Part shown: in pieces, positions 1-64,000 of the stretch
Numbering within the stretch: the stretch's first letter is position 1
Layout of the letters: every line of letters begins with the position of its first letter
Assembly (NCBI GenBank): GCA_001600635.1
Contig: BCKL01000025.1
Location: forward strand, 340,790 to 404,789
Reading direction: 5' to 3'
Source: Leucosporidium creatinivorum
Lineage: Eukaryota > Basidiomycota > Microbotryomycetes > Leucosporidiales > Leucosporidiaceae
DNA: 64,000 nt
Program-made: the position numbers and the translations under genes
The notes under the pieces: generated by a model
The model's database searches: none
Told to the model about the DNA's origin: nothing
The model's input: only the letters and a program-made list of their open reading frames with translations

Positions 1-983
1 CAGTGCGCTCTCGCCGAAGCCGAATACGAGGACTACGACGAAGACGAGAACGCCGATGGCTCGCAGCGCATCAAGGAGATCGTGAGCGACTCGTTTCTAT
101 GCGCAGAGCCCGAGCTGACCTCCCCTCTCTCGAACAGGACGAGAATGAGGTCGTTCAGGGCTTGGTCGATATTGGCAAGCAAAAGCAGCTCTCCGCTGCC
201 GAGCGCAGGAAGAAGGAAGAGCAGGAGGCGATCAAGAGGATTCTCACCGGCGCCTATACACTCGAGAGCAATGCGACGCTCGGCAACAGCAAGGTCGAGG
301 AGGAGCGCGCTCGCCGCGCCGTCCAGGTGAGCTTCTACTTCTCTCCCTCGCTCTCGCGCATCACGCTGATTCGCCTTGCCCTTCTCAGGGTCAAATTCTC
401 GGCGGAGCCAAGCCCCGCACCAGCCGCGAGGACTCGCCTGCGACCAAGAGGGACTCGAAGCCCGCCGTCGACGTCAAGCCCGCCTCGAAGGCGCCGAAGA
501 CGGGTGGCGACTGGGACCCAACGGCGAGGCGCAGCAAGAAGAGGAAAGTGCTCGTTCAGCAAACCGTCGTTTCCAAGTCCAAGCCCAAGAGGGAGACCAA
601 GGTCAAGCCCGAGCCCGTCGTCAAAGCCGAGCCGGCTGAGGTCAAGCCCAAGGTCGTTCGCGTCAAGGCCGAGCCGCCTTCCTCCCCTCGTCAGTCGTCC
701 ACCTCGACGTCCTCGTCGGAGTCCTTCGCCATGCTCGCCGATATGAAGAAGCGTCTCGGTATCTCGTCCAGCGTGACCCTCAAGCAGATCATCAATGCCA
801 GGTGAGCTCCACTTCGCCGCCTCATACTCGCTGAAAGCTGACTCTGGCTTGACCTACAGCATGCCGGATCGTCGTGCTTGGAGCGTGTTCCTGCAGAGCT
901 TGGCCTTCCTGGACGAGAAGGGCCAGAAGCAGGAGATGGAGAGGCTCTGCTCGGCGTACAAGAACAAGAGCAGGAGGGGATGA
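1..983 (+). CDS. 3' end of an unidentified lysine-rich protein gene (partial)
   Basis: Only the last exons are in the window: about 1-81, 138-326, 389-801 and 860-983, with TGA at 981-983. The introns use GTGAGC donors and CAG acceptors, and frame is kept across all three joins. The visible part starts with an acidic D/E/Y stretch and a charged helix. A long Lys/Pro/Glu tract follows with repeated KPKxE/VKxEP units, including a KKRK cluster that could be a nuclear localisation signal. It ends in a compact hydrophobic segment (WSVFLQSLAFLDEKGQ) and a basic tail. I do not recognise the family. Composition suggests a nuclear or chromatin-associated protein, but this is inference from charge pattern only. 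The N-terminus lies outside the window. Confidence 0.6.
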
Positions 984-1380
984 GGTGATGTAGGGCTTGC
1001 TTGATAGTTTCCGCTTCCTTTCTGTGTTGATGTTTGATTTACTCGTAACTCGCTTTTCGCTTTTCCATCAGCCATGTCCGGCGGTCACGAGAGGAGAGCG
1101 GCTCGGCGAAGAAGGGAGTGAGTGGGAACGCGAGGGAGCGGGAGCGGGAGCGGGAAGGGTGGCTTGCCCAAAGTCAGAACGCTCACAGGTCTCGGGCTCT
1201 GCAGGCATCGCGAAGGAAGTCGGAGCGCATCAACGGTACTCTCAGAGCCAACCTTCCAAGCTCGTCTGCTTTCGCGCTCTCTCTCTATTCGACCAGCCTC
1301 TCTCGCCGTCCGCTTCCGCTCAAATCCCTCACCTGCAACCGAAGCACACCTACCCCGACACACTCCTACTCCCGTGCAAC

Positions 1381-2406
1381 ATGCGCCCCTGGAGCTCGGC
1401 AGGCCTCTTCTACGGCGTTTGGGCGACGATTGCCTCTCTCGTCTTTGCGGCAACAGCCCATGTCGAGTGGGGAGGAGCTCTGCGCGCTCTCAATATGATA
1501 CATCTCCGTCGGCGTCATGGGAAGCTCTCGGTCAAGCACTCGAGGAGGAGCAAGGGAGCCATCGAGCGAGTTCCGGAGGAGGTTTGGCGCATGATCAGGG
1601 GGACGGTGTTGCAGGAAGTGTGGGGTACGGAAAGGGTGATGATGGATAGGATGAGGTGCGAGGAGTGCACCAAGAAGGAGTGGGATTTGGCGAGGAAGGA
1701 CAGCGAGGAGGCTGGGGAGGGGCCCGCCGAGCGGGACGACCACCGAGTGCAGCCCAGGTTCGAGTGGGATCATTGGAGTCGCCCGAGCTGCAAAGACTGC
1801 CTCAAGGGGGTGCATAAGGAGAATCTTGGGTCACCCTCGGGTCGCGAGGTAAGTTCCAACCTCCTTGCCGAGGTGTGAAAGCTCCGAGCTCCCTCTCCCC
1901 TACGCGAGAGCTGATCCTCCGTGCTTCTACACCACCAGCGCATCAAGCGTCTACTCTGTGATTGTGGTCTCAAATATCTTCTCTATGAGGCGGTGGAGCT
2001 TGGCGAGCAAAGCTGGGACAAGTTCTTCGCCATCACCCTCGAGGAGCGACATATCGGCGAGACCCCTCCAGCTTGGGAAAGAACTGCCGAGGGCGATTGG
2101 GACGAAGAAAATCAAGGCGGTACTGCTATTGTCAAGATGGCGCAGGAAGATTTCCACCTCCCAGCCGACGCCGACCATCGCTTCGCTCGCCTCGTCGCCG
2201 ACTTTGGGCTCCGCTTGGAGGACCACTACCATCCCAAACCCAAGATCCCTCCCCCGGTCGCTAGCCCAAAACTGGATGATCGCTCAGCTCGAAACTTCCT
2301 GTTGGAGTTTTGTGCGCCGCAGGGGAGGCCGGAGCAGAAGGAGGTGATCACTTCTCGGATCGTCAAGCCGTGTTGGTCGCTGCGGACTCATTGCGGGCAA
2401 CAGTAG
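1381..2406 (+). CDS. Family member A1: FYGVW / F-box-like / Cys-cluster protein (intact)
   Basis: Two exons, 1381-1848 and 1939-2406, joined by a GTAAGT...CAG phase-0 intron, encode about 311 residues with an open frame throughout. The ATG is chosen because every paralogue starts at the same position before the W-S-x-A-x-L-F-Y-G motif. Visible parts in order: N-terminal SSAGLFYGVWAT (about 5-16); a basic HLRRRHGKL stretch; an F-box-like helix VPEEVWRMI (about 64-72); RCEEC (about 92) and W..WSRPSCKDC (about 128-138), which could bind a metal; after the intron a domain beginning RIKRLLCDCGLK; LPADADHRFARL; and a terminal KPCWSLRTHC. I see no signal peptide or clear membrane helix. The family is unknown to me. 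A substrate-receptor (F-box) role is only a suggestion from the PEEVW helix. Confidence 0.78.
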
Positions 2407-2969
2407 GGTGTCAGGAGTATGTTTAGTGGCTTATACAGCTTCCTCGTCTACCGCGAGGTGCAAAAAAGCCCTCATCTTTGCCTTTTCGTTCTTGCTCGGC
2501 GCTCGGCGTTGGCTTCTGACCCGGCGAGCTGCCTTTCAATGCCTTTGCGAGGTCGTTTGGGAGGCGTCCATCCTTATAGGCTAGGTGTGAACTGAGGTCC
2601 CGATTGACCATGACCTTCGAATGCGTGTGAGCGAAGCAGCGAAAGGGAAGGCGACAGCTCTTCGCCGAAGCTCGGTTACTGCACCTTACAGAGAGCTGCA
2701 GGCAAGTCATGCAGCGTCAATAGTACTAGAGACACCTCTCGGTCTGTTTTTGATCTTCTCAGCTCCCTTCACCTCACTTGCGCACCTCCTCTTCTCTCTT
2801 TCATCTTGCGCTCGAACCTGGTCCGCCTCTCCTGCCACATCCTCGTCTCGCCTCGCCGCTCGTCTACAGCTCCCTGAAGGACCTCAAAGCAGCAGCTACA
2901 CCTTCAGCACTCTATCTACAAGCTCAACCTCAGCCCCTCCCTTCGCCCTCCTTCGCTCGCCCTCTCGAA

Positions 2970-3985
2970 ATGTGCTGGAGCAACGCGACGCTCTTCTATG
3001 GCCTCTGGGTCACTACAGCGTCGCTCAACTTTGCCGCCACCGCACACAAAGCTACTCGACACACCTTCCTCGCTATCGACCTCATCGTGCATCGCCGTCG
3101 CTCTGGAAAGCTCGAGATCACGGGACAGGACGAGACATCACGACGGCGAGGGAGCTGCCCGAGGAGGTGTGGGAGATGATCAGGGAAGAGCTGCTCGAGA
3201 GGGCGGTGAGGAAGGCCGAGCTCGATAAGCTGGACGAGCTACGCTGTGACTGGTGCACCGCTAGGGACGCTGGACAGCACAAGTGCTTCTGCCCCGAGTG
3301 CACCTTGCAGCCCGCTCAATTGGAAGACGAGCACTACTGGAGCCACTGGGGACGACCGGACTGCCCCGTTGGTGCAGGATGCAATTCTCGCATCGCCAGG
3401 TCGGGCTTCACCTGGCAGCGTAGCGCAGAGCAAATCTCGGCGAGTCCCGACCAGTCCTCAAGCCGTTGTCTGCTTCCAGCTGACCCAATGACACTCTACA
3501 GAGCATCTCCAACCTCCTCTCGGAGTACTCTCTCCCCCTCGCTAACGTCGAGATGTGGCACGAGAAGCCTACCAACCGCACCTTGGACTTCGAAGCTCTC
3601 TCGGCGATCGCTCTGCCGCTCCACTCGACTCACCAGCTCAGGCAGGACTTCGCAGCGCCTGAAGCGAAAGCTCTACATACGTATCGAGGAGATCATGCGG
3701 CCAATTCCGTCTTCGATCTCTCCCCTCAAGCTCTCGCGCCCCCCGCCGATGCCGACCGACGCTTCTTCTGCCTCATCTACCTTCGTGTCGTCGACCGCTC
3801 CAAGGTCAGCATCATCGCAGTCGATGAATCCACAGCCTCGCCCATCGCTTTGCCTCAGCTCGACCCCACCGACCCTACGCCGAACGTTGGAGTGCCCTTG
3901 GCGCAAGAGCCAGTTCAATTTGGATAACTCTTCGCCGAAGGAGAGCCGCGCTGGATGCTGTGGAGCTTAGCCGAGTCTTGTTGAT
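2970..3985 (+). pseudogene. Family member B1, decayed copy (frameshift plus premature stop)
   Basis: This is a B-type copy starting MCWSNATLFYGLWVTT at 2970, nearly the same as B2 and B3. After GKLEITGQDE, at about 3133-3145, it has two extra nucleotides relative to B2. The conserved ARELPEEVWEM segment is therefore in another frame. The Cys cluster (RCDWC, then W..WGRPDC) follows in that second frame. The family intron is present at about 3440-3501 with a GC donor (GCGAGT). The downstream exon keeps ADADRRF, but an in-frame TAA at 3925-3927 cuts off the conserved LFAEGEPRWMLWSL end, which continues in frame to a TGA at 3983-3985. Two independent lesions make a pseudogene likely. A sequencing error could explain at most one of them. 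Confidence 0.75.
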
Positions 3986-5044
3986 GAGACGTAGCGTATG
4001 AGGGAGCTTCAACTTTACCAATACGACCGAACCCTTGCCATCGTCGCGCCGAAACTCGCCCCTCGCCTTTTCGGTCCTCCTCAGAGCGAGAAGGATGACA
4101 TGCGAAGGCCTACAGCTGCGACTAGCTTCGAGTTGTTCAACGCTACTTCGCTACAGCGACGACCAAGGCGAGCAATCTGCGGAGCCATCGTTGATCCGTA
4201 GAGGATGCGCCGAGGTCGACTGCACCTACCGAGCGCTAGCTCAGTGCCGCGAGTCGGGGTGTGATGAGCTGAACGAGCTTGACCCCTTCAGACCTCGCGA
4301 GATGTCGAAGTCGCGTCGAGCACTGGGACGCTTTTCCTCCTCCGCCGCAAGCAAAGGGTGAGGCACCTCTCCTGGACGCTTCTACGAGCTCTCTACGGCT
4401 CCAATCGCCTATTCTGATGATCTACAGGATAATTTGCGGATGAGGTGCAAGCTCTTTCCTCGTACCGAGGTCAAAACAGTGCGCCTTCGCCGGACACTGG
4501 GCTTGCATCGCGGATTCCACTTTTCGTGTCTGATTCTACGGCTTTGGGGACACCGAGCAACATCCACGAGACATTGAGAATTCGTACTGACGTACTCTCG
4601 CTCCCCCCAGGTCACCTCGGCGATTTTGGTGCAGCAGGACACGAGCAAGCACGAGAAAAGGCCAGGCAGGAAAACGCCGAGGTGCGGCTCACGAGGCTTT
4701 GCAGGTGCTGTGGAGCGTTGTACGACGGTGATTCGTGTCTTTGATGATGGGCAGCGGTGCTGGGGCAGCAGCGTGCATCAGGGGAGCGAGGAGTGTTGTG
4801 TTCAGCGTCTCGCCGAGGCCGAGGCCTCGGTGCACTCTCAGCTGTTGTACATCACTGCCAATTCACTTTTGACTTCACTGCACTCCGCTGCTGCTCTCAC
4901 GCGAACTCTGCTCCACTACAGAAACTCCCCGCCTTTGGAGCGAATCCCTCGGAGACCAGCGTTCGTCCCTTTGGCTTCCTCGTCGCCGCTGGTCTTGCCT
5001 CTGCTCCGACACGTCGCTCGACAAGCCCTTGAAAGAGCTACAGG
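3986..5044. other. Intergenic, no gene supported
   Basis: About 1.06 kb between pseudogene B1 and the AIF-like gene. Only short overlapping open frames without recognisable motifs or consistent splice structure are present. The last 150 bases are pyrimidine-rich and probably form the leader of the gene starting at 5045. Confidence 0.5.
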
Positions 5045-8000
5045 ATGTCCTCCAGCAGGATGACCTCCAGCAGCACATCTCGCCCGCTCACCCCCTCCGA
5101 AGCGACGAGGCTCATGCTCGAGAAGTGGGACCGCATGGAGGCGCTTCAGGACGCCGCACCAACTCGAGGACGACGACAGCGCGCCAGCTCAGTGCCAAAC
5201 CGAGAGCATACGAGGTCTCGTGTGAGGGAATGGGAGCGCTTCGACAAGGAGCGAGAGCGGCTCCGGCTCATCCAGGTCGAGACGGAGCGATTAGCGGACG
5301 AGGAAGCAGCTCGCAAGGTATGGGAGGGTCAACAGGAATCGCGCGACCGGCGGAGGAGACGGAAGAAGTCGCCTACAAGGAGCGAGACGCCCGAGCTGCT
5401 TCGGCAGCTCGAGAGCGGTTCGTTCGAGTGGATGCCGAGTCGAGCGGTCAGCGTCGGACCTTCCGTAGCTTCCACCGGATCAGCTACTGCAGCTAGTCGC
5501 TACAGCGAGGACTCGGAGAGGCCGTTTCTCTTCGACAGCGCGAGTGAGGGGGAGCCGGAGGTCGAGTCGTTGGCAAGGTCAAGGATTTGGAGGCGGAAGG
5601 ATGAGCTGAGCGGGAAGGAGACTGGAGCTGAGACTGGTAGAGGGAGTAGAAGAGGTCGTAGACCACCGGCGAGCCATCGTAAGTGCCCCTCCTTCCCAGC
5701 TGAACCTTCGCCGAAAGATCAAGCTGACCTGTTTTCTCGCCCAGCCCGCCCATCTCCTCCTCCTCCACCACCTACGAGAGCTGAATCTCCATCTTCCTCC
5801 ACTGCAAAACCCTCCAGCAGACGACCACACCCGCGCCATCGTTCCCACTCGCTCCCCGCCCGATCTCGGCGCTCCCCCTCCCTTCGCCCTTCGCCATCAC
5901 CCTCACCCGCACACACTCCCCGCAGCCCGAAAGGCTCCTCACCTCTCATTTGCTCAGCCTCATTCTCGGACGACGATAACGAGCCGCCCAAGACGGCTGT
6001 AGAAGCGGGCTTGCAGGCGCTCGAGCAGTTGCCGGGGGCGATTGGCGCTGGGCTGTCGAAACTGCTCCCGGGGTTGTTCTCGGGGACGTCAACGGATGTG
6101 CGAGGAAGTGCGATTGGAGTGGTGAGAGCTGAGGTCGGGAGGGTGGGGGAGATGGAGGAGGGCGAGATGTGAGTCCTCGGCGAAGATCGCCGAAGGAAAG
6201 GTCGAATCTGACACTGTCTTCGCCTTCAGGAAGGAGGTATCGTTTCTAGCAGCTCGGTCGAAGCTCTTGCTGTGCAAGGTGCGTTCGACTCGCGCTCGGA
6301 AGCTTCGAAACCCGCCGAACTGACCAGCTTTCGCGCACAGCTCGACGGGAAGATATATGCTACTTCGTCGCGAAGTACCTACGGCGCTACTCGATTAGTC
6401 AACGGCGTCTTAACTGCCGACGGAGTCGTCAGATGGTGAGGTTTCTGCGCTTCGAGCTCGCCGAGTCGTCGCTAACGTTGCGCTCTCCTCCCAGCCGCCA
6501 TCATGATGCCGCTTTCGACATCCGGACTGGCGCCATAGTAGACGGACCACCTCTCGCTCCTCTGCATACCTTCCCCGTGAGTCTGCCTGCCTCGCAGCCT
6601 CGGGCGCCGCCTGACATTCGCTCTCGCAGACCGAGGTCGATGCTTCCGGCGCCATCTTCATCTCCACCATCATCTCCAAGGTCGACTCGCTTGAAGGCGC
6701 CGCTCCGACTCGAGTGCGGCGCTCGAAAGAAGAAGGAGGCGTGGTCATCGTCGGCGGAGGCGCCGCTGCCTTCTACCTCGTCGACGGCCTTCGCACCGGG
6801 GGCTACAAGGGCGGTATCACACTCATTGAACGAGGGAAAAATGTACCTTATGATCGGTCAAAACTGTCAAAGAGGTGGATGGAGGAGGAGGAGGAGCTGC
6901 TGCTGCGCCAGTCAACCTATTACGAGAAGCTCGGCGTCGAGGTTCGGCTGTCTACAGTACGTCTCCGCCACCCAGAATCTCTCAGATACTGCTGAGAGAT
7001 CGCTGACTTTTCTCTTGACCTACAGGAGGTGGTCTCGGCCGACTTTGAGGAGCGATTTGTGGCTCTCGGCGAGGGCTCCGTCCTCAACTTCGACAAGCTC
7101 GTCATCGCTACGGGAGCTACACCCCAGAAGCTTCAGCTACCAGGCAGCCGTCTTGACGGTATCTTCACCCTTCGGTCCATGGAGGACGCTATCGAGCTAC
7201 GCCGCGCCGTCAACCCCTCCAAAGTGACCCGGCGACCCCTCCGAGTTATCATCATCGGCTCCTCGTTCCTCGGGACAGAGCTAGCTACTCTCCTCGCCTC
7301 CAACAAGCTCACCAAGAGTCGTCCAAAAGTCACCATCATCAGCTGCGACCGCTACCCCCTCGAAGAGCTGCTCGGCACTCGACTCGCTACTTCCCTCCTC
7401 ACCTCATTCACCGACCTCGGAGTCAGCCTTATCCACTCGTCGCCCGTTACCGCCTTCCTTCCCTCCTCTTCGTCATCCTCACACGTCGGAGCGGTACAGC
7501 TTGCCAGCGGTGAGCGAGTATCCGCTGATCTCGTACTCCTGGCAATCGGCGTCAAGGGAGCTGCGCCGAGCTGGTTGAGGCAGATGAAGGGCGTGAAAAG
7601 TGAGGATGGGAGGGTCGAGGCGGATGAGAAGAGTAGGATCAGAGGGCTGGGGAAGAAGAGCGGGGTGTTTGCTATCGGTGAGTTCGGGCGTTGAGGAGAG
7701 GCAGGCGAGAGCTGATTCAAGGCCGCCGAGCAGGAGACGTCACATACCGGCGGGACAAGACGACGGGCCAGATCATCAAGTCCGAACACTGGAACCAAGC
7801 TGCGGTGAGTAGCTGTACTTCAACCCTCCTCCTCCTCAGCTTGCGCTGATCTCGTCCCTTCGCAGAACCAAGCCCGAGCCCTCGCGCACTACATCATCAC
7901 TTCGAAGATCCTTCCACCACAGCCAGCTACCATCATTTAGTACGTCTTCCATGACTCGGGCCCTTCACCCCTAATGATCTCCTTGACCGCCCTCGCAGCT

Positions 8001-8432
8001 CGTCCCAACCTCATCCCCTCCACCTCCTCCTCACGCCCTCAGCTCCGGCCTGGGAGACGACCATGATTCTCGGTTCGCTCGACAAGCTCTCCTGCGTTGC
8101 TTACTATGCTCGTACGCCCTTCTCTTTCTCCTGCTCCCGCCGAGGCTGACTGACCCCCTCGGCCCTCTCGCTCGCAGAATCCAAGACAATTGTCTCCATC
8201 GCCCAGTTCGAGGACCCAAAGGACGATGACGGGAGTCCGTTACTCGTCCATTGCAAGGAGCTGATGAGGAGGGGTAAGATGTTGACGTTGGAGGACGTTA
8301 GAGCGAGGAAGGTGAGTCGCCGAGCCGAGCCGTTCCCCTTCGGCGCCGGGGTGTCTCGGTAGTCTGCATCGTCGGCTGATACCTCGTTTCTTTCACTCCT
8401 TTCCGCAGAATCCGATGAAGAGGCTGCTGTGA
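5045..8432 (+). CDS. AIF-like NAD(P)H oxidoreductase with degenerate Rieske domain and long disordered N-terminus
   Basis: Twelve exons (5045-5678, 5745-6168, 6230-6278, 6341-6435, 6495-6576, 6630-6956, 7026-7677, 7722-7804, 7866-7939, 7999-8111, 8178-8311, 8409-8432) give about 896 residues in one frame. Residues 1-340 are Ser/Arg/Pro-rich and look disordered, with a glycine-rich hydrophobic stretch near 320. A Rieske-type fold follows from about 345 (EEGEMKEV...LDGKIYATSS). The usual C-x-H half is altered: Cys is Ser and the His is missing (SRSTYGA). The second half keeps VVRCRHHDAAF. Next comes a pyridine-nucleotide-disulphide oxidoreductase core: VVIVGGGAAAFYL (FAD), VPYDRSKLSK, VIATGATP, RVIIIGSSFLGTELA (NAD(P)) and LLAIGVKGA. 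The C-terminal domain keeps HWNQA. It is probably a flavoprotein related to AIFM3 or ferredoxin reductases. Joining the N-terminal region to the Rieske part relies on the 6169-6229 intron, which rebuilds GEM-KEV. Two separate genes remain possible. Confidence 0.8.
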
Positions 8433-10865
8433 GCTGGCAGGCTGCTTCGGTGGAAGAATGGAGGGAAGGCGATGAGGGCTTCGCAGCTCGGCAGCGCGAT
8501 CGAGTTCGATGAGGCTGTAGGTCGCCAGAAGTCAAGCTTATGTCACTCTATCGAAGTTTGCTGTATCCACTTCGTCATGCGAGTTGGCAAAGCGAGCAGG
8601 CGCGAGAGCAATCGGATCGCCAGCCTCCGCTCCTTCTCGCTCGTCGCTCGTCGCTCGAGCATCTTTACGAAGGTCGCTACACATGGGTCGGTACTGCGTA
8701 GTTATAGGCATCGACGATGCGCCTTCTCGCTCTCTCCTGCTCGCCCTTCGTCACTCATCTCGGCGCGAGGCGACCAAAAAAGTCAGTGAGACTTCGGCGC
8801 TTCGGCGACGAGAGGATTGCGAGTTGCAAGTCGTCTGCTTCTTGCTTGCGGGCTTGGGCGGATGGCGCAGTCGAGCAATGCTCATACAGGTGGGAGGGTG
8901 TACTGTGAGCTGTAATGAACTGGCAGCCTTTCATCCCGAGAGCCGAGCAAGTCCCATCACCTGAAACACTTTCGCCCTTCCTCCTCCCGACCCCAGCCCG
9001 CCGAGCTTCTCGCGCGCCTTTCTTCCATGGCGACGAATCGAATTGGTACGTCTGTATCGGGTGTAGCTGGTGCTTCTATTGTTCTTTCTGCATCCCGCGC
9101 GATCCAGCTGCCGGCTGAGAAGCACCCCAAGTCCAACTCCAAGCCGAGCCGAGCATGTCTCATGGGCTCGTCAGCGGTTAGTCGAGTGGGATTTTGGCGC
9201 CCATGTCAAGGACAAGCCTCGCCGATACATCTCGATAGACTTTCGTTCGCTCCCACAAGCAAAGTAGCGCACAGGGGAGCAGAGGGCCAGCTCAAGCCAT
9301 CGCCGAGCAAACGCTCGAGCAGTATATCGGTCGATCGAGAGGCATTACCGGTCCCCGCCTGATCTCCCGTTAAATTCGTACGTGGGTCACTTCCAGAAGG
9401 CAAGCGTGTGCTCGGCGTTCACACTTCGCCGTCGAGCGAGAGCGAGCTGCGAACACCGAGCGAAGGCCATCACGAATCGCCACCGACGTTCTCATTGCTG
9501 AGCCCGTGTCGTGTGGGAGATGAATGGACGCTGCGCCCGCTGCACCATGCGCCTCTCCGAGAGAGCAATGTGAAGTAGCGCGCTGTCCTTCGTAGTGCGA
9601 GTACGAGGGCCCTCGCCGAGCCGGCGGCGCTGGTGCTGGATCCGAGGCGGGAAGGTCGGGAGACGGGAAGGAAGCTGTATTGCAGTACAGCGGGTCTCAA
9701 GAGGGGTTCGCCGAGCTCTGGACCCCTCTGCACAGCCTACACCGAGATTGAGCGGACTTGCTAATGCGAGTGAGTCGCCCGACCCGAATTGCTCGGCGAT
9801 CCCTTTTGCTCCGTTTGGTGCTCGACTGAGGGAAGGTCGAAGAAGGGTGGGTGGGTAGAACTTGCGCTTGTATGTGGCAGAAGAAGCTAGTGGCTGCCTT
9901 ACGGAGTAGTAGGCTTCGCCTGCTTCCCTACAAGCCGACCGAGCTGTTCCCGTTTCTCTCTCGCACTTGCGCTCCCGGATGGGGCCTCTTTGACGGGAGA
10001 CGAGGCAAAGTCGCAACACCAGATCAGCTACTTTGCAGCAGACATTGACCACCTCACTCGCGTGCTCCCGGGAGGTGACTTGTACGAACGCTCTGGCTCT
10101 TGAGCCATCGCCGAAGGCACTGAGGGAAAGTTTCGGAGGAGGCTGAATTGGCCTTGAGTCGCCTACAGGACGTCCAGATATCATACCGACTCCCTCGCGT
10201 TTCACAAGTGAGTGAGGATGAATGGGCGGAGGGGAGAAGAAGATGTGATGGAGGAAGAGGGAGAGGCGAGCGAGCTGCCGCTTGAGGAAGGTCGCGGGTG
10301 AGGAGGGAGAAGGGAAGATGATAGCATGGCAGAGCTCGGAGGGTCGATCTTTTGGGGCGGGCCATAATATCGTGGAGTATTAGAGAGGGATCATCGGGCG
10401 GCGACCTTTGGGCGCCGTCAAGCCCACTCGTCTGCCTCTGCCGAGCGCGAAAGCGAGCAACCCCGGCCCTTCCGCCTGCTCACAAGGCTCTTTGGGGTAT
10501 CTTCTTGCACACACAGCAGAGTCTTCGAGTGGCTTACATCTTGCCACCACTTGCGCCCTCCCTCCTCCCTCCTTCCCTTCCTCTCGTACACCCAAGACCT
10601 CGGCGATTCCTCGATCCCCCTTTTCGACTTTCGCAACGCTCGGCAGGACGCAACTCGGAATCCAGCAGAAGCAAGTAGCCGCCTCGCGCACCCTCCGGGA
10701 AGATACAGTGAGTCCTGTTCTCTGCTGGTATGTATGGCCGAAGCCCTGCAGAGCAAAAGAGAGCAGAGCCGAGAGGGTATCATCACAAGCTTCGGGAGCT
10801 GACTTATTCGGTTTGATCTGCAGAGCCCTACAGACGAGCTTAAGAGCAAGCAGAGGCTTCAAAAG
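8433..10865. other. Long non-coding stretch and leader of the C2H2 gene
   Basis: About 2.4 kb without a supportable coding gene. Open frames on both strands are compositional: they lack family motifs and do not splice together. The 3' part probably belongs to the transcript of the zinc-finger gene. A plausible leader intron runs from a GTGAGT donor near 10711 to a CTGCAG acceptor near 10824 and contains a GCTGAC branch site. A non-coding RNA here cannot be ruled in or out from sequence alone. Confidence 0.45.
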
Positions 10866-13025
10866 ATGATGCTGTACCACTCCCACTCGCAACGGCTGAG
10901 GGAGCAAGGGATGCTGCCCCTCCAAGTCGAGCCTGAACCGCTCGTCGCCTCTTTGCCTCCTCCTCCCTTCTACTCGCCCGACTCTGGCTCAGCAGGACAC
11001 GACGGCTCGGCTGTTGGGTGTACAGAGAATCATCTGCAGTACCCTTCTACTCTGTACCCTTCTCCACCTCCCTCCTACCCGCCTTACGACCACCAACCCG
11101 CACTCTTCCCCACCTCCTTCCTCTACGACCCAACCCTCGACTCGGGAGCAACCGACTTCTACCCGGCCACAGCAGCCAATTACTCGCTCTACTCGGCTAC
11201 ACCTCACCACTCGCAAGCTCTCATGACCACCTCGTCAGGCTCAGAGTACGACGACTCGCAGCTGGAGCATCGTCGCGGCAGCTCAAACTCGTCGATCGCT
11301 ACTACCGTCTTTGGCGGACCGAGCTACTCGGGTACAGAGCAGGAGATGATGTACATGGACGAGGACGCGGCTGCCAGTTTGCAGCAGAGTATGTCGAGGA
11401 TGGAGCAAGGTCAACATGAGGCGTTCGTGGGGTGGAAGAGGGGCAGGGAGGAAGAAGGCCAGCAGCAGGGATTGGGCGTTTCTGTAGGGGATCACGAGGA
11501 CTGGGGCTATCACCAACAACAAGCTCCGAAGCGCTACCGCACTTCCGCCGTCGTCCCCCCTCCTCCCGCCAACGCTCCCGTCACCCCTCCTTCCTCGGTC
11601 TCGGCCTACCCTTCCCGCCGCGCATTCACCGACCCAGCAGCGCCATCACGCTACCAACACCATCCTCACCACCACGCCACTACACCACTCATCGCTCCGA
11701 TCCCCCGCTCTAGTAGTATGTCCATCGCCCGAACCCTCTCCTACGGCGCCCTCCTCCCCACCGCCGAGCGCGACCGGACGATCCCTCGTTCGCACTCCTA
11801 CGATGGAGTCCTCCCCGCTACACGCTATCCTATCGCCCGTCCTGCGTCCCCGACCCAACCGGTCGTGCTCAAGAAGTTTACCCTCCCTGCTAGTCAGGCG
11901 TTGAGCAACAAGAGCCCGGCGTCGACGAGTCCGAGGATTGAGGGGGAGTTGGAGTCGGCGGCGAGGTTTGAGCCGCTGATGAGGGCGGGGGGATGGGCTG
12001 GGGAAGATGGGTGCTCGATGCCCTCAACGCCGGGGAGGCGAGGGAGTGGGGAGGAGTGGACGACGACGACGACGAAGCAGCAGCAGCAGCAGCAGCTCTA
12101 CTCGCCCATCTCCCCGCCGCACCACCTTCACCCCGCACCACCACCACAGCAAGTCGGCGACTTCTATCCCCCTCCTTCCACTCCCGCTACTTCGACTGTA
12201 CCTCTCGCTCGGTTTCCTCCGGCTTCGGCTTCCTCCACCCTCCCGCTTCCCGAGGAACCTATGCTCCTTCCTGTTGTCACGCCTCGTCAGCAGAGTGCGA
12301 CGTCGAGGAGGAAGGTCTCGACGCCTCATCTTCCTGGTAACGGAGCAGGAGGCGAGCCACCCCTCCCTACGTTGCCGGGCCGTCGACCTTCGCTCGCGCC
12401 GAGGCCGGTGCTCGAACATGCCCCCTCCTCCTCGGTCGCTGCTCCTCCTCCTCCCGTCGTCACAGGCATCACCGTTGTCCTCCCTTCTCCCACCAACGCC
12501 AAAGGCCGCCCTTCTTCCTCCTCTTCCTCCCAAGCCTTTCCCACCGTCTCCCTCCCCTCTCCCTCCCCCTCCTCCCTCGCCGGCCTCGGGCCCATCTCGA
12601 CCATCCACCCCCGGTTCAACGGCTCCCCCGCCCCCTCCTCCTCCACCACCGCCCTCCTCAAAGAAGCCGACAAATCCCACCCCTGCGAGTTTAAGGGATG
12701 TGGCAAGATGTTCCGCCGGTTGGAGCATTTGAAGAGGCATGAGAGGAGTCATACGCAGGAGAGACCGTATGGGTGTGAGGCGTGTGGGAAGTGGTTTAGG
12801 TGGGTCGGCTTCTGGCTCTGCTCCTTCTCCTTCTCTACGCCGAGCCCGAGCAAAGGCTGACCCGAACTCGATTGGATACCGAACAGCCGCTCTGATAACC
12901 TCGCTCAGCATAAGAAGACTCACGCCAAGGCATTGGGACTCGGATCCTCTCCTCCTCCTCCTGGACGTCGCTCCCAATCCTCCGCCGAGCCTGTTGAAGT
13001 GGCCGTAGCCGTTCCCCGAGCTTGA
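10866..13025 (+). CDS. C2H2 zinc-finger transcription factor with long low-complexity N-terminus
   Basis: Two exons (10866-12799, 12887-13025; phase-2 intron with GCTGACC branch) encode about 690 residues. The first about 590 residues are Pro/Ser/Tyr/Gln-rich, with a poly-Gln run from the CAG tract near 12076 and many S/T-P sites. Two adjacent C2H2 fingers sit near the C-terminus: C-x4-C-x12-H-x3-H around CEFKGCGKMFRRLEHLKRH, then CEACGKWFSRSDNLAQH. The intron splits the second finger inside WFSRSD, and splicing it restores the canonical spacing. The RRLEHLKRH and SRSDNLAQH helices resemble the Ste12-associated and Msn2/4-type finger pairs of fungi, so a nuclear DNA-binding regulator of stress or developmental genes is likely. 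The exact orthologue is not assigned. The first of two consecutive ATGs is used as start. Confidence 0.85.
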
Positions 13026-13607
13026 TCCCCCTCCTCCTCCCCTCTCCCTCCACTCGCATCACTACCATCACGTTACATACGTTCATACATACATTACCTC
13101 ATTCTTTCTCATACTACTCCATACGACCGACTGCTGTACCCTCCTTCGCTCTCTCGCCTCACTTCGGCGCTCGGAGAAGCCGAACCCAATTTAGTGCCCT
13201 TCTGTAGCCTTTCAGTAACCCTCACAAACAGACCTTGGATACAAGAACAATTGAACACGATCAAGCAGTACCATACCTGTAGCCCATTCTCGACAGCAAA
13301 CAAGCTAAAAGTGCTGCGCCGAACTTGGACCCTTTCGCCCTTTGGACTTGCCCTCTCGAGCGCGTCCCTCCTCCTTGCTTGCCTTTCTCCCATCTCGTCT
13401 CGCCTCAGTCTCTCGCCTCGTCGGTTCTCGTACAGCAACACTCACCCTAGTCGCTCACCCAGCACCCCACTCTCCTTCTTTTCTCCTTCTCTGCTCCCCT
13501 ACAACCCGACTCGAGCACACCCCGCCAAACGAGCACAGCGGCGCGTCCCCTCTCCTCCTCCTCTCCCGACAAACAGCCCGCCCGCCCTAGCGCACAAGCA
13601 GCTAGGG

Positions 13608-16228
13608 ATGTGGCACACCTCTCTCTTCCCCTTCTCCCTCACCCTGCTAGCGCTGGTAAGCAGCAGAACAGCGAGAGCAGCTGACAACCCGGACGATGCG
13701 AGCGGTAGGTCGCATTGTCTGTCGAGTTTGTGGGAGCGGGAGCTGACGCGTTTTTGCATGGGATACAGGGAAACTACTCTAGTACGTCTTTTTGCTGCTT
13801 CCCGCCCTCGTTTGGCTGGTCGGGGAGGCGAGGGCACGGGGCTGGCTGGCGAGAGAGGGCTCGAGCGGGCTTGGCTTGGCGGAGGAAGAGCGAGCGGGCG
13901 CTGTAGGGCTGGAGAGGGTGCTGAGGATTCTCAGAGGTGCTGCTGAGCGGTGTTGCTGCAGCCAAGACCTGGGGGGCAGCCAAGACCTGGGGGCAGGCGA
14001 CGGAGGGGAGGCTCGGAAGCGCCGAGCTGGAGGGGGGAGGCCGTGCGCTGGGGCTGTGCAAGGACGACGTGAGGCTGAGAGGAGGAGATGGGGGGTGTTG
14101 ATGGAGAGGCGGAGATCCCTGAGCAGGAGGAGCAGCAACAAGGAGCAGCAGTCGACCTCGCCCGCCCATTTCTCCTCGGCGTGTGGAGCGGGGCTTTGCG
14201 CGCTGGAAGAATGAAGATGGGAGATAGGGCTCGCTGGTGATCCTGAAGCTGGAGCTTAGGAGCGAGCGGAGACTCCCACCTCGGGACGGCTCGTCGAGTC
14301 GAGGGGCTCGGCGGGAGGTCTCGTGCGTGCGTGGAAGGGATACTTGCTCGCTCGGTCGCTGAGATTCGGCGGAACAGAGCGGGGGTCCGAGGAGGAGCAG
14401 CACTACGGCGCAAGATGTCGAGCTCTTCGCTCGGCAGGCTGCTCGTTTACTGTCTCCTTCCTTCTCAGGCTCTTGCTCACTGCTGTCTCCGCTCGGGCTG
14501 CCTAATTAGTGTGACGCTGAGCGAGGTTCACCAGGCGCTCATGAGGTGGGGGTGCGTTGGAGACCAGTGCAGTTCCGGGCGTGTCGGTCGTAATGCTCCC
14601 TTCTCGGCGCCAAAGGCGATAGGCTGCCGAGGTGTGAGAGTGGGGCTCGAAGCTCTGCTTTTGCTCTTGGTGTAGCAGACATCGCACTCGCATAGCAGCC
14701 GCGCTATGGGAGCAGCGGCGGAGATGTCTCGCTCTTTCTTCTCGGCGCGTGCAGCTGGGACTGTGTGCGCTGGAAGAATGGATAGCGAAGGGCTGAGACG
14801 CTGCTGCGGATTTCGGAGCTGGAGCTGGGAGCGAGCGGCGGCGACTGCATCTCGGGACGGCTCGTCGAGTCGAGGGAGCTCGGCGGGGGGTCTCGTCGGA
14901 GGCGAAGACTTCTGCTCGCTCGTTCGCTGGTTAAGCGTCGAGGGAACGGAGCAGCAGCCTGATGTGCAGCGGAGGCGGACACTTCTCAAGTCTTCGAGCC
15001 GTCACAGCGGTGGAAGCTGAGGATGGAAGGCTCGGCGAGCAGGCGCGGCCAGATGACGGCAGCGCCTGCAGCTGATGGTCCCTCTGCCTCAAGGTTCCAC
15101 ATAGTCGAGGCTCACGAACATGCATCGATGGACCTTTCCGCATCGAGATTATTGCTGACCGCCCCTCCCCTCCTGCAGCATCACCGAACCGGCTTGCGGC
15201 TACTACCAGGTTCGTCGATCTCGCTTCTCGTCGCGCTTAAAGATAGCTGATCCTTTCTCCACCATCACAGTGCTTCGTAGACTGGACTCAAGGCGAAGAT
15301 GTCGCCGTCAACTGGCTCGGCCCAGCCGCCGGCTCGGTTTCGGTCATGCTCATCTCGACGAACGGAGGACCTACGTGAGCTTGCTCTTCTCTCTCATGGA
15401 CAGTGAGCGGCAATGCTGACTCGTTCTGCGCTCAACAGATACGACGTCACCAACTCCATCGCCGGCATCTCGCAAGAAGGCTACTGCAACTCGGGCGGAG
15501 GACTCGGTGTAGTCCAGCCGGGCGTTGAGTGCGGGAGGATTGAGTTCACCGTTCCAGGCGGCTGGCGACCCCGGGATAACTGTACGTTTCTCGCTCCCTT
15601 CCCTCCCTCTGAGCGCTCGCTGACCCTACCCAACTCTCAAACAGACACCATCGCCGTCCAATCCCTCTCCGACCCCTCCATCATCGGCTACACCGACAAC
15701 ATCAACGTCATCAAAGGAGAAAACGTCGGCTCGGGAACGAGCGTCCAGCTACATACGATTGCTGGACCAACGAGCACGAATTGGAACGCGGCGGCGAGCT
15801 TTACGGGGAGGATACCGGATCCTACGGCTGTGACCGGCGGGGGCGGAGGGGGAGCAGGAGGAGGAGGAGGAAAGTCCAAGACGAGGGACTCGGCGACACA
15901 GGCGCCCAGCTCGACTCAGCAGCCCTCTTCCTCGGACTCGAACTCGGACTGGTCGAACAAGGGCTCCAAATCCCGATCCGACTCTCCTTTCTCCACCGCC
16001 TCCTCCTCGAGCACAGAGGACCCATCGTCCACCTCTCCCGCGATGGCCTCCTCCATCCTCTCACTGTCCTCACTCTCCGCCGGCGGAGGGTCACTCGCTG
16101 CGCAAGGCTCAAGCTCAAGCGAAGGAGGCGCAGTGGCTACTGCTACTCCCACCTCTGGATCAGAACGCACAACGTCGGCTGGTGTTGGTGCGGTGCTGTC
16201 GGGATTGCTGGGATTGTTGCTGCTTTAG
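13608..16228 (+). CDS. GPI-anchored cell-surface protein with Kre9/KNH-like domain
   Basis: Exons 13608-13704, 13769-13781, 15179-15209, 15271-15374, 15439-15581 and 15645-16228 give about 323 residues with all phases matching. Residues 1-24 are a signal peptide (FPFSLTLLALVSS, cleavage near ARA-AD). The mature start KLLYITEPACGYYQ leads into a beta-rich domain (CFVDWTQGEDVAVNWLGP, DNYTIAVQSLSDPS) resembling the N-terminal domain of Ser/Thr-rich GPI wall proteins (Kre9/KNH type). A Gly run and a long Ser/Thr/Gly tract follow. It ends in the hydrophobic tail VGAVLSGLLGLLLL, as expected for GPI attachment. The likely site is the outer plasma membrane or cell wall. The oddity is a 13-nt exon followed by a 1397-bp intron. 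The signal peptide being in phase with the domain supports the model, but the tiny exon is the least certain part. Confidence 0.75.
13782..15178 (+). other. 1.4-kb intron, far longer than its neighbours
   Basis: This runs from a GTACGT donor to a CTGCAG acceptor, with a GCTGACC branch site at about 15154 and a pyrimidine tract. Ordinary introns in this window are 45-100 bp. It contains no convincing coding frame. It holds an 18-bp direct repeat (GCAGCCAAGACCTGGGGG twice, about 13959-13995) and a larger internal duplication (listed separately). Confidence 0.65.
14170..14930 (+). repeat. Diverged direct duplication inside the long intron (about 14170-14370 and 14738-14930)
   Basis: Two blocks about 568 bp apart share, in order, TTCTCCTCGGCG/TTCTTCTCGGCG, a GCGCTGGAAGAATG segment, GGAGCGAGCGG-like DNA and CGGGACGGCTCGTCGAGTCG followed by AGCTCGGCGGG-like sequence. 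Divergence is visible but the order of blocks is kept, which points to an old tandem duplication of about 570 bp. Confidence 0.6.
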
Positions 16229-16659
16229 GGAGGGTTTAGAGAAGGAGCTCGGTGGTGGTCGTTTTTTTATCCCGTCGTTCGATACCCCCTTTTCATTGCT
16301 TGCTCGCTTTCATCTAATGTGCAACCCCTGATTCTTGTTCAGCTGCACATCTTGTCTCGGTGCGGCGAGGTAGAGAGCGAACGAGAAGAACGGCGAGGCA
16401 AGGTCGACTCGCTCCTCAGCCTCGAGCAGCGGCTGGCGAGCGGTCAGTCTGCTGCGGGTTGCTGATGCTGTGGGGTGCTCTCATTCGGATGAAACCGTCT
16501 TGAAGGGCTCTCACGACGCCAGCGAAAGGTACACAACAGCGGGCGAGCGACTCTCGCGTCCCTCACTCTCGCGCTCTCGGCGGCCAAGTCGGTTGCGGCG
16601 GATCAAAGCGAGGTGGCAGATTGACAACGGCTCAGAGTAGTACAGATCCCGCCTGATCC
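16229..16659. other. Convergent intergenic region
   Basis: This lies between the 3' ends of the GPI protein gene and family gene B3. A T-rich GTTTTTTTATCC stretch near 16260 and CCCCCTTTTCATTGC near 16286 could belong to 3' processing of the GPI gene. No gene is seen. Confidence 0.4.
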
Positions 16660-17685
16660 TCAAAAGCAAGGCTCACACAAGCTCCAGAGCATCCAGCGCG
16701 GCTCAGCCTTGGCGAAGTGCTTCGGCGTTTCCTTCTTGGCTTCGGCTTGCCTGTTCGAGCTGTTGTCGGCCGTCTTCTCTTCCTTGCTGCCCGTCGTAGG
16801 AGGGAGAGGAGAGGCGTCGGAGAGGCGAGGGTTGCTGGGAGCGAGGGCTGAGCCCTTGGTGCGGTCGCGAACGTCCAGGCGATAGCTCGAGACGAGGCGT
16901 CGGAAGCGGGTGTTGGCGTCGGCGGGGACAATGAGAGCTTCGGGGGTGAAGTTGAAGACAGTGTTGGCAGTTCCGAACTCGTGGTGGCCTTCGGCGCGGC
17001 TAGCAGGGAAGCCAGACTCGGTTGAGGCGAGAGGAAGGGCGATGGCCATCAGGCTGTCGAAGTCGAAGTAGCCGTCCTCGCCGTCTCGCCTCCACATCTG
17101 ATCCCCAGCGAGGCAAAGCTGGTGATCCTTGAGGAGACTGTTGATGTCCTGCTCGAGCGTAATGTGGTCAGCAGAGGGCTTTCGCTATCGCCAGCCGAGG
17201 GCAAGAGGCCATCCACTGACCGCCAGCTGCTGTAAGGTACGTTCACGCAAGACGTCGGACTCTGCGACGTTCTCGAAGCAGCCATAGTCGCATGGAGGCG
17301 AACCCCAGCGATTCCACGCGTGCTTGGAAACCGGCTCGGGGCCTTTGCTGTGGCAGGGGCACCATCCATCGACGCCCGAGTTCTCGTAGTCCTGCTCCAC
17401 GCACCAATCGCAACGGAAACGCGAGAGCCTGTCCTGCTCTGCCTTTTCGACAGCGCCACCGAGCAACTCGTCCTTGACCATCTCCCACACCTCCTCAGGC
17501 AGCTCCCTGGCGGTCGTCTTCTCATCCTGTCCCTTGATCTCGAGCTTGCCAGAGCGACGGCGGTGTACGAGGAGATCGATAGCGAGGATAGTAGGTCGGG
17601 TAGCTTTATAAGCTGGAGCGGCAAAGTCGAGCGAGGCTGTAGTGACCCAGAGGCCATAGAAGAGCGTCGCGTTGCTCCAGCACAT
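16660..17685 (-). CDS. Family member B3: FYGLW / F-box-like / Cys-cluster protein (intact)
   Basis: On the minus strand, exon 1 is 17685-17221 and exon 2 is 17148-16660, separated by a 72-bp phase-0 intron with a GTCAGT donor. The product is about 317 residues. It starts MCWSNATLFYGLWVTTASL, then has VHRRRSGKLEIKGQDEK, the F-box-like LPEEVWEMV, a Cys cluster (RCDWC, WCPC, W.RWGSPPCDYGC), and after the intron DINSLLKDHQLC, VPADANTRFRRL and the end EPRWMLWSLCEPC. It is the closest intact relative of B2. About 190 bp of upstream DNA, with the CTCAAAGCAGCAG and CTCGCCCTCTCGAAATG segments, also matches the B1 and B2 leaders, so the promoter was copied with the gene. The function is unknown. Confidence 0.8.
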
Positions 17686-18495
17686 TTCGAGAGGGCGAGC
17701 GAGGAGGGGCTGAGGGCGAGCTTGCAGGTGGAGTGCTGTAGCTGTAACTGCTGCTTTGAGGTCCTTCCGAGAGCTGTCGACGAGCGGCGAGAAGCGAGAC
17801 GAAGATTTGGCAGGAGCACAAGCGAGGCGGACGGGTTTGACCGCCTGTTGAAGGGTTCGCTGCGGATCACATCTTGAGCTCGGCTCATATGGAGCTCAGG
17901 ATAGCTAGGAGTCGAGCATTACTGGGCTGTCTCGGTACTAGACTGTACACCGAGCTCGTCTTATCGTTCCTCAGCGCGCGAGAGCACTGGGAGGGCAGCG
18001 CCGAGCAGCTTTCCTGCAGTCGAAGAGGGTTCGAAGCGGCTCTGTGGCTCGGGCAGCGCTTTCTTAGTAATGCAGAGCCCTGTAGAGTAGCTCAAGCCGT
18101 ACCAATGGGCCAGAGCTGGAGAGAGGGCACCTCCTTCGCCGAGAGTCTCCTTCGCCGAGCTCATAAAGCCGAGCAAGGAGTGGCTCTGTAGAACATCGGA
18201 AAGGCCGACTAATTGATTGTAAGATCCGGCCGGACAATAGAATCGTGACCTGCTGACCTACAGGATCCGCCTATCGGCTCGGAGCCGAACTTCGGCACCT
18301 CCCACCTCTTGACCTCTCCCACAACCTCACTTGTCGCTCTCGTCTCGCCTCGACTATTCGGGACGAGTCTGTAGCTGTCTGAGCACTGCCAACACCCCTA
18401 CAAAACCTCTCCCACGCTGCCCAACAGCCTACAGGACCCCCACTTTGAATTGACGCCGCCCTCGCGCCCTCAACGACTCACGGCCGACCAGGACG
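17686..18495. promoter_or_regulatory. Divergent intergenic region between B3 and the BAR-SH3 gene
   Basis: An 810-bp gap between two genes transcribed away from each other, so it should hold both promoters. The B3-proximal 190 bp is shared with the leaders of B1 and B2. I see no certain TATA box or protein-binding site. Confidence 0.4.
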
Positions 18496-20572
18496 ATGCA
18501 GAAGCTCAAGAACTTTACGCTGCCCTCGTTCGCCAGTAGTAGCAGCAACGCTACAGAGAACACCCCGCCGCCGCTAGATCCCGACACGCTGAGCTCCGTC
18601 GAAGCTCGACGCACCGTCCTCAGCGCACTGCTCGCTTCCCTCACCGTCTACCACAGCACAGCAGCAAAGCTACGGCCAAACCCTCAGAGATCTTTGGGAG
18701 GATCGACGGAGACGGCCCTTCCCGTGCAGTGGGTTGGCAAGGAGCTGCTGGCGGGAGAGGAGCAGCTCGACTCGCTTGAAGCCGGTCCCGAGGGCTTCGC
18801 AGCCTATGGTGAGTGCCGGCAGCATTGTAATGCAACGCTGTAGCTGACCTCCCTTGTGCTCCACAGCGCGCACACTCAAGCTCATCGGCGAGGCGCAACT
18901 CAGAGTCGCCCAACTCAACCAAGGCTTCCTCGACACGGTCGGCATCTCGGTCCTACAAGAGCTCGAGCAGACGATGCGGGACTTCAAGGATTTCGAGCGC
19001 AAGTACAAGGAAGCGGAGAAGCTCCGAGCGTCACTCGAGTCCAAGCTCGCAAAGGTGGGGCCGCGCGCTCGAGCTCAGCTAGACGGGGAGAAGGTGCTGA
19101 CAATTAAATCGTACACCCGAGCAGAAGGAGAAGAAGACTTCAGACGCCGAAGCAGAGCGAGTAGCTGAGCTCGACTACACTGATGCGTGCGATTCGCTCG
19201 ACCGGCTCGCTCGCTCCCTTCTCACGGGCGTGGAGAAGGACAAGCAAGTCCTCGAGGATCTGGTGGATGCTCAGCTGGGTGAGCGCGATGCGACTTGCTT
19301 CTCTCCTATTCTCGCTAACATACTGCCCTCAGATCATGCGACGAAGCAGGCCGACCTCCTGCGCGAGTGCCGAGCTGCTCTCTCGTCCTCCAGGCCGTTA
19401 GTTGGACTCAAACGAGCCTCGGTACACAGAGCTGACCCTTACATCGATACAGTGCCCTTCCTCCTCGCTCTTCTGCTACCCTCGGGCTCCCTCGAGCCAC
19501 CACACGCATGGCTCGCTCCCACTCCGACTCGGTCGTTCGCCCCGAGCGGCACTCCTCCTCCCCATCTTCGACACCTCACTCGCCCAGCATCTCAGGCGCT
19601 TCCACTCCCAGCCTTCGGCGCAGCACTATCGGTACTGCCAGTGCCGACAAGGGCAAAGGAGGCCGGCCTGCCATCCCCGACGCTCTCAAGGCCCAATCCC
19701 GGAGCCGGAGCAGCAGCATGCTCGGTCGCTTCTCGCCCAGCGTCATCCGTGGGAAGAAAAAGGAGAAGGCGACTGGAGGGCAGGAGGGAGAGGAGGACGA
19801 CGACGAGGATGCCTATCGGCACGAGGAGAGCGAGCCGGAACCGCTGGACGAGCCTCCCGCTGCTGTCACCAACTCGCCCTCATCGAGGTTCACTGGCGCC
19901 CTCCCGACACTCAGCTCGTTCAAGGGCCTCTCGCTCAGCAACGGATATTCTTCCACGAAGTACGACTCCCTCGCCGACGACGCCGCCTCCCCCATCACCT
20001 CGTCTCCGACCTCCGCCTCAGCCCGCCGTGCCCTCCCTCCCGCACTCAAACGTCACCAGACCGCTCCATCCCCTCGCACCTCCTCTTCCCACGACCATGA
20101 TCCCCCCAAGTTCGTCGAAGCGCGCTGGCAATTTGCCACGACCGACTCGGGCGAGCTAGCGCTCGAGAAGGGCGACCTCGTTCGCGTGGAGGAGGAGATC
20201 AACACCGAATGGATGACGGGAGAGATCGTCTCTACCTCAGATGGGAATGAGCGGCGTGTAGGGAAACGAGGCATGTTCCCTACCGCCTTCGTCGCTCCAT
20301 CCATCTCAACCCTCGCCTCTCCCGCTTTCGACTTCTCGCAACCCAGTCGGCGGAGTCAAGAGCTGGATCGAGGTGATTCGTGGAGCATGAGTGCGGCTTC
20401 CACGACGGACGAGTCGGCTAGTGAGCTGTCGGAGGATGAGGAGGCGAAGGAGGGGTTGAGAGAGGCGGGTGGGAAGTCGGGCTCGGGAACGCCGAGGAAG
20501 GCGCCTCCTCCTCCACCGGCGAGGAGGAGGACGGGGACTGTGGGAGCGACGGCGAGTCCGTTTGCTGATTAG
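18496..20572 (+). CDS. BAR-domain plus SH3-domain protein (endophilin/amphiphysin-like)
   Basis: Five exons (18496-18808, 18867-19054, 19125-19278, 19333-19396, 19453-20572) give about 612 residues. Residues about 30-270 form a charged helical region typical of a BAR dimerisation domain: helices around VEARRTVLSALLASL, LNQGFLDTVGISVLQELEQ and DFERKYKEAEKLRASLESK. Ser/Pro-rich linkers follow. An SH3 domain is present at about 430-500 (VEARWQFATTDSGELALEKGDLV...GMFPTAFV, with the ALYDF position read as ARWQF). The tail is proline-rich (APPPPPARRR) and ends TASPFAD. It probably acts at membranes and the actin cytoskeleton in endocytosis. The start ATG precedes a short amphipathic stretch MQKLKNFTLPSF. 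Confidence 0.85.
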
Positions 20573-20740
20573 GGACAAGAATCTTAGAAGAGCTAGATTA
20601 TTCGCAAAGCAGTGCTCTCATTCGCTATCGTCGCAGCGCGAGCTGAGGTGTGGTGGCTCAGATGCAGCATTGTCTGCAAACGACCGTTCAGCGAGATAGA
20701 CCACAGCTGTGTCTTATTTTCGAAGACTGAAGAACAGTAT

Positions 20741-20945
20741 TGAAGGGGGGAAGGAGGGGAATCGGAGGGAGGTGAAAGGGTCAGTGAGCTGTTCAACGAG
20801 ATCCCGGCTCGACTCGTTGTTTCCGTCCTCCTTCCCTCCAGCAGCACCATTTATTCAACAACGGGGTCGCGAGGGCTCAGATACCGTTGTGTTGTATCGT
20901 CACGGCTTGTACGGCGCCAAGCGACAAGATAAGGCAGTGTGAATC
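20741..20945 (-). mobile_element. Truncated copy of the 26.5-kb inverted-repeat element
   Basis: About 205 bp that is the reverse complement of the left part of the element at 26549-26752. It ends in the same terminus, read here as AAGATAAGGCAGTGTGAA, and includes the shared GGCTTGTACGGCGCCAAGCG-type and AGCTGTTCAACGAGATCCCG segments. The other end is missing, and homology stops near 20741. It lies directly downstream of the BAR-SH3 gene and may form part of its 3' region. Confidence 0.65.
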
Positions 20946-21061
20946 ACTCGCTCTTCTTTCTCTGCTTCTCCAGACGACTGATGAAAGGGATGACAAATCG
21001 TGATGCAAAGCGCGAGGATCCAGCCTACATGCCTCACCCTCGCCCTATGCAGCAACAGTAC

Positions 21062-22810
21062 TCAAATGAACAGCTCCTTGACCTCCATCAGCACATTCTC
21101 CTCCCCACCGTTCGCTCTACTACTCCTCGCCTTCTCCGCCGCACTGGTCCCAGCCCTCGCCTTCCTCAGCTCGGTCCTCCTTTTCCTCGCAATGTCCTTC
21201 TTCTCGCGAGCGGTAGGACCTCGACGAGGTTTCGGCGGAGGGTGAGCCTTCTTGGACGATCTCGTCTCGCGCGTTTCGGTTTCTTCCTCCTCTTCATCGG
21301 TGTGCTCCTCGACGTCGTCGGTTGTGGTAGGAGAGGGAGCATCGGAGGTAGCGGGGCTCTGTCGACGGGAGCGAACCTTGCGACTCTGGTGGGAGTCGTC
21401 GCCCGAGACGGAGGACATTGAGGCGGAGCGAGCGCGCTGACGAGGGCTGCTGCTGTGAGGGATGCTGAGGTGGTCGGAGGAGGGTGGTGGTGGTGGTGAA
21501 GTCGCCGGAGAGGGTGGACCTGAGGGAGGGAGGGCGATGCTCTGGGCGAGCAGGGAGGTGGAAGTCGTCGCGGGCTTCTTGGGCCGACCGCGAATTCGGC
21601 GAAGGGGAGGTGGTGGCTCGTCGGGAGTGGAAGGGATGGAGGTAGTATCGTCGTCGTCCAGAGGGGTGAGAGAAGGCTATCGGGAATCTCGAGTCAGCTT
21701 TAGTGAGGAGCGATACGAGTGAAGACTGCTCACAGGCTCGACGTTGGGAAGGCCGGAGTGAGGACCAGCGAGACGGCGGATGGAGCTGTAGTGCTCCCAG
21801 CTGTGGTACCTGTGGTTTCAAAAGCGAGTGAGTGGTAAGTCAAGAAGCCAAAGCCTTGCGAGTATCGTACACGATGTAGAGGGTGCCGGTCGCCCTCGGT
21901 CCTTGACTCGTCTGCTTGCCCTTGCCCTTCTCCGCCTTGAGCTTGGCATGGCGCTTCTTCAGCCTGAGCTCTCTAGGCGTGAGGTTCTCTTGCAGCGGTT
22001 CCTCCTCGGTCTGCTCCTCGTCTTGTTGGTCGGGCGAGACGACTCCCTCCATCGGCTCGGGGGTGATCACGTAGGTCAAGCCGGGCTGAACAACCTTGAT
22101 GGAGCGTTGGTAGAGGTTTGCGAATGCTGAGAGTTCAATGTTGGTGCCGTAGGTCCCTGCAATAGCGCATAAGCCAAGTCAGCAACGAAGGCCGGCGCTG
22201 CGAAGGCAACTCGACTGACCGAGGCGCCTCATGCTGCCGACGTGACCATCGTATCCTCCTGGGACGGAATCGCTGTCCACGAAAAGACGATACCGATCGG
22301 CGTGGGAGGACAAGTGCTGGCAGACCTGCGAGAGAGAGGCTAGGTCAGCCTTCGAAGCGACAAACATGCGAGAGGCGGGGGCCTCACTTCGTGTCGAATC
22401 GAAGCGTGGCCACCGTCGCTGCCAGTGAGCTGGTCCGAAAGCGCTCTGATACAGTCGCGAAAGGTCAGCGTGGCCCTCGGTCGTCCAGCGCCGAAGCAAG
22501 TCTTACCGGAAGAGACAGTTGCCATCCTTCGTGTTTGCGAGGGGTTAGCAAGGGGTCCTCTAGTACCAGGGAAGCCTGCAAGCTTACGCCGAGGGTATTT
22601 GCAGCGTACAAGCCTGCGCTGGAGAGCTGAGCCTTCAGCAAGCGCTCCTCCTCGAGAGGATCCTCCGAGTTGATGAGCTGGGCGCGAGCGTCAGCGGGCA
22701 AATCCCTGTAGCGAGTTCAAGCGCGACGGGCTTACCTTGGGCTTGTTACTACGAGTCTTGGAACGCGCTCTCGGTCGCGCAAAGTCGTTCTTGCCGCCTT
22801 TGCGAGCCAT
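21062..22810 (-). CDS. OTU-family deubiquitinase (OTUD3-like)
   Basis: Eight exons on the minus strand (22810-22736, 22677-22588, 22526-22507, 22445-22388, 22325-22220, 22156-21871, 21809-21734, 21676-21062) give about 441 residues. The catalytic Asp/Cys motif DGNCLFRALSDQL is built across a 20-nt exon and its neighbour (about residues 56-68). HASIRHEVCQHL, YDGHVGSMRRLGTYGTNIEL and the catalytic-His motif YHSWEHYSSIR (about 210-220) follow in the usual OTU order. The C-terminus is long, disordered and basic (RRGPTAREKKDIARKRR), as in OTUD3 relatives. The expected activity is cleavage of ubiquitin chains. The N-terminus MARKGGKNDFARPRARSK is basic. Active-site residues all appear present. Confidence 0.85.
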
Positions 22811-23223
22811 GAAAGGCGAGGAGCGTTTGGTCTCGCGCTGGCACGAGACGAGATCAAAGGGCGGGCGAGTTGGAGGTGAGAGGTGATATCACAAGTCGTG
22901 AGAGCAGGAGCAGATGTAGCTTGTTGGCAGGCGAGGGAGACGAGAAAAGGACGAGGTGAGGTTGAAGTGCAGAACCAAGCTCGGAGGCGGCTCGAGCTTG
23001 ACGTCCTTAGCGTGAGCGATCCTGTTCACTTCGCTACGACTCACAGCAGCCAGCAAGGACTGATCGTGTAGTGTACAGAATACTCTCTATAATGAGAGCG
23101 AGAACCGAATACGGAAACTAAGAAAGCCCCTTGCCGACCCCTCCGCCGAGCTTCGCACGGCTCCCCTCTGCCTGCTCTACTCTCTCCTCCAATGCCTCGC
23201 CGAGGTAGCTCGACAGCGCCATA
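22811..23223. other. Intergenic, no gene supported
   Basis: A 413-bp gap upstream of the OTU gene and downstream of the membrane-protein gene. It should contain the OTU promoter. No motif can be assigned with confidence. Confidence 0.4.
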
Positions 23224-24030
23224 TTACACCCACCTCGCCGCCTGCCTTGCTCCACCGGGCGCTACCGTAGGCTCGCTCGCTCCCCCTCCCCCGGCGGTCG
23301 CCTGCGCCGAGCCCGCCGACCGCGATACAGAGATTCCTACGTCGCTGGTGCGAGTGCTGCCCGAGTCGGTACGAGAAACAGCGGGTAGAACTGTCGACTG
23401 GGAGACTGGGGGCATCCTGGTCTCATCGGCGAAGTTGTTCGTCTTGCCCTTCTTGATGCCGAGTCCAGCGCCGAGTCCTACGCCGAGGGCGATGAGCAGG
23501 AACAGACCACCCAAGAAGACTGTGGGAAGTAGCAAAGAGGTCAGTCTGTAGCTCTTCACTGTTGAGCAAGACCAGACGCACGAAGAGTCTTGGGTTTCTG
23601 CCAGAACTTGAGCTGCTTCCTCGGTCGGCGACGAGCTCCGCCAGCTCGCTTCGAAGTCCTAGGCTTATCGTCCGACACACGAGTCCTTCCATGGCTGTCG
23701 ATGGCTCCCGACGGACGAGATTGGTACGGCTGAGAGCTAGCGGGCAGCACTGTCGATTTCTCCTCCTCCCCAGCAGGGGCAGGAGCAGGCGCCGTCCTCT
23801 CGGCGAAGGCTTCTGGATGAGCGTATCCTTCCTGTACAGCGTGCGGAGCTCCGTTCAGCTCCTGCTCAGCTCGAGAAATCCCTCCGAATCAACAAAGGAC
23901 GCACCTGCCGGTCCTCCTGGGTCAGCTCCCCTCCTGTTTGCTGGAGGAAGCGGTCGTTCTCCTGCGAGGAGGGCATCGTGCCGACGTGCGAGTGCCCTTG
24001 CACGCTGCTGCCGTGGTTGACGGTCGACAT
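23224..24030 (-). CDS. Single-pass membrane protein of unknown function
   Basis: Three exons (24030-23905, 23831-23582, 23519-23224), both introns with GTGCGT donors, give about 223 residues. The N-terminal 125 residues are hydrophilic, with an acidic/proline part and then a strongly basic stretch ending GARRRPRKQLKFWQKPKTL. One transmembrane helix follows (FLGGLFLLIALGVGLGAGLG, about 128-147), then a Ser/Thr-rich tail of about 75 residues. The basic side suggests a cytosolic N-terminus. The glycine spacing in the helix (GxGxGxGxG) could favour helix packing. I do not recognise a family. The ATG at 24030 is the first in frame with the basic-TM arrangement. Confidence 0.65.
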
Positions 24031-24401
24031 TCGCTCGGTGAGGTCGAAGGCGAAAAGCAAAGTCCAAGGATGTTCGTGAGGGGACGTGCGAGACGGAAAG
24101 GAGCCGAGCCGAGGCGATGCCATTCTTTTCGGTCGAGAATAGCTACAGAAACGGAATCCGAGAGCTGTGAAGATACACTTGATGCTTCTGTACCACATCA
24201 GACTCTCTCAGCCGAGTCCCCCTAAGTCGCTTGGGCCCCTCCGAGTCGGCGCCTCCCGCTCACTCGCTGCTCTTGCTCCTGCCTCTCGCTCGTCTTGCTG
24301 CTTGCTTGCTTCTCTCTTCGTGCTTCGCGTAACAAGTTGTACGAGCTTGTTGCACTCTCAACACAGCTACGCCCGCTGACCATCTCCCTACAGCTCTCGA
24401 G

Positions 24402-25913
24402 ATGCTCCTACGTCGGCTTCTCTATTCCGCTCGCTCCTCGCCCTCTCACGCTCGCCTCAGCACCGGTCTACTCAAGCCGCTCGCTTTAAAACCTCTTCAC
24501 TCGTCGACTGCTCTCCCCGCCAAGAAGAAGGCAGCCACCCTCGAACCCTCAGGCTCGCCGACCGAGCAGAGGCCTCTCGACTGGAAGGGGCTACAAGAGT
24601 TTGTCGAGGAGCAGAGGAGACTCAGACTCGCCCAATCCGCTCCTCCTCAAGATCTCAAAGCCTCCGAGACCGAATGGCGCTACTTGGACAAGGTCGCCGC
24701 TGCACTTCGCCTGCCCGTCCCTACCGAGCTCCCTCCTCTCCCTCCCGCTCTCGACAAGGAGGTGTTCCGCCGAGGAGGTATCGCTTCACCTAAAGTTACT
24801 CACTATGAGGTCCTCGAGTGGATCGGCGACCGAGAGCTCAACAGCGTCGCAGCTCAAGTCCTCGTCGTCCTCGCTCCGAACGGCTCCTCCTCAAAGCAGC
24901 TCAAATGGCATAACGCAGGGTAAGTCTAGAAAACACTGATGCAGCAGGTCTCAGAGCTGATGCTTGATGACCCTACAGAATCATGAAGCTCATCACTGGC
25001 CGGACTGCTGCAGTTTTCGCCGAGGAGCTCGGCATGCGCCGGCGCCTCATGATCAAGGGGACTATCGGTCAAGACACCTTGGCGGATCGTTTCGAGTCCT
25101 ACGTCGGTGCCCTCTGGTCTCACCGAGGAAGTGAGGCGGTTCTCGAACTCCTGGCTCCACTCTTCGGTCGCGAGATGCTCAAGATTGCGCTGGACGACGT
25201 CAAGGAGCCTGAGGTCGCCGAGGCCAAGCAGATCGTCACGCCTGCACCAGCTCCCACCACATCAGAGCTCGCACAAGAAGCCACGGATCGTGCTTTCATC
25301 ACAGCCTTGAGGGAGCTAGACGAGGCGCTGGCCACTCCGGGTGAGTTGAAATCCACTGAGCCCACGAACGGCGTGCTGACATTCTCATCCAGTGCCCCTG
25401 GCCTACGCTACGCTTGCGGAGGCCAAGGAGCGCTTTCTAGACGATCTTGCTACCCAAGGTTGGGAACGCTGCTTCATTCGAGGCAAGCGCGTGATGGTGC
25501 TGGACCCGCCGAAGCGCCGAGGAGCTCGAGTGACCTTCTCATCGGGTCAAGACGGTCTCGCGCTACTTCTTCGTCAAGCGGCTTCGGTCGGCCTTCTCAC
25601 GATTCAGGAGTGAGTTCGACGAACGAGAGCGAGAAGCGCATCTGGTGCTGACCCTTCCTTCCCCAGCCTTCCTCCTCTCGCGACCAAGAAACAGCGCAAG
25701 GCGGCCGAGGCGCAGAAGAAGCAGACGGTCGTCAAAGTCGCAGCCCCCAAGCTTTCCAAGGCCAAAGATAAGGCGCGCAAGAAGGCTGAGATCAAGCTCG
25801 CTGCCAAGGCCAGCAAGATCAAGAGCTCGGTGCCGTCGCCGAAGCTGGAGTCAAAGAAGCCTAAGCTGTCCATTCGAGGCGAGATTGCCAAGAAGGAGCC
25901 TTCGGGGGAGTAG
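24402..25913 (+). CDS. RNase III-domain protein, predicted mitochondrial
   Basis: Four exons (24402-24919, 24979-25340, 25393-25609, 25667-25913) give about 447 residues. The first 45 residues are rich in Arg/Leu/Ser with no acids, as in a mitochondrial presequence. An RNase III fold follows, with both signature segments: HYEVLEWIGDRELN (about 144-157) and TLADRFESYVGALW (about 204-217). The two Glu and Asp of the first motif and the Asp/Glu of the second match the metal-binding residues of active RNase III. No clear double-stranded RNA-binding domain follows; instead there is a short domain around WERCFIRGKRVMVLDPP and a Lys/Ala-rich tail. Fungal relatives include mitochondrial large-subunit proteins (mL44/mL57 class). 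Ribosomal protein versus active nuclease cannot be settled here. Confidence 0.75.
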
Positions 25914-26548
25914 AAGGTGAGTATTCTCGCTTCCTAGCTTTGGGGACGCGCTGACCCTCCTCGCCTTCCCAGCACATCTCGGCGGAGCTCTTCCCTCCCT
26001 CCTCCTCCTCACCTGCACCCACCGCCGACGCCTCGCTCGCTCTCCCACAATCTCGATGCTAATCTCCTCGTAACCCCCATGCCCCTCCAATACCATATGC
26101 CTACGTCGTCCCGACTCGAAACGTACGAGAACGAAAGCGAGCGAGTAAGCGCCGAGCTGAGGGGAGAGGAGGACAAGCTGGATTTGTTGTGCTCACGCCC
26201 AGTACGCTCAGAACACCTCCAAAAGTAATTTCCTGCAGCGAAGTACACCATGAGAAGATAGGAGGCCCAGGTGTCCGAGCTCAGAAATCCATCGACCTCC
26301 GCTGGCTGGCTTCTCTCACTCTTCTCTTCCTCCTCCTCACCGCTTTCCTCGTCTTTTTCTCGACTCAACTCCTCGCTGTACATCTTCAACATGACCATCT
26401 TTTAATCACTCTGCTCGCCGACATCCCCATCGTGCAAACTTTCTTTGTTCGTCTTTTCCTCCTTTGCGCCTTCTCCTTCTCGTCGGAACCCCAGCAGCAA
26501 CCACCCAGCAACGCCTAGTAGGCCGGGGGCAGTGATAGACAAAATTTA
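25914..26548. other. 3' region of the RNase III gene, no separate gene supported
   Basis: A GGTGAGTATT...CCCAGCACATC pair just after the stop (about 25917-25974) could be a 3'-UTR intron. Open frames on both strands here include a hydrophobic run on the plus strand (near 26310-26420) but have no start context, homology or splice partners. Confidence 0.4.
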
Positions 26549-26990
26549 TTCACACTGCCTTATCTTGTCGGTTGGCGCCGTACAAGCCGTGACGATACAA
26601 CACAACGGTATCTGAGCCCCCGCGACCCCGTTGTTGAATAAATGGTGCTGCTGGAGGGAAGGAGGACGGAAATAACGAGTCGAGCCGGGATCTCGTTGAA
26701 CAGCTCGCTGACCCTTTCCACCTTCCTCCAATTCCCCTCCTTCACCTTCGAAAAACAGATCCGAACTCATCGCCGAACCCTTCTTGTTCTGTCTTCGACG
26801 GTCACTACAGTCGACGTGCTCCTTCTCATTATTATGAAGAACAACGCAACAAGACTGCATTCGTAAGCTCCCAGCTCTCCTACCCCTCATCATCGCCATC
26901 GGGAACCAGCAGCGCGGAAGCAGGGACGATGCTCCATCATCTTTACTTCTTTCTCCGTCGTAGCATGCCCTTAGATAAGGCAGTGCCGAA
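26549..26990. mobile_element. Small non-autonomous DNA transposon (MITE-like) with terminal inverted repeats
   Basis: A 442-bp element whose ends are inverted copies: left TTCACACTGCCTTATCTTG and right TTAGATAAGGCAGTGCCGAA (about 13 exact bases, CACTGCCTTATCT, within an 18-20 bp match). TA dinucleotides flank both ends (26547-26548 and 26991-26992), as expected for Tc1/mariner-type insertion. No transposase frame is present. A second partial copy lies inverted at 20741-20945. Confidence 0.65.
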
Positions 26991-28002
26991 TACTATCTTA
27001 TTACAAAATGAACCTTTCTGAGCGTACACGCTGCTGGATCCCCGGGCGAGCAACTGAGGCAGGCAGAGGAGAAGAGCGAGCTGACCCTGCCTTCCTCCTC
27101 CCCGATAGATGACCTACATCGGCGCTTCTTCACTTCGTTACTGTCGAGGCTGCTCTTTGCCTCGCTGTCCCAACGAAGGACCCGCGTCGTCGTCGTCGAG
27201 TCATGGTAAGCTCTCCCTTCATCCCCCCCCCTCCCCTCCTTCGGCGGAGCTCTCGCGCTTGATGAAAAACATCAATATCGACAACTAGCTATCCCAAAGG
27301 GAAGCGATGTGGTTTCAAAAAATGTTTTAATTAGACACTGATGCGACTCAACCGCTGGAGCAAGGGAGTGAGACGACCGAACGAAGGCGCTGACCTCGAC
27401 CTTGCCCTCACAGTCACACAGAGTTCCTCGGCTGTACTCGACGGCTAAGGCTTCGAGCTAGTCAGCAGGCGACTCGCCTTCGAACACTTCACTTCGTCCA
27501 GCTTCCGAGCTGCTCGCTCTGGCCTTGTCCGAGCTCGCTTGAAGCATGGAAGCTGCGAGGGCTAGGGGGACAGACGTACCTCGTAGCTAGCTAACCTTGC
27601 GTTCTCATATGAATCTGTCAATTCACCTCTCTCCTACACACCACTCATCGCAATGAGAGACACTGCGAGAAGCAAAAGGCGATTCGGCGAAGAGAAATCG
27701 AGAGCGTCGGCGAAGACTTGTAGACTTGGCTGCAGGCGAAGACACTGTGGAAACTGGCGGCAAGGTGCTGTGGCGTTGTTCTGTGGCCGAAGCTTCTCGC
27801 GAGGTCTCGCGAAGTACCACCTCGAAACGTCTCTTGGGCGCGCCGCTCTTCATGGCCGGCTTTGCTCTCGCCGTCTCTCTGCTTGCTCTTCAACTCTCGT
27901 GTCCTCGAACCTACCAGTCCATCTCGAATACTTTTCAGGCAATCGCAGCAAATCCAAGACGCCGATACCTATCTCTGCTTGCCTACAGCGCGCTCTAAAA
28001 AG
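26991..28002. other. Intergenic and leader of the methyltransferase gene
   Basis: About 1 kb with no supportable gene. It contains an AT-richer patch (about 27270-27345), a perfect small hairpin at 27259-27275 (TTGATG, five A, CATCAA) and a (GTC)n tract near 27190. The last 350 bases are probably promoter and leader of the gene at 28003. Confidence 0.4.
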
Positions 28003-29044
28003 ATGGATCTGCTGCCAGAAGTGAGTTTCTCGGTGAATGGCGCGACGCTGAGCCCGCTGATGCGTTCTGCACCTCTCAAAAGCACAACTCTGCCTATGGT
28101 ACGCAAGAGTACTGGGACGAGCGCTACGCAAGAGAGGCTCCCGACGCGACGTTCGACTGGCTCAAGAAGTACGAGGACATGAAGCCCTACATCCACCAAT
28201 TTGTGCCCGACCGCAGCAAACGGATCCTACACCTCGGCTGTGGCAACTCGACACTACCTATCGACATGTACGACGACGGCTACGAGCAGCAGGCTAACTT
28301 GGACTACTCGCCGGTGGTGATTGAGAAACAGCAGGCGCTTCATGGAGAGCTCAGGCCGAAGATGACCTGTAGGTGACTGGCTCCAGCTTCGGAGACTGTG
28401 TGCTGACAATCTCGGCGCTGACAGGGTGCACGGGAGACATTCGCAAGCTGCCTTTCGAGGACGGGTCGTTGGACGTGTGCATCGACAAGGGTGAGTCCTC
28501 CGCCATATCTCTGTTCAGCATCTCGGCTTCCCTCTCTTCAAGGTCAAGACGAGCGCAGAACGACTCAGTGCAGGAGGCTAACCATCTCCCTCCCTCCCTC
28601 ATCCGCTCCTTCTTGTTATTTCTACACACTCTCGCTGTTTCCCTATTTGCTACCACCACAAAGGCACCATGGATGCCATGATGACGCAAGGAGGAGATCC
28701 ATGGGTGCGTTCTCGTCTCCTTGATTCGCCGCCGAGCTCGTTCGCTCACTCTCGGCGTTGCAGAACCCACCGGCCGAGATCATGCAGGCGTGCAAGGAAG
28801 AGGTCGACGAGGTGTGTAGGGTGCTGGCTCCCGGTGGCGTCTTTCTGTATCTGTGAGTCGCTGCTCTCCACCGGTTCAAGGTGCAGCGAGCTGACCCGCC
28901 CGTCGCAGAACATGGGGTCAACCGCATTTCAGGAAACGACACCTTGTGCGAGAAGGGTGGACGATTCAGGTGGAGGAGTTGGGTGGAGAGTCTTCCTTCT
29001 CGTACTTCCTGTACATCCTCCGGCGGACGAACGAATGCAAGTAG
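28003..29044 (+). CDS. Class I SAM methyltransferase, METTL13/EEF1AKMT4-like
   Basis: Six exons (28003-28020, 28083-28368, 28425-28490, 28664-28704, 28764-28852, 28909-29044) give about 211 residues. The start MDLLPEHNSAYGTQEYWDERY is typical of this family. Motif I is ILHLGCGNSTLPIDMYDDGY (about 51-70), followed by NLDYSPVVIEKQ, CTGDIRKLPFEDGSLDVCID and DKGTMDAMM. The strand VCRVLAPGGVFLYLTWGQPHFR completes the fold. Family members methylate lysines of translation elongation factor 1A, so a cytosolic eEF1A-type target is a reasonable guess. The first coding exon is only 18 nt, and the intron at 28491-28663 is longer than usual. Confidence 0.85.
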
Positions 29045-29376
29045 CCGCCATCACTATGCCTCTCCATCGCCGAAGTCTGTCGCCGAGGTAGCTAAGCTCG
29101 CTGATTATCGCTGTAGCATCCCACCAAGCGGCACAGCTTGCTCTACTCTCAATCGCACTCGCTGCTGCTACGCGCTCAAAGGACGAGTCGAGTTGGCCTC
29201 TCAGAGCCCCAGCGCGATCCGAAGCGACCCGCCTCCCTTCGCGCTGAGTTTCTCTCCTTTCTTTCTTCTCCCTCGTCTCGGGTCGTCACTCCGCTTAGCC
29301 TCCCGCCGTCGACTCTATCACCACTGCACCGACTCACAGGCGCCGAGTCCTCGCTTCCCTCTCGACCGTGCTCGTG
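29045..29376. other. Intergenic upstream of A3
   Basis: 332 bp between the methyltransferase stop and A3. It is expected to hold the A3 promoter. The final 100 bases are pyrimidine-rich, as in the leaders of the other family members. Confidence 0.35.
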
Positions 29377-30328
29377 ATGCCTTGGGGTGAAGCTGGCGTC
29401 TTCTACGGTGTGTGGGCGAAAGCCGACTCGCTCAGCTTTTGCGCAGAAGCCACACTTACTATCCGAGGTGCTCTACAAGCCGTCGACCTCATCATCCTGC
29501 GTCGTCAGCTCAACGCCCTGCACGTCGGCGCCGAAGGGCGGAACTCTGCGTTGGCAAGAGTCCCGGAAGATGTGTGGCGCCTAGTGAGGACATGCTTGCT
29601 TGAGGAGGTGTGTGCGATTGAGCAGAGGGCTCTGAGCGAGTTCAGATGCAAGACCTGTGAGGAGGAAGGTTGGGACTGGGCGCGAAGAGCGAGGGATACG
29701 AAGGTGATGGTGGAGGGGACCGAGGTCACGCTCAAGCCCGACTATGAATGGGTGTCTTGGGGTAAACCCGAGTGCAGGCACTGCGGGAGCGGCGAGTCGT
29801 TCTTCAGATCCGACAAGAACATCCAGGCAAGTCCGATCTCGGCGCATTGGCTCGGTTAGCTTCGTGGGCTTTTGGCTGATGCTTATCTCCACACAGAGGA
29901 TCACCGCCTTACTGCAACAGTACGGACTCGACCTCGTCTTCCACGCCGAGAACCGATTCGAAGACGAGGAATATTCGGAGTGGGATCAATTCTTCATGCC
30001 AGTCGGCGTTCTCAACCACCTCGGCAGGAAGCAGAGTTCTATCTATCCCTGTATCCAGACGTGTAGTGGGGAATATATTGGCCCCACTGAAGTCTCTTCC
30101 TTCCCCGCCGAACTCCTTCAGCTCCCCTCCGACGCCGACGACCGCTTCGCCCGCCTCCTTGCCGACACTGAACTCCCAACAGGCAGCGGTGCAGCTATAC
30201 CAATGAGGATAGAGCTCTTCAACTTTAGTCGCTACCTTCAGCCCAGCTCGACGCCACGTCGTAAGGTCACGAACGACGCGGCGAAGCCTTGCTGGATGAT
30301 GTACGGGTCTTGCGGGACTGATGGGTAA
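29377..30328 (+). CDS. Family member A3: FYGVW / F-box-like / Cys-cluster protein (intact, GC-AG intron)
   Basis: Exons 29377-29826 and 29897-30328 give about 293 residues. The intron sits at the family position but has a GCAAGT donor. Using it joins NIQ to RITALLQQYGLDLVF exactly as in the paralogues. Domains: MPWGEAGVFYGVWAK; ILRRQLNAL; the F-box-like VPEDVWRLV; RCKTC and W.SWGKPECRHC; then LPSDADDRFARL and the end KPCWMMYGSC. It is the most diverged member in the window, for example in the Cys spacing after the second CxxC and a shorter C-terminal linker. It stands alone, without a B partner. Confidence 0.78.
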
Positions 30329-30538
30329 CCTGACAGTCAGCAAGGAGGCTGAGGTTGGTTAGCAAGTAGCTAGGAAGTGAGAAAGGACTGCTATCAATAA
30401 CTTGGTTGCTCTTTTCGCGCCTCGTCGAGTCTGGACTTCAGCGCCGAGGCGACGAAAGAAGCTAAATCACAAGTCACGACCAAGCAAGAAAGCTACAAAC
30501 AAGCAAGCAAGAGATCCCTCCTCCCAGTCCAGTCCAGT

Positions 30539-33500
30539 CTACTCCCAAGATGCGGTGAGATAGAAGCGAGCATCCTCCCATCCAAGCTGCTTCTCGCCCT
30601 CTCGCTCCTCGGCGGCGACGGCTTCGACGGCCCTCCTCTCGATGACGCCCCACTCTTCCAGCGTCTCGAGGAGCATGAGCACTTGAGGGAGCGTCAAGAG
30701 ACGGACGGCGTCCGAGCGAGCGAACAGTTGTTGCTGTGGGCGGAGTGAGTGAGGTCAGCGATGTCGCCGAACGAAAGAGTGAGAGAGACTCACAGTGGTC
30801 GCGCCGCTGTGCAAGAGGAGAAGACCCTTGATCCATCCGGTCGCCTTCTCCCACATCGCAGGAATGACCTCGCCGTGGAGGTCACGCCATGGGGCTGGGA
30901 AGATGCGAGTGAGAGTCGAATCGTCCTCCTCGACGTCGACCTCGGGCGTCTTTTCGACCTCGAGCTCCTGCTCCTGCTCCTGCTCGTCGTCCTGATCTTG
31001 ACTCGTCGCATTGTCCTTCTCGGGGACCTCCTTGCGCGGGAGGACGGCGACGGTCCAGCTGGCGAGGAACTCGCAGGCGACGAGGGTGACGGCCTTCTCG
31101 CCGGCGAAGAATGCTAGGGGAGGGGTAGAGGAGGTGAGGGTCTTCTGGGCGGTCTTGAGAGCGATTGAGTCCATCTGAGGGAGTTGAGTCTGCAGGAGCT
31201 TTGCACTTAGCGAAGCTCGAGCCGCGAGAGACGAAGCGCGACTCACGGCGAGGACGTTGAAGGACAAGCCAGCGACTCCAGCAGCAGTGACGAGGTCGAG
31301 CACCTTAAGCGCAGAAGCTCCGTCGTCGGTGGCGATGCTCTCGAGCTCCGAGCGGGCGGCGGCGAGTGCGATGGGATCGGCGGTGTGGCCCTCACGAGGG
31401 AAGACGGGAGGGTTGCGGGGAGGCTGCGAGCTGACGTCGAAAGGTCCAGCCGAGTCGTTGGCCGAAACGAAGATGGAGAGCTCGTAGGCCTCGTCGTCTG
31501 TTGGAGAGAGGAGAGCGGCGTCAGCATCGAAAGGAGAGCGAGAAGGGTCGAGTGATTGCGCGTACCCTTCTGACGGGTCTGGTAGTCGTTGGGATCACGG
31601 AAAGCAGCAGTAGTGGAAGTGTCGACGTTCATGGTCACCTGTGCGCATTGAGCGACGTCAGCTAGTGTCACTCCGCGACGAGAAGCGATATTCGGCTCAC
31701 CTTGCCCTCCGAAGCGAGACGGATGAGCGAGATCATGTCGCCCTCGAGCGCAAAGAGAGGCCACTCGATCGACTTCTCCTCCTCAAGAGCGAGAAGCTCG
31801 CGCTCCTTGTGCGAAGCGATGAGGCTCTTGGAAGGGCTGATGAGGTCCTCGAACGAGGAGTGGAATCTGCGAGCATGATGCGTGAGCTCGAGAGCGGCCG
31901 AGTCACGGAGAACACGCTACTGACCTGTCCGAGAGTTTATGGCCCCGACCAGGAGCGCGACGAGTGCTCTCCTTGGTACCCTTGGGCTTGATGATGACGG
32001 CGTTGTCGAGCAAGTCCTTGAGGGCCGGCTCGAAGTTGGGCTCGAAGGGCCTGAGGAAGCGGGCGCCGCGAGCAGGGGTGTAGTGGTGCTCGGAGGTGGT
32101 GTAGAGCATCTGCGCGAGAGAAACCGGGTAGGAGTTAGATCTCGGAGCTGGCGAGCTCGCAAGCGGCGGACGACTGACCTTGAGCGCCTCCTCGGTCATG
32201 ATGAGCTCGTGGTTGCCAGCAGGCGGTTCCTCGGTCAAGCAGATGGTCGAGAACGGAGCGGCGGCGGCTTCCTCCTCCCTGTTGGCTCCCGACAAGCCCG
32301 TCTTCCAGTAACGATCCCAGCGAAGCGTCTCGTCCTTGTTGCCCGAGCGCGAGTCGATCACAAAGTTGGCCTCGAACTCGGCGAGAGTCGCGGGAAGCTT
32401 GATGATGGGAGCAGCCGACTCGACGGCGGGACGAGGTCCAGTGAGGCGACTGCGGGATGGGCGAAAGAGTGCGAAGTCAGCTCGGCGTCGGGAGGAAGAA
32501 GCTAAGTGAGAAAGAACGTACAGAGCTTGCTTGTCGACAGTGGCCCTCAAGCAGCGGACAAAGTCGGCGAGCTCGAAACGAACCTGATCCTGAGGATGCT
32601 CGTCCGGCAGCTCGGCACTGCCGCGCTTCTTCTCCCACTCGACGTGCCAAGCCTCGACGAGACGGTCATGGTACGTCTGCTCCTCCCTCGACTGGGTGAG
32701 CCTCTTGAAGTGGTGGCGCATCTTGCTGGAGGGGATCTCGGAGAAGAGCTGGGAGAGCGTCGTCCAGACGACACGACGACCGACGTACTCGGCGCGAGCC
32801 TTGAGGATGGCAGCGGCGTCGAGGAGGAGGTCGTCTTGCTCGGCGGTGAAGAAGTTGCGAGGGAGTCGTCCATTGTCCTTGAGCTCGGGAGCGGGGCGAG
32901 CGGGCGCCGAGAGGAACTCGTTCTGGCGGTTGGCGGTGAGGGAGGGGTAGTCGGCCTCGCCGAGCATGGAAGGGGGAGCCGCAGCGACGGCAGCAGCGGT
33001 AGCCTCCTCGTCTCCACTCATAGCTTGATCGTCGCCCTCTCCGTCGGCTCCGCTGTCGGCATCCCTGCTCGTGCTAGCGACAGGGTTGTCGGTGAGCGGC
33101 TTGGGGAGCGCCTTCTGACGAGAGCCGAGCGTCGCCCTCGACTTCCTCGACGAGAACATCTTGGCGGCGGGGAGCGAGTAGGGGTCGTCGCCGAGCTGAA
33201 CGGAGCGACGAATGTTGGCGGGAACGATGGAGCGGTAGCCGGGGATGTGGCCCTCGGGGAGGAGGAGGCTGAGCTCGGACTGGAGTTGAGTGGTGTCGAT
33301 GAGACCGCGGCGAGAGTGACAGAAGCGACGTTGGAGGACCTCGATGATGGCAGGGGGGAGTGTAGGCTGGCCGTGCTCCGCCTTGAAGCGCTCGACGACG
33401 GCGGTGAAGGCGAGCTCACGAGCAGCCGCGGCGTCGGCATGCTTGGTCTTCTTGGGTCCACGAGCGCGGCGAGGGCGAGGTGCACCATCTTCTCCGACGT

Positions 33501-36500
33501 CGGATGCGGGCTCATCCTCCCACTCCTCTTCTCCATTCTCTCCCTCGGCGACCTTCCTCCTCTTCCTCCTGCCCTTGCCACCCTTCTTGCGCTTCTCGAG
33601 GTTCTTCTTCATCTTGGCGAGCCTCCTAGCCTTCGACTCGATAACGTGGCGCATGTAGCGCTCGATGACGACCCTCGGCGCGACGGTGTCGGTGGCGATC
33701 CTGTCCAAAGCCTCCTCGTCGTCGAGGATGGCGTTGTTGGTGGTGACGAGCTTGCTGAGGTACGTCCTCTGCGAGCGGAGGAGCATGTAGTCGGCGTGCC
33801 ACTTAGTCGACGAGGTCATGATCCTGCCGGCGAAGCCGGAGGGGGCTCCCGCGAAGGTGAGAGGGAAAGGACCGGCATCGGCTTCGTCGAGAACGGCGTG
33901 GCGAGCGACGTTGCCGGGGAAGGAGATCTCGTGAAGCTTCTCCCAAAAGAAGGTGGCTCCGGCGGTGGAAGTGACGTCCACGATGGAGACGAGAGGGTTG
34001 TTCTTGCGAGCGAAGGCGTAGACGGGGACTCGAGGGTTGAGCTGCCAGTGAGTCGCCGAGGTCGACTTGGTAGGGCGCTGGTAGGTGTGCTCGAGGGTCT
34101 GCGACTTGTCTCCGAGGGCGAGGACGAGAGGAACGAGAAGGCCGAGATGGGAGAGCGTCTCGACGGCGGGCCAGAGGGCGCGTTGGCGAATGGCGCTGTC
34201 GGGCTTGAGCATGCCGAGGATGTCCTTGGGAAGGTTGGCGAGAGGAATGGTGAGGTTGGCGGGATCCGCGACGAAAGCGTCGAGCTCGCGACTGTCGATG
34301 GGAAGGGTGACGATGCGGAGGTAGTCGCCGAGGGGGAGGAGCGACGTGAGAGTCGCATGCGTGAAGACGACGGGCGAGGTGGAGATGAGGTTGGCTCCCA
34401 CCTCGGCGTTGTTGACCCACTGGATGAGCCAGTGGTGGATGCGACGAGCTCGAGCGACACGTCCGTAGAGCGCGCCAAACTTGGCTCCAACGACGCCGGG
34501 GATCCTCCTAAAGTAGTCCCTTACGACCTCGGAGCTGTCGTCCACGGCCGGCTCCTCGAGAATGCCGATCGCCCTCGGCGCGAGTCCGTCGTCGAGGGTG
34601 AGATCCTCCGCCTCGCGAAGGTCGGGCACCTTGCCCGTGCGAGTGAGCTTGCGTTGCGAGAGCTTGGTGCAGAAGGCGGTGAAGCCCTCGTCGTCGAGAG
34701 GGAAGGCGAAGAGGGAGATGATGTCGGTGCGTCCAGAGGGAGTGCTGACGGTCGTCTTCTTGATGAGCTTGCGGTCGATGAGGCCGGTGATGAGCTCGTT
34801 GCAGGACCGCTTGTCCATCGTGTGCTTGGCGCCGGAGGAGTCGGGGTGGTACTTGTTGTAGAAGGCGCGAAGGACGTTGCCGAAGCGAATACCGTACTCG
34901 CAGAAGCCGTTGGTGGAGGGGTGCTCGAGGAAGGTGATGATCTCCATCTGCTTGGCGAGGAAGGAGTGGCTCGCCTTGGGCGTGCTCTGGCTGGCGCCGA
35001 GAGCGCGAGAAGAGCGAACGCGCTTGTCGGAGGGGGCGCGCGAGAGTCGGCCGACGCGAGGGTTTTGAGGGATGGCGGAGCCGGAGGGAGCGGGGGAGGA
35101 GGAGATCGAGAGCTCCGAGGTAGGGGCGACGGCTTCGGATTGGGGTAGGGGAACATCGGAGGCGACTAGGAGACGAGGGTCAGCGCTCTGTCCCCGCCTC
35201 TCGAGCAAGCGAAAGACTCACCATCCTCGTCCTCATCCTCATCAATCACAATCTCCTGCACCTGCTTCTCCTTGGCGCCCTCCTTCTCCTTCTCCGGCTC
35301 TTCCTCATCGCTCTCCAACTCATCCACCTCAATCGTCTCGACCTCCTTCTCCTTCTCGACGCTCTTGGGCGCAGGCGCCGCCGCGCTCTTCTTCCTCGGC
35401 GACGGGATGACGACCTCAAAGGCGGGCTTCGAGCGCTTCTTGGGCCTCTGCGTCGACGAAGGAGGAGCAGCAGCCTCCTTCTCGGCGACGACGACGACGG
35501 CATCCTCCTCCTCCTCATCCGAGTCGACCTCCTCGGGAGCCTCGGATTGGCGACCGCGCTTGCGAGTAGCAGGCGTCTCCTTCTCCTTGCCCTTGGCGGC
35601 GGCGGCGGCGGCGGCGGCGGTGGACTTGCGAGGGATGCGTTTGGCGGTACGAGGAGGGGTAGGCTCGACGTCTGCGTCGGGCATGAGCGAGTCCTCGTCG
35701 GCGTCGGCGGTGGCGGTGGAGCGAGGACGAGGAGCAGCCCATCCAGTAGCAGCGGGAGCGGGGTCGACCTCCTTGGCTTTGGTGGTGCCCTTGCCCTTGC
35801 CCTTCGTCGAAGGCTGCGAGATGGCCGCCGCCTCGTTGTTGTCGTCGGAAGATTCGAGCTCGTCGATCTCGATGGGCTGGAGGGTTGTGGTAGAGTTACG
35901 TCCCGAACGACTCTTGTTGGCGGGAGTCAACTTGGCCTTAGGCTGGGACGGGCCAGCCGTCTCCTCGTCTCCATCCTCGGCGGGCGTCTCCTCCTCTTCG
36001 GCCTTCTTCTTGGCCTTCGCCCTTCCCCTCTTCTTCGGCTTCTCGCCGTACTCCTCCTCCTCACTCTTCTCCCCCGCCTCCCTCTTCGCCTTCCTCTTAA
36101 TCTCCTCCACCCTCGCCTTGACAATCTTCTCAATCTCCTCATTCTTCTTCTCGCCCACCTGCCTCGGCTCCAACCCAATCTTGGCCCTCTCCTCATCCTC
36201 CATCTTCCGCCTCTCATAGTAGGTCACCTGTCCTGCCTTGGGCGCGCTCTTGCGAGGACGGCCGATCGCTTTGGGCTTGATGTCTTCGGCGGGAGGGGCG
36301 GGAGAGCCGGAACGAGAGGGAGAGGCGGAGGGGGAGGGAGAGGCGGGTTCGGAGGTAGGGTCGCGAGGAGCCTTCTTGCGAGGTTTGGGAGCGGGAGAGG
36401 CCTTCTTCGACTTCTTGGGCTTGGCGGCGGCGGGAGCGTCGGCGGTGGTCGAGTCGTTGCCATCCTCCTCGTTGGCGCCCTCGTCCTGCTCTTGCTCCTG

Positions 36501-39309
36501 CTCCTCCTCGAGGCCCTCCTCACTCTTAACGACCTTCTTCCCTCCCTCCTTCTTCGCCTTCTTCTCCTCCCTAACCCTCCTCGCCTCCTCCAACTCCGCC
36601 GCCTTCTCGCCCCTCCTCTTCCTCTTCTTCTTAACCTTAACATCCTTGACCACCCTCCAAATATCCGCCCTCTGACTCGCTCCCAGCCCACTCCCACTCT
36701 TAACCTTCCCCGCCTTCTTCAAATCAATCCCCTTAACCCTATCCCACCTCTCCTTCGCACTCGCATAAACGTCTCCCTTCTTGACCTCTGCCCACCCGCC
36801 AATCTCCTCCCCACTCAGCGTAGGAACGAGAGGCTTGGCCGCATCGAAGACTTGATCGTCCTTGCAGCGACGGAGGTAGCCCGCGAGGGTGAACCAACGG
36901 GTCCGTTTCTCCCGTCCGACCGTCTCGGTCACGAGGTGGAGGGTGAGGTCTTTGAGGTGCGGAGGGAGCGATTGTTGGCGCGAGAGGCGGGCGAGCATTT
37001 GGTCCACCGTGCGGACGGGGAGGGAGCCGAGGGCGTGGGCGATGTCCTGGTGTGCCGTAGTAGAGACGAGTCAGCTTCCTCGGTCCTTGCTCTCGCTCCT
37101 ACCCCTCCTTCACTCCCCCGCCGAGCCACAAATCCTCAAGAGAAGAGCAACTCACCGCATGCGTCAATCCCTCACTATCGGCCTCGGAGACGAGATCGAT
37201 AACCTGCCTCTCAATCGCAATAAGCGCAAGCGGGTGGGGCGAATCGTCGTCCTCCTCGTCGTCGGCATCCCCATTTTCGGCGCTGGCGCTGGCGTCGGCG
37301 TTCTCGGCGGCGGCGGCGGTCTCGTCTGCTCTCCCCCCATTCGCCTCATCAGCTCCCTCACTCCTCGCTGAAGAGAAGAGAAGAAGGGCAGCAAAGCTCA
37401 ACTCACCTTCCTCCCTCTTCAACAACCTCAGACACTGAACCATATGCCTCCCATTCGCCAACTGATGGCTCACCAACGTCTTCTCCAACACGCCCTCCTT
37501 GCACATGTTGGTGATGATCTGATTGAGGCGACGCAGGTCCATGCCGTTGTAGTTGTAGAGGCCCTGTTCGTCGTCGTCGTCAGTGAGGTTCGGCGAGCGG
37601 GGGGGACAGCGAGAGGAGAGCGAGGGCGAGAGAAGGAGGGAAGGGGGAAAAGGGAGAAAGAGACGCACAATCGAACTCGCCATTTGCCCATGCGGCATGA
37701 ACCACTGTTCCCTACTCTTCAACGCCCTGACAATCCTCTTCTTAACCAACTCGGGATTCGTCACGATATGATTCCTGCCGATCGCTCCCACCCTTCTCAC
37801 TGCTCCAACACCTGCTCCTCCTTCGTCGTCCGAGTTGGCAGCGGCGGCGGCGGTGGCAGAGGGCTCGGCCTCTTCCTCGGCCCCCTCGTCCGAGGCTTTG
37901 AAGATTGCCCAGTGGGGCGAGACGGAGAGGTAGCGGATGTGGAGGATGCGGTTCGTCCAGGCGCCGTGTTCGATGGTGCGGAACTTCTTGCTGTTGGTTG
38001 GTGGGTAAGCGGAGGGAGAGATGGGCGAGGGGAGGGAGGGAGGGAGGGAGCGAGTCAGCAATCGTCCTCGCTTAAGTCGTTCGAGCTGCCGGGGTGAGAA
38101 GAAGAGAGAAAGGAAAACGAACAACTTACACCATCCCCAAGTTGACGGCGACCCTGACAAAGTGGAAGGCGCTCTTCTGGTCGACGCCGAGGTCGTGGCC
38201 GATGGTGATGACGGTCGCTCCTTCTCCGCGGGCGCGCGAGACGTGTTCGAGGACGGTGTAGACGGGTGGGGTGAGGGAGGTGGGCTGTAGACGCAGAGTG
38301 GTGTGTGGGGAGGAGGTGGAGAGAGAAGGGGAAGAGAAGGGAGAAGGATCAGCTCGGCGCCGAGCACCTCGCGAGCGAGAGTGGCGATTACTCACACGCA
38401 TGGACGACCCCGTAATAGCGACCCAAGCCGTCTCATCCCCTACACTAATCCTCAACCCCTCGCCATAAGTCTCTACCAATTTCTCCCTACTCCACCCCCT
38501 CCTCTCCCCCTCGATCCTCTCCAACTGATGCGTCCCCTGCTTGCCAATATCCTTGGCCTTCTTCTTCCTCTTGGGCATCGGCGCCCGATTCTTGCCCTTG
38601 CCTTTACCCTTGCCCGAGTGGCCTTTGTACGCGGGTCCATCGTTGTCCTCCTCGTCGGCGGCGGCGGCGGCGGGAGCGTCAAAGGTCGGAGCGTCCGAGG
38701 CGGGGTCGTCCCCCTCCTCCTCCTCCTCCTCCTCCTTCTCCTTCTTGATAGGGACGAGGACGCCGACGTGTACGTCTTCCTGACCCAACAGGGTGTCCCA
38801 GACGAAAGAGAGGAAGGCGGGGTCGGTGTTCTGCTGAGCGGGCTGCGAGGACGACGAGGTGGAAGCGGTGGCGAGTGAGGTGTCGGTGGTAGAAGAAGGG
38901 GTGGCGTAGAACTCTTGGATGAAGGAGGCGAGGCGGGAGACGTCGGTTCCTGTAGGTCGTTAGGGGAGAAGCGAGGTTAGCGACTGTCTCTCACAAAAAT
39001 TCGGTCGAGGGGAGCAGGAGTCGAACGAGGGCGAGATGAAGCGCGTAACAAAGTGGAGACGCGTTGTGGTGGGAGTGCGATTGAGACTACAGAGGAGTGT
39101 GAAGCTGTAGGGGAGCAGGGAGAGCCCCTCTGAGAAGCGCGAGTGGCTTGTGACTCAGACGAGAGGGCTCTAGCTTGATGAGGGGCGGGGGGGTGATGTG
39201 TGGTGTGTGCAGGAGCTACAAGGGTACAGAGAGGAGGCAGAGTCGACTCACCCGCCTGGCCGTCCATAGCAATCTCCTCGAGCAAGTGCTGTACTAGAGT
39301 ATCAATCAT
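30539..39309 (-). CDS. TFC3: TFIIIC subunit Tfc3 (tau138 / B-block-binding subunit)
   Basis: Fifteen exons from ATG at 39309 to TAG at 30539-30541: 39309-39252, 38949-38396, 38284-38130, 37990-37669, 37563-37407, 37367-37156, 37046-35222, 35165-32522, 32449-32179, 32109-31925, 31866-31701, 31638-31566, 31497-31247, 31174-30794, 30733-30539. All phases match, giving about 2482 residues. The product should bind the B-box of tRNA genes within TFIIIC and start Pol III complex assembly in the nucleus. A B-block winged-helix region is seen at PPVYTVLEHVSRARGEGATV...KSAFHFVRVAVNLGMV (about 206-255). Another winged-helix-like segment is DLRRLNQIITNMCKEGVLEK. The middle is a long acidic/basic disordered region with poly-Ala, and C-terminal helices end RFYLTASWE. 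Gene length, B-block position and size fit the family. Intron 1 (302 bp) is unusually long. Long open frames on the opposite strand are shadows. Confidence 0.85.
35597..35623. repeat. GGC trinucleotide repeat encoding poly-Ala in Tfc3
   Basis: About nine consecutive GGC/GCC triplets within the disordered part of the TFC3 coding exon. On the minus strand they read as an alanine run. Such repeats vary in length between strains. Confidence 0.7.
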
Positions 39310-39568
39310 CCTGGCCCAAGCTGCTGGCTGGTGGCTGCTGTGGTTGTGTTGTGCTCGGAAGAGGGGGGGGTATGCCCAGTAGGAGAGGGGATGGTGATAG
39401 GTTACAGAAAGCGCTGTAAGGTGTCCTCTCTCTCTCTCTGTAGGGTAACTCGCTGTCGTGCGAAGTCGAAACGCTGTAGTATGAGGGAGAAGGGAGAGGG
39501 CCGACTTGGGCCAAATCGCTCCTCTTACTCTTACTCCTGCTTCATTCATTACTCGGCCATATCCTTTA
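39310..39568. promoter_or_regulatory. Bidirectional promoter region TFC3 / VPS36
   Basis: Only 259 bp separate the start codons of two genes read in opposite directions, so both promoters must lie here. A CTCTCTCTCTCTC run is near 39427, and a CTTACTCTTACTC direct repeat is near 39524. No specific factor site can be assigned. Confidence 0.45.
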
Positions 39569-39696
39569 ATGGACCGATTCGTAGGGTTAAATGCCACTAC
39601 AGAAACCCTTTCTGCTCACCTACACCCGGACGAGCGATTACTAGTACAACAGGACGGGGTAGGCCTCTACGACGGGTCAGTCTCCCTCTCCCTCTG

Positions 39697-39732
<36 letters not shown>

Positions 39733-41812
39733 GCTGACATCTTCTGTACCTCAATACAACAGCAAAGACAAATCTCCACCCCACTACGACGGCCGCCTCC
39801 ACCTCACCTCACACCGTCTCATCTTCCTCAGCTCGACCACCCCACCCCACTCGTCCTCTGTCGCTCTCGACTTACACCTCATCAAACAAACCGAATATTG
39901 GACTGGCTTCCTCAAATCAAATCCAAAAATCACCCTCTTGCTCGCCCTTCCTTCCACTCCTACATCAGCACCTGCAGCTCACACGACTAGCGATGATTCC
40001 CCCTCGTCTGCCTCCTCAACAGCAGCAGCAAGCACAACAACGACGAGCAGGAACTGGGTCTGTCGCGTTTGCGGGATGAAGAACCTCCCCTCCACTCAAC
40101 TAGGCGCCAAATGCTCCCTCTGCGGCGTCGCTCGCGATCGACCTTCCTCCTCCTCCTCCTCCTCCTCAACTCTCCTCCCGCCTTCGCCGATCCCGTCAAG
40201 AACAGCTACTCCGAGATTAGACAGGGACCAGTATAATAGGAATGGAACGCCACCGCCCTTGCCTCCACCCCCTCCACCTTCACAGCCCGAACCGCCCGCT
40301 CCACTCCCGCCGACCTCAACGACCGACCGGCGCCTCCCCTGCCCCGTCTGCACCTTCCTGAACCACCACTCGATGACTTCTTGCGAAGTATGCGACTCGC
40401 CTCTCTCCCCTCCTCCCCCTCCCTCCAACTCCACTCCACCGGCCGCTACTCCCTCTCGCTCCTCCACTCCCATCGCCGAACCAGCAGGAGGAGGGGCGAC
40501 TTTTGTGAGGCTCAGCTTTAGGAAGGGAGGGGAACGGGCGTTTTATGCCAATTTGAAGGAGGCGTTGGGGAGGAAGGAGTGGGAGTGGGATGGTGGTGAG
40601 GCTGGGAAGGGTAAGACGAGGGCTGGGAACGGAGGAGAGGGAGGTGCGGGAGGAGGAGGAGGAGGGGGTGGGATTGGTGAGTTGGTTCTTTCACTCGATC
40701 CTTCGTCTAGTAGGGAGGAGGAGGACTGAGATCTACTTGCTGATCCCATCCTTCTCTCCTCCTCTACCATCGCCGAACTCGCCCTCCCCTCACCTCCGCC
40801 TCGCAACAGACGCCATCATGCGCAACATCACTCTCGACACCCAAGAACGCGACGACGAGCTAGACGACGCCTTGAAGGATCTAAACGCCTTGATGAGCAA
40901 AGCGAAGGAGATGGTTCGTCCCTGCTTCCTCCTCTGCCTCCCTCTGCCCGCTTTCGCTGACTCTCCCGCTCTCCGCATCGCATCGCATCGCATCGCATCG
41001 CACACAGATCCTCCTAGCCCAATCTATGAACTCTCGTCTCTCTTCCTCCACTCCCTCTGCCCCCACCACCGACCCAGCAGCCTCCACGACTCTCTCCTCC
41101 CTCGGCCTCCTCTCCGCTCCAATCACTTCCGACCAACTCGATACAGAAGAGAAGTACCACCATGAGCTCGCTAAAGAGCTAGGGAAACTACTGAGTGGGA
41201 AAGGAGGGATGATGGAGAGGAGGGGAGTGGTCGGATTGGACGAAGTGTGGTGTGCGTGGAATCGGGCGCGAGGGGTCTGTTCGTCGGAGTCTCTCTTTCG
41301 CTTTCTCCCTTCCTCCCAGCTGACCCTCTCCACGCACCCTCCCTCCCCGTCCCCCCGACGAACGACCAAAAAACGAACCAGCCCTCATCCCCCCCTCGGC
41401 CCTCTCCCTCTCAGCCCCTCACCTCCCTCTCTACACCTCCACTCCCGGCCCCCTCATCCGCCAACACACCTTCCCTTCAGGCCTAACGATCCTCCACACA
41501 CCACACTACTCCACCTCCTCCTTCCAGCGCCGCCTGCTCTCCCTTTTGGACCTTCGTCAAGCGCTCGCTCTCTCCTCTGCCGCTGAGGAGGAGAGAGTGA
41601 GAGAAGGAGCGACGACGTTGGAGGTCGTCAAGAGTGAGGAGTCGGAGCAGGAGGGGGAAGAGGCGGGAGGAGTGGGAATGGCCCTGGTGAAGGAGATGTT
41701 GGAGGAGGTTGAGGGGAGGGGAGTCGTGGTGAGGGATGAGCAAGGGGGGGAGGGCGTGAGGTGGTGGAGGAATGGAATTAGTGGAGCGGGGTGGGATGGG
41801 GAGGTGTTCTGA
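39569..41812 (+). CDS. VPS36: ESCRT-II subunit Vps36 with two NZF zinc fingers
   Basis: Exons 39569-39675, 39763-40676, 40810-40913, 41008-41278 and 41382-41812 give about 608 residues. It starts with a GLUE domain half (MDRFVGLNATTETLSAHLHP, then HYDGRLHLTSHRLIFLSS). As in yeast Vps36, two RanBP2-type fingers are inserted: WVCRVCGMKN...CSLCG and LPCPVCTFLN...CEVCD. The second has the Thr-Phe pair typical of ubiquitin-binding NZF domains. The C-terminal winged-helix part starts TLDTQERDDELDDALKDLN and includes DEVWCAWNRARGVS...PPSALSLSAP. The role is endosomal sorting of ubiquitinated membrane proteins. The exon-4 donor was set at 41279 (GTTCGT) because it keeps frame and restores the family match. 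Intron 1 contains a (CT)n tract. Confidence 0.88.
39700..39731. repeat. (CT)n microsatellite in VPS36 intron 1
   Basis: An almost uninterrupted run of about 15 CT units between the GTCAGT donor and the GCTGAC branch site of the intron. Confidence 0.8.
40974..41003. repeat. CATCG pentanucleotide repeat in VPS36 intron 3
   Basis: Five to six tandem copies of CATCG directly before the CACACAG acceptor of the intron ending at 41007. Confidence 0.8.
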
Positions 41813-42176
41813 TGCGTTTGTTTGGGAGGCGAGGGGAGGGGAGGGAGGGGTAGAGGGGGGAAATGGTGTGTAGACTGATGCAAGGAGAGGTGAGGCTTCG
41901 GCGATGAGCTGAAGAGGGGTTCGTGAGGTCGCGAGGCTTGGAGATTGCGCTGCAGGCTTTGAGGGCGGGTATGGCGGTCGCTGAGCTCGAGCTGTACAGT
42001 CGTGACGGAGGGGATCGGAAGCTCGCATCGACGGCGGTACTCTCAGAGCCAACTTCGAGCAGCTCGAGCTGGCCTCTTTCTTTTTTTTACACCTCCTCCT
42101 CCTCCTCCTCCTCCGACCTCTGTCTCCACTCTCTCGAAGCTCGACTCAGCACACCTCCAACCCAACCCGTCTCAAC
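41813..42176. other. Intergenic upstream of A2
   Basis: 364 bp between VPS36 and A2. From about 42000 it matches the A1 leader (see the duplication), including GGTACTCTCAGAGCCAAC. It also has a (CTC)n tract near 42092. No gene is seen. Confidence 0.45.
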
Positions 42177-43214
42177 ATGCGCACCTGGTCCTCAGCGGGG
42201 CTCTTCTACGGCGTCTGGGCCACGACCTTCTCTCTCACCTTCTCCTCCCAAGCCTACACCGAATGGGGCGGTCCAATCCGTGCTCTCCACCTCATCTTCG
42301 CTCGCCGTCGTCTTGGGACTCTCGCTGTTGAAAAGGGAGTCGTCGATAAAGTGCCATCGAGAGGAGGTTCGAGAGGAGGTGAGTCGTCGAGAGGAGGTTT
42401 GGTTGATGATGAGGAGGATGGTGGATGAGGAAGTTGGGGAGTTTGAAAGGAAGGCTATGGGGAGGATGAGGTGTGAGGAGTGTAGGGAGAAGGGAGGGGA
42501 GACAGCGAGGAAGGAGGGAGGGGAGAAGGGAGGGGAGGTAAGCGCCGAGCTGGAGTCGGAAAAGGAGGAGCACGAACTCAAGCCCAAGTTCGAATGGGAT
42601 CGATGGGGGCGGCCAGAGTGCACACGATGTCTTGACGGAGTATATAAGTACAATTTCGGGTCACTCAGCGGCATCAGGGTAAGTTGTCGAGTTCGCCCCG
42701 AGCCTGAGCAGTGCGGCACTCCGAGCTAAGCCCTTTCTCTCTCTCTCTCACCTCGCAGCTCATAGAAGCGATGCTCCAAGCCTACGACCTCAAAGTCGTC
42801 AGCTTCTCCGAATCAGCTCGACTAGCGGAGGGGACTTGGGACAGTTTCCTTCCCATCACCCTCGCTCGCCGAGGAGCCTTCAGAGCTCCCGACTTGGCCA
42901 TCGACGCAGAAGGCGAGTGGGACGAGACCGAAGGCGTGACCTCAACGTACAGGCTCCACCCCGAGTCGTTCGACCTCCCTCTAAATCCTGATCGACCGAT
43001 CGCTCGCCTCGCCGCCGACTTCCCCATCTGGATGGAGGATCACTTCCACCCGAAGCCTGAGGCGCCCCCCGTAGTCCGGCCACACGCTGGTACGGGCTCG
43101 ATGGAGGAGTTTATGGCCCTCCTCCGCCCGCCGAAGAGGGAGGAGTCCGACGTCAAGGTCTCGAGGTGGGTGAAGCCGAGCTGGTCGTTTTGGGGTCAGT
43201 GTGGGAGTCAGTAG
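42177..43214 (+). pseudogene. Family member A2, frameshifted copy
   Basis: The copy starts MRTWSSAGLFYGVWATTFSL at 42177 and is close to A1. Just before the F-box-like helix there are three copies of TCGAGAGGAGGT (42357-42368, 42369-42380, 42387-42398), where A1 has a single comparable unit. Here the reading frame changes: the start frame runs to a stop at 42426-42428, while REEVWLMMRRMV, RCEEC and W.RWGRPECTRC lie in the +1 frame. The GTAAGT intron (42679-42758) is intact. The downstream exon is open to a stop at 43212-43214, with the ending KPSWSFWGQC. Its LPLNPDRPIARL has lost the usual ADxRF. A GTGAGT inside the repeat might be used as a new donor, but splicing there would remove conserved residues. 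Confidence 0.65.
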
Positions 43215-43783
43215 CGTCCCGGAGAGATAGTTAAGACAACCTGTAGCTCGTGTTCTGTCCTTGAGGTGCAAAGAAGCCCTCACTTTGACCCTTTCGTGCT
43301 TCCTCGGCGCTCGGCGTTGGCTTTGTTACCCGGCGAGCGGCCTTTTCATGTCTTTGCGAGGTCGTTTGGGTGGCGTCCATCCTTATGAGTAAGGTCTGGA
43401 TTGCGATCGTGACCGACCATGACCTTCGACTGCGTGTGAGCGAAGCAGCGAAAGGGAAAGGCGTCAGTTCTTCGCCGAAGCTCGGTTGCTGCACTTTACA
43501 GAGAGCTGCAGGCAAGCCATGCAGCGTCAGTAGTACTAGAGACACCTCTCGGTTTGTTTCTGATCTTATCAGCTCCCTTCACCTCACTTGCGCACCTCCT
43601 CTTCTCTCTTTCACCTCGCGCTCGACCCTCGTCCGCCTTGTCCTCCTGCCACATCTTGCTCGTCTCGCTTCTCGCCGCTCGTCGAAAGCTCTCCAGAGGA
43701 CATCAAAGCAGCAGCTACACCTACAGCATACCAACTATAAACTCACCCTCAGCCCCCCTTCGCCCTTCGCTCGCCCTCTCGAG

Positions 43784-44785
43784 ATGTGCTGGAGCAACGC
43801 CACGCTCTTCTACGGCCTCTGGGTCACTACAGCCTCGCTCAACTTTGCTGCGACAGCTCACAAAGCTACTCGACCCCCTATCCTCGCTATCGATCTCCTC
43901 GTACACCGCCGTCGCTCTGGAAAGCTCGAGATCAAGGGACAGGACGAGAAGACGACGGCGAGGGAGCTGCCCGAGGAGGTGTGGGAGATGGTCAAGGACG
44001 AGCTGCTCAGCGTCGAGGTCAGGAAGGCGGAGCTCGATACTCTGGACGGCCTTCGATGCGAGGACTGTCAGCTCGGGGGAGGCAGCTGCATCTGTCGCCA
44101 GTGCGAGTTCGATCGCGTGAACGGCCTGTTTGGGCCCTGCTGGACCACTTGGGGATACCCCGATTGTGCCACTGGCTTCTGCATGGACAACGTCGCCCAC
44201 TCGGGAGCTCTCGATGGCCGCACCAGCGAGCAAATCGAGGTCGGTCGGCGTACTTTTGTGTTTCCTCCCCGCGCTGACCTGGAGCCTACGCAGGACATCG
44301 GAGCGCTTCTCGCCAGCTATGGGCTACAGATGCCGTCTACCGACATGTGGCACGAGGACTCGGACAATCAGTTTCTCGACTTCGACAGCCTCTCGGCGAT
44401 CGCGCTCCCTCTCCGCTCGTCTAAATCCGCCAACTATCCTTCCTCGCGCGCTGAAAGCTTGCCTGAGTATGGAACCGGATCCACGGTCCTCGACTTCTCC
44501 CCCTACGCCCTGATCCTACCCCCCGACGCCGACCGACGCTTCCGCCGAATCGTCTCGAGCTACCGTCTCAAAGCCGCCGGCCGCCCGCATGACTCGGCGC
44601 TCACTCCCAACGACCCTCACCTCACGCTGCTCAAGCGTTCTCCCACGAAGACGGCCGCCATCGACGAGAAGCTGGTCGAGAAAAGCTCGGGCCACAGGAA
44701 CGGTGAGGTCAAGGGAACGCCGAGGCTCTTCGCTGAGGCTGAACCTCGCTGGATACTGTGGAGCTTGTGCGAGCCGTGCAGCTGA
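43784..44785 (+). CDS. Family member B2: FYGLW / F-box-like / Cys-cluster protein (intact)
   Basis: Exons 43784-44239 and 44294-44785 give about 315 residues. The 54-bp intron (GTCGGT donor) is a multiple of three and open, so retention would simply add 18 residues. Its position matches the family intron. Features: MCWSNATLFYGLWVTTASL; VHRRRSGKLEIKGQDEK; the F-box-like LPEEVWEMV (about 66-74); a dense Cys set RCEDC, CICRQC, CWTTWGYPDC and FCMDN; after the intron DIGALLASYGLQ, LPPDADRRFRRI and the end EPRWILWSLCEPC. The open frame extends upstream of the chosen ATG, but paralogue alignment supports 43784. No localisation signal is seen and the function is unknown. Confidence 0.8.
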   Translation: MCWSNATLFYGLWVTTASLNFAATAHKATRPPILAIDLLVHRRRSGKLEIKGQDEKTTARELPEEVWEMVKDELLSVEVRKAELDTLDGLRCEDCQLGGGSCICRQCEFDRVNGLFGPCWTTWGYPDCATGFCMDNVAHSGALDGRTSEQIEVGRRTFVFPPRADLEPTQDIGALLASYGLQMPSTDMWHEDSDNQFLDFDSLSAIALPLRSSKSANYPSSRAESLPEYGTGSTVLDFSPYALILPPDADRRFRRIVSSYRLKAAGRPHDSALTPNDPHLTLLKRSPTKTAAIDEKLVEKSSGHRNGEVKGTPRLFAEAEPRWILWSLCEPCS

Positions 44786-45054
44786 GCTTGTGTCGGCATA
44801 GCTCGCATGATAGCTTAATGAGAAGCGACGAGATAGGGTGCGCAGCACGAGAGCGGTCGCAATCGAGTCGCCGAAGATTGATTGTTGGTGTAGTTCGACA
44901 AGCTCAAGAACGATGCTCTTCACGCTGAATGTCTCTGAGAGCCTGCACCCTCCCTGCAAACAAGTCCAATGCGAACGAGTCGAGTCACTTCAAGCTCTCG
45001 GCGCGGAATGATCGAGCTCAACCCACGCTCGGCGTTACAGCTCCCTTCCAAGAA

Positions 45055-46962
45055 CTACCTATGCACCACCAATCCCTCGTCCTTCTCCCCAGCTCCACCC
45101 GCCAACCCACCCTCAACGACCTTCTTCCACATGCTCTCATTGAGCGCGACAGCCTTGCCGAGCTGTCCCCTAAGCTTGAGGACCTCCTCCTCGAGCTGCG
45201 AGACACGAAGGGTCTGCTCGCCTGCTGCTGAGGCTGTCGGTGCGGAGGTAGTAGCCACAGCGGAGGAGGATACGACGCTGGTGGGCGACGAGAAGTCGAG
45301 CAGATCCCTCACATCCCTCTGCGCTCCAATCCTCATCTCCACCGTCCGACCTCCATGACCACCCTTACCCCACTCGCTCTGACTCCGCACACTCCTGCCC
45401 ATCCCACCGAGCATGATCGGCCTAGTAGGCAAGCTCGTCGGTGCGGTGGTTCCCGCTCCGAGCTCAGGCGGCCGGAGGAGGGTGGTGAGGAAGGTGATTG
45501 GGCCGGGAGGGGTGGAGGAGAGGGGAGCTGGGATGATGCGGGTGGGGAGGAGGGAGGGGAGCGATAGGATGTGGATTTGGGAGGTCGAGGTGCCGAGTAG
45601 GAGGGTGGGCGAGTGGACCGAGAGAGAGAGGGAGGTGATGATTTCTCTGTTTGACGAGGCCAGATCAGCGCCGAGCAAGTGGGAGAGACCGAGTAAAGAC
45701 GTGCGGGATAACGTAGCTTGTCTCCTCCTTCACGCTTTCCACATCTCCCCTGCCGCCTCCTCCAATCGCCTCGGTGCTGGCGTAGCCAAACTCGTCCTTC
45801 TTCTTCCGGTACAGCGACACCTTGGTCACCCTGCTCGCTTCTACACCACCCTCCTCGACTGTTGTAGGTCCAGCAGCGAAGAAAAAGCGCTCCAGTGGGT
45901 CGAAAGCGACGTGAGAGATGGGGGAGGCGAAAGAGAAGGTCGAGAGAAGGGAGGGAGGGGAGGTCGAGATGTCCCAGATCTGGTGGAATGAGTGAAAGGT
46001 CAGATTCGAAGCATCTTCAAGGAAAGCGGCGCAACCCGCCTTGCAAGTAGCATCGAGGGAGGCGGTGAGAAGACGGCAGTGGGGGAAGGTGCCGAGCCCG
46101 ACGGCGATGGAAGTGATGGGGAGGGTGTGGTCGGTGAGAGTAGCGTAAGCGGTAGGAGGGTTCATCGGCGAGGCGTTGAGGAGCCTGCACACGGTCGCAG
46201 GTCGCAGGAGGTCAGCTCGGCGCGTTCGAGAAGTAGCGGGGAATGTCGAAACTCACCTGCCCACGTTCCATACGCTCACTCCTGCATCCTCGGATCCAGA
46301 GATCAGAGCAGCATCGTCTTGTGAGAACTCGAGGACTGATACAGCGCGGTAGTGGGCGTCAATGGTGAGGAGTAGAGTGCCGGAGGAGAGCTGTCGGTTC
46401 GGCGAAGGGTCAGCTGTCGGTCCCCCTGATAACGGAGCAGCAGGAAGCAGCAACGCACCTCCCAGAAGAAGATCCGACCGTCGGCGGTTCCTCCTGCGAG
46501 GTAGAGACCAGCATGCGAGATGCAGATGGTCGACAGGCGAACTGGCGGGATCAAACGCTGCAGAACTTGCTCCTAGTACCGTCGAACGAGCACAGGGTCA
46601 GCTCCTAGCCCTCAAACCACTTTTCCCGAACTCCAGCAGCTGTAGCTCACCTTCTGAAAGCCCCAGACGTTCACACCCGCTCGCCCATCCTTTCCTCCTA
46701 ATCCCACGACGACTCCACCCATTCCAGCCTGACTCTGCACCAGTCCCATCGTCTTCCTGTACTTGAGCTGAGGTGCATCCTTGCCCTCGCCCGCTGCGTT
46801 TGCGGGAGTGGCCTGAGTTGAAGTTGAGGCGTTGGGAGACTTGAATGAGAAGAGGGAAGCGCCCGTAGTGAGGGAGTGTAGCGAGGTGGTCGGCAGAGGG
46901 GAGGCAGACGAGGTTGAAGAGAGGAGCAGCTCGGTGAGCTGGGGCTGCGATGCTGTAGCCAT
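45055..46962 (-). CDS. IPI3: Ipi3/WDR18-like WD40 protein, pre-60S ribosome biogenesis
   Basis: Six exons (46962-46651, 46572-46459, 46390-46257, 46184-46040, 45979-45690, 45646-45055) give about 515 residues. WD40 blades are clear: LAGGTADGRIFFWELSSGTL, AVSVLEFSQDDAALISGSED, VSVWNVGRLL, ITSIAVG...CRLLTASLD, IWDIS and SHVAFDPLERFFFAAG. The early VNVWGFQKEQVLQRLIPP is typical of Ipi3/WDR18, which works with Ipi1 and Rix1 in ITS2 processing in the nucleus. The C-terminal VSQLEEEVLKLRGQLGKAV predicts a coiled coil, as in relatives. Intron 4 appears to use a GC donor (GCGGGT at 46034-46039), since only this keeps the IWDIS blade in frame. The exon-5 donor (GTCTCT, about 45689) is weak and is the least certain join. 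Confidence 0.82.
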
Positions 46963-47232
46963 CTGGAACGAGGAAGTTGGAGGAAAACAAGCGGCGAGCT
47001 GGCGAAAACGCAGAGGACTGCGAAACGGACCAGAATCGCCTACAGCGGTCTGTTGGCTACTTTATTGCTCTGCTAGCTCTCGAGGTGACTGGATAAGCCT
47101 CTCCGTGCTTCCTCAAGCCCTGCAGTGCTCTTCTCGGCGATCTCTCGAGGCTCGAGCCAACGCCGAGCCGAAGCGAAAGTTGGAGGTCGCTTACGCTTCA
47201 TTGCGCTCAAATCCACTAACAGTACGACACTA
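46963..47232. promoter_or_regulatory. IPI3 upstream region
   Basis: 270 bp between the IPI3 start (transcribed left) and the A4 stop. It must hold the IPI3 promoter and the A4 3' end. No specific motif is assigned. Confidence 0.35.
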
Positions 47233-48306
47233 CTAGCTGTTCGAACTGCGCTCGCACAAGGTCCAAAGATTCCAACAAGGCTTCACCGCCGCCCTCGGCT
47301 CCTTCTCCGAGCCTGACTCCTTCGGCGAGGGAGGGGGAGGGGGCAGGGGGTTGCTGATGGGCACCCCAGCGTTGTTGACGCGAACGAAAGGTATGCTAGG
47401 GCCTGTACGCATGATGGGGTCCAAAAGATCCTGCGCGCGAATCCCATAGTCGGCGATGAGCCGAGCGAATCGCTGGTCGGCGTTGGCGGGGAGCTGGAAT
47501 CCCTCCTGAGGTAGCTTGACGGAAGTGGCGGCTGAGTCGATGTGCTCGTAGTTTTCGAGCTCCGCTTCAGCCTCGGTGGCGGCAGGGAGCGATCCGTCTC
47601 CTCCTCGGCGAACGCCAATGGCGCAGAAGTTGTCCCACAGGTTCCCGTACTGCTCGACGGCTTCGGCGTGGGCGAGCTCGAGTCCGTAGCGCTGAAGCAA
47701 TCTTCTTGCGAACTGTGGGTCGTGGCGCAAGTCGTCAGCTTTCCAGAAGGCGTCTCGAAGCGGGCTCGGCGATCGACTTACCCCGAAAGTCTGCCACGAC
47801 CCGAGCTGCTCCCCATGCACGCCCTTGAGACACTCCTCGCAGGCAGGCCGACCCCACTCGCTCCACTCATACTTTGGCTTGAGGCCTACACCGTCTTCCT
47901 CTGCCCAGCTGTCGAGCTCGTCTGCCAGGCCGGCTGAGCTACCCACCGCCGATCCTCCTCGCTCCTCGTCGACCTCCCGCCTAGCCACCTCCCATCCGTT
48001 CTCAGTACACTCCCCACATCTCATCCTATCCATCATCCATCTCTCCGAGTCCTGCACTTCATCCATCACCACCCCCGAAATCAAGCTCCAAACCTCCTCC
48101 GGCACCAAGCCAACAGCACCCCTCTGCCCCTCCTCGTGCTCAACCCGAAGCACACCCTCTAGGCGACGATGGATGATAATATTGAGAGCAGTGATCGACC
48201 CTTGCCAGAGCTTATAGGCCTCAGCAGCGAAGCTCAGAGACGACGTCGTGGCCCAGACGCCGTAGAACAGTCCGGCTGTACTCCAATTGGTCGTCCAGGT
48301 GGTCAT
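47233..48306 (-). CDS. Family member A4: FYGVW / F-box-like / Cys-cluster protein (intact)
   Basis: Minus strand, exons 48306-47782 and 47712-47233, about 334 residues. The intron (GTAAGT donor, 69 bp, open in frame) is at the family position. Visible parts: TNWSTAGLFYGVWATTSSLSF; IIHRRLEGVLRV; the F-box-like VPEEVWSLI; RCGEC and W.EWGRPACEEC; FARRLLQRYGLEL after the intron; LPANADQRFARL; a proline run; and KPCWNLWTLCE. It is closest to A1 and A2. An upstream in-frame ATG at 48360 would add 18 residues, but the paralogues favour a start near the WS motif. It lies alone, next to IPI3. Confidence 0.78.
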   Translation of the reverse strand: MTTWTTNWSTAGLFYGVWATTSSLSFAAEAYKLWQGSITALNIIIHRRLEGVLRVEHEEGQRGAVGLVPEEVWSLISGVVMDEVQDSERWMMDRMRCGECTENGWEVARREVDEERGGSAVGSSAGLADELDSWAEEDGVGLKPKYEWSEWGRPACEECLKGVHGEQLGSWQTFGVSRSPSPLRDAFWKADDLRHDPQFARRLLQRYGLELAHAEAVEQYGNLWDNFCAIGVRRGGDGSLPAATEAEAELENYEHIDSAATSVKLPQEGFQLPANADQRFARLIADYGIRAQDLLDPIMRTGPSIPFVRVNNAGVPISNPLPPPPPSPKESGSEKEPRAAVKPCWNLWTLCERSSNS

Positions 48307-48648
48307 AGCGGGCGAGGGCGGTGCTCTGGCGGGTAGAGGAGTAGCGAAAGGCGGGTCCATTTGGCATAGAAGGGATGTGGAAGAGGAAGAGAGCTGATGG
48401 GAGTCGGCAGGGCTCTTAGAGTCGGGGAGCTCGAGTCATCAGCTGCTGAGCCGTCGCGGTGAGCTGCCGTGGGGGTGAGGGCCACACGCACCCCTTTCGA
48501 TTGAGGCCTGTGCTGGAGAGCATGTCAGAAAGCCGAGCTCGTGAGAAGAAGGGGATAATTTATCGCCGAGCTCACCGATGGTTGCACTGATGCGAGTTTG
48601 ACCTAGCTGAGGACCTCCGAGCGTGTAACGAGTAGCTCTTGAAGCCAT
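48303..48648 (-). CDS. Possible small spliced gene, unidentified
   Basis: The minus strand carries ATG at 48648 followed by 85 nt encoding a basic start MASRATRYTLGGPQLGQTR. A canonical intron then follows (GTGAGC donor, TTCTGACA branch, CACAG acceptor ending near 48497). Downstream continuation is unclear, and one possible reading would run into the A4 start. The start faintly resembles small mitochondrial ATP-synthase K-type subunits (Y-T-x-G-G pattern), but no membrane helix follows. It is listed because the splice signals are good; the product is not established. Confidence 0.22.
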
Positions 48649-49214
48649 CTCAGAAAGAGGGAACGTCCAATCGCGCCGCGAAGGGGGAAGAAGCGACGAG
48701 TCAGCTCGGTGTTAACTGCCGAAGAAACGGGCGCTGCTGACGACGCTCTGCTGCATCAATCGAGATCGCAGCTAGCGCAATCGTCTTTAATAGGCGTAAA
48801 GAGCTGCGAATAACTCCGAACCGAAGCCAGAGATGCTGTAGGAAGGCAGGAGATCAAGTCAATCGAAACGGATCGCCTGATCTCTGGAGAGGTGTAGGCC
48901 TGCAGTTGAGCCAGCGTAGAGCAGAAGCGGAACTCGAAGCCTGAGAAACACGTCTACGAGAAAGTTGGGCGCGATTGGTCCACAGGAAACGAAGTTGGAG
49001 CTGAACTTGCGCGAGATGCTCGGCGACGGCTAGGGTGGGCTCTCGAGGCTCTCTGAGAGCGTGCGAGCAGTCGCGCTTCGTACGGCAGAATTTCCACCAC
49101 CCTCTCGTGATCCAAGAGCAGGTGGAGATCTTCTTGTAGCACTTCTTCTCCCAGCTCGTTCGGCGGAGAGCGGATGTCCAGCGCGCCGGCTTCTAAAGGT
49201 CGAACCTATTACAG
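48649..49214. other. Intergenic, no gene supported
   Basis: 566 bp with several short frames but no family match or coherent splice pattern. Confidence 0.4.
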
Positions 49215-49740
49215 CTATACTTCTGGCGACTTGATAGCCCTCACTGCTTCCCTGATCCTCCTCAGCCGCGCCATGGGCTTGACTCCAACCTTCGGGACAG
49301 CTTGCGTCTCTGCGAAAGGCGAAACAAGCGCCAGGTCAGCTCCTGCACCTCTTTAAATCCCGTTGAGCTAGCGCGAGCTCCTAGCAAAACTCACCAAGGA
49401 TCCCAGCCTTGACCAACAGCTTCTCGACCGACTTTGATGGCACCGCTCCCCGCTCCAACCACCACTGCACCCTCGCCTTGTTCCATTCAACAGTCTTCTC
49501 CCCCGGGGTCTGTACGGGACCAGTCTTCGCAAATTGGCGAGCTCCCCATTCTGCTGTGCTCCTGAGCTGGCCGTTGGGAGATTTGGAGGGCGGAGGAGGG
49601 AGGAAAGGGAGAGGAGCGTAGTGGCCCAGGACCTCGAGAGGGTTGGCGGTAGGGCGGGAGGAGGAGAGGGTGGCGACGACTGAGTAGGAGGGAGAGTTGC
49701 GCGACAGAGGGGAGCGCGCGAGGCGGAGGCGGACCGGCAT
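49215..49740 (-). CDS. MRPS16: Mitochondrial small-subunit ribosomal protein bS16m
   Basis: Exons 49740-49395 and 49309-49215 give about 146 residues. The start MPVRLRLARSPLSRNSPSYS is the typical S16 beginning (VRLRLAR, N-P-x-Y). It is followed by EVLGHYAPLP and WNKARVQWWLERGAVPSKSVEKLL...AGIL, the conserved S16 C-terminal helix. The second exon adds a basic tail, KPMARLRRIREAVRAIK. The protein acts in the mitochondrial ribosome. As in many S16m proteins there is no long separate presequence. The intron (GTGAGT, GCTGACC, CGCAG) is canonical; reading through it would stop after three more codons. Confidence 0.85.
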
Positions 49741-50146
49741 GCTGCAAGATGGAGCGAGGAGGAGGGAGGCAGCTGGCAGAGCGCCGCTTTTCGCGTCCGC
49801 TTGGAGTTCGAGGGAGAGAGGCGGCTAGGTGCAGAAGGCGATTGTGCGGCTGCTTGTAGCTGCCTAATCGTCGAGTGAAGTGGCCCGGTGCGAGAGAAGG
49901 AAGAAGGAAGCAATGGATTGACTCTGCGCGCCCAAGTCTCAGCGCTCAGCTTCAGAACGGAGGGAGAGCGGACATCGCTCGCTGCAGCACACAAGTAGCA
50001 AGCGCACGATTGACAGCGAGCTAAATGGGGATACGAAGCGAACCCTTTCTGATCTACACCACCCGCCTGTTGAACGCAGCTGGCCATACTCCCCATCCCT
50101 CGGCTTCTCTCACTCCCTCCTTGGCGCTTTCCCTCCCAGAACCCCA
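49741..50146. promoter_or_regulatory. bS16m upstream region / CHO2 3' end
   Basis: 406 bp between the bS16m ATG and the CHO2 stop, both genes on the minus strand. It is expected to contain the CHO2 3' end and the bS16m promoter. No motif is assigned. Confidence 0.35.
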
Positions 50147-53100
50147 TCACGCCGGCACGACAACTCCACTAGAAGGCGGGAATAAGAGCTTCCTCGCCTC
50201 GGTGATGCGATTGGCCAGTTTGGCGACGTTGGCGGCGGCGAGGACAACCTCGGGGACGAGTTCGACCTTGAAGGCCTCTTCAATAGCGTAGGCTATATGA
50301 GCGGCCTCGTCGTTGGAGTAGATGACAAAGTCGTCCGGGTCGGAGAGGATGGGCCCATCATCTGGTGATTCCTCAGCATCCTCATCCGCGAGAGCACTCG
50401 ACGAGAACGAGCTCGAGTTGGCCTCGGCGGTCGACGAGGGTAGGGCGACGCTCTTGCCCGCCGCTTTGGCGGTGAGGACCGATCCGGTCGAGTTGGCGCG
50501 GGAGCGAAGATGGTCGGGAACGAGGTGACGAGCCGACTTGGGGATTACGGCCGTGTCGAAGGCGAGCGTTTGGGCCACAATCTTGGTGAGAGTCTGGTAG
50601 ACAGCTTGAGGGTCGTCCGGGTCGGTAGGGGTCTCGACTACGACAAGGAGTGGTCAGCGGGCACGAAAGGCTCGAAGCGATGAGCGAGAGAGCTCACCGA
50701 AGATCTCGATAGGCGAGGCGAGAGCCATCACGTTGTGCTTGCCGTCGTGATGGTAGCTGTTCACGACGTACAGATCAGCGATCAGACTATGTATGAGGAA
50801 AAAGAAGACACGAGCTTACCGAATCTCGTACATGCCGGTGGTCCAGGGAAGCCTCTTCCCAGCGAATGTGACCGCTCCCTTGTTCCTCAACTCTTCCTCC
50901 CCGAGCGTCTCCTTATGCTCATTGCCGCGCCACTCCTCATCCAAAACTCCCACCCACTTGCCCTGACTCGAAACCTTGGTAACGGACTTGGACTTGTTGG
51001 CCTCGAGGCGGTAAATGCCGATCCAATCTTTGCGCGAGTGGTTCTCGGGCGCCTTCCAGTCGACGGTGATGGGCTCGCCGAGGTGGAAACGGGGAGGAGC
51101 GCGCGAGGTCGAAGCGTGAGGGGTGGTGGGACGGAAGGACGAGGGACGGAGGTGGAGACCGTAGAGCGTAGGGTCGTAGCTGTCGATGTCGTCGGCGACG
51201 CGGCTGGGGGAGGAAGCGTTAGCGGGGATTGTAGGGGAGTGAGAAGCTCAGAGGACGAACCTGATGACGAAGCGCTCGCCCGATTGCTTGAGTAGGATCT
51301 TGGTATCGTTGACGTAACCTTTGACGCGGGGTCCAGCTGTCCACCCTCGCTCGGTCAGCGGTCTGCCCTTCTCCACCCCTCTAGACGAGACGAGCACTCA
51401 CACTTGTTCAAGAACTCCTCTACCGCCTCCGCCGTCTCCTCCAATACCTTCTCAAACGTGCCCTGCACCTCCTTGACGCCCCTCGTAACTCCACCGAGCA
51501 CATGAGCGTTGCGAGCAGCGACGTTGCGAAGGGTCTTGGTCACGCCGGCGTCTTTGCGAAGGGTGTTGCCGTACAGCTTTTGCATGTGGGGGCTGTTGAG
51601 AGCCAGGAAAAGAGGCAAGGGAACGTTAGCGTCGGCGCCGAAGGGAGGTGAGGGAGGAGGGAGGCAAGGAGAGCAACGTACTTCTCGACGAAGCTCAGGA
51701 ACCACCAATGTGCCAACACGGCGAAGACGGCTTGCGCGAGCAAGAGCTTGGATCCACAGATGAGCACCAGGCCGAAGTAGGCAGCGCCTCCCATGCTCCT
51801 TTCGGGGTTGTTCAAGAAGCGGAAGATGCCCGTGTAGTAGAGCTCGTGCGGGTAGTCTTGGATGAAGAAGTCGCCTGTTGGTGCGTGTGGAATGTCAGCG
51901 AGAAGAGAAAGGGGAGGGAGGGCAGGGGCGGAGGACGAACCGTAAAACCATCCGAAAGGGCCGAGCACCTCGTACGTCGACTGAGCAGTCCAGAGGTGGA
52001 GGGCTACGAGGAGCTGTGCATGCAAGTCGATCCTTGGTCAGCCGAAGAGCGCAGCGAGGGGGAGCGATCTCGAACGCACCAGGCCAAGCGTATGCCGAAC
52101 GAGTTGAGTGCCGACGGTCCAATCGACGGGGATGCTGTAGCATTTCCATGCGAGGGCGCAAAAGGAGGCTGCAGGCGGCCGAAGTCAGCTCGTTGAGGTC
52201 GGGCAGTGTCGAGAAGGAGCTCACCGTAGGACATGAACAGCGAGAGGTTGTAGGTGGCCTTCCAGTTTCCAAAGGCATCCTGGACCGCCTGTTCACGCAG
52301 CCGTCGTCGTCAGCACCTCGCCGTCAGCTTCAGCGAGCTCAGAAGACTCACCTCGCCCTCCGCCTCGTAGTGGTAGTGCTTGAGGAAATGCCGGACGACC
52401 CACTTCTTCTCGCTCTGCATCTTCAACGCCAATCCTAATCCAAAAGAGTGGAACACACGCCAGGCGAGAGCGTTGACGAAGGCGAGAGTGATTTGCATTT
52501 TGGGTCCGAAGGAGGGGAGCAGAAGGGAGAAGATGGCGTAGAAGGCAAGGAGGGCGAAGGCGAGGTCGCGGTTGCTGTTCGAGGCGAGGATGAGATTTAG
52601 CGGAGAGGGTAAGGAAGAAGGAGAAGTGAAATGCGTACCGGAAGATGTCAAAGTTCTTAAAGACGAGGAGGTCGTGCTGGAAGTAGCGGTTGTCGAGATC
52701 ATGCCTCGTCGGGGTCGGCGCAGCCCCTCCACTCAGACTTCCCGACGAGTAGGTCCTCGCAGCGGTAGAAGGCGCCGCAGAAGGTCGCTCGACTGGCTCT
52801 TGCTCCGTCTCGGTGTCTGTGTCGCCGTTATCCGTGAGGGCGGGCGTGTCGAGGTCTGATCCCGAGAGGCTGACCGCCTCGGAGTGGGCGCGAGAGCGGT
52901 TCGCCTCGGGAGAGACGGGACGGGAGGTAGTCGAGTTACCGGGGAGGGTGGTGAGGGTACGAGCGGCGAGAGGCTTGCGTTCCCCGTAGGTGCGCTCGAT
53001 GTCTGTTCGGTTGCCGAATGGTCAGCGCTGCTCGGGAGACAGGCAGATATCTTCAGCTTACGAGGGTTCTCGAAGTACACGAGGAAGCCAAATTGGCAAG

Positions 53101-54526
53101 CATGGGCGGCGAGGGATACAAAGAGGACCGTTTCGGAGGCGACGATGAGCGAGAGACCGTAGTAGCCTGTTCGGTCGAGGCGGAGGTCAGCTGCAGCAGT
53201 ATATGCAGCGAAACGAGGAAAGAGGGCAAACCAGCGTATCCGACAGAGTACATTGGGTGAGGTGCGAACTGTGCGCAGGAGTGAGGAGCGGGGTGAGCGA
53301 GAACTCGGCGAGGCGGGAGAAGAGGAAGTAGCGAACCTCAAAGACGCCATCAAAGACGAGGTTCTGCAGACTGAGAAAGAAGGCGTCTCCCCAGTACCAT
53401 CTGCTCGGTACCTACGCGTCAGATGCCTCTGTCCGGCTCGGCGGCGCTCGCTCACTTCCAGCTCGGGCGACTCACGCGAAATCCTTGACGATCCTGTGCG
53501 CATCGACCTTGACCCAGAGGTTGAACAAGATGAGGACTGTGCCGCCGACCCAACGGAGAACGTGAAAGATGGTCGAATGGCCGGGTGGAGACTGAAGGAA
53601 GGAGAGAGCGAAGAAGCAGTACGAGAGGAAGTCGTTGAGGAGGATCACGTCGACGAAGTGGCGGAACATGATCCAGACCTGTTGGAAGTACGGAGAGGGT
53701 TAGCCGGGGGGGAAGGATGCGAGGAGAAGGAGAAGAAGAGCAGACGTTGAACTCGAGCGGGACCGACTGGAGGAGGCAGGGGAGATCAGCTTCTTCGGCG
53801 AGAGGAGGAGGCAAGGGGAGAGACGAACATCAAACTCGTAATCCTTGCCCATCTTGGCCATCAACTCGGCTCGGACCCACTTCTCGACCTTGGGAGCCCT
53901 CTTGCTGTCCATCCACCCGTGCTTGCTCACGGTCCGGACGATCCATTTCGTCTCGCTCTGCTTGTTGAGGACGAAGCCCAATCCGGCGTTGTAGGCCAAG
54001 CGCCAGAGAGCAAAGTAGATGGCGAAGAACCAGCGAGAGGTGTTGAGGGGCAGGGTGAGGAAAAGGAACAATTGGAGGCCGAGGAGGGAGAGGGTGAGGA
54101 CGTCGATGTTCTATTGTAAAGAAGGAGGTCAGCTGCTTGTTGTGCTGCAGCAGAGGCAATATGCACAAGTCCCTACAGATTTAGGTAAGCGAGGGTCGAA
54201 CAAGGAGGAGAGCATATTGTGCGTTTGAGGGATGCGGAACACTGTTGGGAAGGAGCGAGCGAGCGGGGGGGAACGGGGGGTGCGTGGGAGAGAGAGAGGG
54301 AGAAGGTAGGCTGTTAGTAAGCTGTAGGAGAGTAGTACTAGACAGCAGACTAACCTGTGCCATCTGGAGATTTGCCGAGGGGAGCAGCATCTTTGTCGTC
54401 GAGTGATTGATTCGAGGAGGAGTGGTGCTCCTGCTCCTGCTGGTGAGACGTGGAGGGGAATTCTGTAGCCTGTCTAGTCCCTCTGTAGCGCATTCCTTCC
54501 TCTGGGAGAGGATCTTCTTGATCCAT
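50147..54526 (-). CDS. CHO2: Phosphatidylethanolamine N-methyltransferase Cho2
   Basis: Nineteen exons from 54526 to 50147, phases consistent, about 1051 residues. The enzyme carries out the first methylation of phosphatidylethanolamine towards phosphatidylcholine in the ER membrane. After a short polar start, VFRIPQTHNMLSSLFDP leads into membrane segments (NIDVLTLSLLGLQLFLFL and others). Two repeats of the CHO2-type methyltransferase core are visible: LAYNAGLGFVLNKQSETKW and FHSFGLGLALKMQSEKKWVV. FAPHPMYSVGYAGYYGLSLI and VENPHMQKLYG are further hallmarks. The soluble C-terminal part has GKRLPWTTGMYEIRYHHDG. Very small exons occur (53766-53746, 21 nt; 53268-53232, 37 nt). The ATG at 54526 was chosen over an upstream one at 54595. 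CHO2 is commonly controlled by inositol/choline, but no such element could be identified. Confidence 0.88.
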
Positions 54527-54655
54527 CTTTTGCTCTGTAACCTCGTACCCTTCAGAGACGAGGAGATCTAGCAAGGAGAGAGAGAGAGAGCTCAAAGCGC
54601 GACGCGCTTCTTGGACTTGTCCAGCATCGCTCCTTCTTTCTGTACCTCTTCAACC
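54527..54655. promoter_or_regulatory. Compact bidirectional promoter CHO2 / prefoldin 3
   Basis: Only 129 bp lie between the two divergent start codons. It includes an AGAGAGAGAGAG run near 54578. Both leaders must be short. Confidence 0.5.
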
Positions 54656-55696
54656 ATGGCTTCAACAGCAACTTCAACTGCACCAAGTGATACTCTGGCC
54701 AACCCTCGAGGCATCCCTAAAGCCATCTTCCTCGTAACTCTCCTCTCTCGTCTCTCCCGCTCAGCTCAGCTCTCTCAAGCGCAGCCTTCCTATCCGCTTG
54801 CTAATCGTCTGTACCCCGCTACAACAGGACAACGTTCAAGACTTTGTAGGTGGCCCCGATGGCGATGCCGAAGACTCCCTCCAATCCCTACAGCAGGTCC
54901 TCGCGTGCGTCCGCTCTCTCCCTTGCAGCCCTCGCTCTCGCTCTCGCACTCTGTCTCTCGCTCTCTTCAATCGCTGAAGCACAGCAACCTCGCACAGCAA
55001 GTACCGCTACATGGAATCCAACTCGCTCCAGCGCCGACAAGGTCTCGAGGAGAAGGTGCCCGAGTTGGAGAGGACCATCGCCATGGTAGAGACGCTGCAG
55101 AGGAAAAAGGTGGGTCCTTCGCGCGCTCCTCTTTGCCCCTCCTCTCTCTCTTCCGGCCCTACCTCGCTCCCCATCCCTGCTGCTCCCCGAGATTTCTGCA
55201 ACGCCGACCGAGCGAGCGCTGACTCCCCTTCCCGCCAAGCAGGAAGCAGGAGAAGCGTTCGACACCACATTCGAACTTAGTGACACGCTCTACGCTACGG
55301 GACAGGTCGAAGAAGTGGACGAGGTCTACGTTTGGCTGGGTGTGAGTTCGGCGCCTCTCTCGCCTCACCGAGGTCGGCGCCCTGTGGGTCGGCGTCGGCG
55401 ATGGCGATGGCAACCACTTATAGAAAGCTCGTCTGCTCACGCCAAGGTTTTCTCATCCCGCTGCGCAGGCAAACACCATGCTCTCCTACCCACTCGCCTC
55501 CGCCTTCACGCTCCTCACCTCCAAGCTGGAAACCGCCCAATCCTCCCTTACCAACGTCAAAGAAGATCTCAGCTGGCTCAGGGATCAGATCACCGTCACA
55601 GAGGTCAACGTCGCAAGAGTCTTCAATTGGGACGTGAAAAGGAGGAGGGAGAAGAGGGAGAAGAGGGAGAAGAGGGAGAAGAGCGAGGAGGCTTGA
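54656..55696 (+). CDS. PAC10: Prefoldin subunit 3 (VBP1/Pac10)
   Basis: Five exons (54656-54733, 54828-54904, 54998-55109, 55243-55341, 55469-55696) give about 197 residues. It matches the alpha-type prefoldin plan: NPRGIPKAIFL, a first coiled-coil helix (KYRYMESNSLQRRQGLEEKVPELE), the hairpin segment VYVWLGANTMLSYPL and a second helix (LRDQITVTEVNVARVFNWDV). Prefoldin passes unfolded actin and tubulin to the CCT chaperonin in the cytosol. The C-terminus carries a repeated R-E-K unit from a 9-bp tandem repeat, probably a local expansion. The donor of intron 1 is the unusual GTAACT. Confidence 0.88.
55640..55684. repeat. 9-bp tandem repeat (GAGAAGAGG)n in the PAC10 C-terminus
   Basis: Four to five in-frame copies that encode successive R-E-K units just before the stop codon. 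Confidence 0.75.
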
Positions 55697-55744
55697 CGGT
55701 TCCGGTCGCGAGTTGTTGCACATTAATGATTCTAAGTGGCAACT

Positions 55745-58436
55745 TCAATCCTGAGCACCCTCCTCTTGCGCCATAGCAAATTTGGCCTTGCGACCCCCGA
55801 CCTTCGACTCTGAGAATCCGGTCCGCGCACGCAAGCCATCCACGTCGGCGTCGCCTTCCTCCGCCCACTGCAGCACAAGATGGCGACCGAGGAGATGGGT
55901 GTGCTCCAAAGCGCCGAATGCAGCCTCGGCGTCTCGACGAGAAGCAAAATCGAGGAAAGCGAATCCTCGGGTTTTGTGGTCGAACTTGCGCGGGAGTCGG
56001 ACCGACTTGAGCTGGCCGTAGGCACTGCAGCGACGTAAAAGAGCTACGTGTCAGCGGGTGCTTCTGCGAAGCGAAGCGAAGGGCAGCCGAGAGGCTGGAC
56101 TCACCTGAAGAGCTCGCGGATCTCCTTGCGAGTGACCTCGAAGGGCACGTTCTTGACGATGAGCTTGGTGGATGTTGAGGTCGACTTGGAGGACTTGGAG
56201 GAGCTCGCTGGCGTCGACGACTCCTTGCCGCGCTGAGCGAACTTGATCTCGAGTTGATGGCCCTCGAGAAGGAAGTTGTCCTTTGCCTTGAGCGCTGCTG
56301 CTGCCGCCGCCGCCGTACGGAAACCGACAAAGCCAAAACCCATGCTGAGGGTCCGACCGGCCTCCTTGGGGTTTGGCTTGGTCTGCACGCGAGCGAAGAG
56401 GAAGTCGGGAAGGGAGGCGAAGGCGGCTTTGAGGGTTTCGGAGGTGGTGGCAAAGGAGAGATTCTTGACGAAGAGTGTCGATCCTTCCTCTCCGTTTCCG
56501 GCGCTCGTCTCCCCCGACGCCGAGGGGGTGGGGACAGCAGTGGATGGGGACGTGCTGGGAGCGGCGCTCGTGCCGTTCCAGACGCCCGCTGCCGCCTTCT
56601 CGAGGTAAAGGACGCTGCCGCCGAGCTTCTTGTAGACGAGGTTGCGCCAGGCATCGGAAGCTGCAGCCGGGTCTCCCATCTCGACGATCGCCATCGTGCC
56701 GGCTGTCGGGAGGAGGAGGCGAGCGATGGCTCCGAAGGGGGCGAAGAGCGCGGAGAGGGTCGCAGTGGTCGTGTTGTAGGGAATGTTCTTGACGAGGATA
56801 GTGGTCGGGGAGCGTGGTCCGCGACTCGCCAACGAGGCCAAGTCGACGCCTTCCTGCGCGATTGAGGCGGAGGGTCAGCGAGGAAGGCGACCGTGGCGCT
56901 GCTGCTCGGTCGCTTACGTTCTCAAAGTACTTCTTCGTCTCGGAGATGACGTGCGTCTCAGCGAGAGCTAGTCGAACCGCGGCATTGTTGGAGGATGGGT
57001 CCAGTAGCTCGGACTTGGAGACTTTGAGCCGATCCGCGACGGAGGACATGACGGCGTCGCTCTGCGCCCCAGAAAGACCTCGTCAGCAACGGAAACACGT
57101 CGAGGGCAGGTGGCGACTCACGTTCATGTACAAAGTACCCCAGCTAAGGCCCTTGCTGGCTTCCGTCTTGCGCGCCTCGAGTCGATCTCCCTTGAGCGTA
57201 GCCGGCTTCCCATTCGTGGTTTCGCCCGTTTTGCGCCCAATAGCAGGGAGGATGTGCAGCAAGCGGCCTTGGAAAGAACGACGGTCGAGCTCCTCGAAGG
57301 CGCGCACGGCAGACTCTCCCGAAGCGAAAGTGGCGTAGGCGAGGCCCTTTCCTGTCTGAGTGGCCTGGTCGACCGGGATGTGGATCTGCGAGCACAGATT
57401 GAGTGCGTCAGTGTCAGTGACTGATGCTGCGATCTTGTCGGCACGTCCTGACCTGTTCGACATCGCCAAAAGGCTCGAGGAGTGCTCGAAGATCCACCTC
57501 GGTGATGGAGAAGGCGAGGTTGCGGAGGAATAGGCGGGCCGAGTCGAGCAGAAGCTGGTGATTGGTGTCGAGCTCTTCGGCGGTACCAGCTTCAAGCGCT
57601 GTGCCCTGCAGACTCGTAGCGTCAGCGTCTACTTTCAGTACTCTCTCAGAAAGCGCCGCCTCACCTCCATCTCGGCGGGGCCATCCTCCTCATCTTGTTC
57701 CCAAGCTGGGGCGTTCTCGTCCTCGTCTTCAGCAGCATCGTCGAGCGAGCGCTTCATCCGTCTAGCCATGTACTCGAGATCCGTCAAGCTGTCGTCCTCG
57801 GCGGCGCCGTCTCGCGGCTTGTCGGTCGTTTCTGGTTCGGAGGCGATGGGGGCGGAGGGGGGAGGCGCGGGTGTGAGAGCAGGAGGGGGATGTGATGGGA
57901 GTAAGCTCGAAGCTGCTGCCTCTGGGTTCTCCTCGACCGCGCGGTTGCGCCGGGGGGCCATGACTGCCATGAACTCTGCGAAGCGGTCCTGCTCGTCGTT
58001 GGCGGCGGGAGCGGAGTGGTGGACGGGAGCAGCTGAGGGAGCATCCGACAGCTTGGCTCGCTTCTTTGGCCTGGGGGCATCTTGCGCCTGGGAAGCAGGA
58101 GCGAAAGAGGCGAAAGATGAGCGGGCGAAACCCTGCGGAGGCGGCGCCAACGAGCGAGCGACTCACATCTTTGGCCCAGTCTGCGTTGATACGAGCGCCG
58201 CCGTGGGTGCCCTGTATCCAAGTACCAGCTACCCAATCGAGGACCCTGCTGGCGTCATCGGTGTTGTTGAAGCCGAGGAAGGCGATGCGACGAGAAGTGC
58301 CGTCCGGCTTGAGGAGGATCTTGCAGTCGGTCAGGCGTGGCGGGGCGGGAGGACACCGAGCGAGGTGAGCGCGTAGGAGCGCATTGCTCAGCGAAGGAGG
58401 CAAGTTGCTCAGAATCAAGCGTGTAGGCGAATCCAT
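55745..58436 (-). CDS. MRD1: Mrd1/RBM19-like multi-RRM protein, 18S rRNA maturation
   Basis: Seven exons (58436-58167, 58087-57665, 57605-57453, 57385-57122, 57061-56918, 56853-56105, 56024-55745) give about 760 residues. Five RNA-recognition motifs are visible by their RNP2/RNP1 pairs: LILSNLP...RRIAFLGF; LFLRNLAF...GLAYATF; ILVKNIPY...MAIVEM; LFVKNLSF...GFGFVGF; LIVKNVPF...GFAFLDF. An acidic linker follows RRM1, and a helical linker (MSSVADRLKVSKSELLDP) lies between RRM2 and RRM3, both as in Mrd1. The protein acts in the nucleolar SSU processome at early pre-rRNA cleavage. The third RRM has a degenerate RNP1 (MAIVEM), which is also usual. Confidence 0.88.
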
Positions 58437-59001
58437 CTGCGATCAACCGAGCTGGCGGAAAGGAAACCAACGAAAAGCGCGTCTTTTGGGCTTCGAAAGG
58501 TGGCCCCGCGAGCCAACGTCCTACAGCCCATCTTGCACCGAAGACTTCGCTACTAGCTAGCTTGAGAGGTACGAGCACTTGCCGTCTCACCCTCTTTGCC
58601 TGCTCTTTGCTCGGTGAATCGGCTCACTGCTCCCTTCGCAGACTTCGGCGCTGTTCAATCGTTACAGGCTCCCGTCTTCTGACGATGCAAGCCTGGCCTG
58701 CGCCAAAGCGACTCCGACACTCTCCAATTCTGTGCAGTTGAAGCACAGGTGTCAGACTCGGGGCCGAGCCCGACGACCTGGCTCGGCGATGCCGTGGAGA
58801 CACTCCGCGCGGTCACTGCCCAAAGCCTGCAGGAACCCTCTCTCACAGACAGCTCGGCAGAGCTGCGGGCTAGTCCTCCTCGCGTGAAGCACATAGCCAA
58901 GCGGGCCCGAGAGCGTAGGCTTCGCCTCGCAGAAGCTCGGTCGATTCTCCTCTGCCGCTCCAAGTGCGCTTCAGCTCGTGAAACCTAGGGCGATGTTGCA
59001 G
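58437..59001. other. Intergenic, no gene supported
   Basis: 565 bp between the MRD1 start and the SRP9 stop (both minus strand). An 80-codon open frame on the plus strand (58749-58988) has no start context or homology that I can see. The MRD1 promoter should be in the left part. Confidence 0.4.
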
Positions 59002-59529
59002 CTACTTCTTCTTTTTATTCTTCTTCTTCTTGGGTTTCGGCGGCTCTTCTGAGGTGGATGCGCCTGCTGTGGACAGAGGGGCCGAGGCAGGCTCGGGCCG
59101 TGTTTCGTCGGGGCCAAGGGTTGCAGAGGGTGCAGGGAGGGAGGGTGAAGGAGAAGGTGGTTTGCGGTGGTGGAACTGAGCGAGGAGGGACCGGTTGAGC
59201 AGCTCGAAGCGGTTGAGAAAGACGGCCGAGCGGGTCTTGAACTTGATGCACTGCGAGTGCGGAAATGGGGAGCGAAGACATTGAGCGACGGGGATCAAGA
59301 GAGAAGCAGCACCAACCAAGCTCACTGTACGGTTGTCGGTCACCTTGAGCACCAGCAAGCCAGCCTCATGCCTCCAGCGCACACAGTATCGCGTCTGTTC
59401 CAAGCTCGGAAGGGTCAGCGCAAAGGGAAGATGTGAGATGGTGCAGCGAGAGCTTACCTTGAGAGGAGAAGCCTCGTATAGAGCCCCGCTAGCGCTAGCA
59501 AACTCTTCCCACCGCTTGTAGTAGACCAT
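59002..59529 (-). CDS. SRP9: Signal recognition particle subunit SRP9 with long basic tail
   Basis: Three exons (59529-59458, 59394-59326, 59250-59002) give about 129 residues. MVYYKRWEEFASASGALYEA, TRYCVRWRHEAGLLVLKVTD and CIKFKTRSAVFLNRFELLNR follow the SRP9 fold closely. The protein pairs with SRP14 on the Alu domain of SRP RNA and supports elongation arrest. Compared with the usual SRP9 of about 85-90 residues there is a 45-residue Pro/Ser tail ending in a lysine block (KPKKKKNKKKK). A similar extension is seen in yeast Srp21-type proteins. Both introns have GTAAGC/GTGAGC donors. Confidence 0.88.
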   Translation of the reverse strand: MVYYKRWEEFASASGALYEASPLKVSSRCTISHLPFALTLPSLEQTRYCVRWRHEAGLLVLKVTDNRTVSLVGAASLLIPVAQCLRSPFPHSQCIKFKTRSAVFLNRFELLNRSLLAQFHHRKPPSPSPSLPAPSATLGPDETRPEPASAPLSTAGASTSEEPPKPKKKKNKKKK

Positions 59530-59734
59530 CTGAGCCGGAGGGGGAGCAACGAGGAGAGGGAAGGGCAGGGCGAACGAGGGTCAGCTCGCTCGGTGGAGTT
59601 GCCTGAGCAGCGTGCCCTTTGGTAGCAGTGTACCACTCACTGCAGCTGGTGAAGGGCCCGAGAAGACGACGAATCGCGGTTGTTGAGAGAGGGCAACCTT
59701 GAATCTCAGCTCTGTGCTTGGCTTCCGCCCTTGC
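59530..59734. promoter_or_regulatory. Bidirectional promoter SRP9 / LCL3
   Basis: 205 bp between divergent start codons. No specific site is assigned. Confidence 0.45.
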
Positions 59735-60948
59735 ATGTCCTTCTTTAAATCGACTACAGCAGGCTCTTCGTCCAAGCCTTCAGAATCGCTTCCGGTCTCT
59801 CTCACGCGGCTGCATTACACCAATCCCCTTCTCGTGGCTACCAGCACAGCTCTCGTCGGGGGCGCCAGCTTTCGCCTCTGGACTCGCTACCTCCGTCGCA
59901 TTCCCAACGCCGACTACATCACACAGAACCATCTAGGGAAACGACGCCTTCGAGGAGTGGTCACCAGGTCAGCAGGCGCCCTTTCTATCTTCAGAGACGC
60001 TCCGTCTCGCTGCTGCCCCCGCTCCCGCGCCGATGGAGGCTCACATCTACTCTGTAACAGTGTAGGGGATGCAGATAACTTTCGTTTATTCCACAAGCCC
60101 ATCTTCTCTCGAGCCGTACCCACCTCAAGATCTGGTGAGGCTGCGTTTCGGGTCCCTCGGCGAAGGGAAATGGCTAACTCGGCTTCCTCTACAGCACTCA
60201 AGGACCAAACTATTCACATTCGCCTGGCCGGCGTAGATGCACCGGAGGTAGGCTAGGCTACGATACCTGGTGTCCACACCTCTTACTGTAGCTCTTTCAG
60301 CTCGCACACTTCGGCAAGCCTGCCCAACCCTTTGCTGCCGAGGCGCTCGACTGGTGAGCCCTACAAGATCTTCGGACCCACTGGATCACCTTCAGTCTTC
60401 TCATGTGTATTGCTTCCTGTAAATAGGCTCACGAAGACCGTACATGGCCGCACCGTGCAAGTCGACTTGCTAAGGAAGGATCGCTACGGCCGAATCGTTG
60501 AGTTCTTCGGCGATGCGCAGCGTACTGTCGTTGACGATATGGCTCTTTTACAGGTCGGTATGGCTTATGTTCGACGCTTCCCGTGGCTTCTCCGACGCAA
60601 CGTGAGCGAAGAGATGCTCAAAGCCGGCTGTTCGTTCCTTCCCTCAGAATCTCGGTGGCCGAGTCGAGAATAACCGCGCTGATACCCTGTCGTGCGCCTA
60701 CGTATTGTTCTTGCAGATGCTACAGTCTATACACAGGGAGGAGCTGAGCACGCTGGTCTACTGTCTCGCTTCCAAGACCTGGAGGCGGCAGCAAAGTAAG
60801 TTCGCCGAAGGCTCTCGGCACCGGAAGAAGCTGACACGTCGCCGTCTTACTCTCGGTACCCAGAAAGAAAAGAGTCGGAATGTGGAGCCAAAGTGCTGGC
60901 TCCTACGAGAGTCCTGCTGCGTACAAGAAGCGGACGGCAAAGGAGTGA
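59735..60948 (+). CDS. LCL3: Lcl3-type membrane-anchored staphylococcal-nuclease-domain protein
   Basis: Eight exons (59735-59967, 60061-60134, 60195-60247, 60301-60353, 60427-60496, 60554-60629, 60717-60795, 60864-60948) give about 240 residues. An N-terminal membrane helix (NPLLVATSTALVGGASFRLW, about 30-49) is followed by SVGDADNFRLFH and the SNase core [36 protein letters not shown] and MLKAGYATVYTQGGAE follow, then the terminal ESPAAYKKRTAKE. Arg, Asp and Glu in [10 protein letters not shown] and Arg in YGR match the nuclease catalytic residues. Fungal Lcl3 is a mitochondria-linked putative endonuclease. The intron at 60497-60553 (GTTGAG donor) is open in frame, but removing it restores the family alignment. 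Confidence 0.85.
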
Positions 60949-61197
60949 CCGGCTGCCCTCGGCCGAGTAGCTCTGGCTTCGGTCGGCTGGCGAGTAACCT
61001 GTGTATAAGCTTCTGTGCAGCGAACGTTGTATCTAGTAGGAAGCTCTCCTTGCGCTCCACGAGCCCCTCTTTTCTGTAGAGCTTCACCGCGAACTCGACT
61101 CTCGAGCCTCGCCTTCAACCGTCCCCCCTTGCCCTCCGCCTCTTTCGACCTCTTCCTCTCGACTCGCGCGGAAGGATCTCTAAACCTCTGTCGCTAC
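60949..61197. promoter_or_regulatory. DCN1 upstream region
   Basis: 249 bp containing the LCL3 3' end and the DCN1 promoter/leader. It is pyrimidine-rich towards 61197. No specific site is assigned. Confidence 0.35.
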
Positions 61198-62484
61198 ATG
61201 GTAGGACTACAGTGTTCCTGCTATTTCGCTACCCTGCCTTACGCTCTTCCCTTGCTCCTGCTCCCCTCCCTCCCAGAGCACCGTCAACAAGGTCACCAAG
61301 GAAACGAGGACTCGCGAGTTTGTCGAGGTTACGGGAGCTACGTGAGTTCGCCGTGCTCAAGTGCAGATCTTCTCGCCTATCCCTCGTTGCTCATACCCGT
61401 CTTCTGCACTTGGCCAGAGCGAGCGAAGCGGGCCGTTTCCTCAAAGCGACCTCATGGCGTCTGGAAGCAGCTCTCGACGCCTTCTACAACGATGCAGCTG
61501 CCGTGAGGGCCGCTGATCTCCACCGCGAGCAGAGCACTGGCGGGGCCTCGGTGCGTAACCTCGAGAAGCTGTGGGAGCGATATCGAGGTGAGTTGAGCAG
61601 GTCGGCCTCGCGCATCAGCAGTCCCGCCGTACTGACCACCGCTTGCCCATAAGATCCCAAGCAAGTCGACGAGACTGGGATCGACGGTACGATTCTCTAC
61701 TGCCAGGATCTCGGCGTGGAGCCAGAGGACGTCGTCATGCTCGCTGTCGCCTGGTTGACCAAGGCGCCGACGATGGGACGCTTCGCCAAGAAGGGATGGA
61801 TTGATGGGTGGAAAGAGGTTCGGTATGTGCACGCTGAGCCCGTCCGAGACCTTGCTGCTCCTCGGCTGACGACTTGCTTCTCGCTCTCAGAAAGGACACG
61901 CTCGACCAACAGCGCGCATACGTCGGCCGCTTGAGGTCCGACTTGCAGCAGCCCGAGACGTTCCGCAAAGTATACAACTTCACGTTCGACTACGCCAAGA
62001 CCGAAGGGCAGAAGAGCATGCGTAAGCCGAGCTTCTATGGCTTCGGCGATCGCGGCGCTCATATCTCGGGCCTTCCCCCCTGCAGAACTCGAGATTGCGC
62101 ACGAGCTTTGGAACCTTCTGATCCCACTCGACCCCGACTCGACCTTTTCCGCAACACATCTCACTTGGTGGCAAGACTTTTTGGTCCAGCGAGGGAGCAA
62201 GGCCGTTTCGAAAGATACCTGGAATCTGGTGAGTTCGACCACGTCTACCTCAGCTGAGCTCAGACTGCCGACGCTAACCTACTTTCACCCAGTTCCTCGA
62301 GTTCACCCGTGTCATCGACTCCGCGTTCGAGCAGCATGACGAGGAAGGTGCGCGCTGGCCACCTTTCCCTTCTTCGCTGCCTCGCTGACCGCCTGCTTTA
62401 CCAGCGGCATGGCCTTCTCTCATCGACGACTTTGTCGAGTATGCCCGGGAAAAGACTCGCTTGACGGGAATGGACGTCTCGTGA
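61198..62484 (+). CDS. DCN1: Dcn1-like cullin neddylation protein
   Basis: Eight exons: 61198-61200 (ATG only), 61277-61341, 61418-61587, 61654-61822, 61891-62021, 62086-62228, 62293-62347, 62405-62484; about 271 residues. The N-terminal part is a UBA-like domain (TREFVEVTGATASEAGRFLK...LDAFYND). The rest is the PONY domain (TILYCQDLGVEPEDVVMLAV, MGRFAKKGWIDGW, HLTWWQDFLVQRG, TWNLFLEFTRVID, WPSLIDDFVEYA), which binds cullin and Ubc12 to promote Nedd8 transfer in SCF-type ligases. The ATG is directly followed by GTAGGA, and the next exon (STVNKVTKE) starts after CTCCCAG. The start codon is therefore split from the rest of the coding sequence, because no ATG occurs before the domain otherwise. 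Confidence 0.85.
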
Positions 62485-62793
62485 GCTCGGCGAGACGTTC
62501 AGATTAGTTGGAGTCGACCGAGAGCGCTGTACAGGACAAGATGCCTTCTCTTGAACGAGCAGCAACGAGAGAGCTACAGTAGGCGAAGCTCCTTCATTGT
62601 CGAACTGCTTAAAGAGCCAAGCGACCGCGAGCTGCTCATGTCCTCCGCTTGGAAGGGGCAAGTCGAAGTTCGAAGTTCGCTCTCTACTCTTCGCTTCCTC
62701 CCGCTCGCTTCCCCTCTGCTTACGGTGCGGCTCGCTCTTGCTAGAGTGGTGCAGCTTATCGTCTCGAAACTCATCCATTTGCACGTCGCAGCC
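62485..62793. promoter_or_regulatory. URA5 upstream region
   Basis: 309 bp between the DCN1 stop and the URA5 ATG. The frame is open upstream of the URA5 ATG, but there is no conserved sequence before MATSSTSTDY. No binding site is assigned. Confidence 0.4.
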
Positions 62794-63525
62794 ATGGCCA
62801 CCTCTTCGACTTCGACCGACTACGCCTCGACGCTAATCGCCCTCTCGCTGTCGTCCTCGCAACCCATCCTTCGCTTTGGCACCTACACTCTCAAGTCGGG
62901 TCGCCAATCGCCCTACTTCTTCAATTTTGGCCTCTTCAACACCGGAGCTCTCCTGCATTCGCTCACCTCCGCTTTTGCCGACGCCATTCTCGCATCTTAC
63001 CCCTCCATCGGCCTTCCCTCGGCGACTGATGCGCCGGAAGTGCTCTTCGGCCCTGCCTACAAAGGTATCCCACTCGTCGCCGCCATTTCTACCGAGCTCG
63101 CCCGCCGCGGCCGCGACGTAGGCTATTGCTACAACCGCAAGGAGGCCAAAACGCACGGCGAGGGGGGATCCATGGTCGGCGCTTCGCTGGTCGGCAAGAG
63201 GGTCCTTGTCGTCGACGACGTAATCACCGCCGGCACTGCTATCCGCGAAGCTCATCGCTTCGTCGTGGCTGCAGGCGGCCTCACCGTCGGCATCGTTGAG
63301 GCGCTCGACCGGGAGGAGAAGGGTGCTGGGGAGCTCAGTACGGTGCAGGAGGTGGAGAAGGAGCTGGGAGTGAGCGTCGTCAGCGTCGTCAAGATGCGTG
63401 ACATTGTCAACTGGCTCGGCGAGCAGGGTCGTGAGGAGGAGATGTCGGCTATGGAGGAGTATCGCAAGGTGTATGGATGTGCTCTGGTGAGCCCGAGAGT
63501 CTATCGTGCGGATGATCACCATTAA
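62794..63525 (+). CDS. URA5: Orotate phosphoribosyltransferase
   Basis: A single exon of 243 residues, notable here because nearly every other gene has introns. It makes orotidine 5'-phosphate from orotate and PRPP in cytosolic pyrimidine synthesis. Typical segments: ILRFGTYTLKSGRQSPYFFN, VLFGPAYKGIPLVAA, YCYNRKEAKTHGEGG (flexible catalytic loop) and the PRPP-binding VLVVDDVITAGTAIREA. The C-terminus (EMSAMEEYRKVYG) is the usual fungal end. The ATG at 62794 is supported by the position of the first conserved segment. It is complete and normal in length. Confidence 0.93.
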   Translation: MATSSTSTDYASTLIALSLSSSQPILRFGTYTLKSGRQSPYFFNFGLFNTGALLHSLTSAFADAILASYPSIGLPSATDAPEVLFGPAYKGIPLVAAISTELARRGRDVGYCYNRKEAKTHGEGGSMVGASLVGKRVLVVDDVITAGTAIREAHRFVVAAGGLTVGIVEALDREEKGAGELSTVQEVEKELGVSVVSVVKMRDIVNWLGEQGREEEMSAMEEYRKVYGCALVSPRVYRADDHH

Positions 63526-63821
63526 CTCTCCTTCCTTTCGCAGTAGGACGCTCTAAGCTTTCTTGCTCGGTTGCAGTGCTCAAGCTCGCCCGTTCTCGGC
63601 TCGGGGAACACGTATGACCGCCGCCGAGGCATCAGTCCCATGACTGAAGGAGAGCAGGATAGTAAGAGAAAAGGACCGGCCAGCACTTTCGTCGGCCCTG
63701 GAGCGATTTGCTCTTCTCGAAAGACCGCCCGGCGGCTCGGCGATGATACTCGAGCCCTACTCGGGCCTGCGACGATGAGAGATCCGGCGGCGAGTTCACC
63801 CGTGCGCTTTCTTGCCAACAG

Positions 63822-63993
63822 CTTCCCATCTATGAGTCGCCTACACCTCCCGCCACCCTCGAAGCTGCCCCTTCGCCCCTCCAAGAGGAGGTCGGCCAGG
63901 CGCGGCGCTTCCTTCAGTCCAACTACGACGCTCTCCACTTGCACGCTCGAGCCGGCGCTCAGCAGTGGATCGGGTGGGAGAACACGGCCGAAG
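63822..63993 (+). CDS. MICOS complex subunit Mic26/Mic27-like (apolipoprotein O family), partial
   Basis: One internal exon is visible, after a TTGCCAACAG acceptor and before a GTGAGCT donor at the window edge. It encodes LPIYESPTPPATLEAAPSPL and FLQSNYDALHLHARAGAQQW followed by IGWENTAEG. The L-P-I-Y-x-x-P start and the Y-x(n)-W-I-G pattern match fungal Mic26/Mic27 proteins of the mitochondrial inner membrane. The upstream exon(s) with the start codon must lie between 63526 and 63821 but could not be fixed with confidence. The rest lies outside the window. Confidence 0.6.
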
Positions 63994-64000
63994 GTGAGCT

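Follow-up and report, generated by a model that had tools for sequence, protein, structure and literature searches.

Several described systems offer points of comparison for the gene family analysed here. The fission yeast wtf genes are multicopy, lie mostly on one chromosome and include some broken copies; their products are membrane proteins, and each gene yields two of them. The plant S-locus is an example of multi-gene recognition. In Microbotryum lychnidis-dioicae, a Cys-rich multigene family without Pfam domains has been described, of whose four named members three are neighbours on the mating-type chromosome; its proteins are predicted to be small and secreted (PMC4469406). As for mating loci, another report places RibL18ae at the flank of STE3.A1 in red yeasts, with RPL6 as the other STE3 neighbour, describes pheromone precursors with repeated peptide units and shows a pheromone gene of S. 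salmonicolor flanked by STE20 and KAP95 (PMC3236058).

Here we analysed a gene family found in a 64-kb stretch of genomic DNA, hereafter the window. Its copy number, its confinement to one contig, its gene structure, the intact reading frames of its members and their graded conservation are directly observed. The reading that we favour, with a probability of roughly 0.4, is that the family evolves by birth and death, is confined to the contig with the pheromone-receptor (P/R) mating locus and encodes intracellular proteins for recognition or adaptor functions that probably bind zinc.

Seven copies in the window

A sequence-only reading of the window had proposed seven copies of an unrecognised gene, and we recovered all seven with the starts and strands it gave (Table 1). 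Among the motifs said to be common to them, the FYG[VL]W start, R-C-x2-C and W-x2-W...C were each found by pattern in every copy. The other motifs are less uniform. [LV]PE[ED]VW is present in six copies, but the closest equivalent in A3 is REEVW in another frame. In its strict form, LPxxADxRFxRL is limited to A1, A2 and A4, with looser forms in B1-B3 and A3. The final W-x-[LM]-x3-C occurs in the five intact copies, but A3 has F in place of L, and in B1 the equivalent region follows a stop and has no Cys at that distance. The single phase-0 intron, thought to be general, is found in the five intact models (A1, A2, A4, B2 and B3), while automatic gene modelling produced no intact two-exon model for B1 or A3. 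The set of copies expected to be intact (A1, A3, A4, B2 and B3) thus needs to be amended: A1, A4, B2 and B3 are intact, but A3 is frame-broken, although its pieces, taken singly, align to the family, and the omitted A2 is intact if a GC-AG intron is accepted.

Alignment of the five intact proteins gave a mean column identity of 49%. Genome-wide, a degenerate DNA pattern for FYGVW was matched seven times, each time on the window's contig, whereas its reversed control was not matched at all. The seven-copy family is more than a chance resemblance.

Table 1. Positions of the family copies in the window (window numbering) and of genes of the mating locus (numbering of contig C25)
Feature	Position	Strand	Exon 1	Exon 2	Intron	Protein	Remarks
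Copy A1	1381..2406	+	1381-1848	1939-2406	90 nt, GT-AG, phase 0	311 aa	Intact
Copy B1	2970..3984	+					Broken: frame change within exon 1, stop ahead of C-terminal block
Copy B2	16660..17685	-	17685-17221	17148-16660	72 nt, phase 0	317 aa	Intact
Copy A2	29377..30328	+	29377-29826	29897-30328	70 nt, GC-AG, phase 0	293 aa	Intact given GC-AG intron
Copy A3	42177..43214	+					Frame-broken ahead of LPEEVW equivalent
Copy B3	43784..44785	+	43784-44239	44294-44785	54 nt, phase 0	315 aa	Intact
Copy A4	47233..48306	-	48306-47782	47712-47233	69 nt, phase 0	334 aa	Intact
RPL18ae	C25:433811
STE3	C25:435951-436551						The genome's only STE3 matches; further exon directly upstream
ASF1 gene	C25:437560-438204
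Pheromone-precursor-like short gene	C25:439922-440113						Two EKNPAPPGSYLFCTIA units, CAAX-like end

Copy number and confinement to one contig

We searched the window's own genome (27.7 Mb in 63 contigs) with protein queries from three different subtypes, A4, B3 and c04. Each of them found the same 29 places, a lower bound, so that the family has at least 29 copies, all of them on the contig that carries the window (C25, 440 kb, 1.6% of the genome), where they lie between 41 and 389 kb. Outside C25, a single place reached E<0.001, a decayed relic at C12:508929-509057 (E 7e-5 and 9e-6), in which the N-terminus and the late WMLW block are kept and most of the middle is gone. The sequence-only reading had expected a larger expansion genome-wide. 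The expansion is indeed larger, but it is not genome-wide, as all copies save this relic are on C25.

Copies scattered over 350 kb of C25 might be expected of mobile-element cargo or of a domesticated transposon gene. Nevertheless, a single relic is all that we detected outside this contig, and none of the 25 integrase matches in the genome (one element family searched) is located on C25. Such an origin is therefore hardly credible.

We read 28 of the 29 copies, the exception being c08 (C25:93312-94103). For 20 of them automatic modelling gave an intact model, the intron being 52-90 nt long, of GT/GC-AG type and in phase 0; the agreement in phase is not wholly independent evidence, since splice models were picked by similarity to relatives. 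With c19, intact by eye, 21 of the 28 read copies keep two open exons. Five are broken (c01, c05, c20, B1 and A3), c05 and c20 being frame-shifted, and two are uncertain, namely c14 and c18, the latter apparently without an acceptor AG. The automatic models of c05, c14, c18 and c20 were judged unsafe and excluded from the counts over 20 models. All four were included in the whole-family alignment and the pair list, and parts of them are rows of the exon-1 alignment behind the PDB, Pfam, NCBIfam and F-box comparisons; c05, c14 and c18 were also included in the 23-model tree and in the upstream-motif count.

Subtypes and local duplication

In the tree of 23 models, the A copies group together (three rows, support 100/99), as do subtype II (c03, c04, c07 and c09; 95/92), subtype I (nine rows; 99/97) and, weakly, subtype B (six rows; 85/95). 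Long branches were flagged, and c17 is unplaced. On C25, the left part harbours subtypes I and II, and the right part A and B.

Duplications within C25:200001-440178 are local, both direct and inverted. The segment C25:200007-203214 is repeated in inverted orientation at 209474-212696 (86%) and again, in part, at 243949-247151, and all three repeats reach a subtype I gene and overlap its 5' end. Similarly, C25:343244-344038 matches 384052-384850 at 87%, from the end of the flank of an A copy through into a B copy. Copies probably arise by local tandem and inverted duplication, and their 5' ends would be partly homogenised, by gene conversion or by constraint.

Neighbouring pairs of unlike copies recur along the contig (c04-c05, c06-c07, A1-B1, A3-B3 and c20-c21). 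Together with the many copies on one contig, the broken copies and the partial homogenisation of 5' ends, these side-by-side pairs would be in keeping with selfish genes, for example spore killers or meiotic drivers, that linkage holds on one chromosome. However, the order, orientation and subtype of the pairs vary, and no membrane span is predicted in the proteins (see below), which makes a selfish family improbable.

Protein plan and variation between copies

The intact proteins have approximately 300 residues (293-334 in the window). They begin with a near-constant, predicted helical N-terminal module, YG[LV]W...RRR...LPEEVW, followed by two cysteine pairs that flank a hypervariable spacer. 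The part encoded by the second exon is moderately variable, with a PRWML-like block at its end. By loose patterns, all 20 automatic intact models harbour YG[LVI]W, C-x2-4-C and the PRWML-like end, and 19 of the 20 have an LPEEVW-like hexamer, the same number as for C-x2-C. Conservation of two cysteine pairs is what a C4 zinc protein would have at the level of sequence and, judging from their spacing, these pairs are probably compatible with a C4 zinc site.

In all 20 models, mean hydropathy over 19 residues peaks below 1.6, A1 coming nearest to this value at 1.57. No membrane span is thus predicted, and on this basis we rejected the idea of membrane proteins. A hydrophobic signal-like segment is not evident by hydropathy in the intact models either.

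We determined regional dN and dS within subtypes B, I and II, using 28 pairs drawn from 14 of the 20 intact models; A1, A2, A4, c09, c10 and c17 were omitted as too diverged or unplaced. For B, I and II, respectively, the median dN values are 0.07, 0.27 and 0.09 in the N-terminus (approximately residues 1-60), 0.76, 1.02 and 0.63 in the cysteine segment, and 0.51, 0.67 and 0.34 in exon 2. The corresponding median dS values are 0.63, 0.90 and 0.38 in the N-terminus, 2.32, saturated and 1.51 in the cysteine segment, and 0.92, 1.36 and 0.99 in exon 2. The N-terminus is under purifying selection, and the middle is hypervariable. As dN is not above dS in the regional medians, we make no claim of positive selection. 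In 23 of the 28 pairs dS is lower in the N-terminus than in exon 2, which is compatible with gene conversion of the 5' ends or with constraint at the DNA level.

Searches for a known family

No known family had come to mind from the sequence, and we found no credible match in Pfam, NCBIfam or the PDB, the libraries searched. The five full proteins gave a single, chance-level Pfam match (E 0.23), and the best Pfam E values were 0.033 among 24 exon-1 sequences and 0.06 among 21 exon-2 sequences, far from a match. NCBIfam, searched with exon 1, yielded nothing at E<=0.01 for any of the 24 sequences, and the best E values of the PDB searches were 0.29 and 1.1. None of the known zinc families of Pfam was recognised, the best being Zn_ribbon_8 with an E value of 0.32 in one of the 24 exon-1 sequences. 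Two collections of viral and prokaryote contigs, queried with the exon-1 alignment of five window copies, returned no confirmed homologue. A literature search by title or abstract opening retrieved nothing on the family, nor any paper for three short peptides. By these searches, the family is undescribed relative to Pfam, NCBIfam and the PDB, the comparison of its copies being made within one genome.

The LPEEVW helix presumably resembles the start of an F-box, as the sequence-only reading had also suggested. The copies might thus be adaptors of SCF ubiquitin ligases, in which LPEEVW would open a diverged Skp1-binding F-box and the remainder would recruit targets. F-box genes are numerous in the genome (128 PF12937 matches, 150 of the 330 candidates having been scored), and LPEEVW is predicted to be helical in both of our AlphaFold models, which used window sequences, with low confidence. 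In these models the first 90 residues are mostly helices, but mean pLDDT values of 43.6 and 49.5 are too low for the fold to be named. Profile searches did not bear out the F-box assignment. None of the 24 exon-1 sequences had an F-box match at E<=1, none of the 128 PF12937 matches is on C25, and hhalign against four F-boxes of solved chains gave a probability of 0.4%, from a small F-box alignment and without a positive control. Furthermore, there is no F-box chain among the three PDB matches at E<=10, and the most conserved block of the family precedes LPEEVW. We therefore hold a role as SCF adaptors to be improbable as well.

The mating locus and gene content of the contig

A P/R mating locus lies at the end of C25 (Table 1). 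The short gene there is taken as a pheromone precursor because of its repeat and CAAX-like end; Pfam gives no recognition of this putative precursor. Lying on the same contig as STE3 and the pheromone-like gene, the family is linked to P/R, its copies being approximately 46 to 395 kb from STE3. The strongest PBD match, perhaps STE20, begins 1.4 kb from the left end of C12. Based on this and on the S. salmonicolor arrangement, C25 and C12 may be consecutive parts of a single chromosome, in which case the relic would lie on it as well. C24 has a homeobox match (E 1e-6) and, 1.3 kb from it, a second, weak one (E 0.07, below the cut-off), and thus the HD locus may be unlinked.

Core genes are present on C25, namely those for a phage-type RNA polymerase (presumably mitochondrial), a GluRS-type synthetase, an Rpb2-like subunit and OST48. 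An accessory or B chromosome is therefore unlikely. A TE-rich degenerate sex chromosome is unsupported, as the lack of integrase matches on C25, for the one element family searched, argues against a large degenerate region; with its core genes as well, C25 does not look like such a chromosome. A pheromone-response promoter was also rejected, as ACAAAG is not enriched upstream of the copies (1/23 versus 35/600).

The mating linkage of the family may be a coincidence. The chance of finding STE3 on a random contig of this size is 1.6%; if there are 10-20 chromosomes, it is perhaps 5-10% for a chromosome picked at random. The main rival to our recognition reading includes such a coincidence. In this rival, an orphan gene of unremarkable function would have multiplied in the ordinary way by local duplication, the variable middle would be a relaxed linker and confinement would reflect duplication within one chromosome. 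Relaxed constraint would equally yield a variable spacer, five of the 28 read copies are broken, and a contig with core genes and no integrase matches looks ordinary rather than like a degenerate sex chromosome. Nevertheless, most copies look selected, given the low N-terminal dN and the two open exons in 21 of the 28, and both cysteine pairs persist beside the variable spacer. On balance, we consider this explanation rather unlikely.

Discussion

In the favoured reading, that of a recognition or adaptor family, the constant N-terminus would dock on a single shared partner. The cysteine module, as its cysteine spacing suggests, would bind zinc and offer a surface specific to each copy. The copies would thereby act inside the cell in recognition or as adaptors, with targets that differ by copy.

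A bolder version, which we regard as a long shot, makes the family a hypervariable recognition system linked to mating type. Its dozens of linked proteins, all intracellular, each combining the constant docking module with a copy-specific cysteine module and inherited along with the pheromone receptor, would tell apart self and compatible nuclei after cell fusion. The logic would be comparable to that of the plant S-locus, the sequences not. A functional mating linkage would make the family either a novel part of fungal compatibility or a selfish system of a new kind. Without such a link, it is still a sizeable family with a clear domain plan, absent from the profile libraries searched.

Of the known systems, F-box proteins (PF00646, PF12937) presumably share with the family the LP-E-x-[VL] helix. 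However, the family has no profile match, and its conserved block comes before the helix and its cysteine pairs after it. The wtf genes are alike in their multiple copies, their concentration on one chromosome and their broken copies, and unlike in that our family has no predicted span and a single two-exon plan. The Cys-rich family of M. lychnidis-dioicae, going by its description in PMC4469406, shares the lack of Pfam domains but differs from the present one, which has at least 29 copies and no signal-like segment evident by hydropathy. Lastly, the P/R loci of red yeasts differ in that RPL6 is on C9 in the present genome and that no comparable gene family is described in the available part of PMC3236058, but they resemble the locus on C25 in having RPL18ae beside STE3 and a pheromone precursor with repeated units.

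Structure, duplication and upstream regions of the family genes

The intron of A2, the 293-residue window copy at 29377-30328 on the forward strand, is apparently of the GC-AG type. Elsewhere on C25, the 440-kb contig that harbours the window and all 29 family copies, a 3.2-kb block is accompanied by its inverted copy and by a partial third copy, and all three extend into the 5' end of a gene of subtype I, a family subgroup found in the left part of the contig. The only family relic found outside C25 is located on contig C12; it retains the N-terminus and the late WMLW block, with most of the middle gone.

The CTACAGC motif was identified in the 400-bp upstream regions of 18 of the 23 family models, compared with 33 of 600 random C25 stretches, an excess inflated by the common ancestry of the copies. 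This motif may act as a start-site element or, alternatively, as a splice acceptor in the 5' UTR.

Neighbouring genes, the P/R mating locus and a possible HD locus

Two open frames of the window match DUF6581 (E-values of 7.7e-19 and 8.7e-5) and probably form a single gene. Directly after the final base of the window comes a run of Ns, which may be an assembly gap. The pheromone-precursor-like gene of the P/R mating locus contains two tandem units and lies at the extreme end of C25. On contig C24, a homeobox match (E-value of 1e-6) and a weak, divergent second one (E-value of 0.07) are spaced by 1.3 kb. This pair is perhaps an HD1/HD2 mating locus, which would then be on a different contig from the P/R locus.

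Coordinates of the features described in this section
Feature	Location	Content
A2 intron	window 29827-29896	
DUF6581-matching frames	window 30758-35217, minus	two open frames
Duplicated block	C25:200007-247151	three copies, one partial
N run	C25:404790 onward	~5 kb
P/R mating locus	C25:433811-440113	RPL18ae, STE3, ASF1, pheromone-precursor-like gene
Family relic	C12:508929-509057	
Candidate HD locus	C24:378905-380350	homeobox pair
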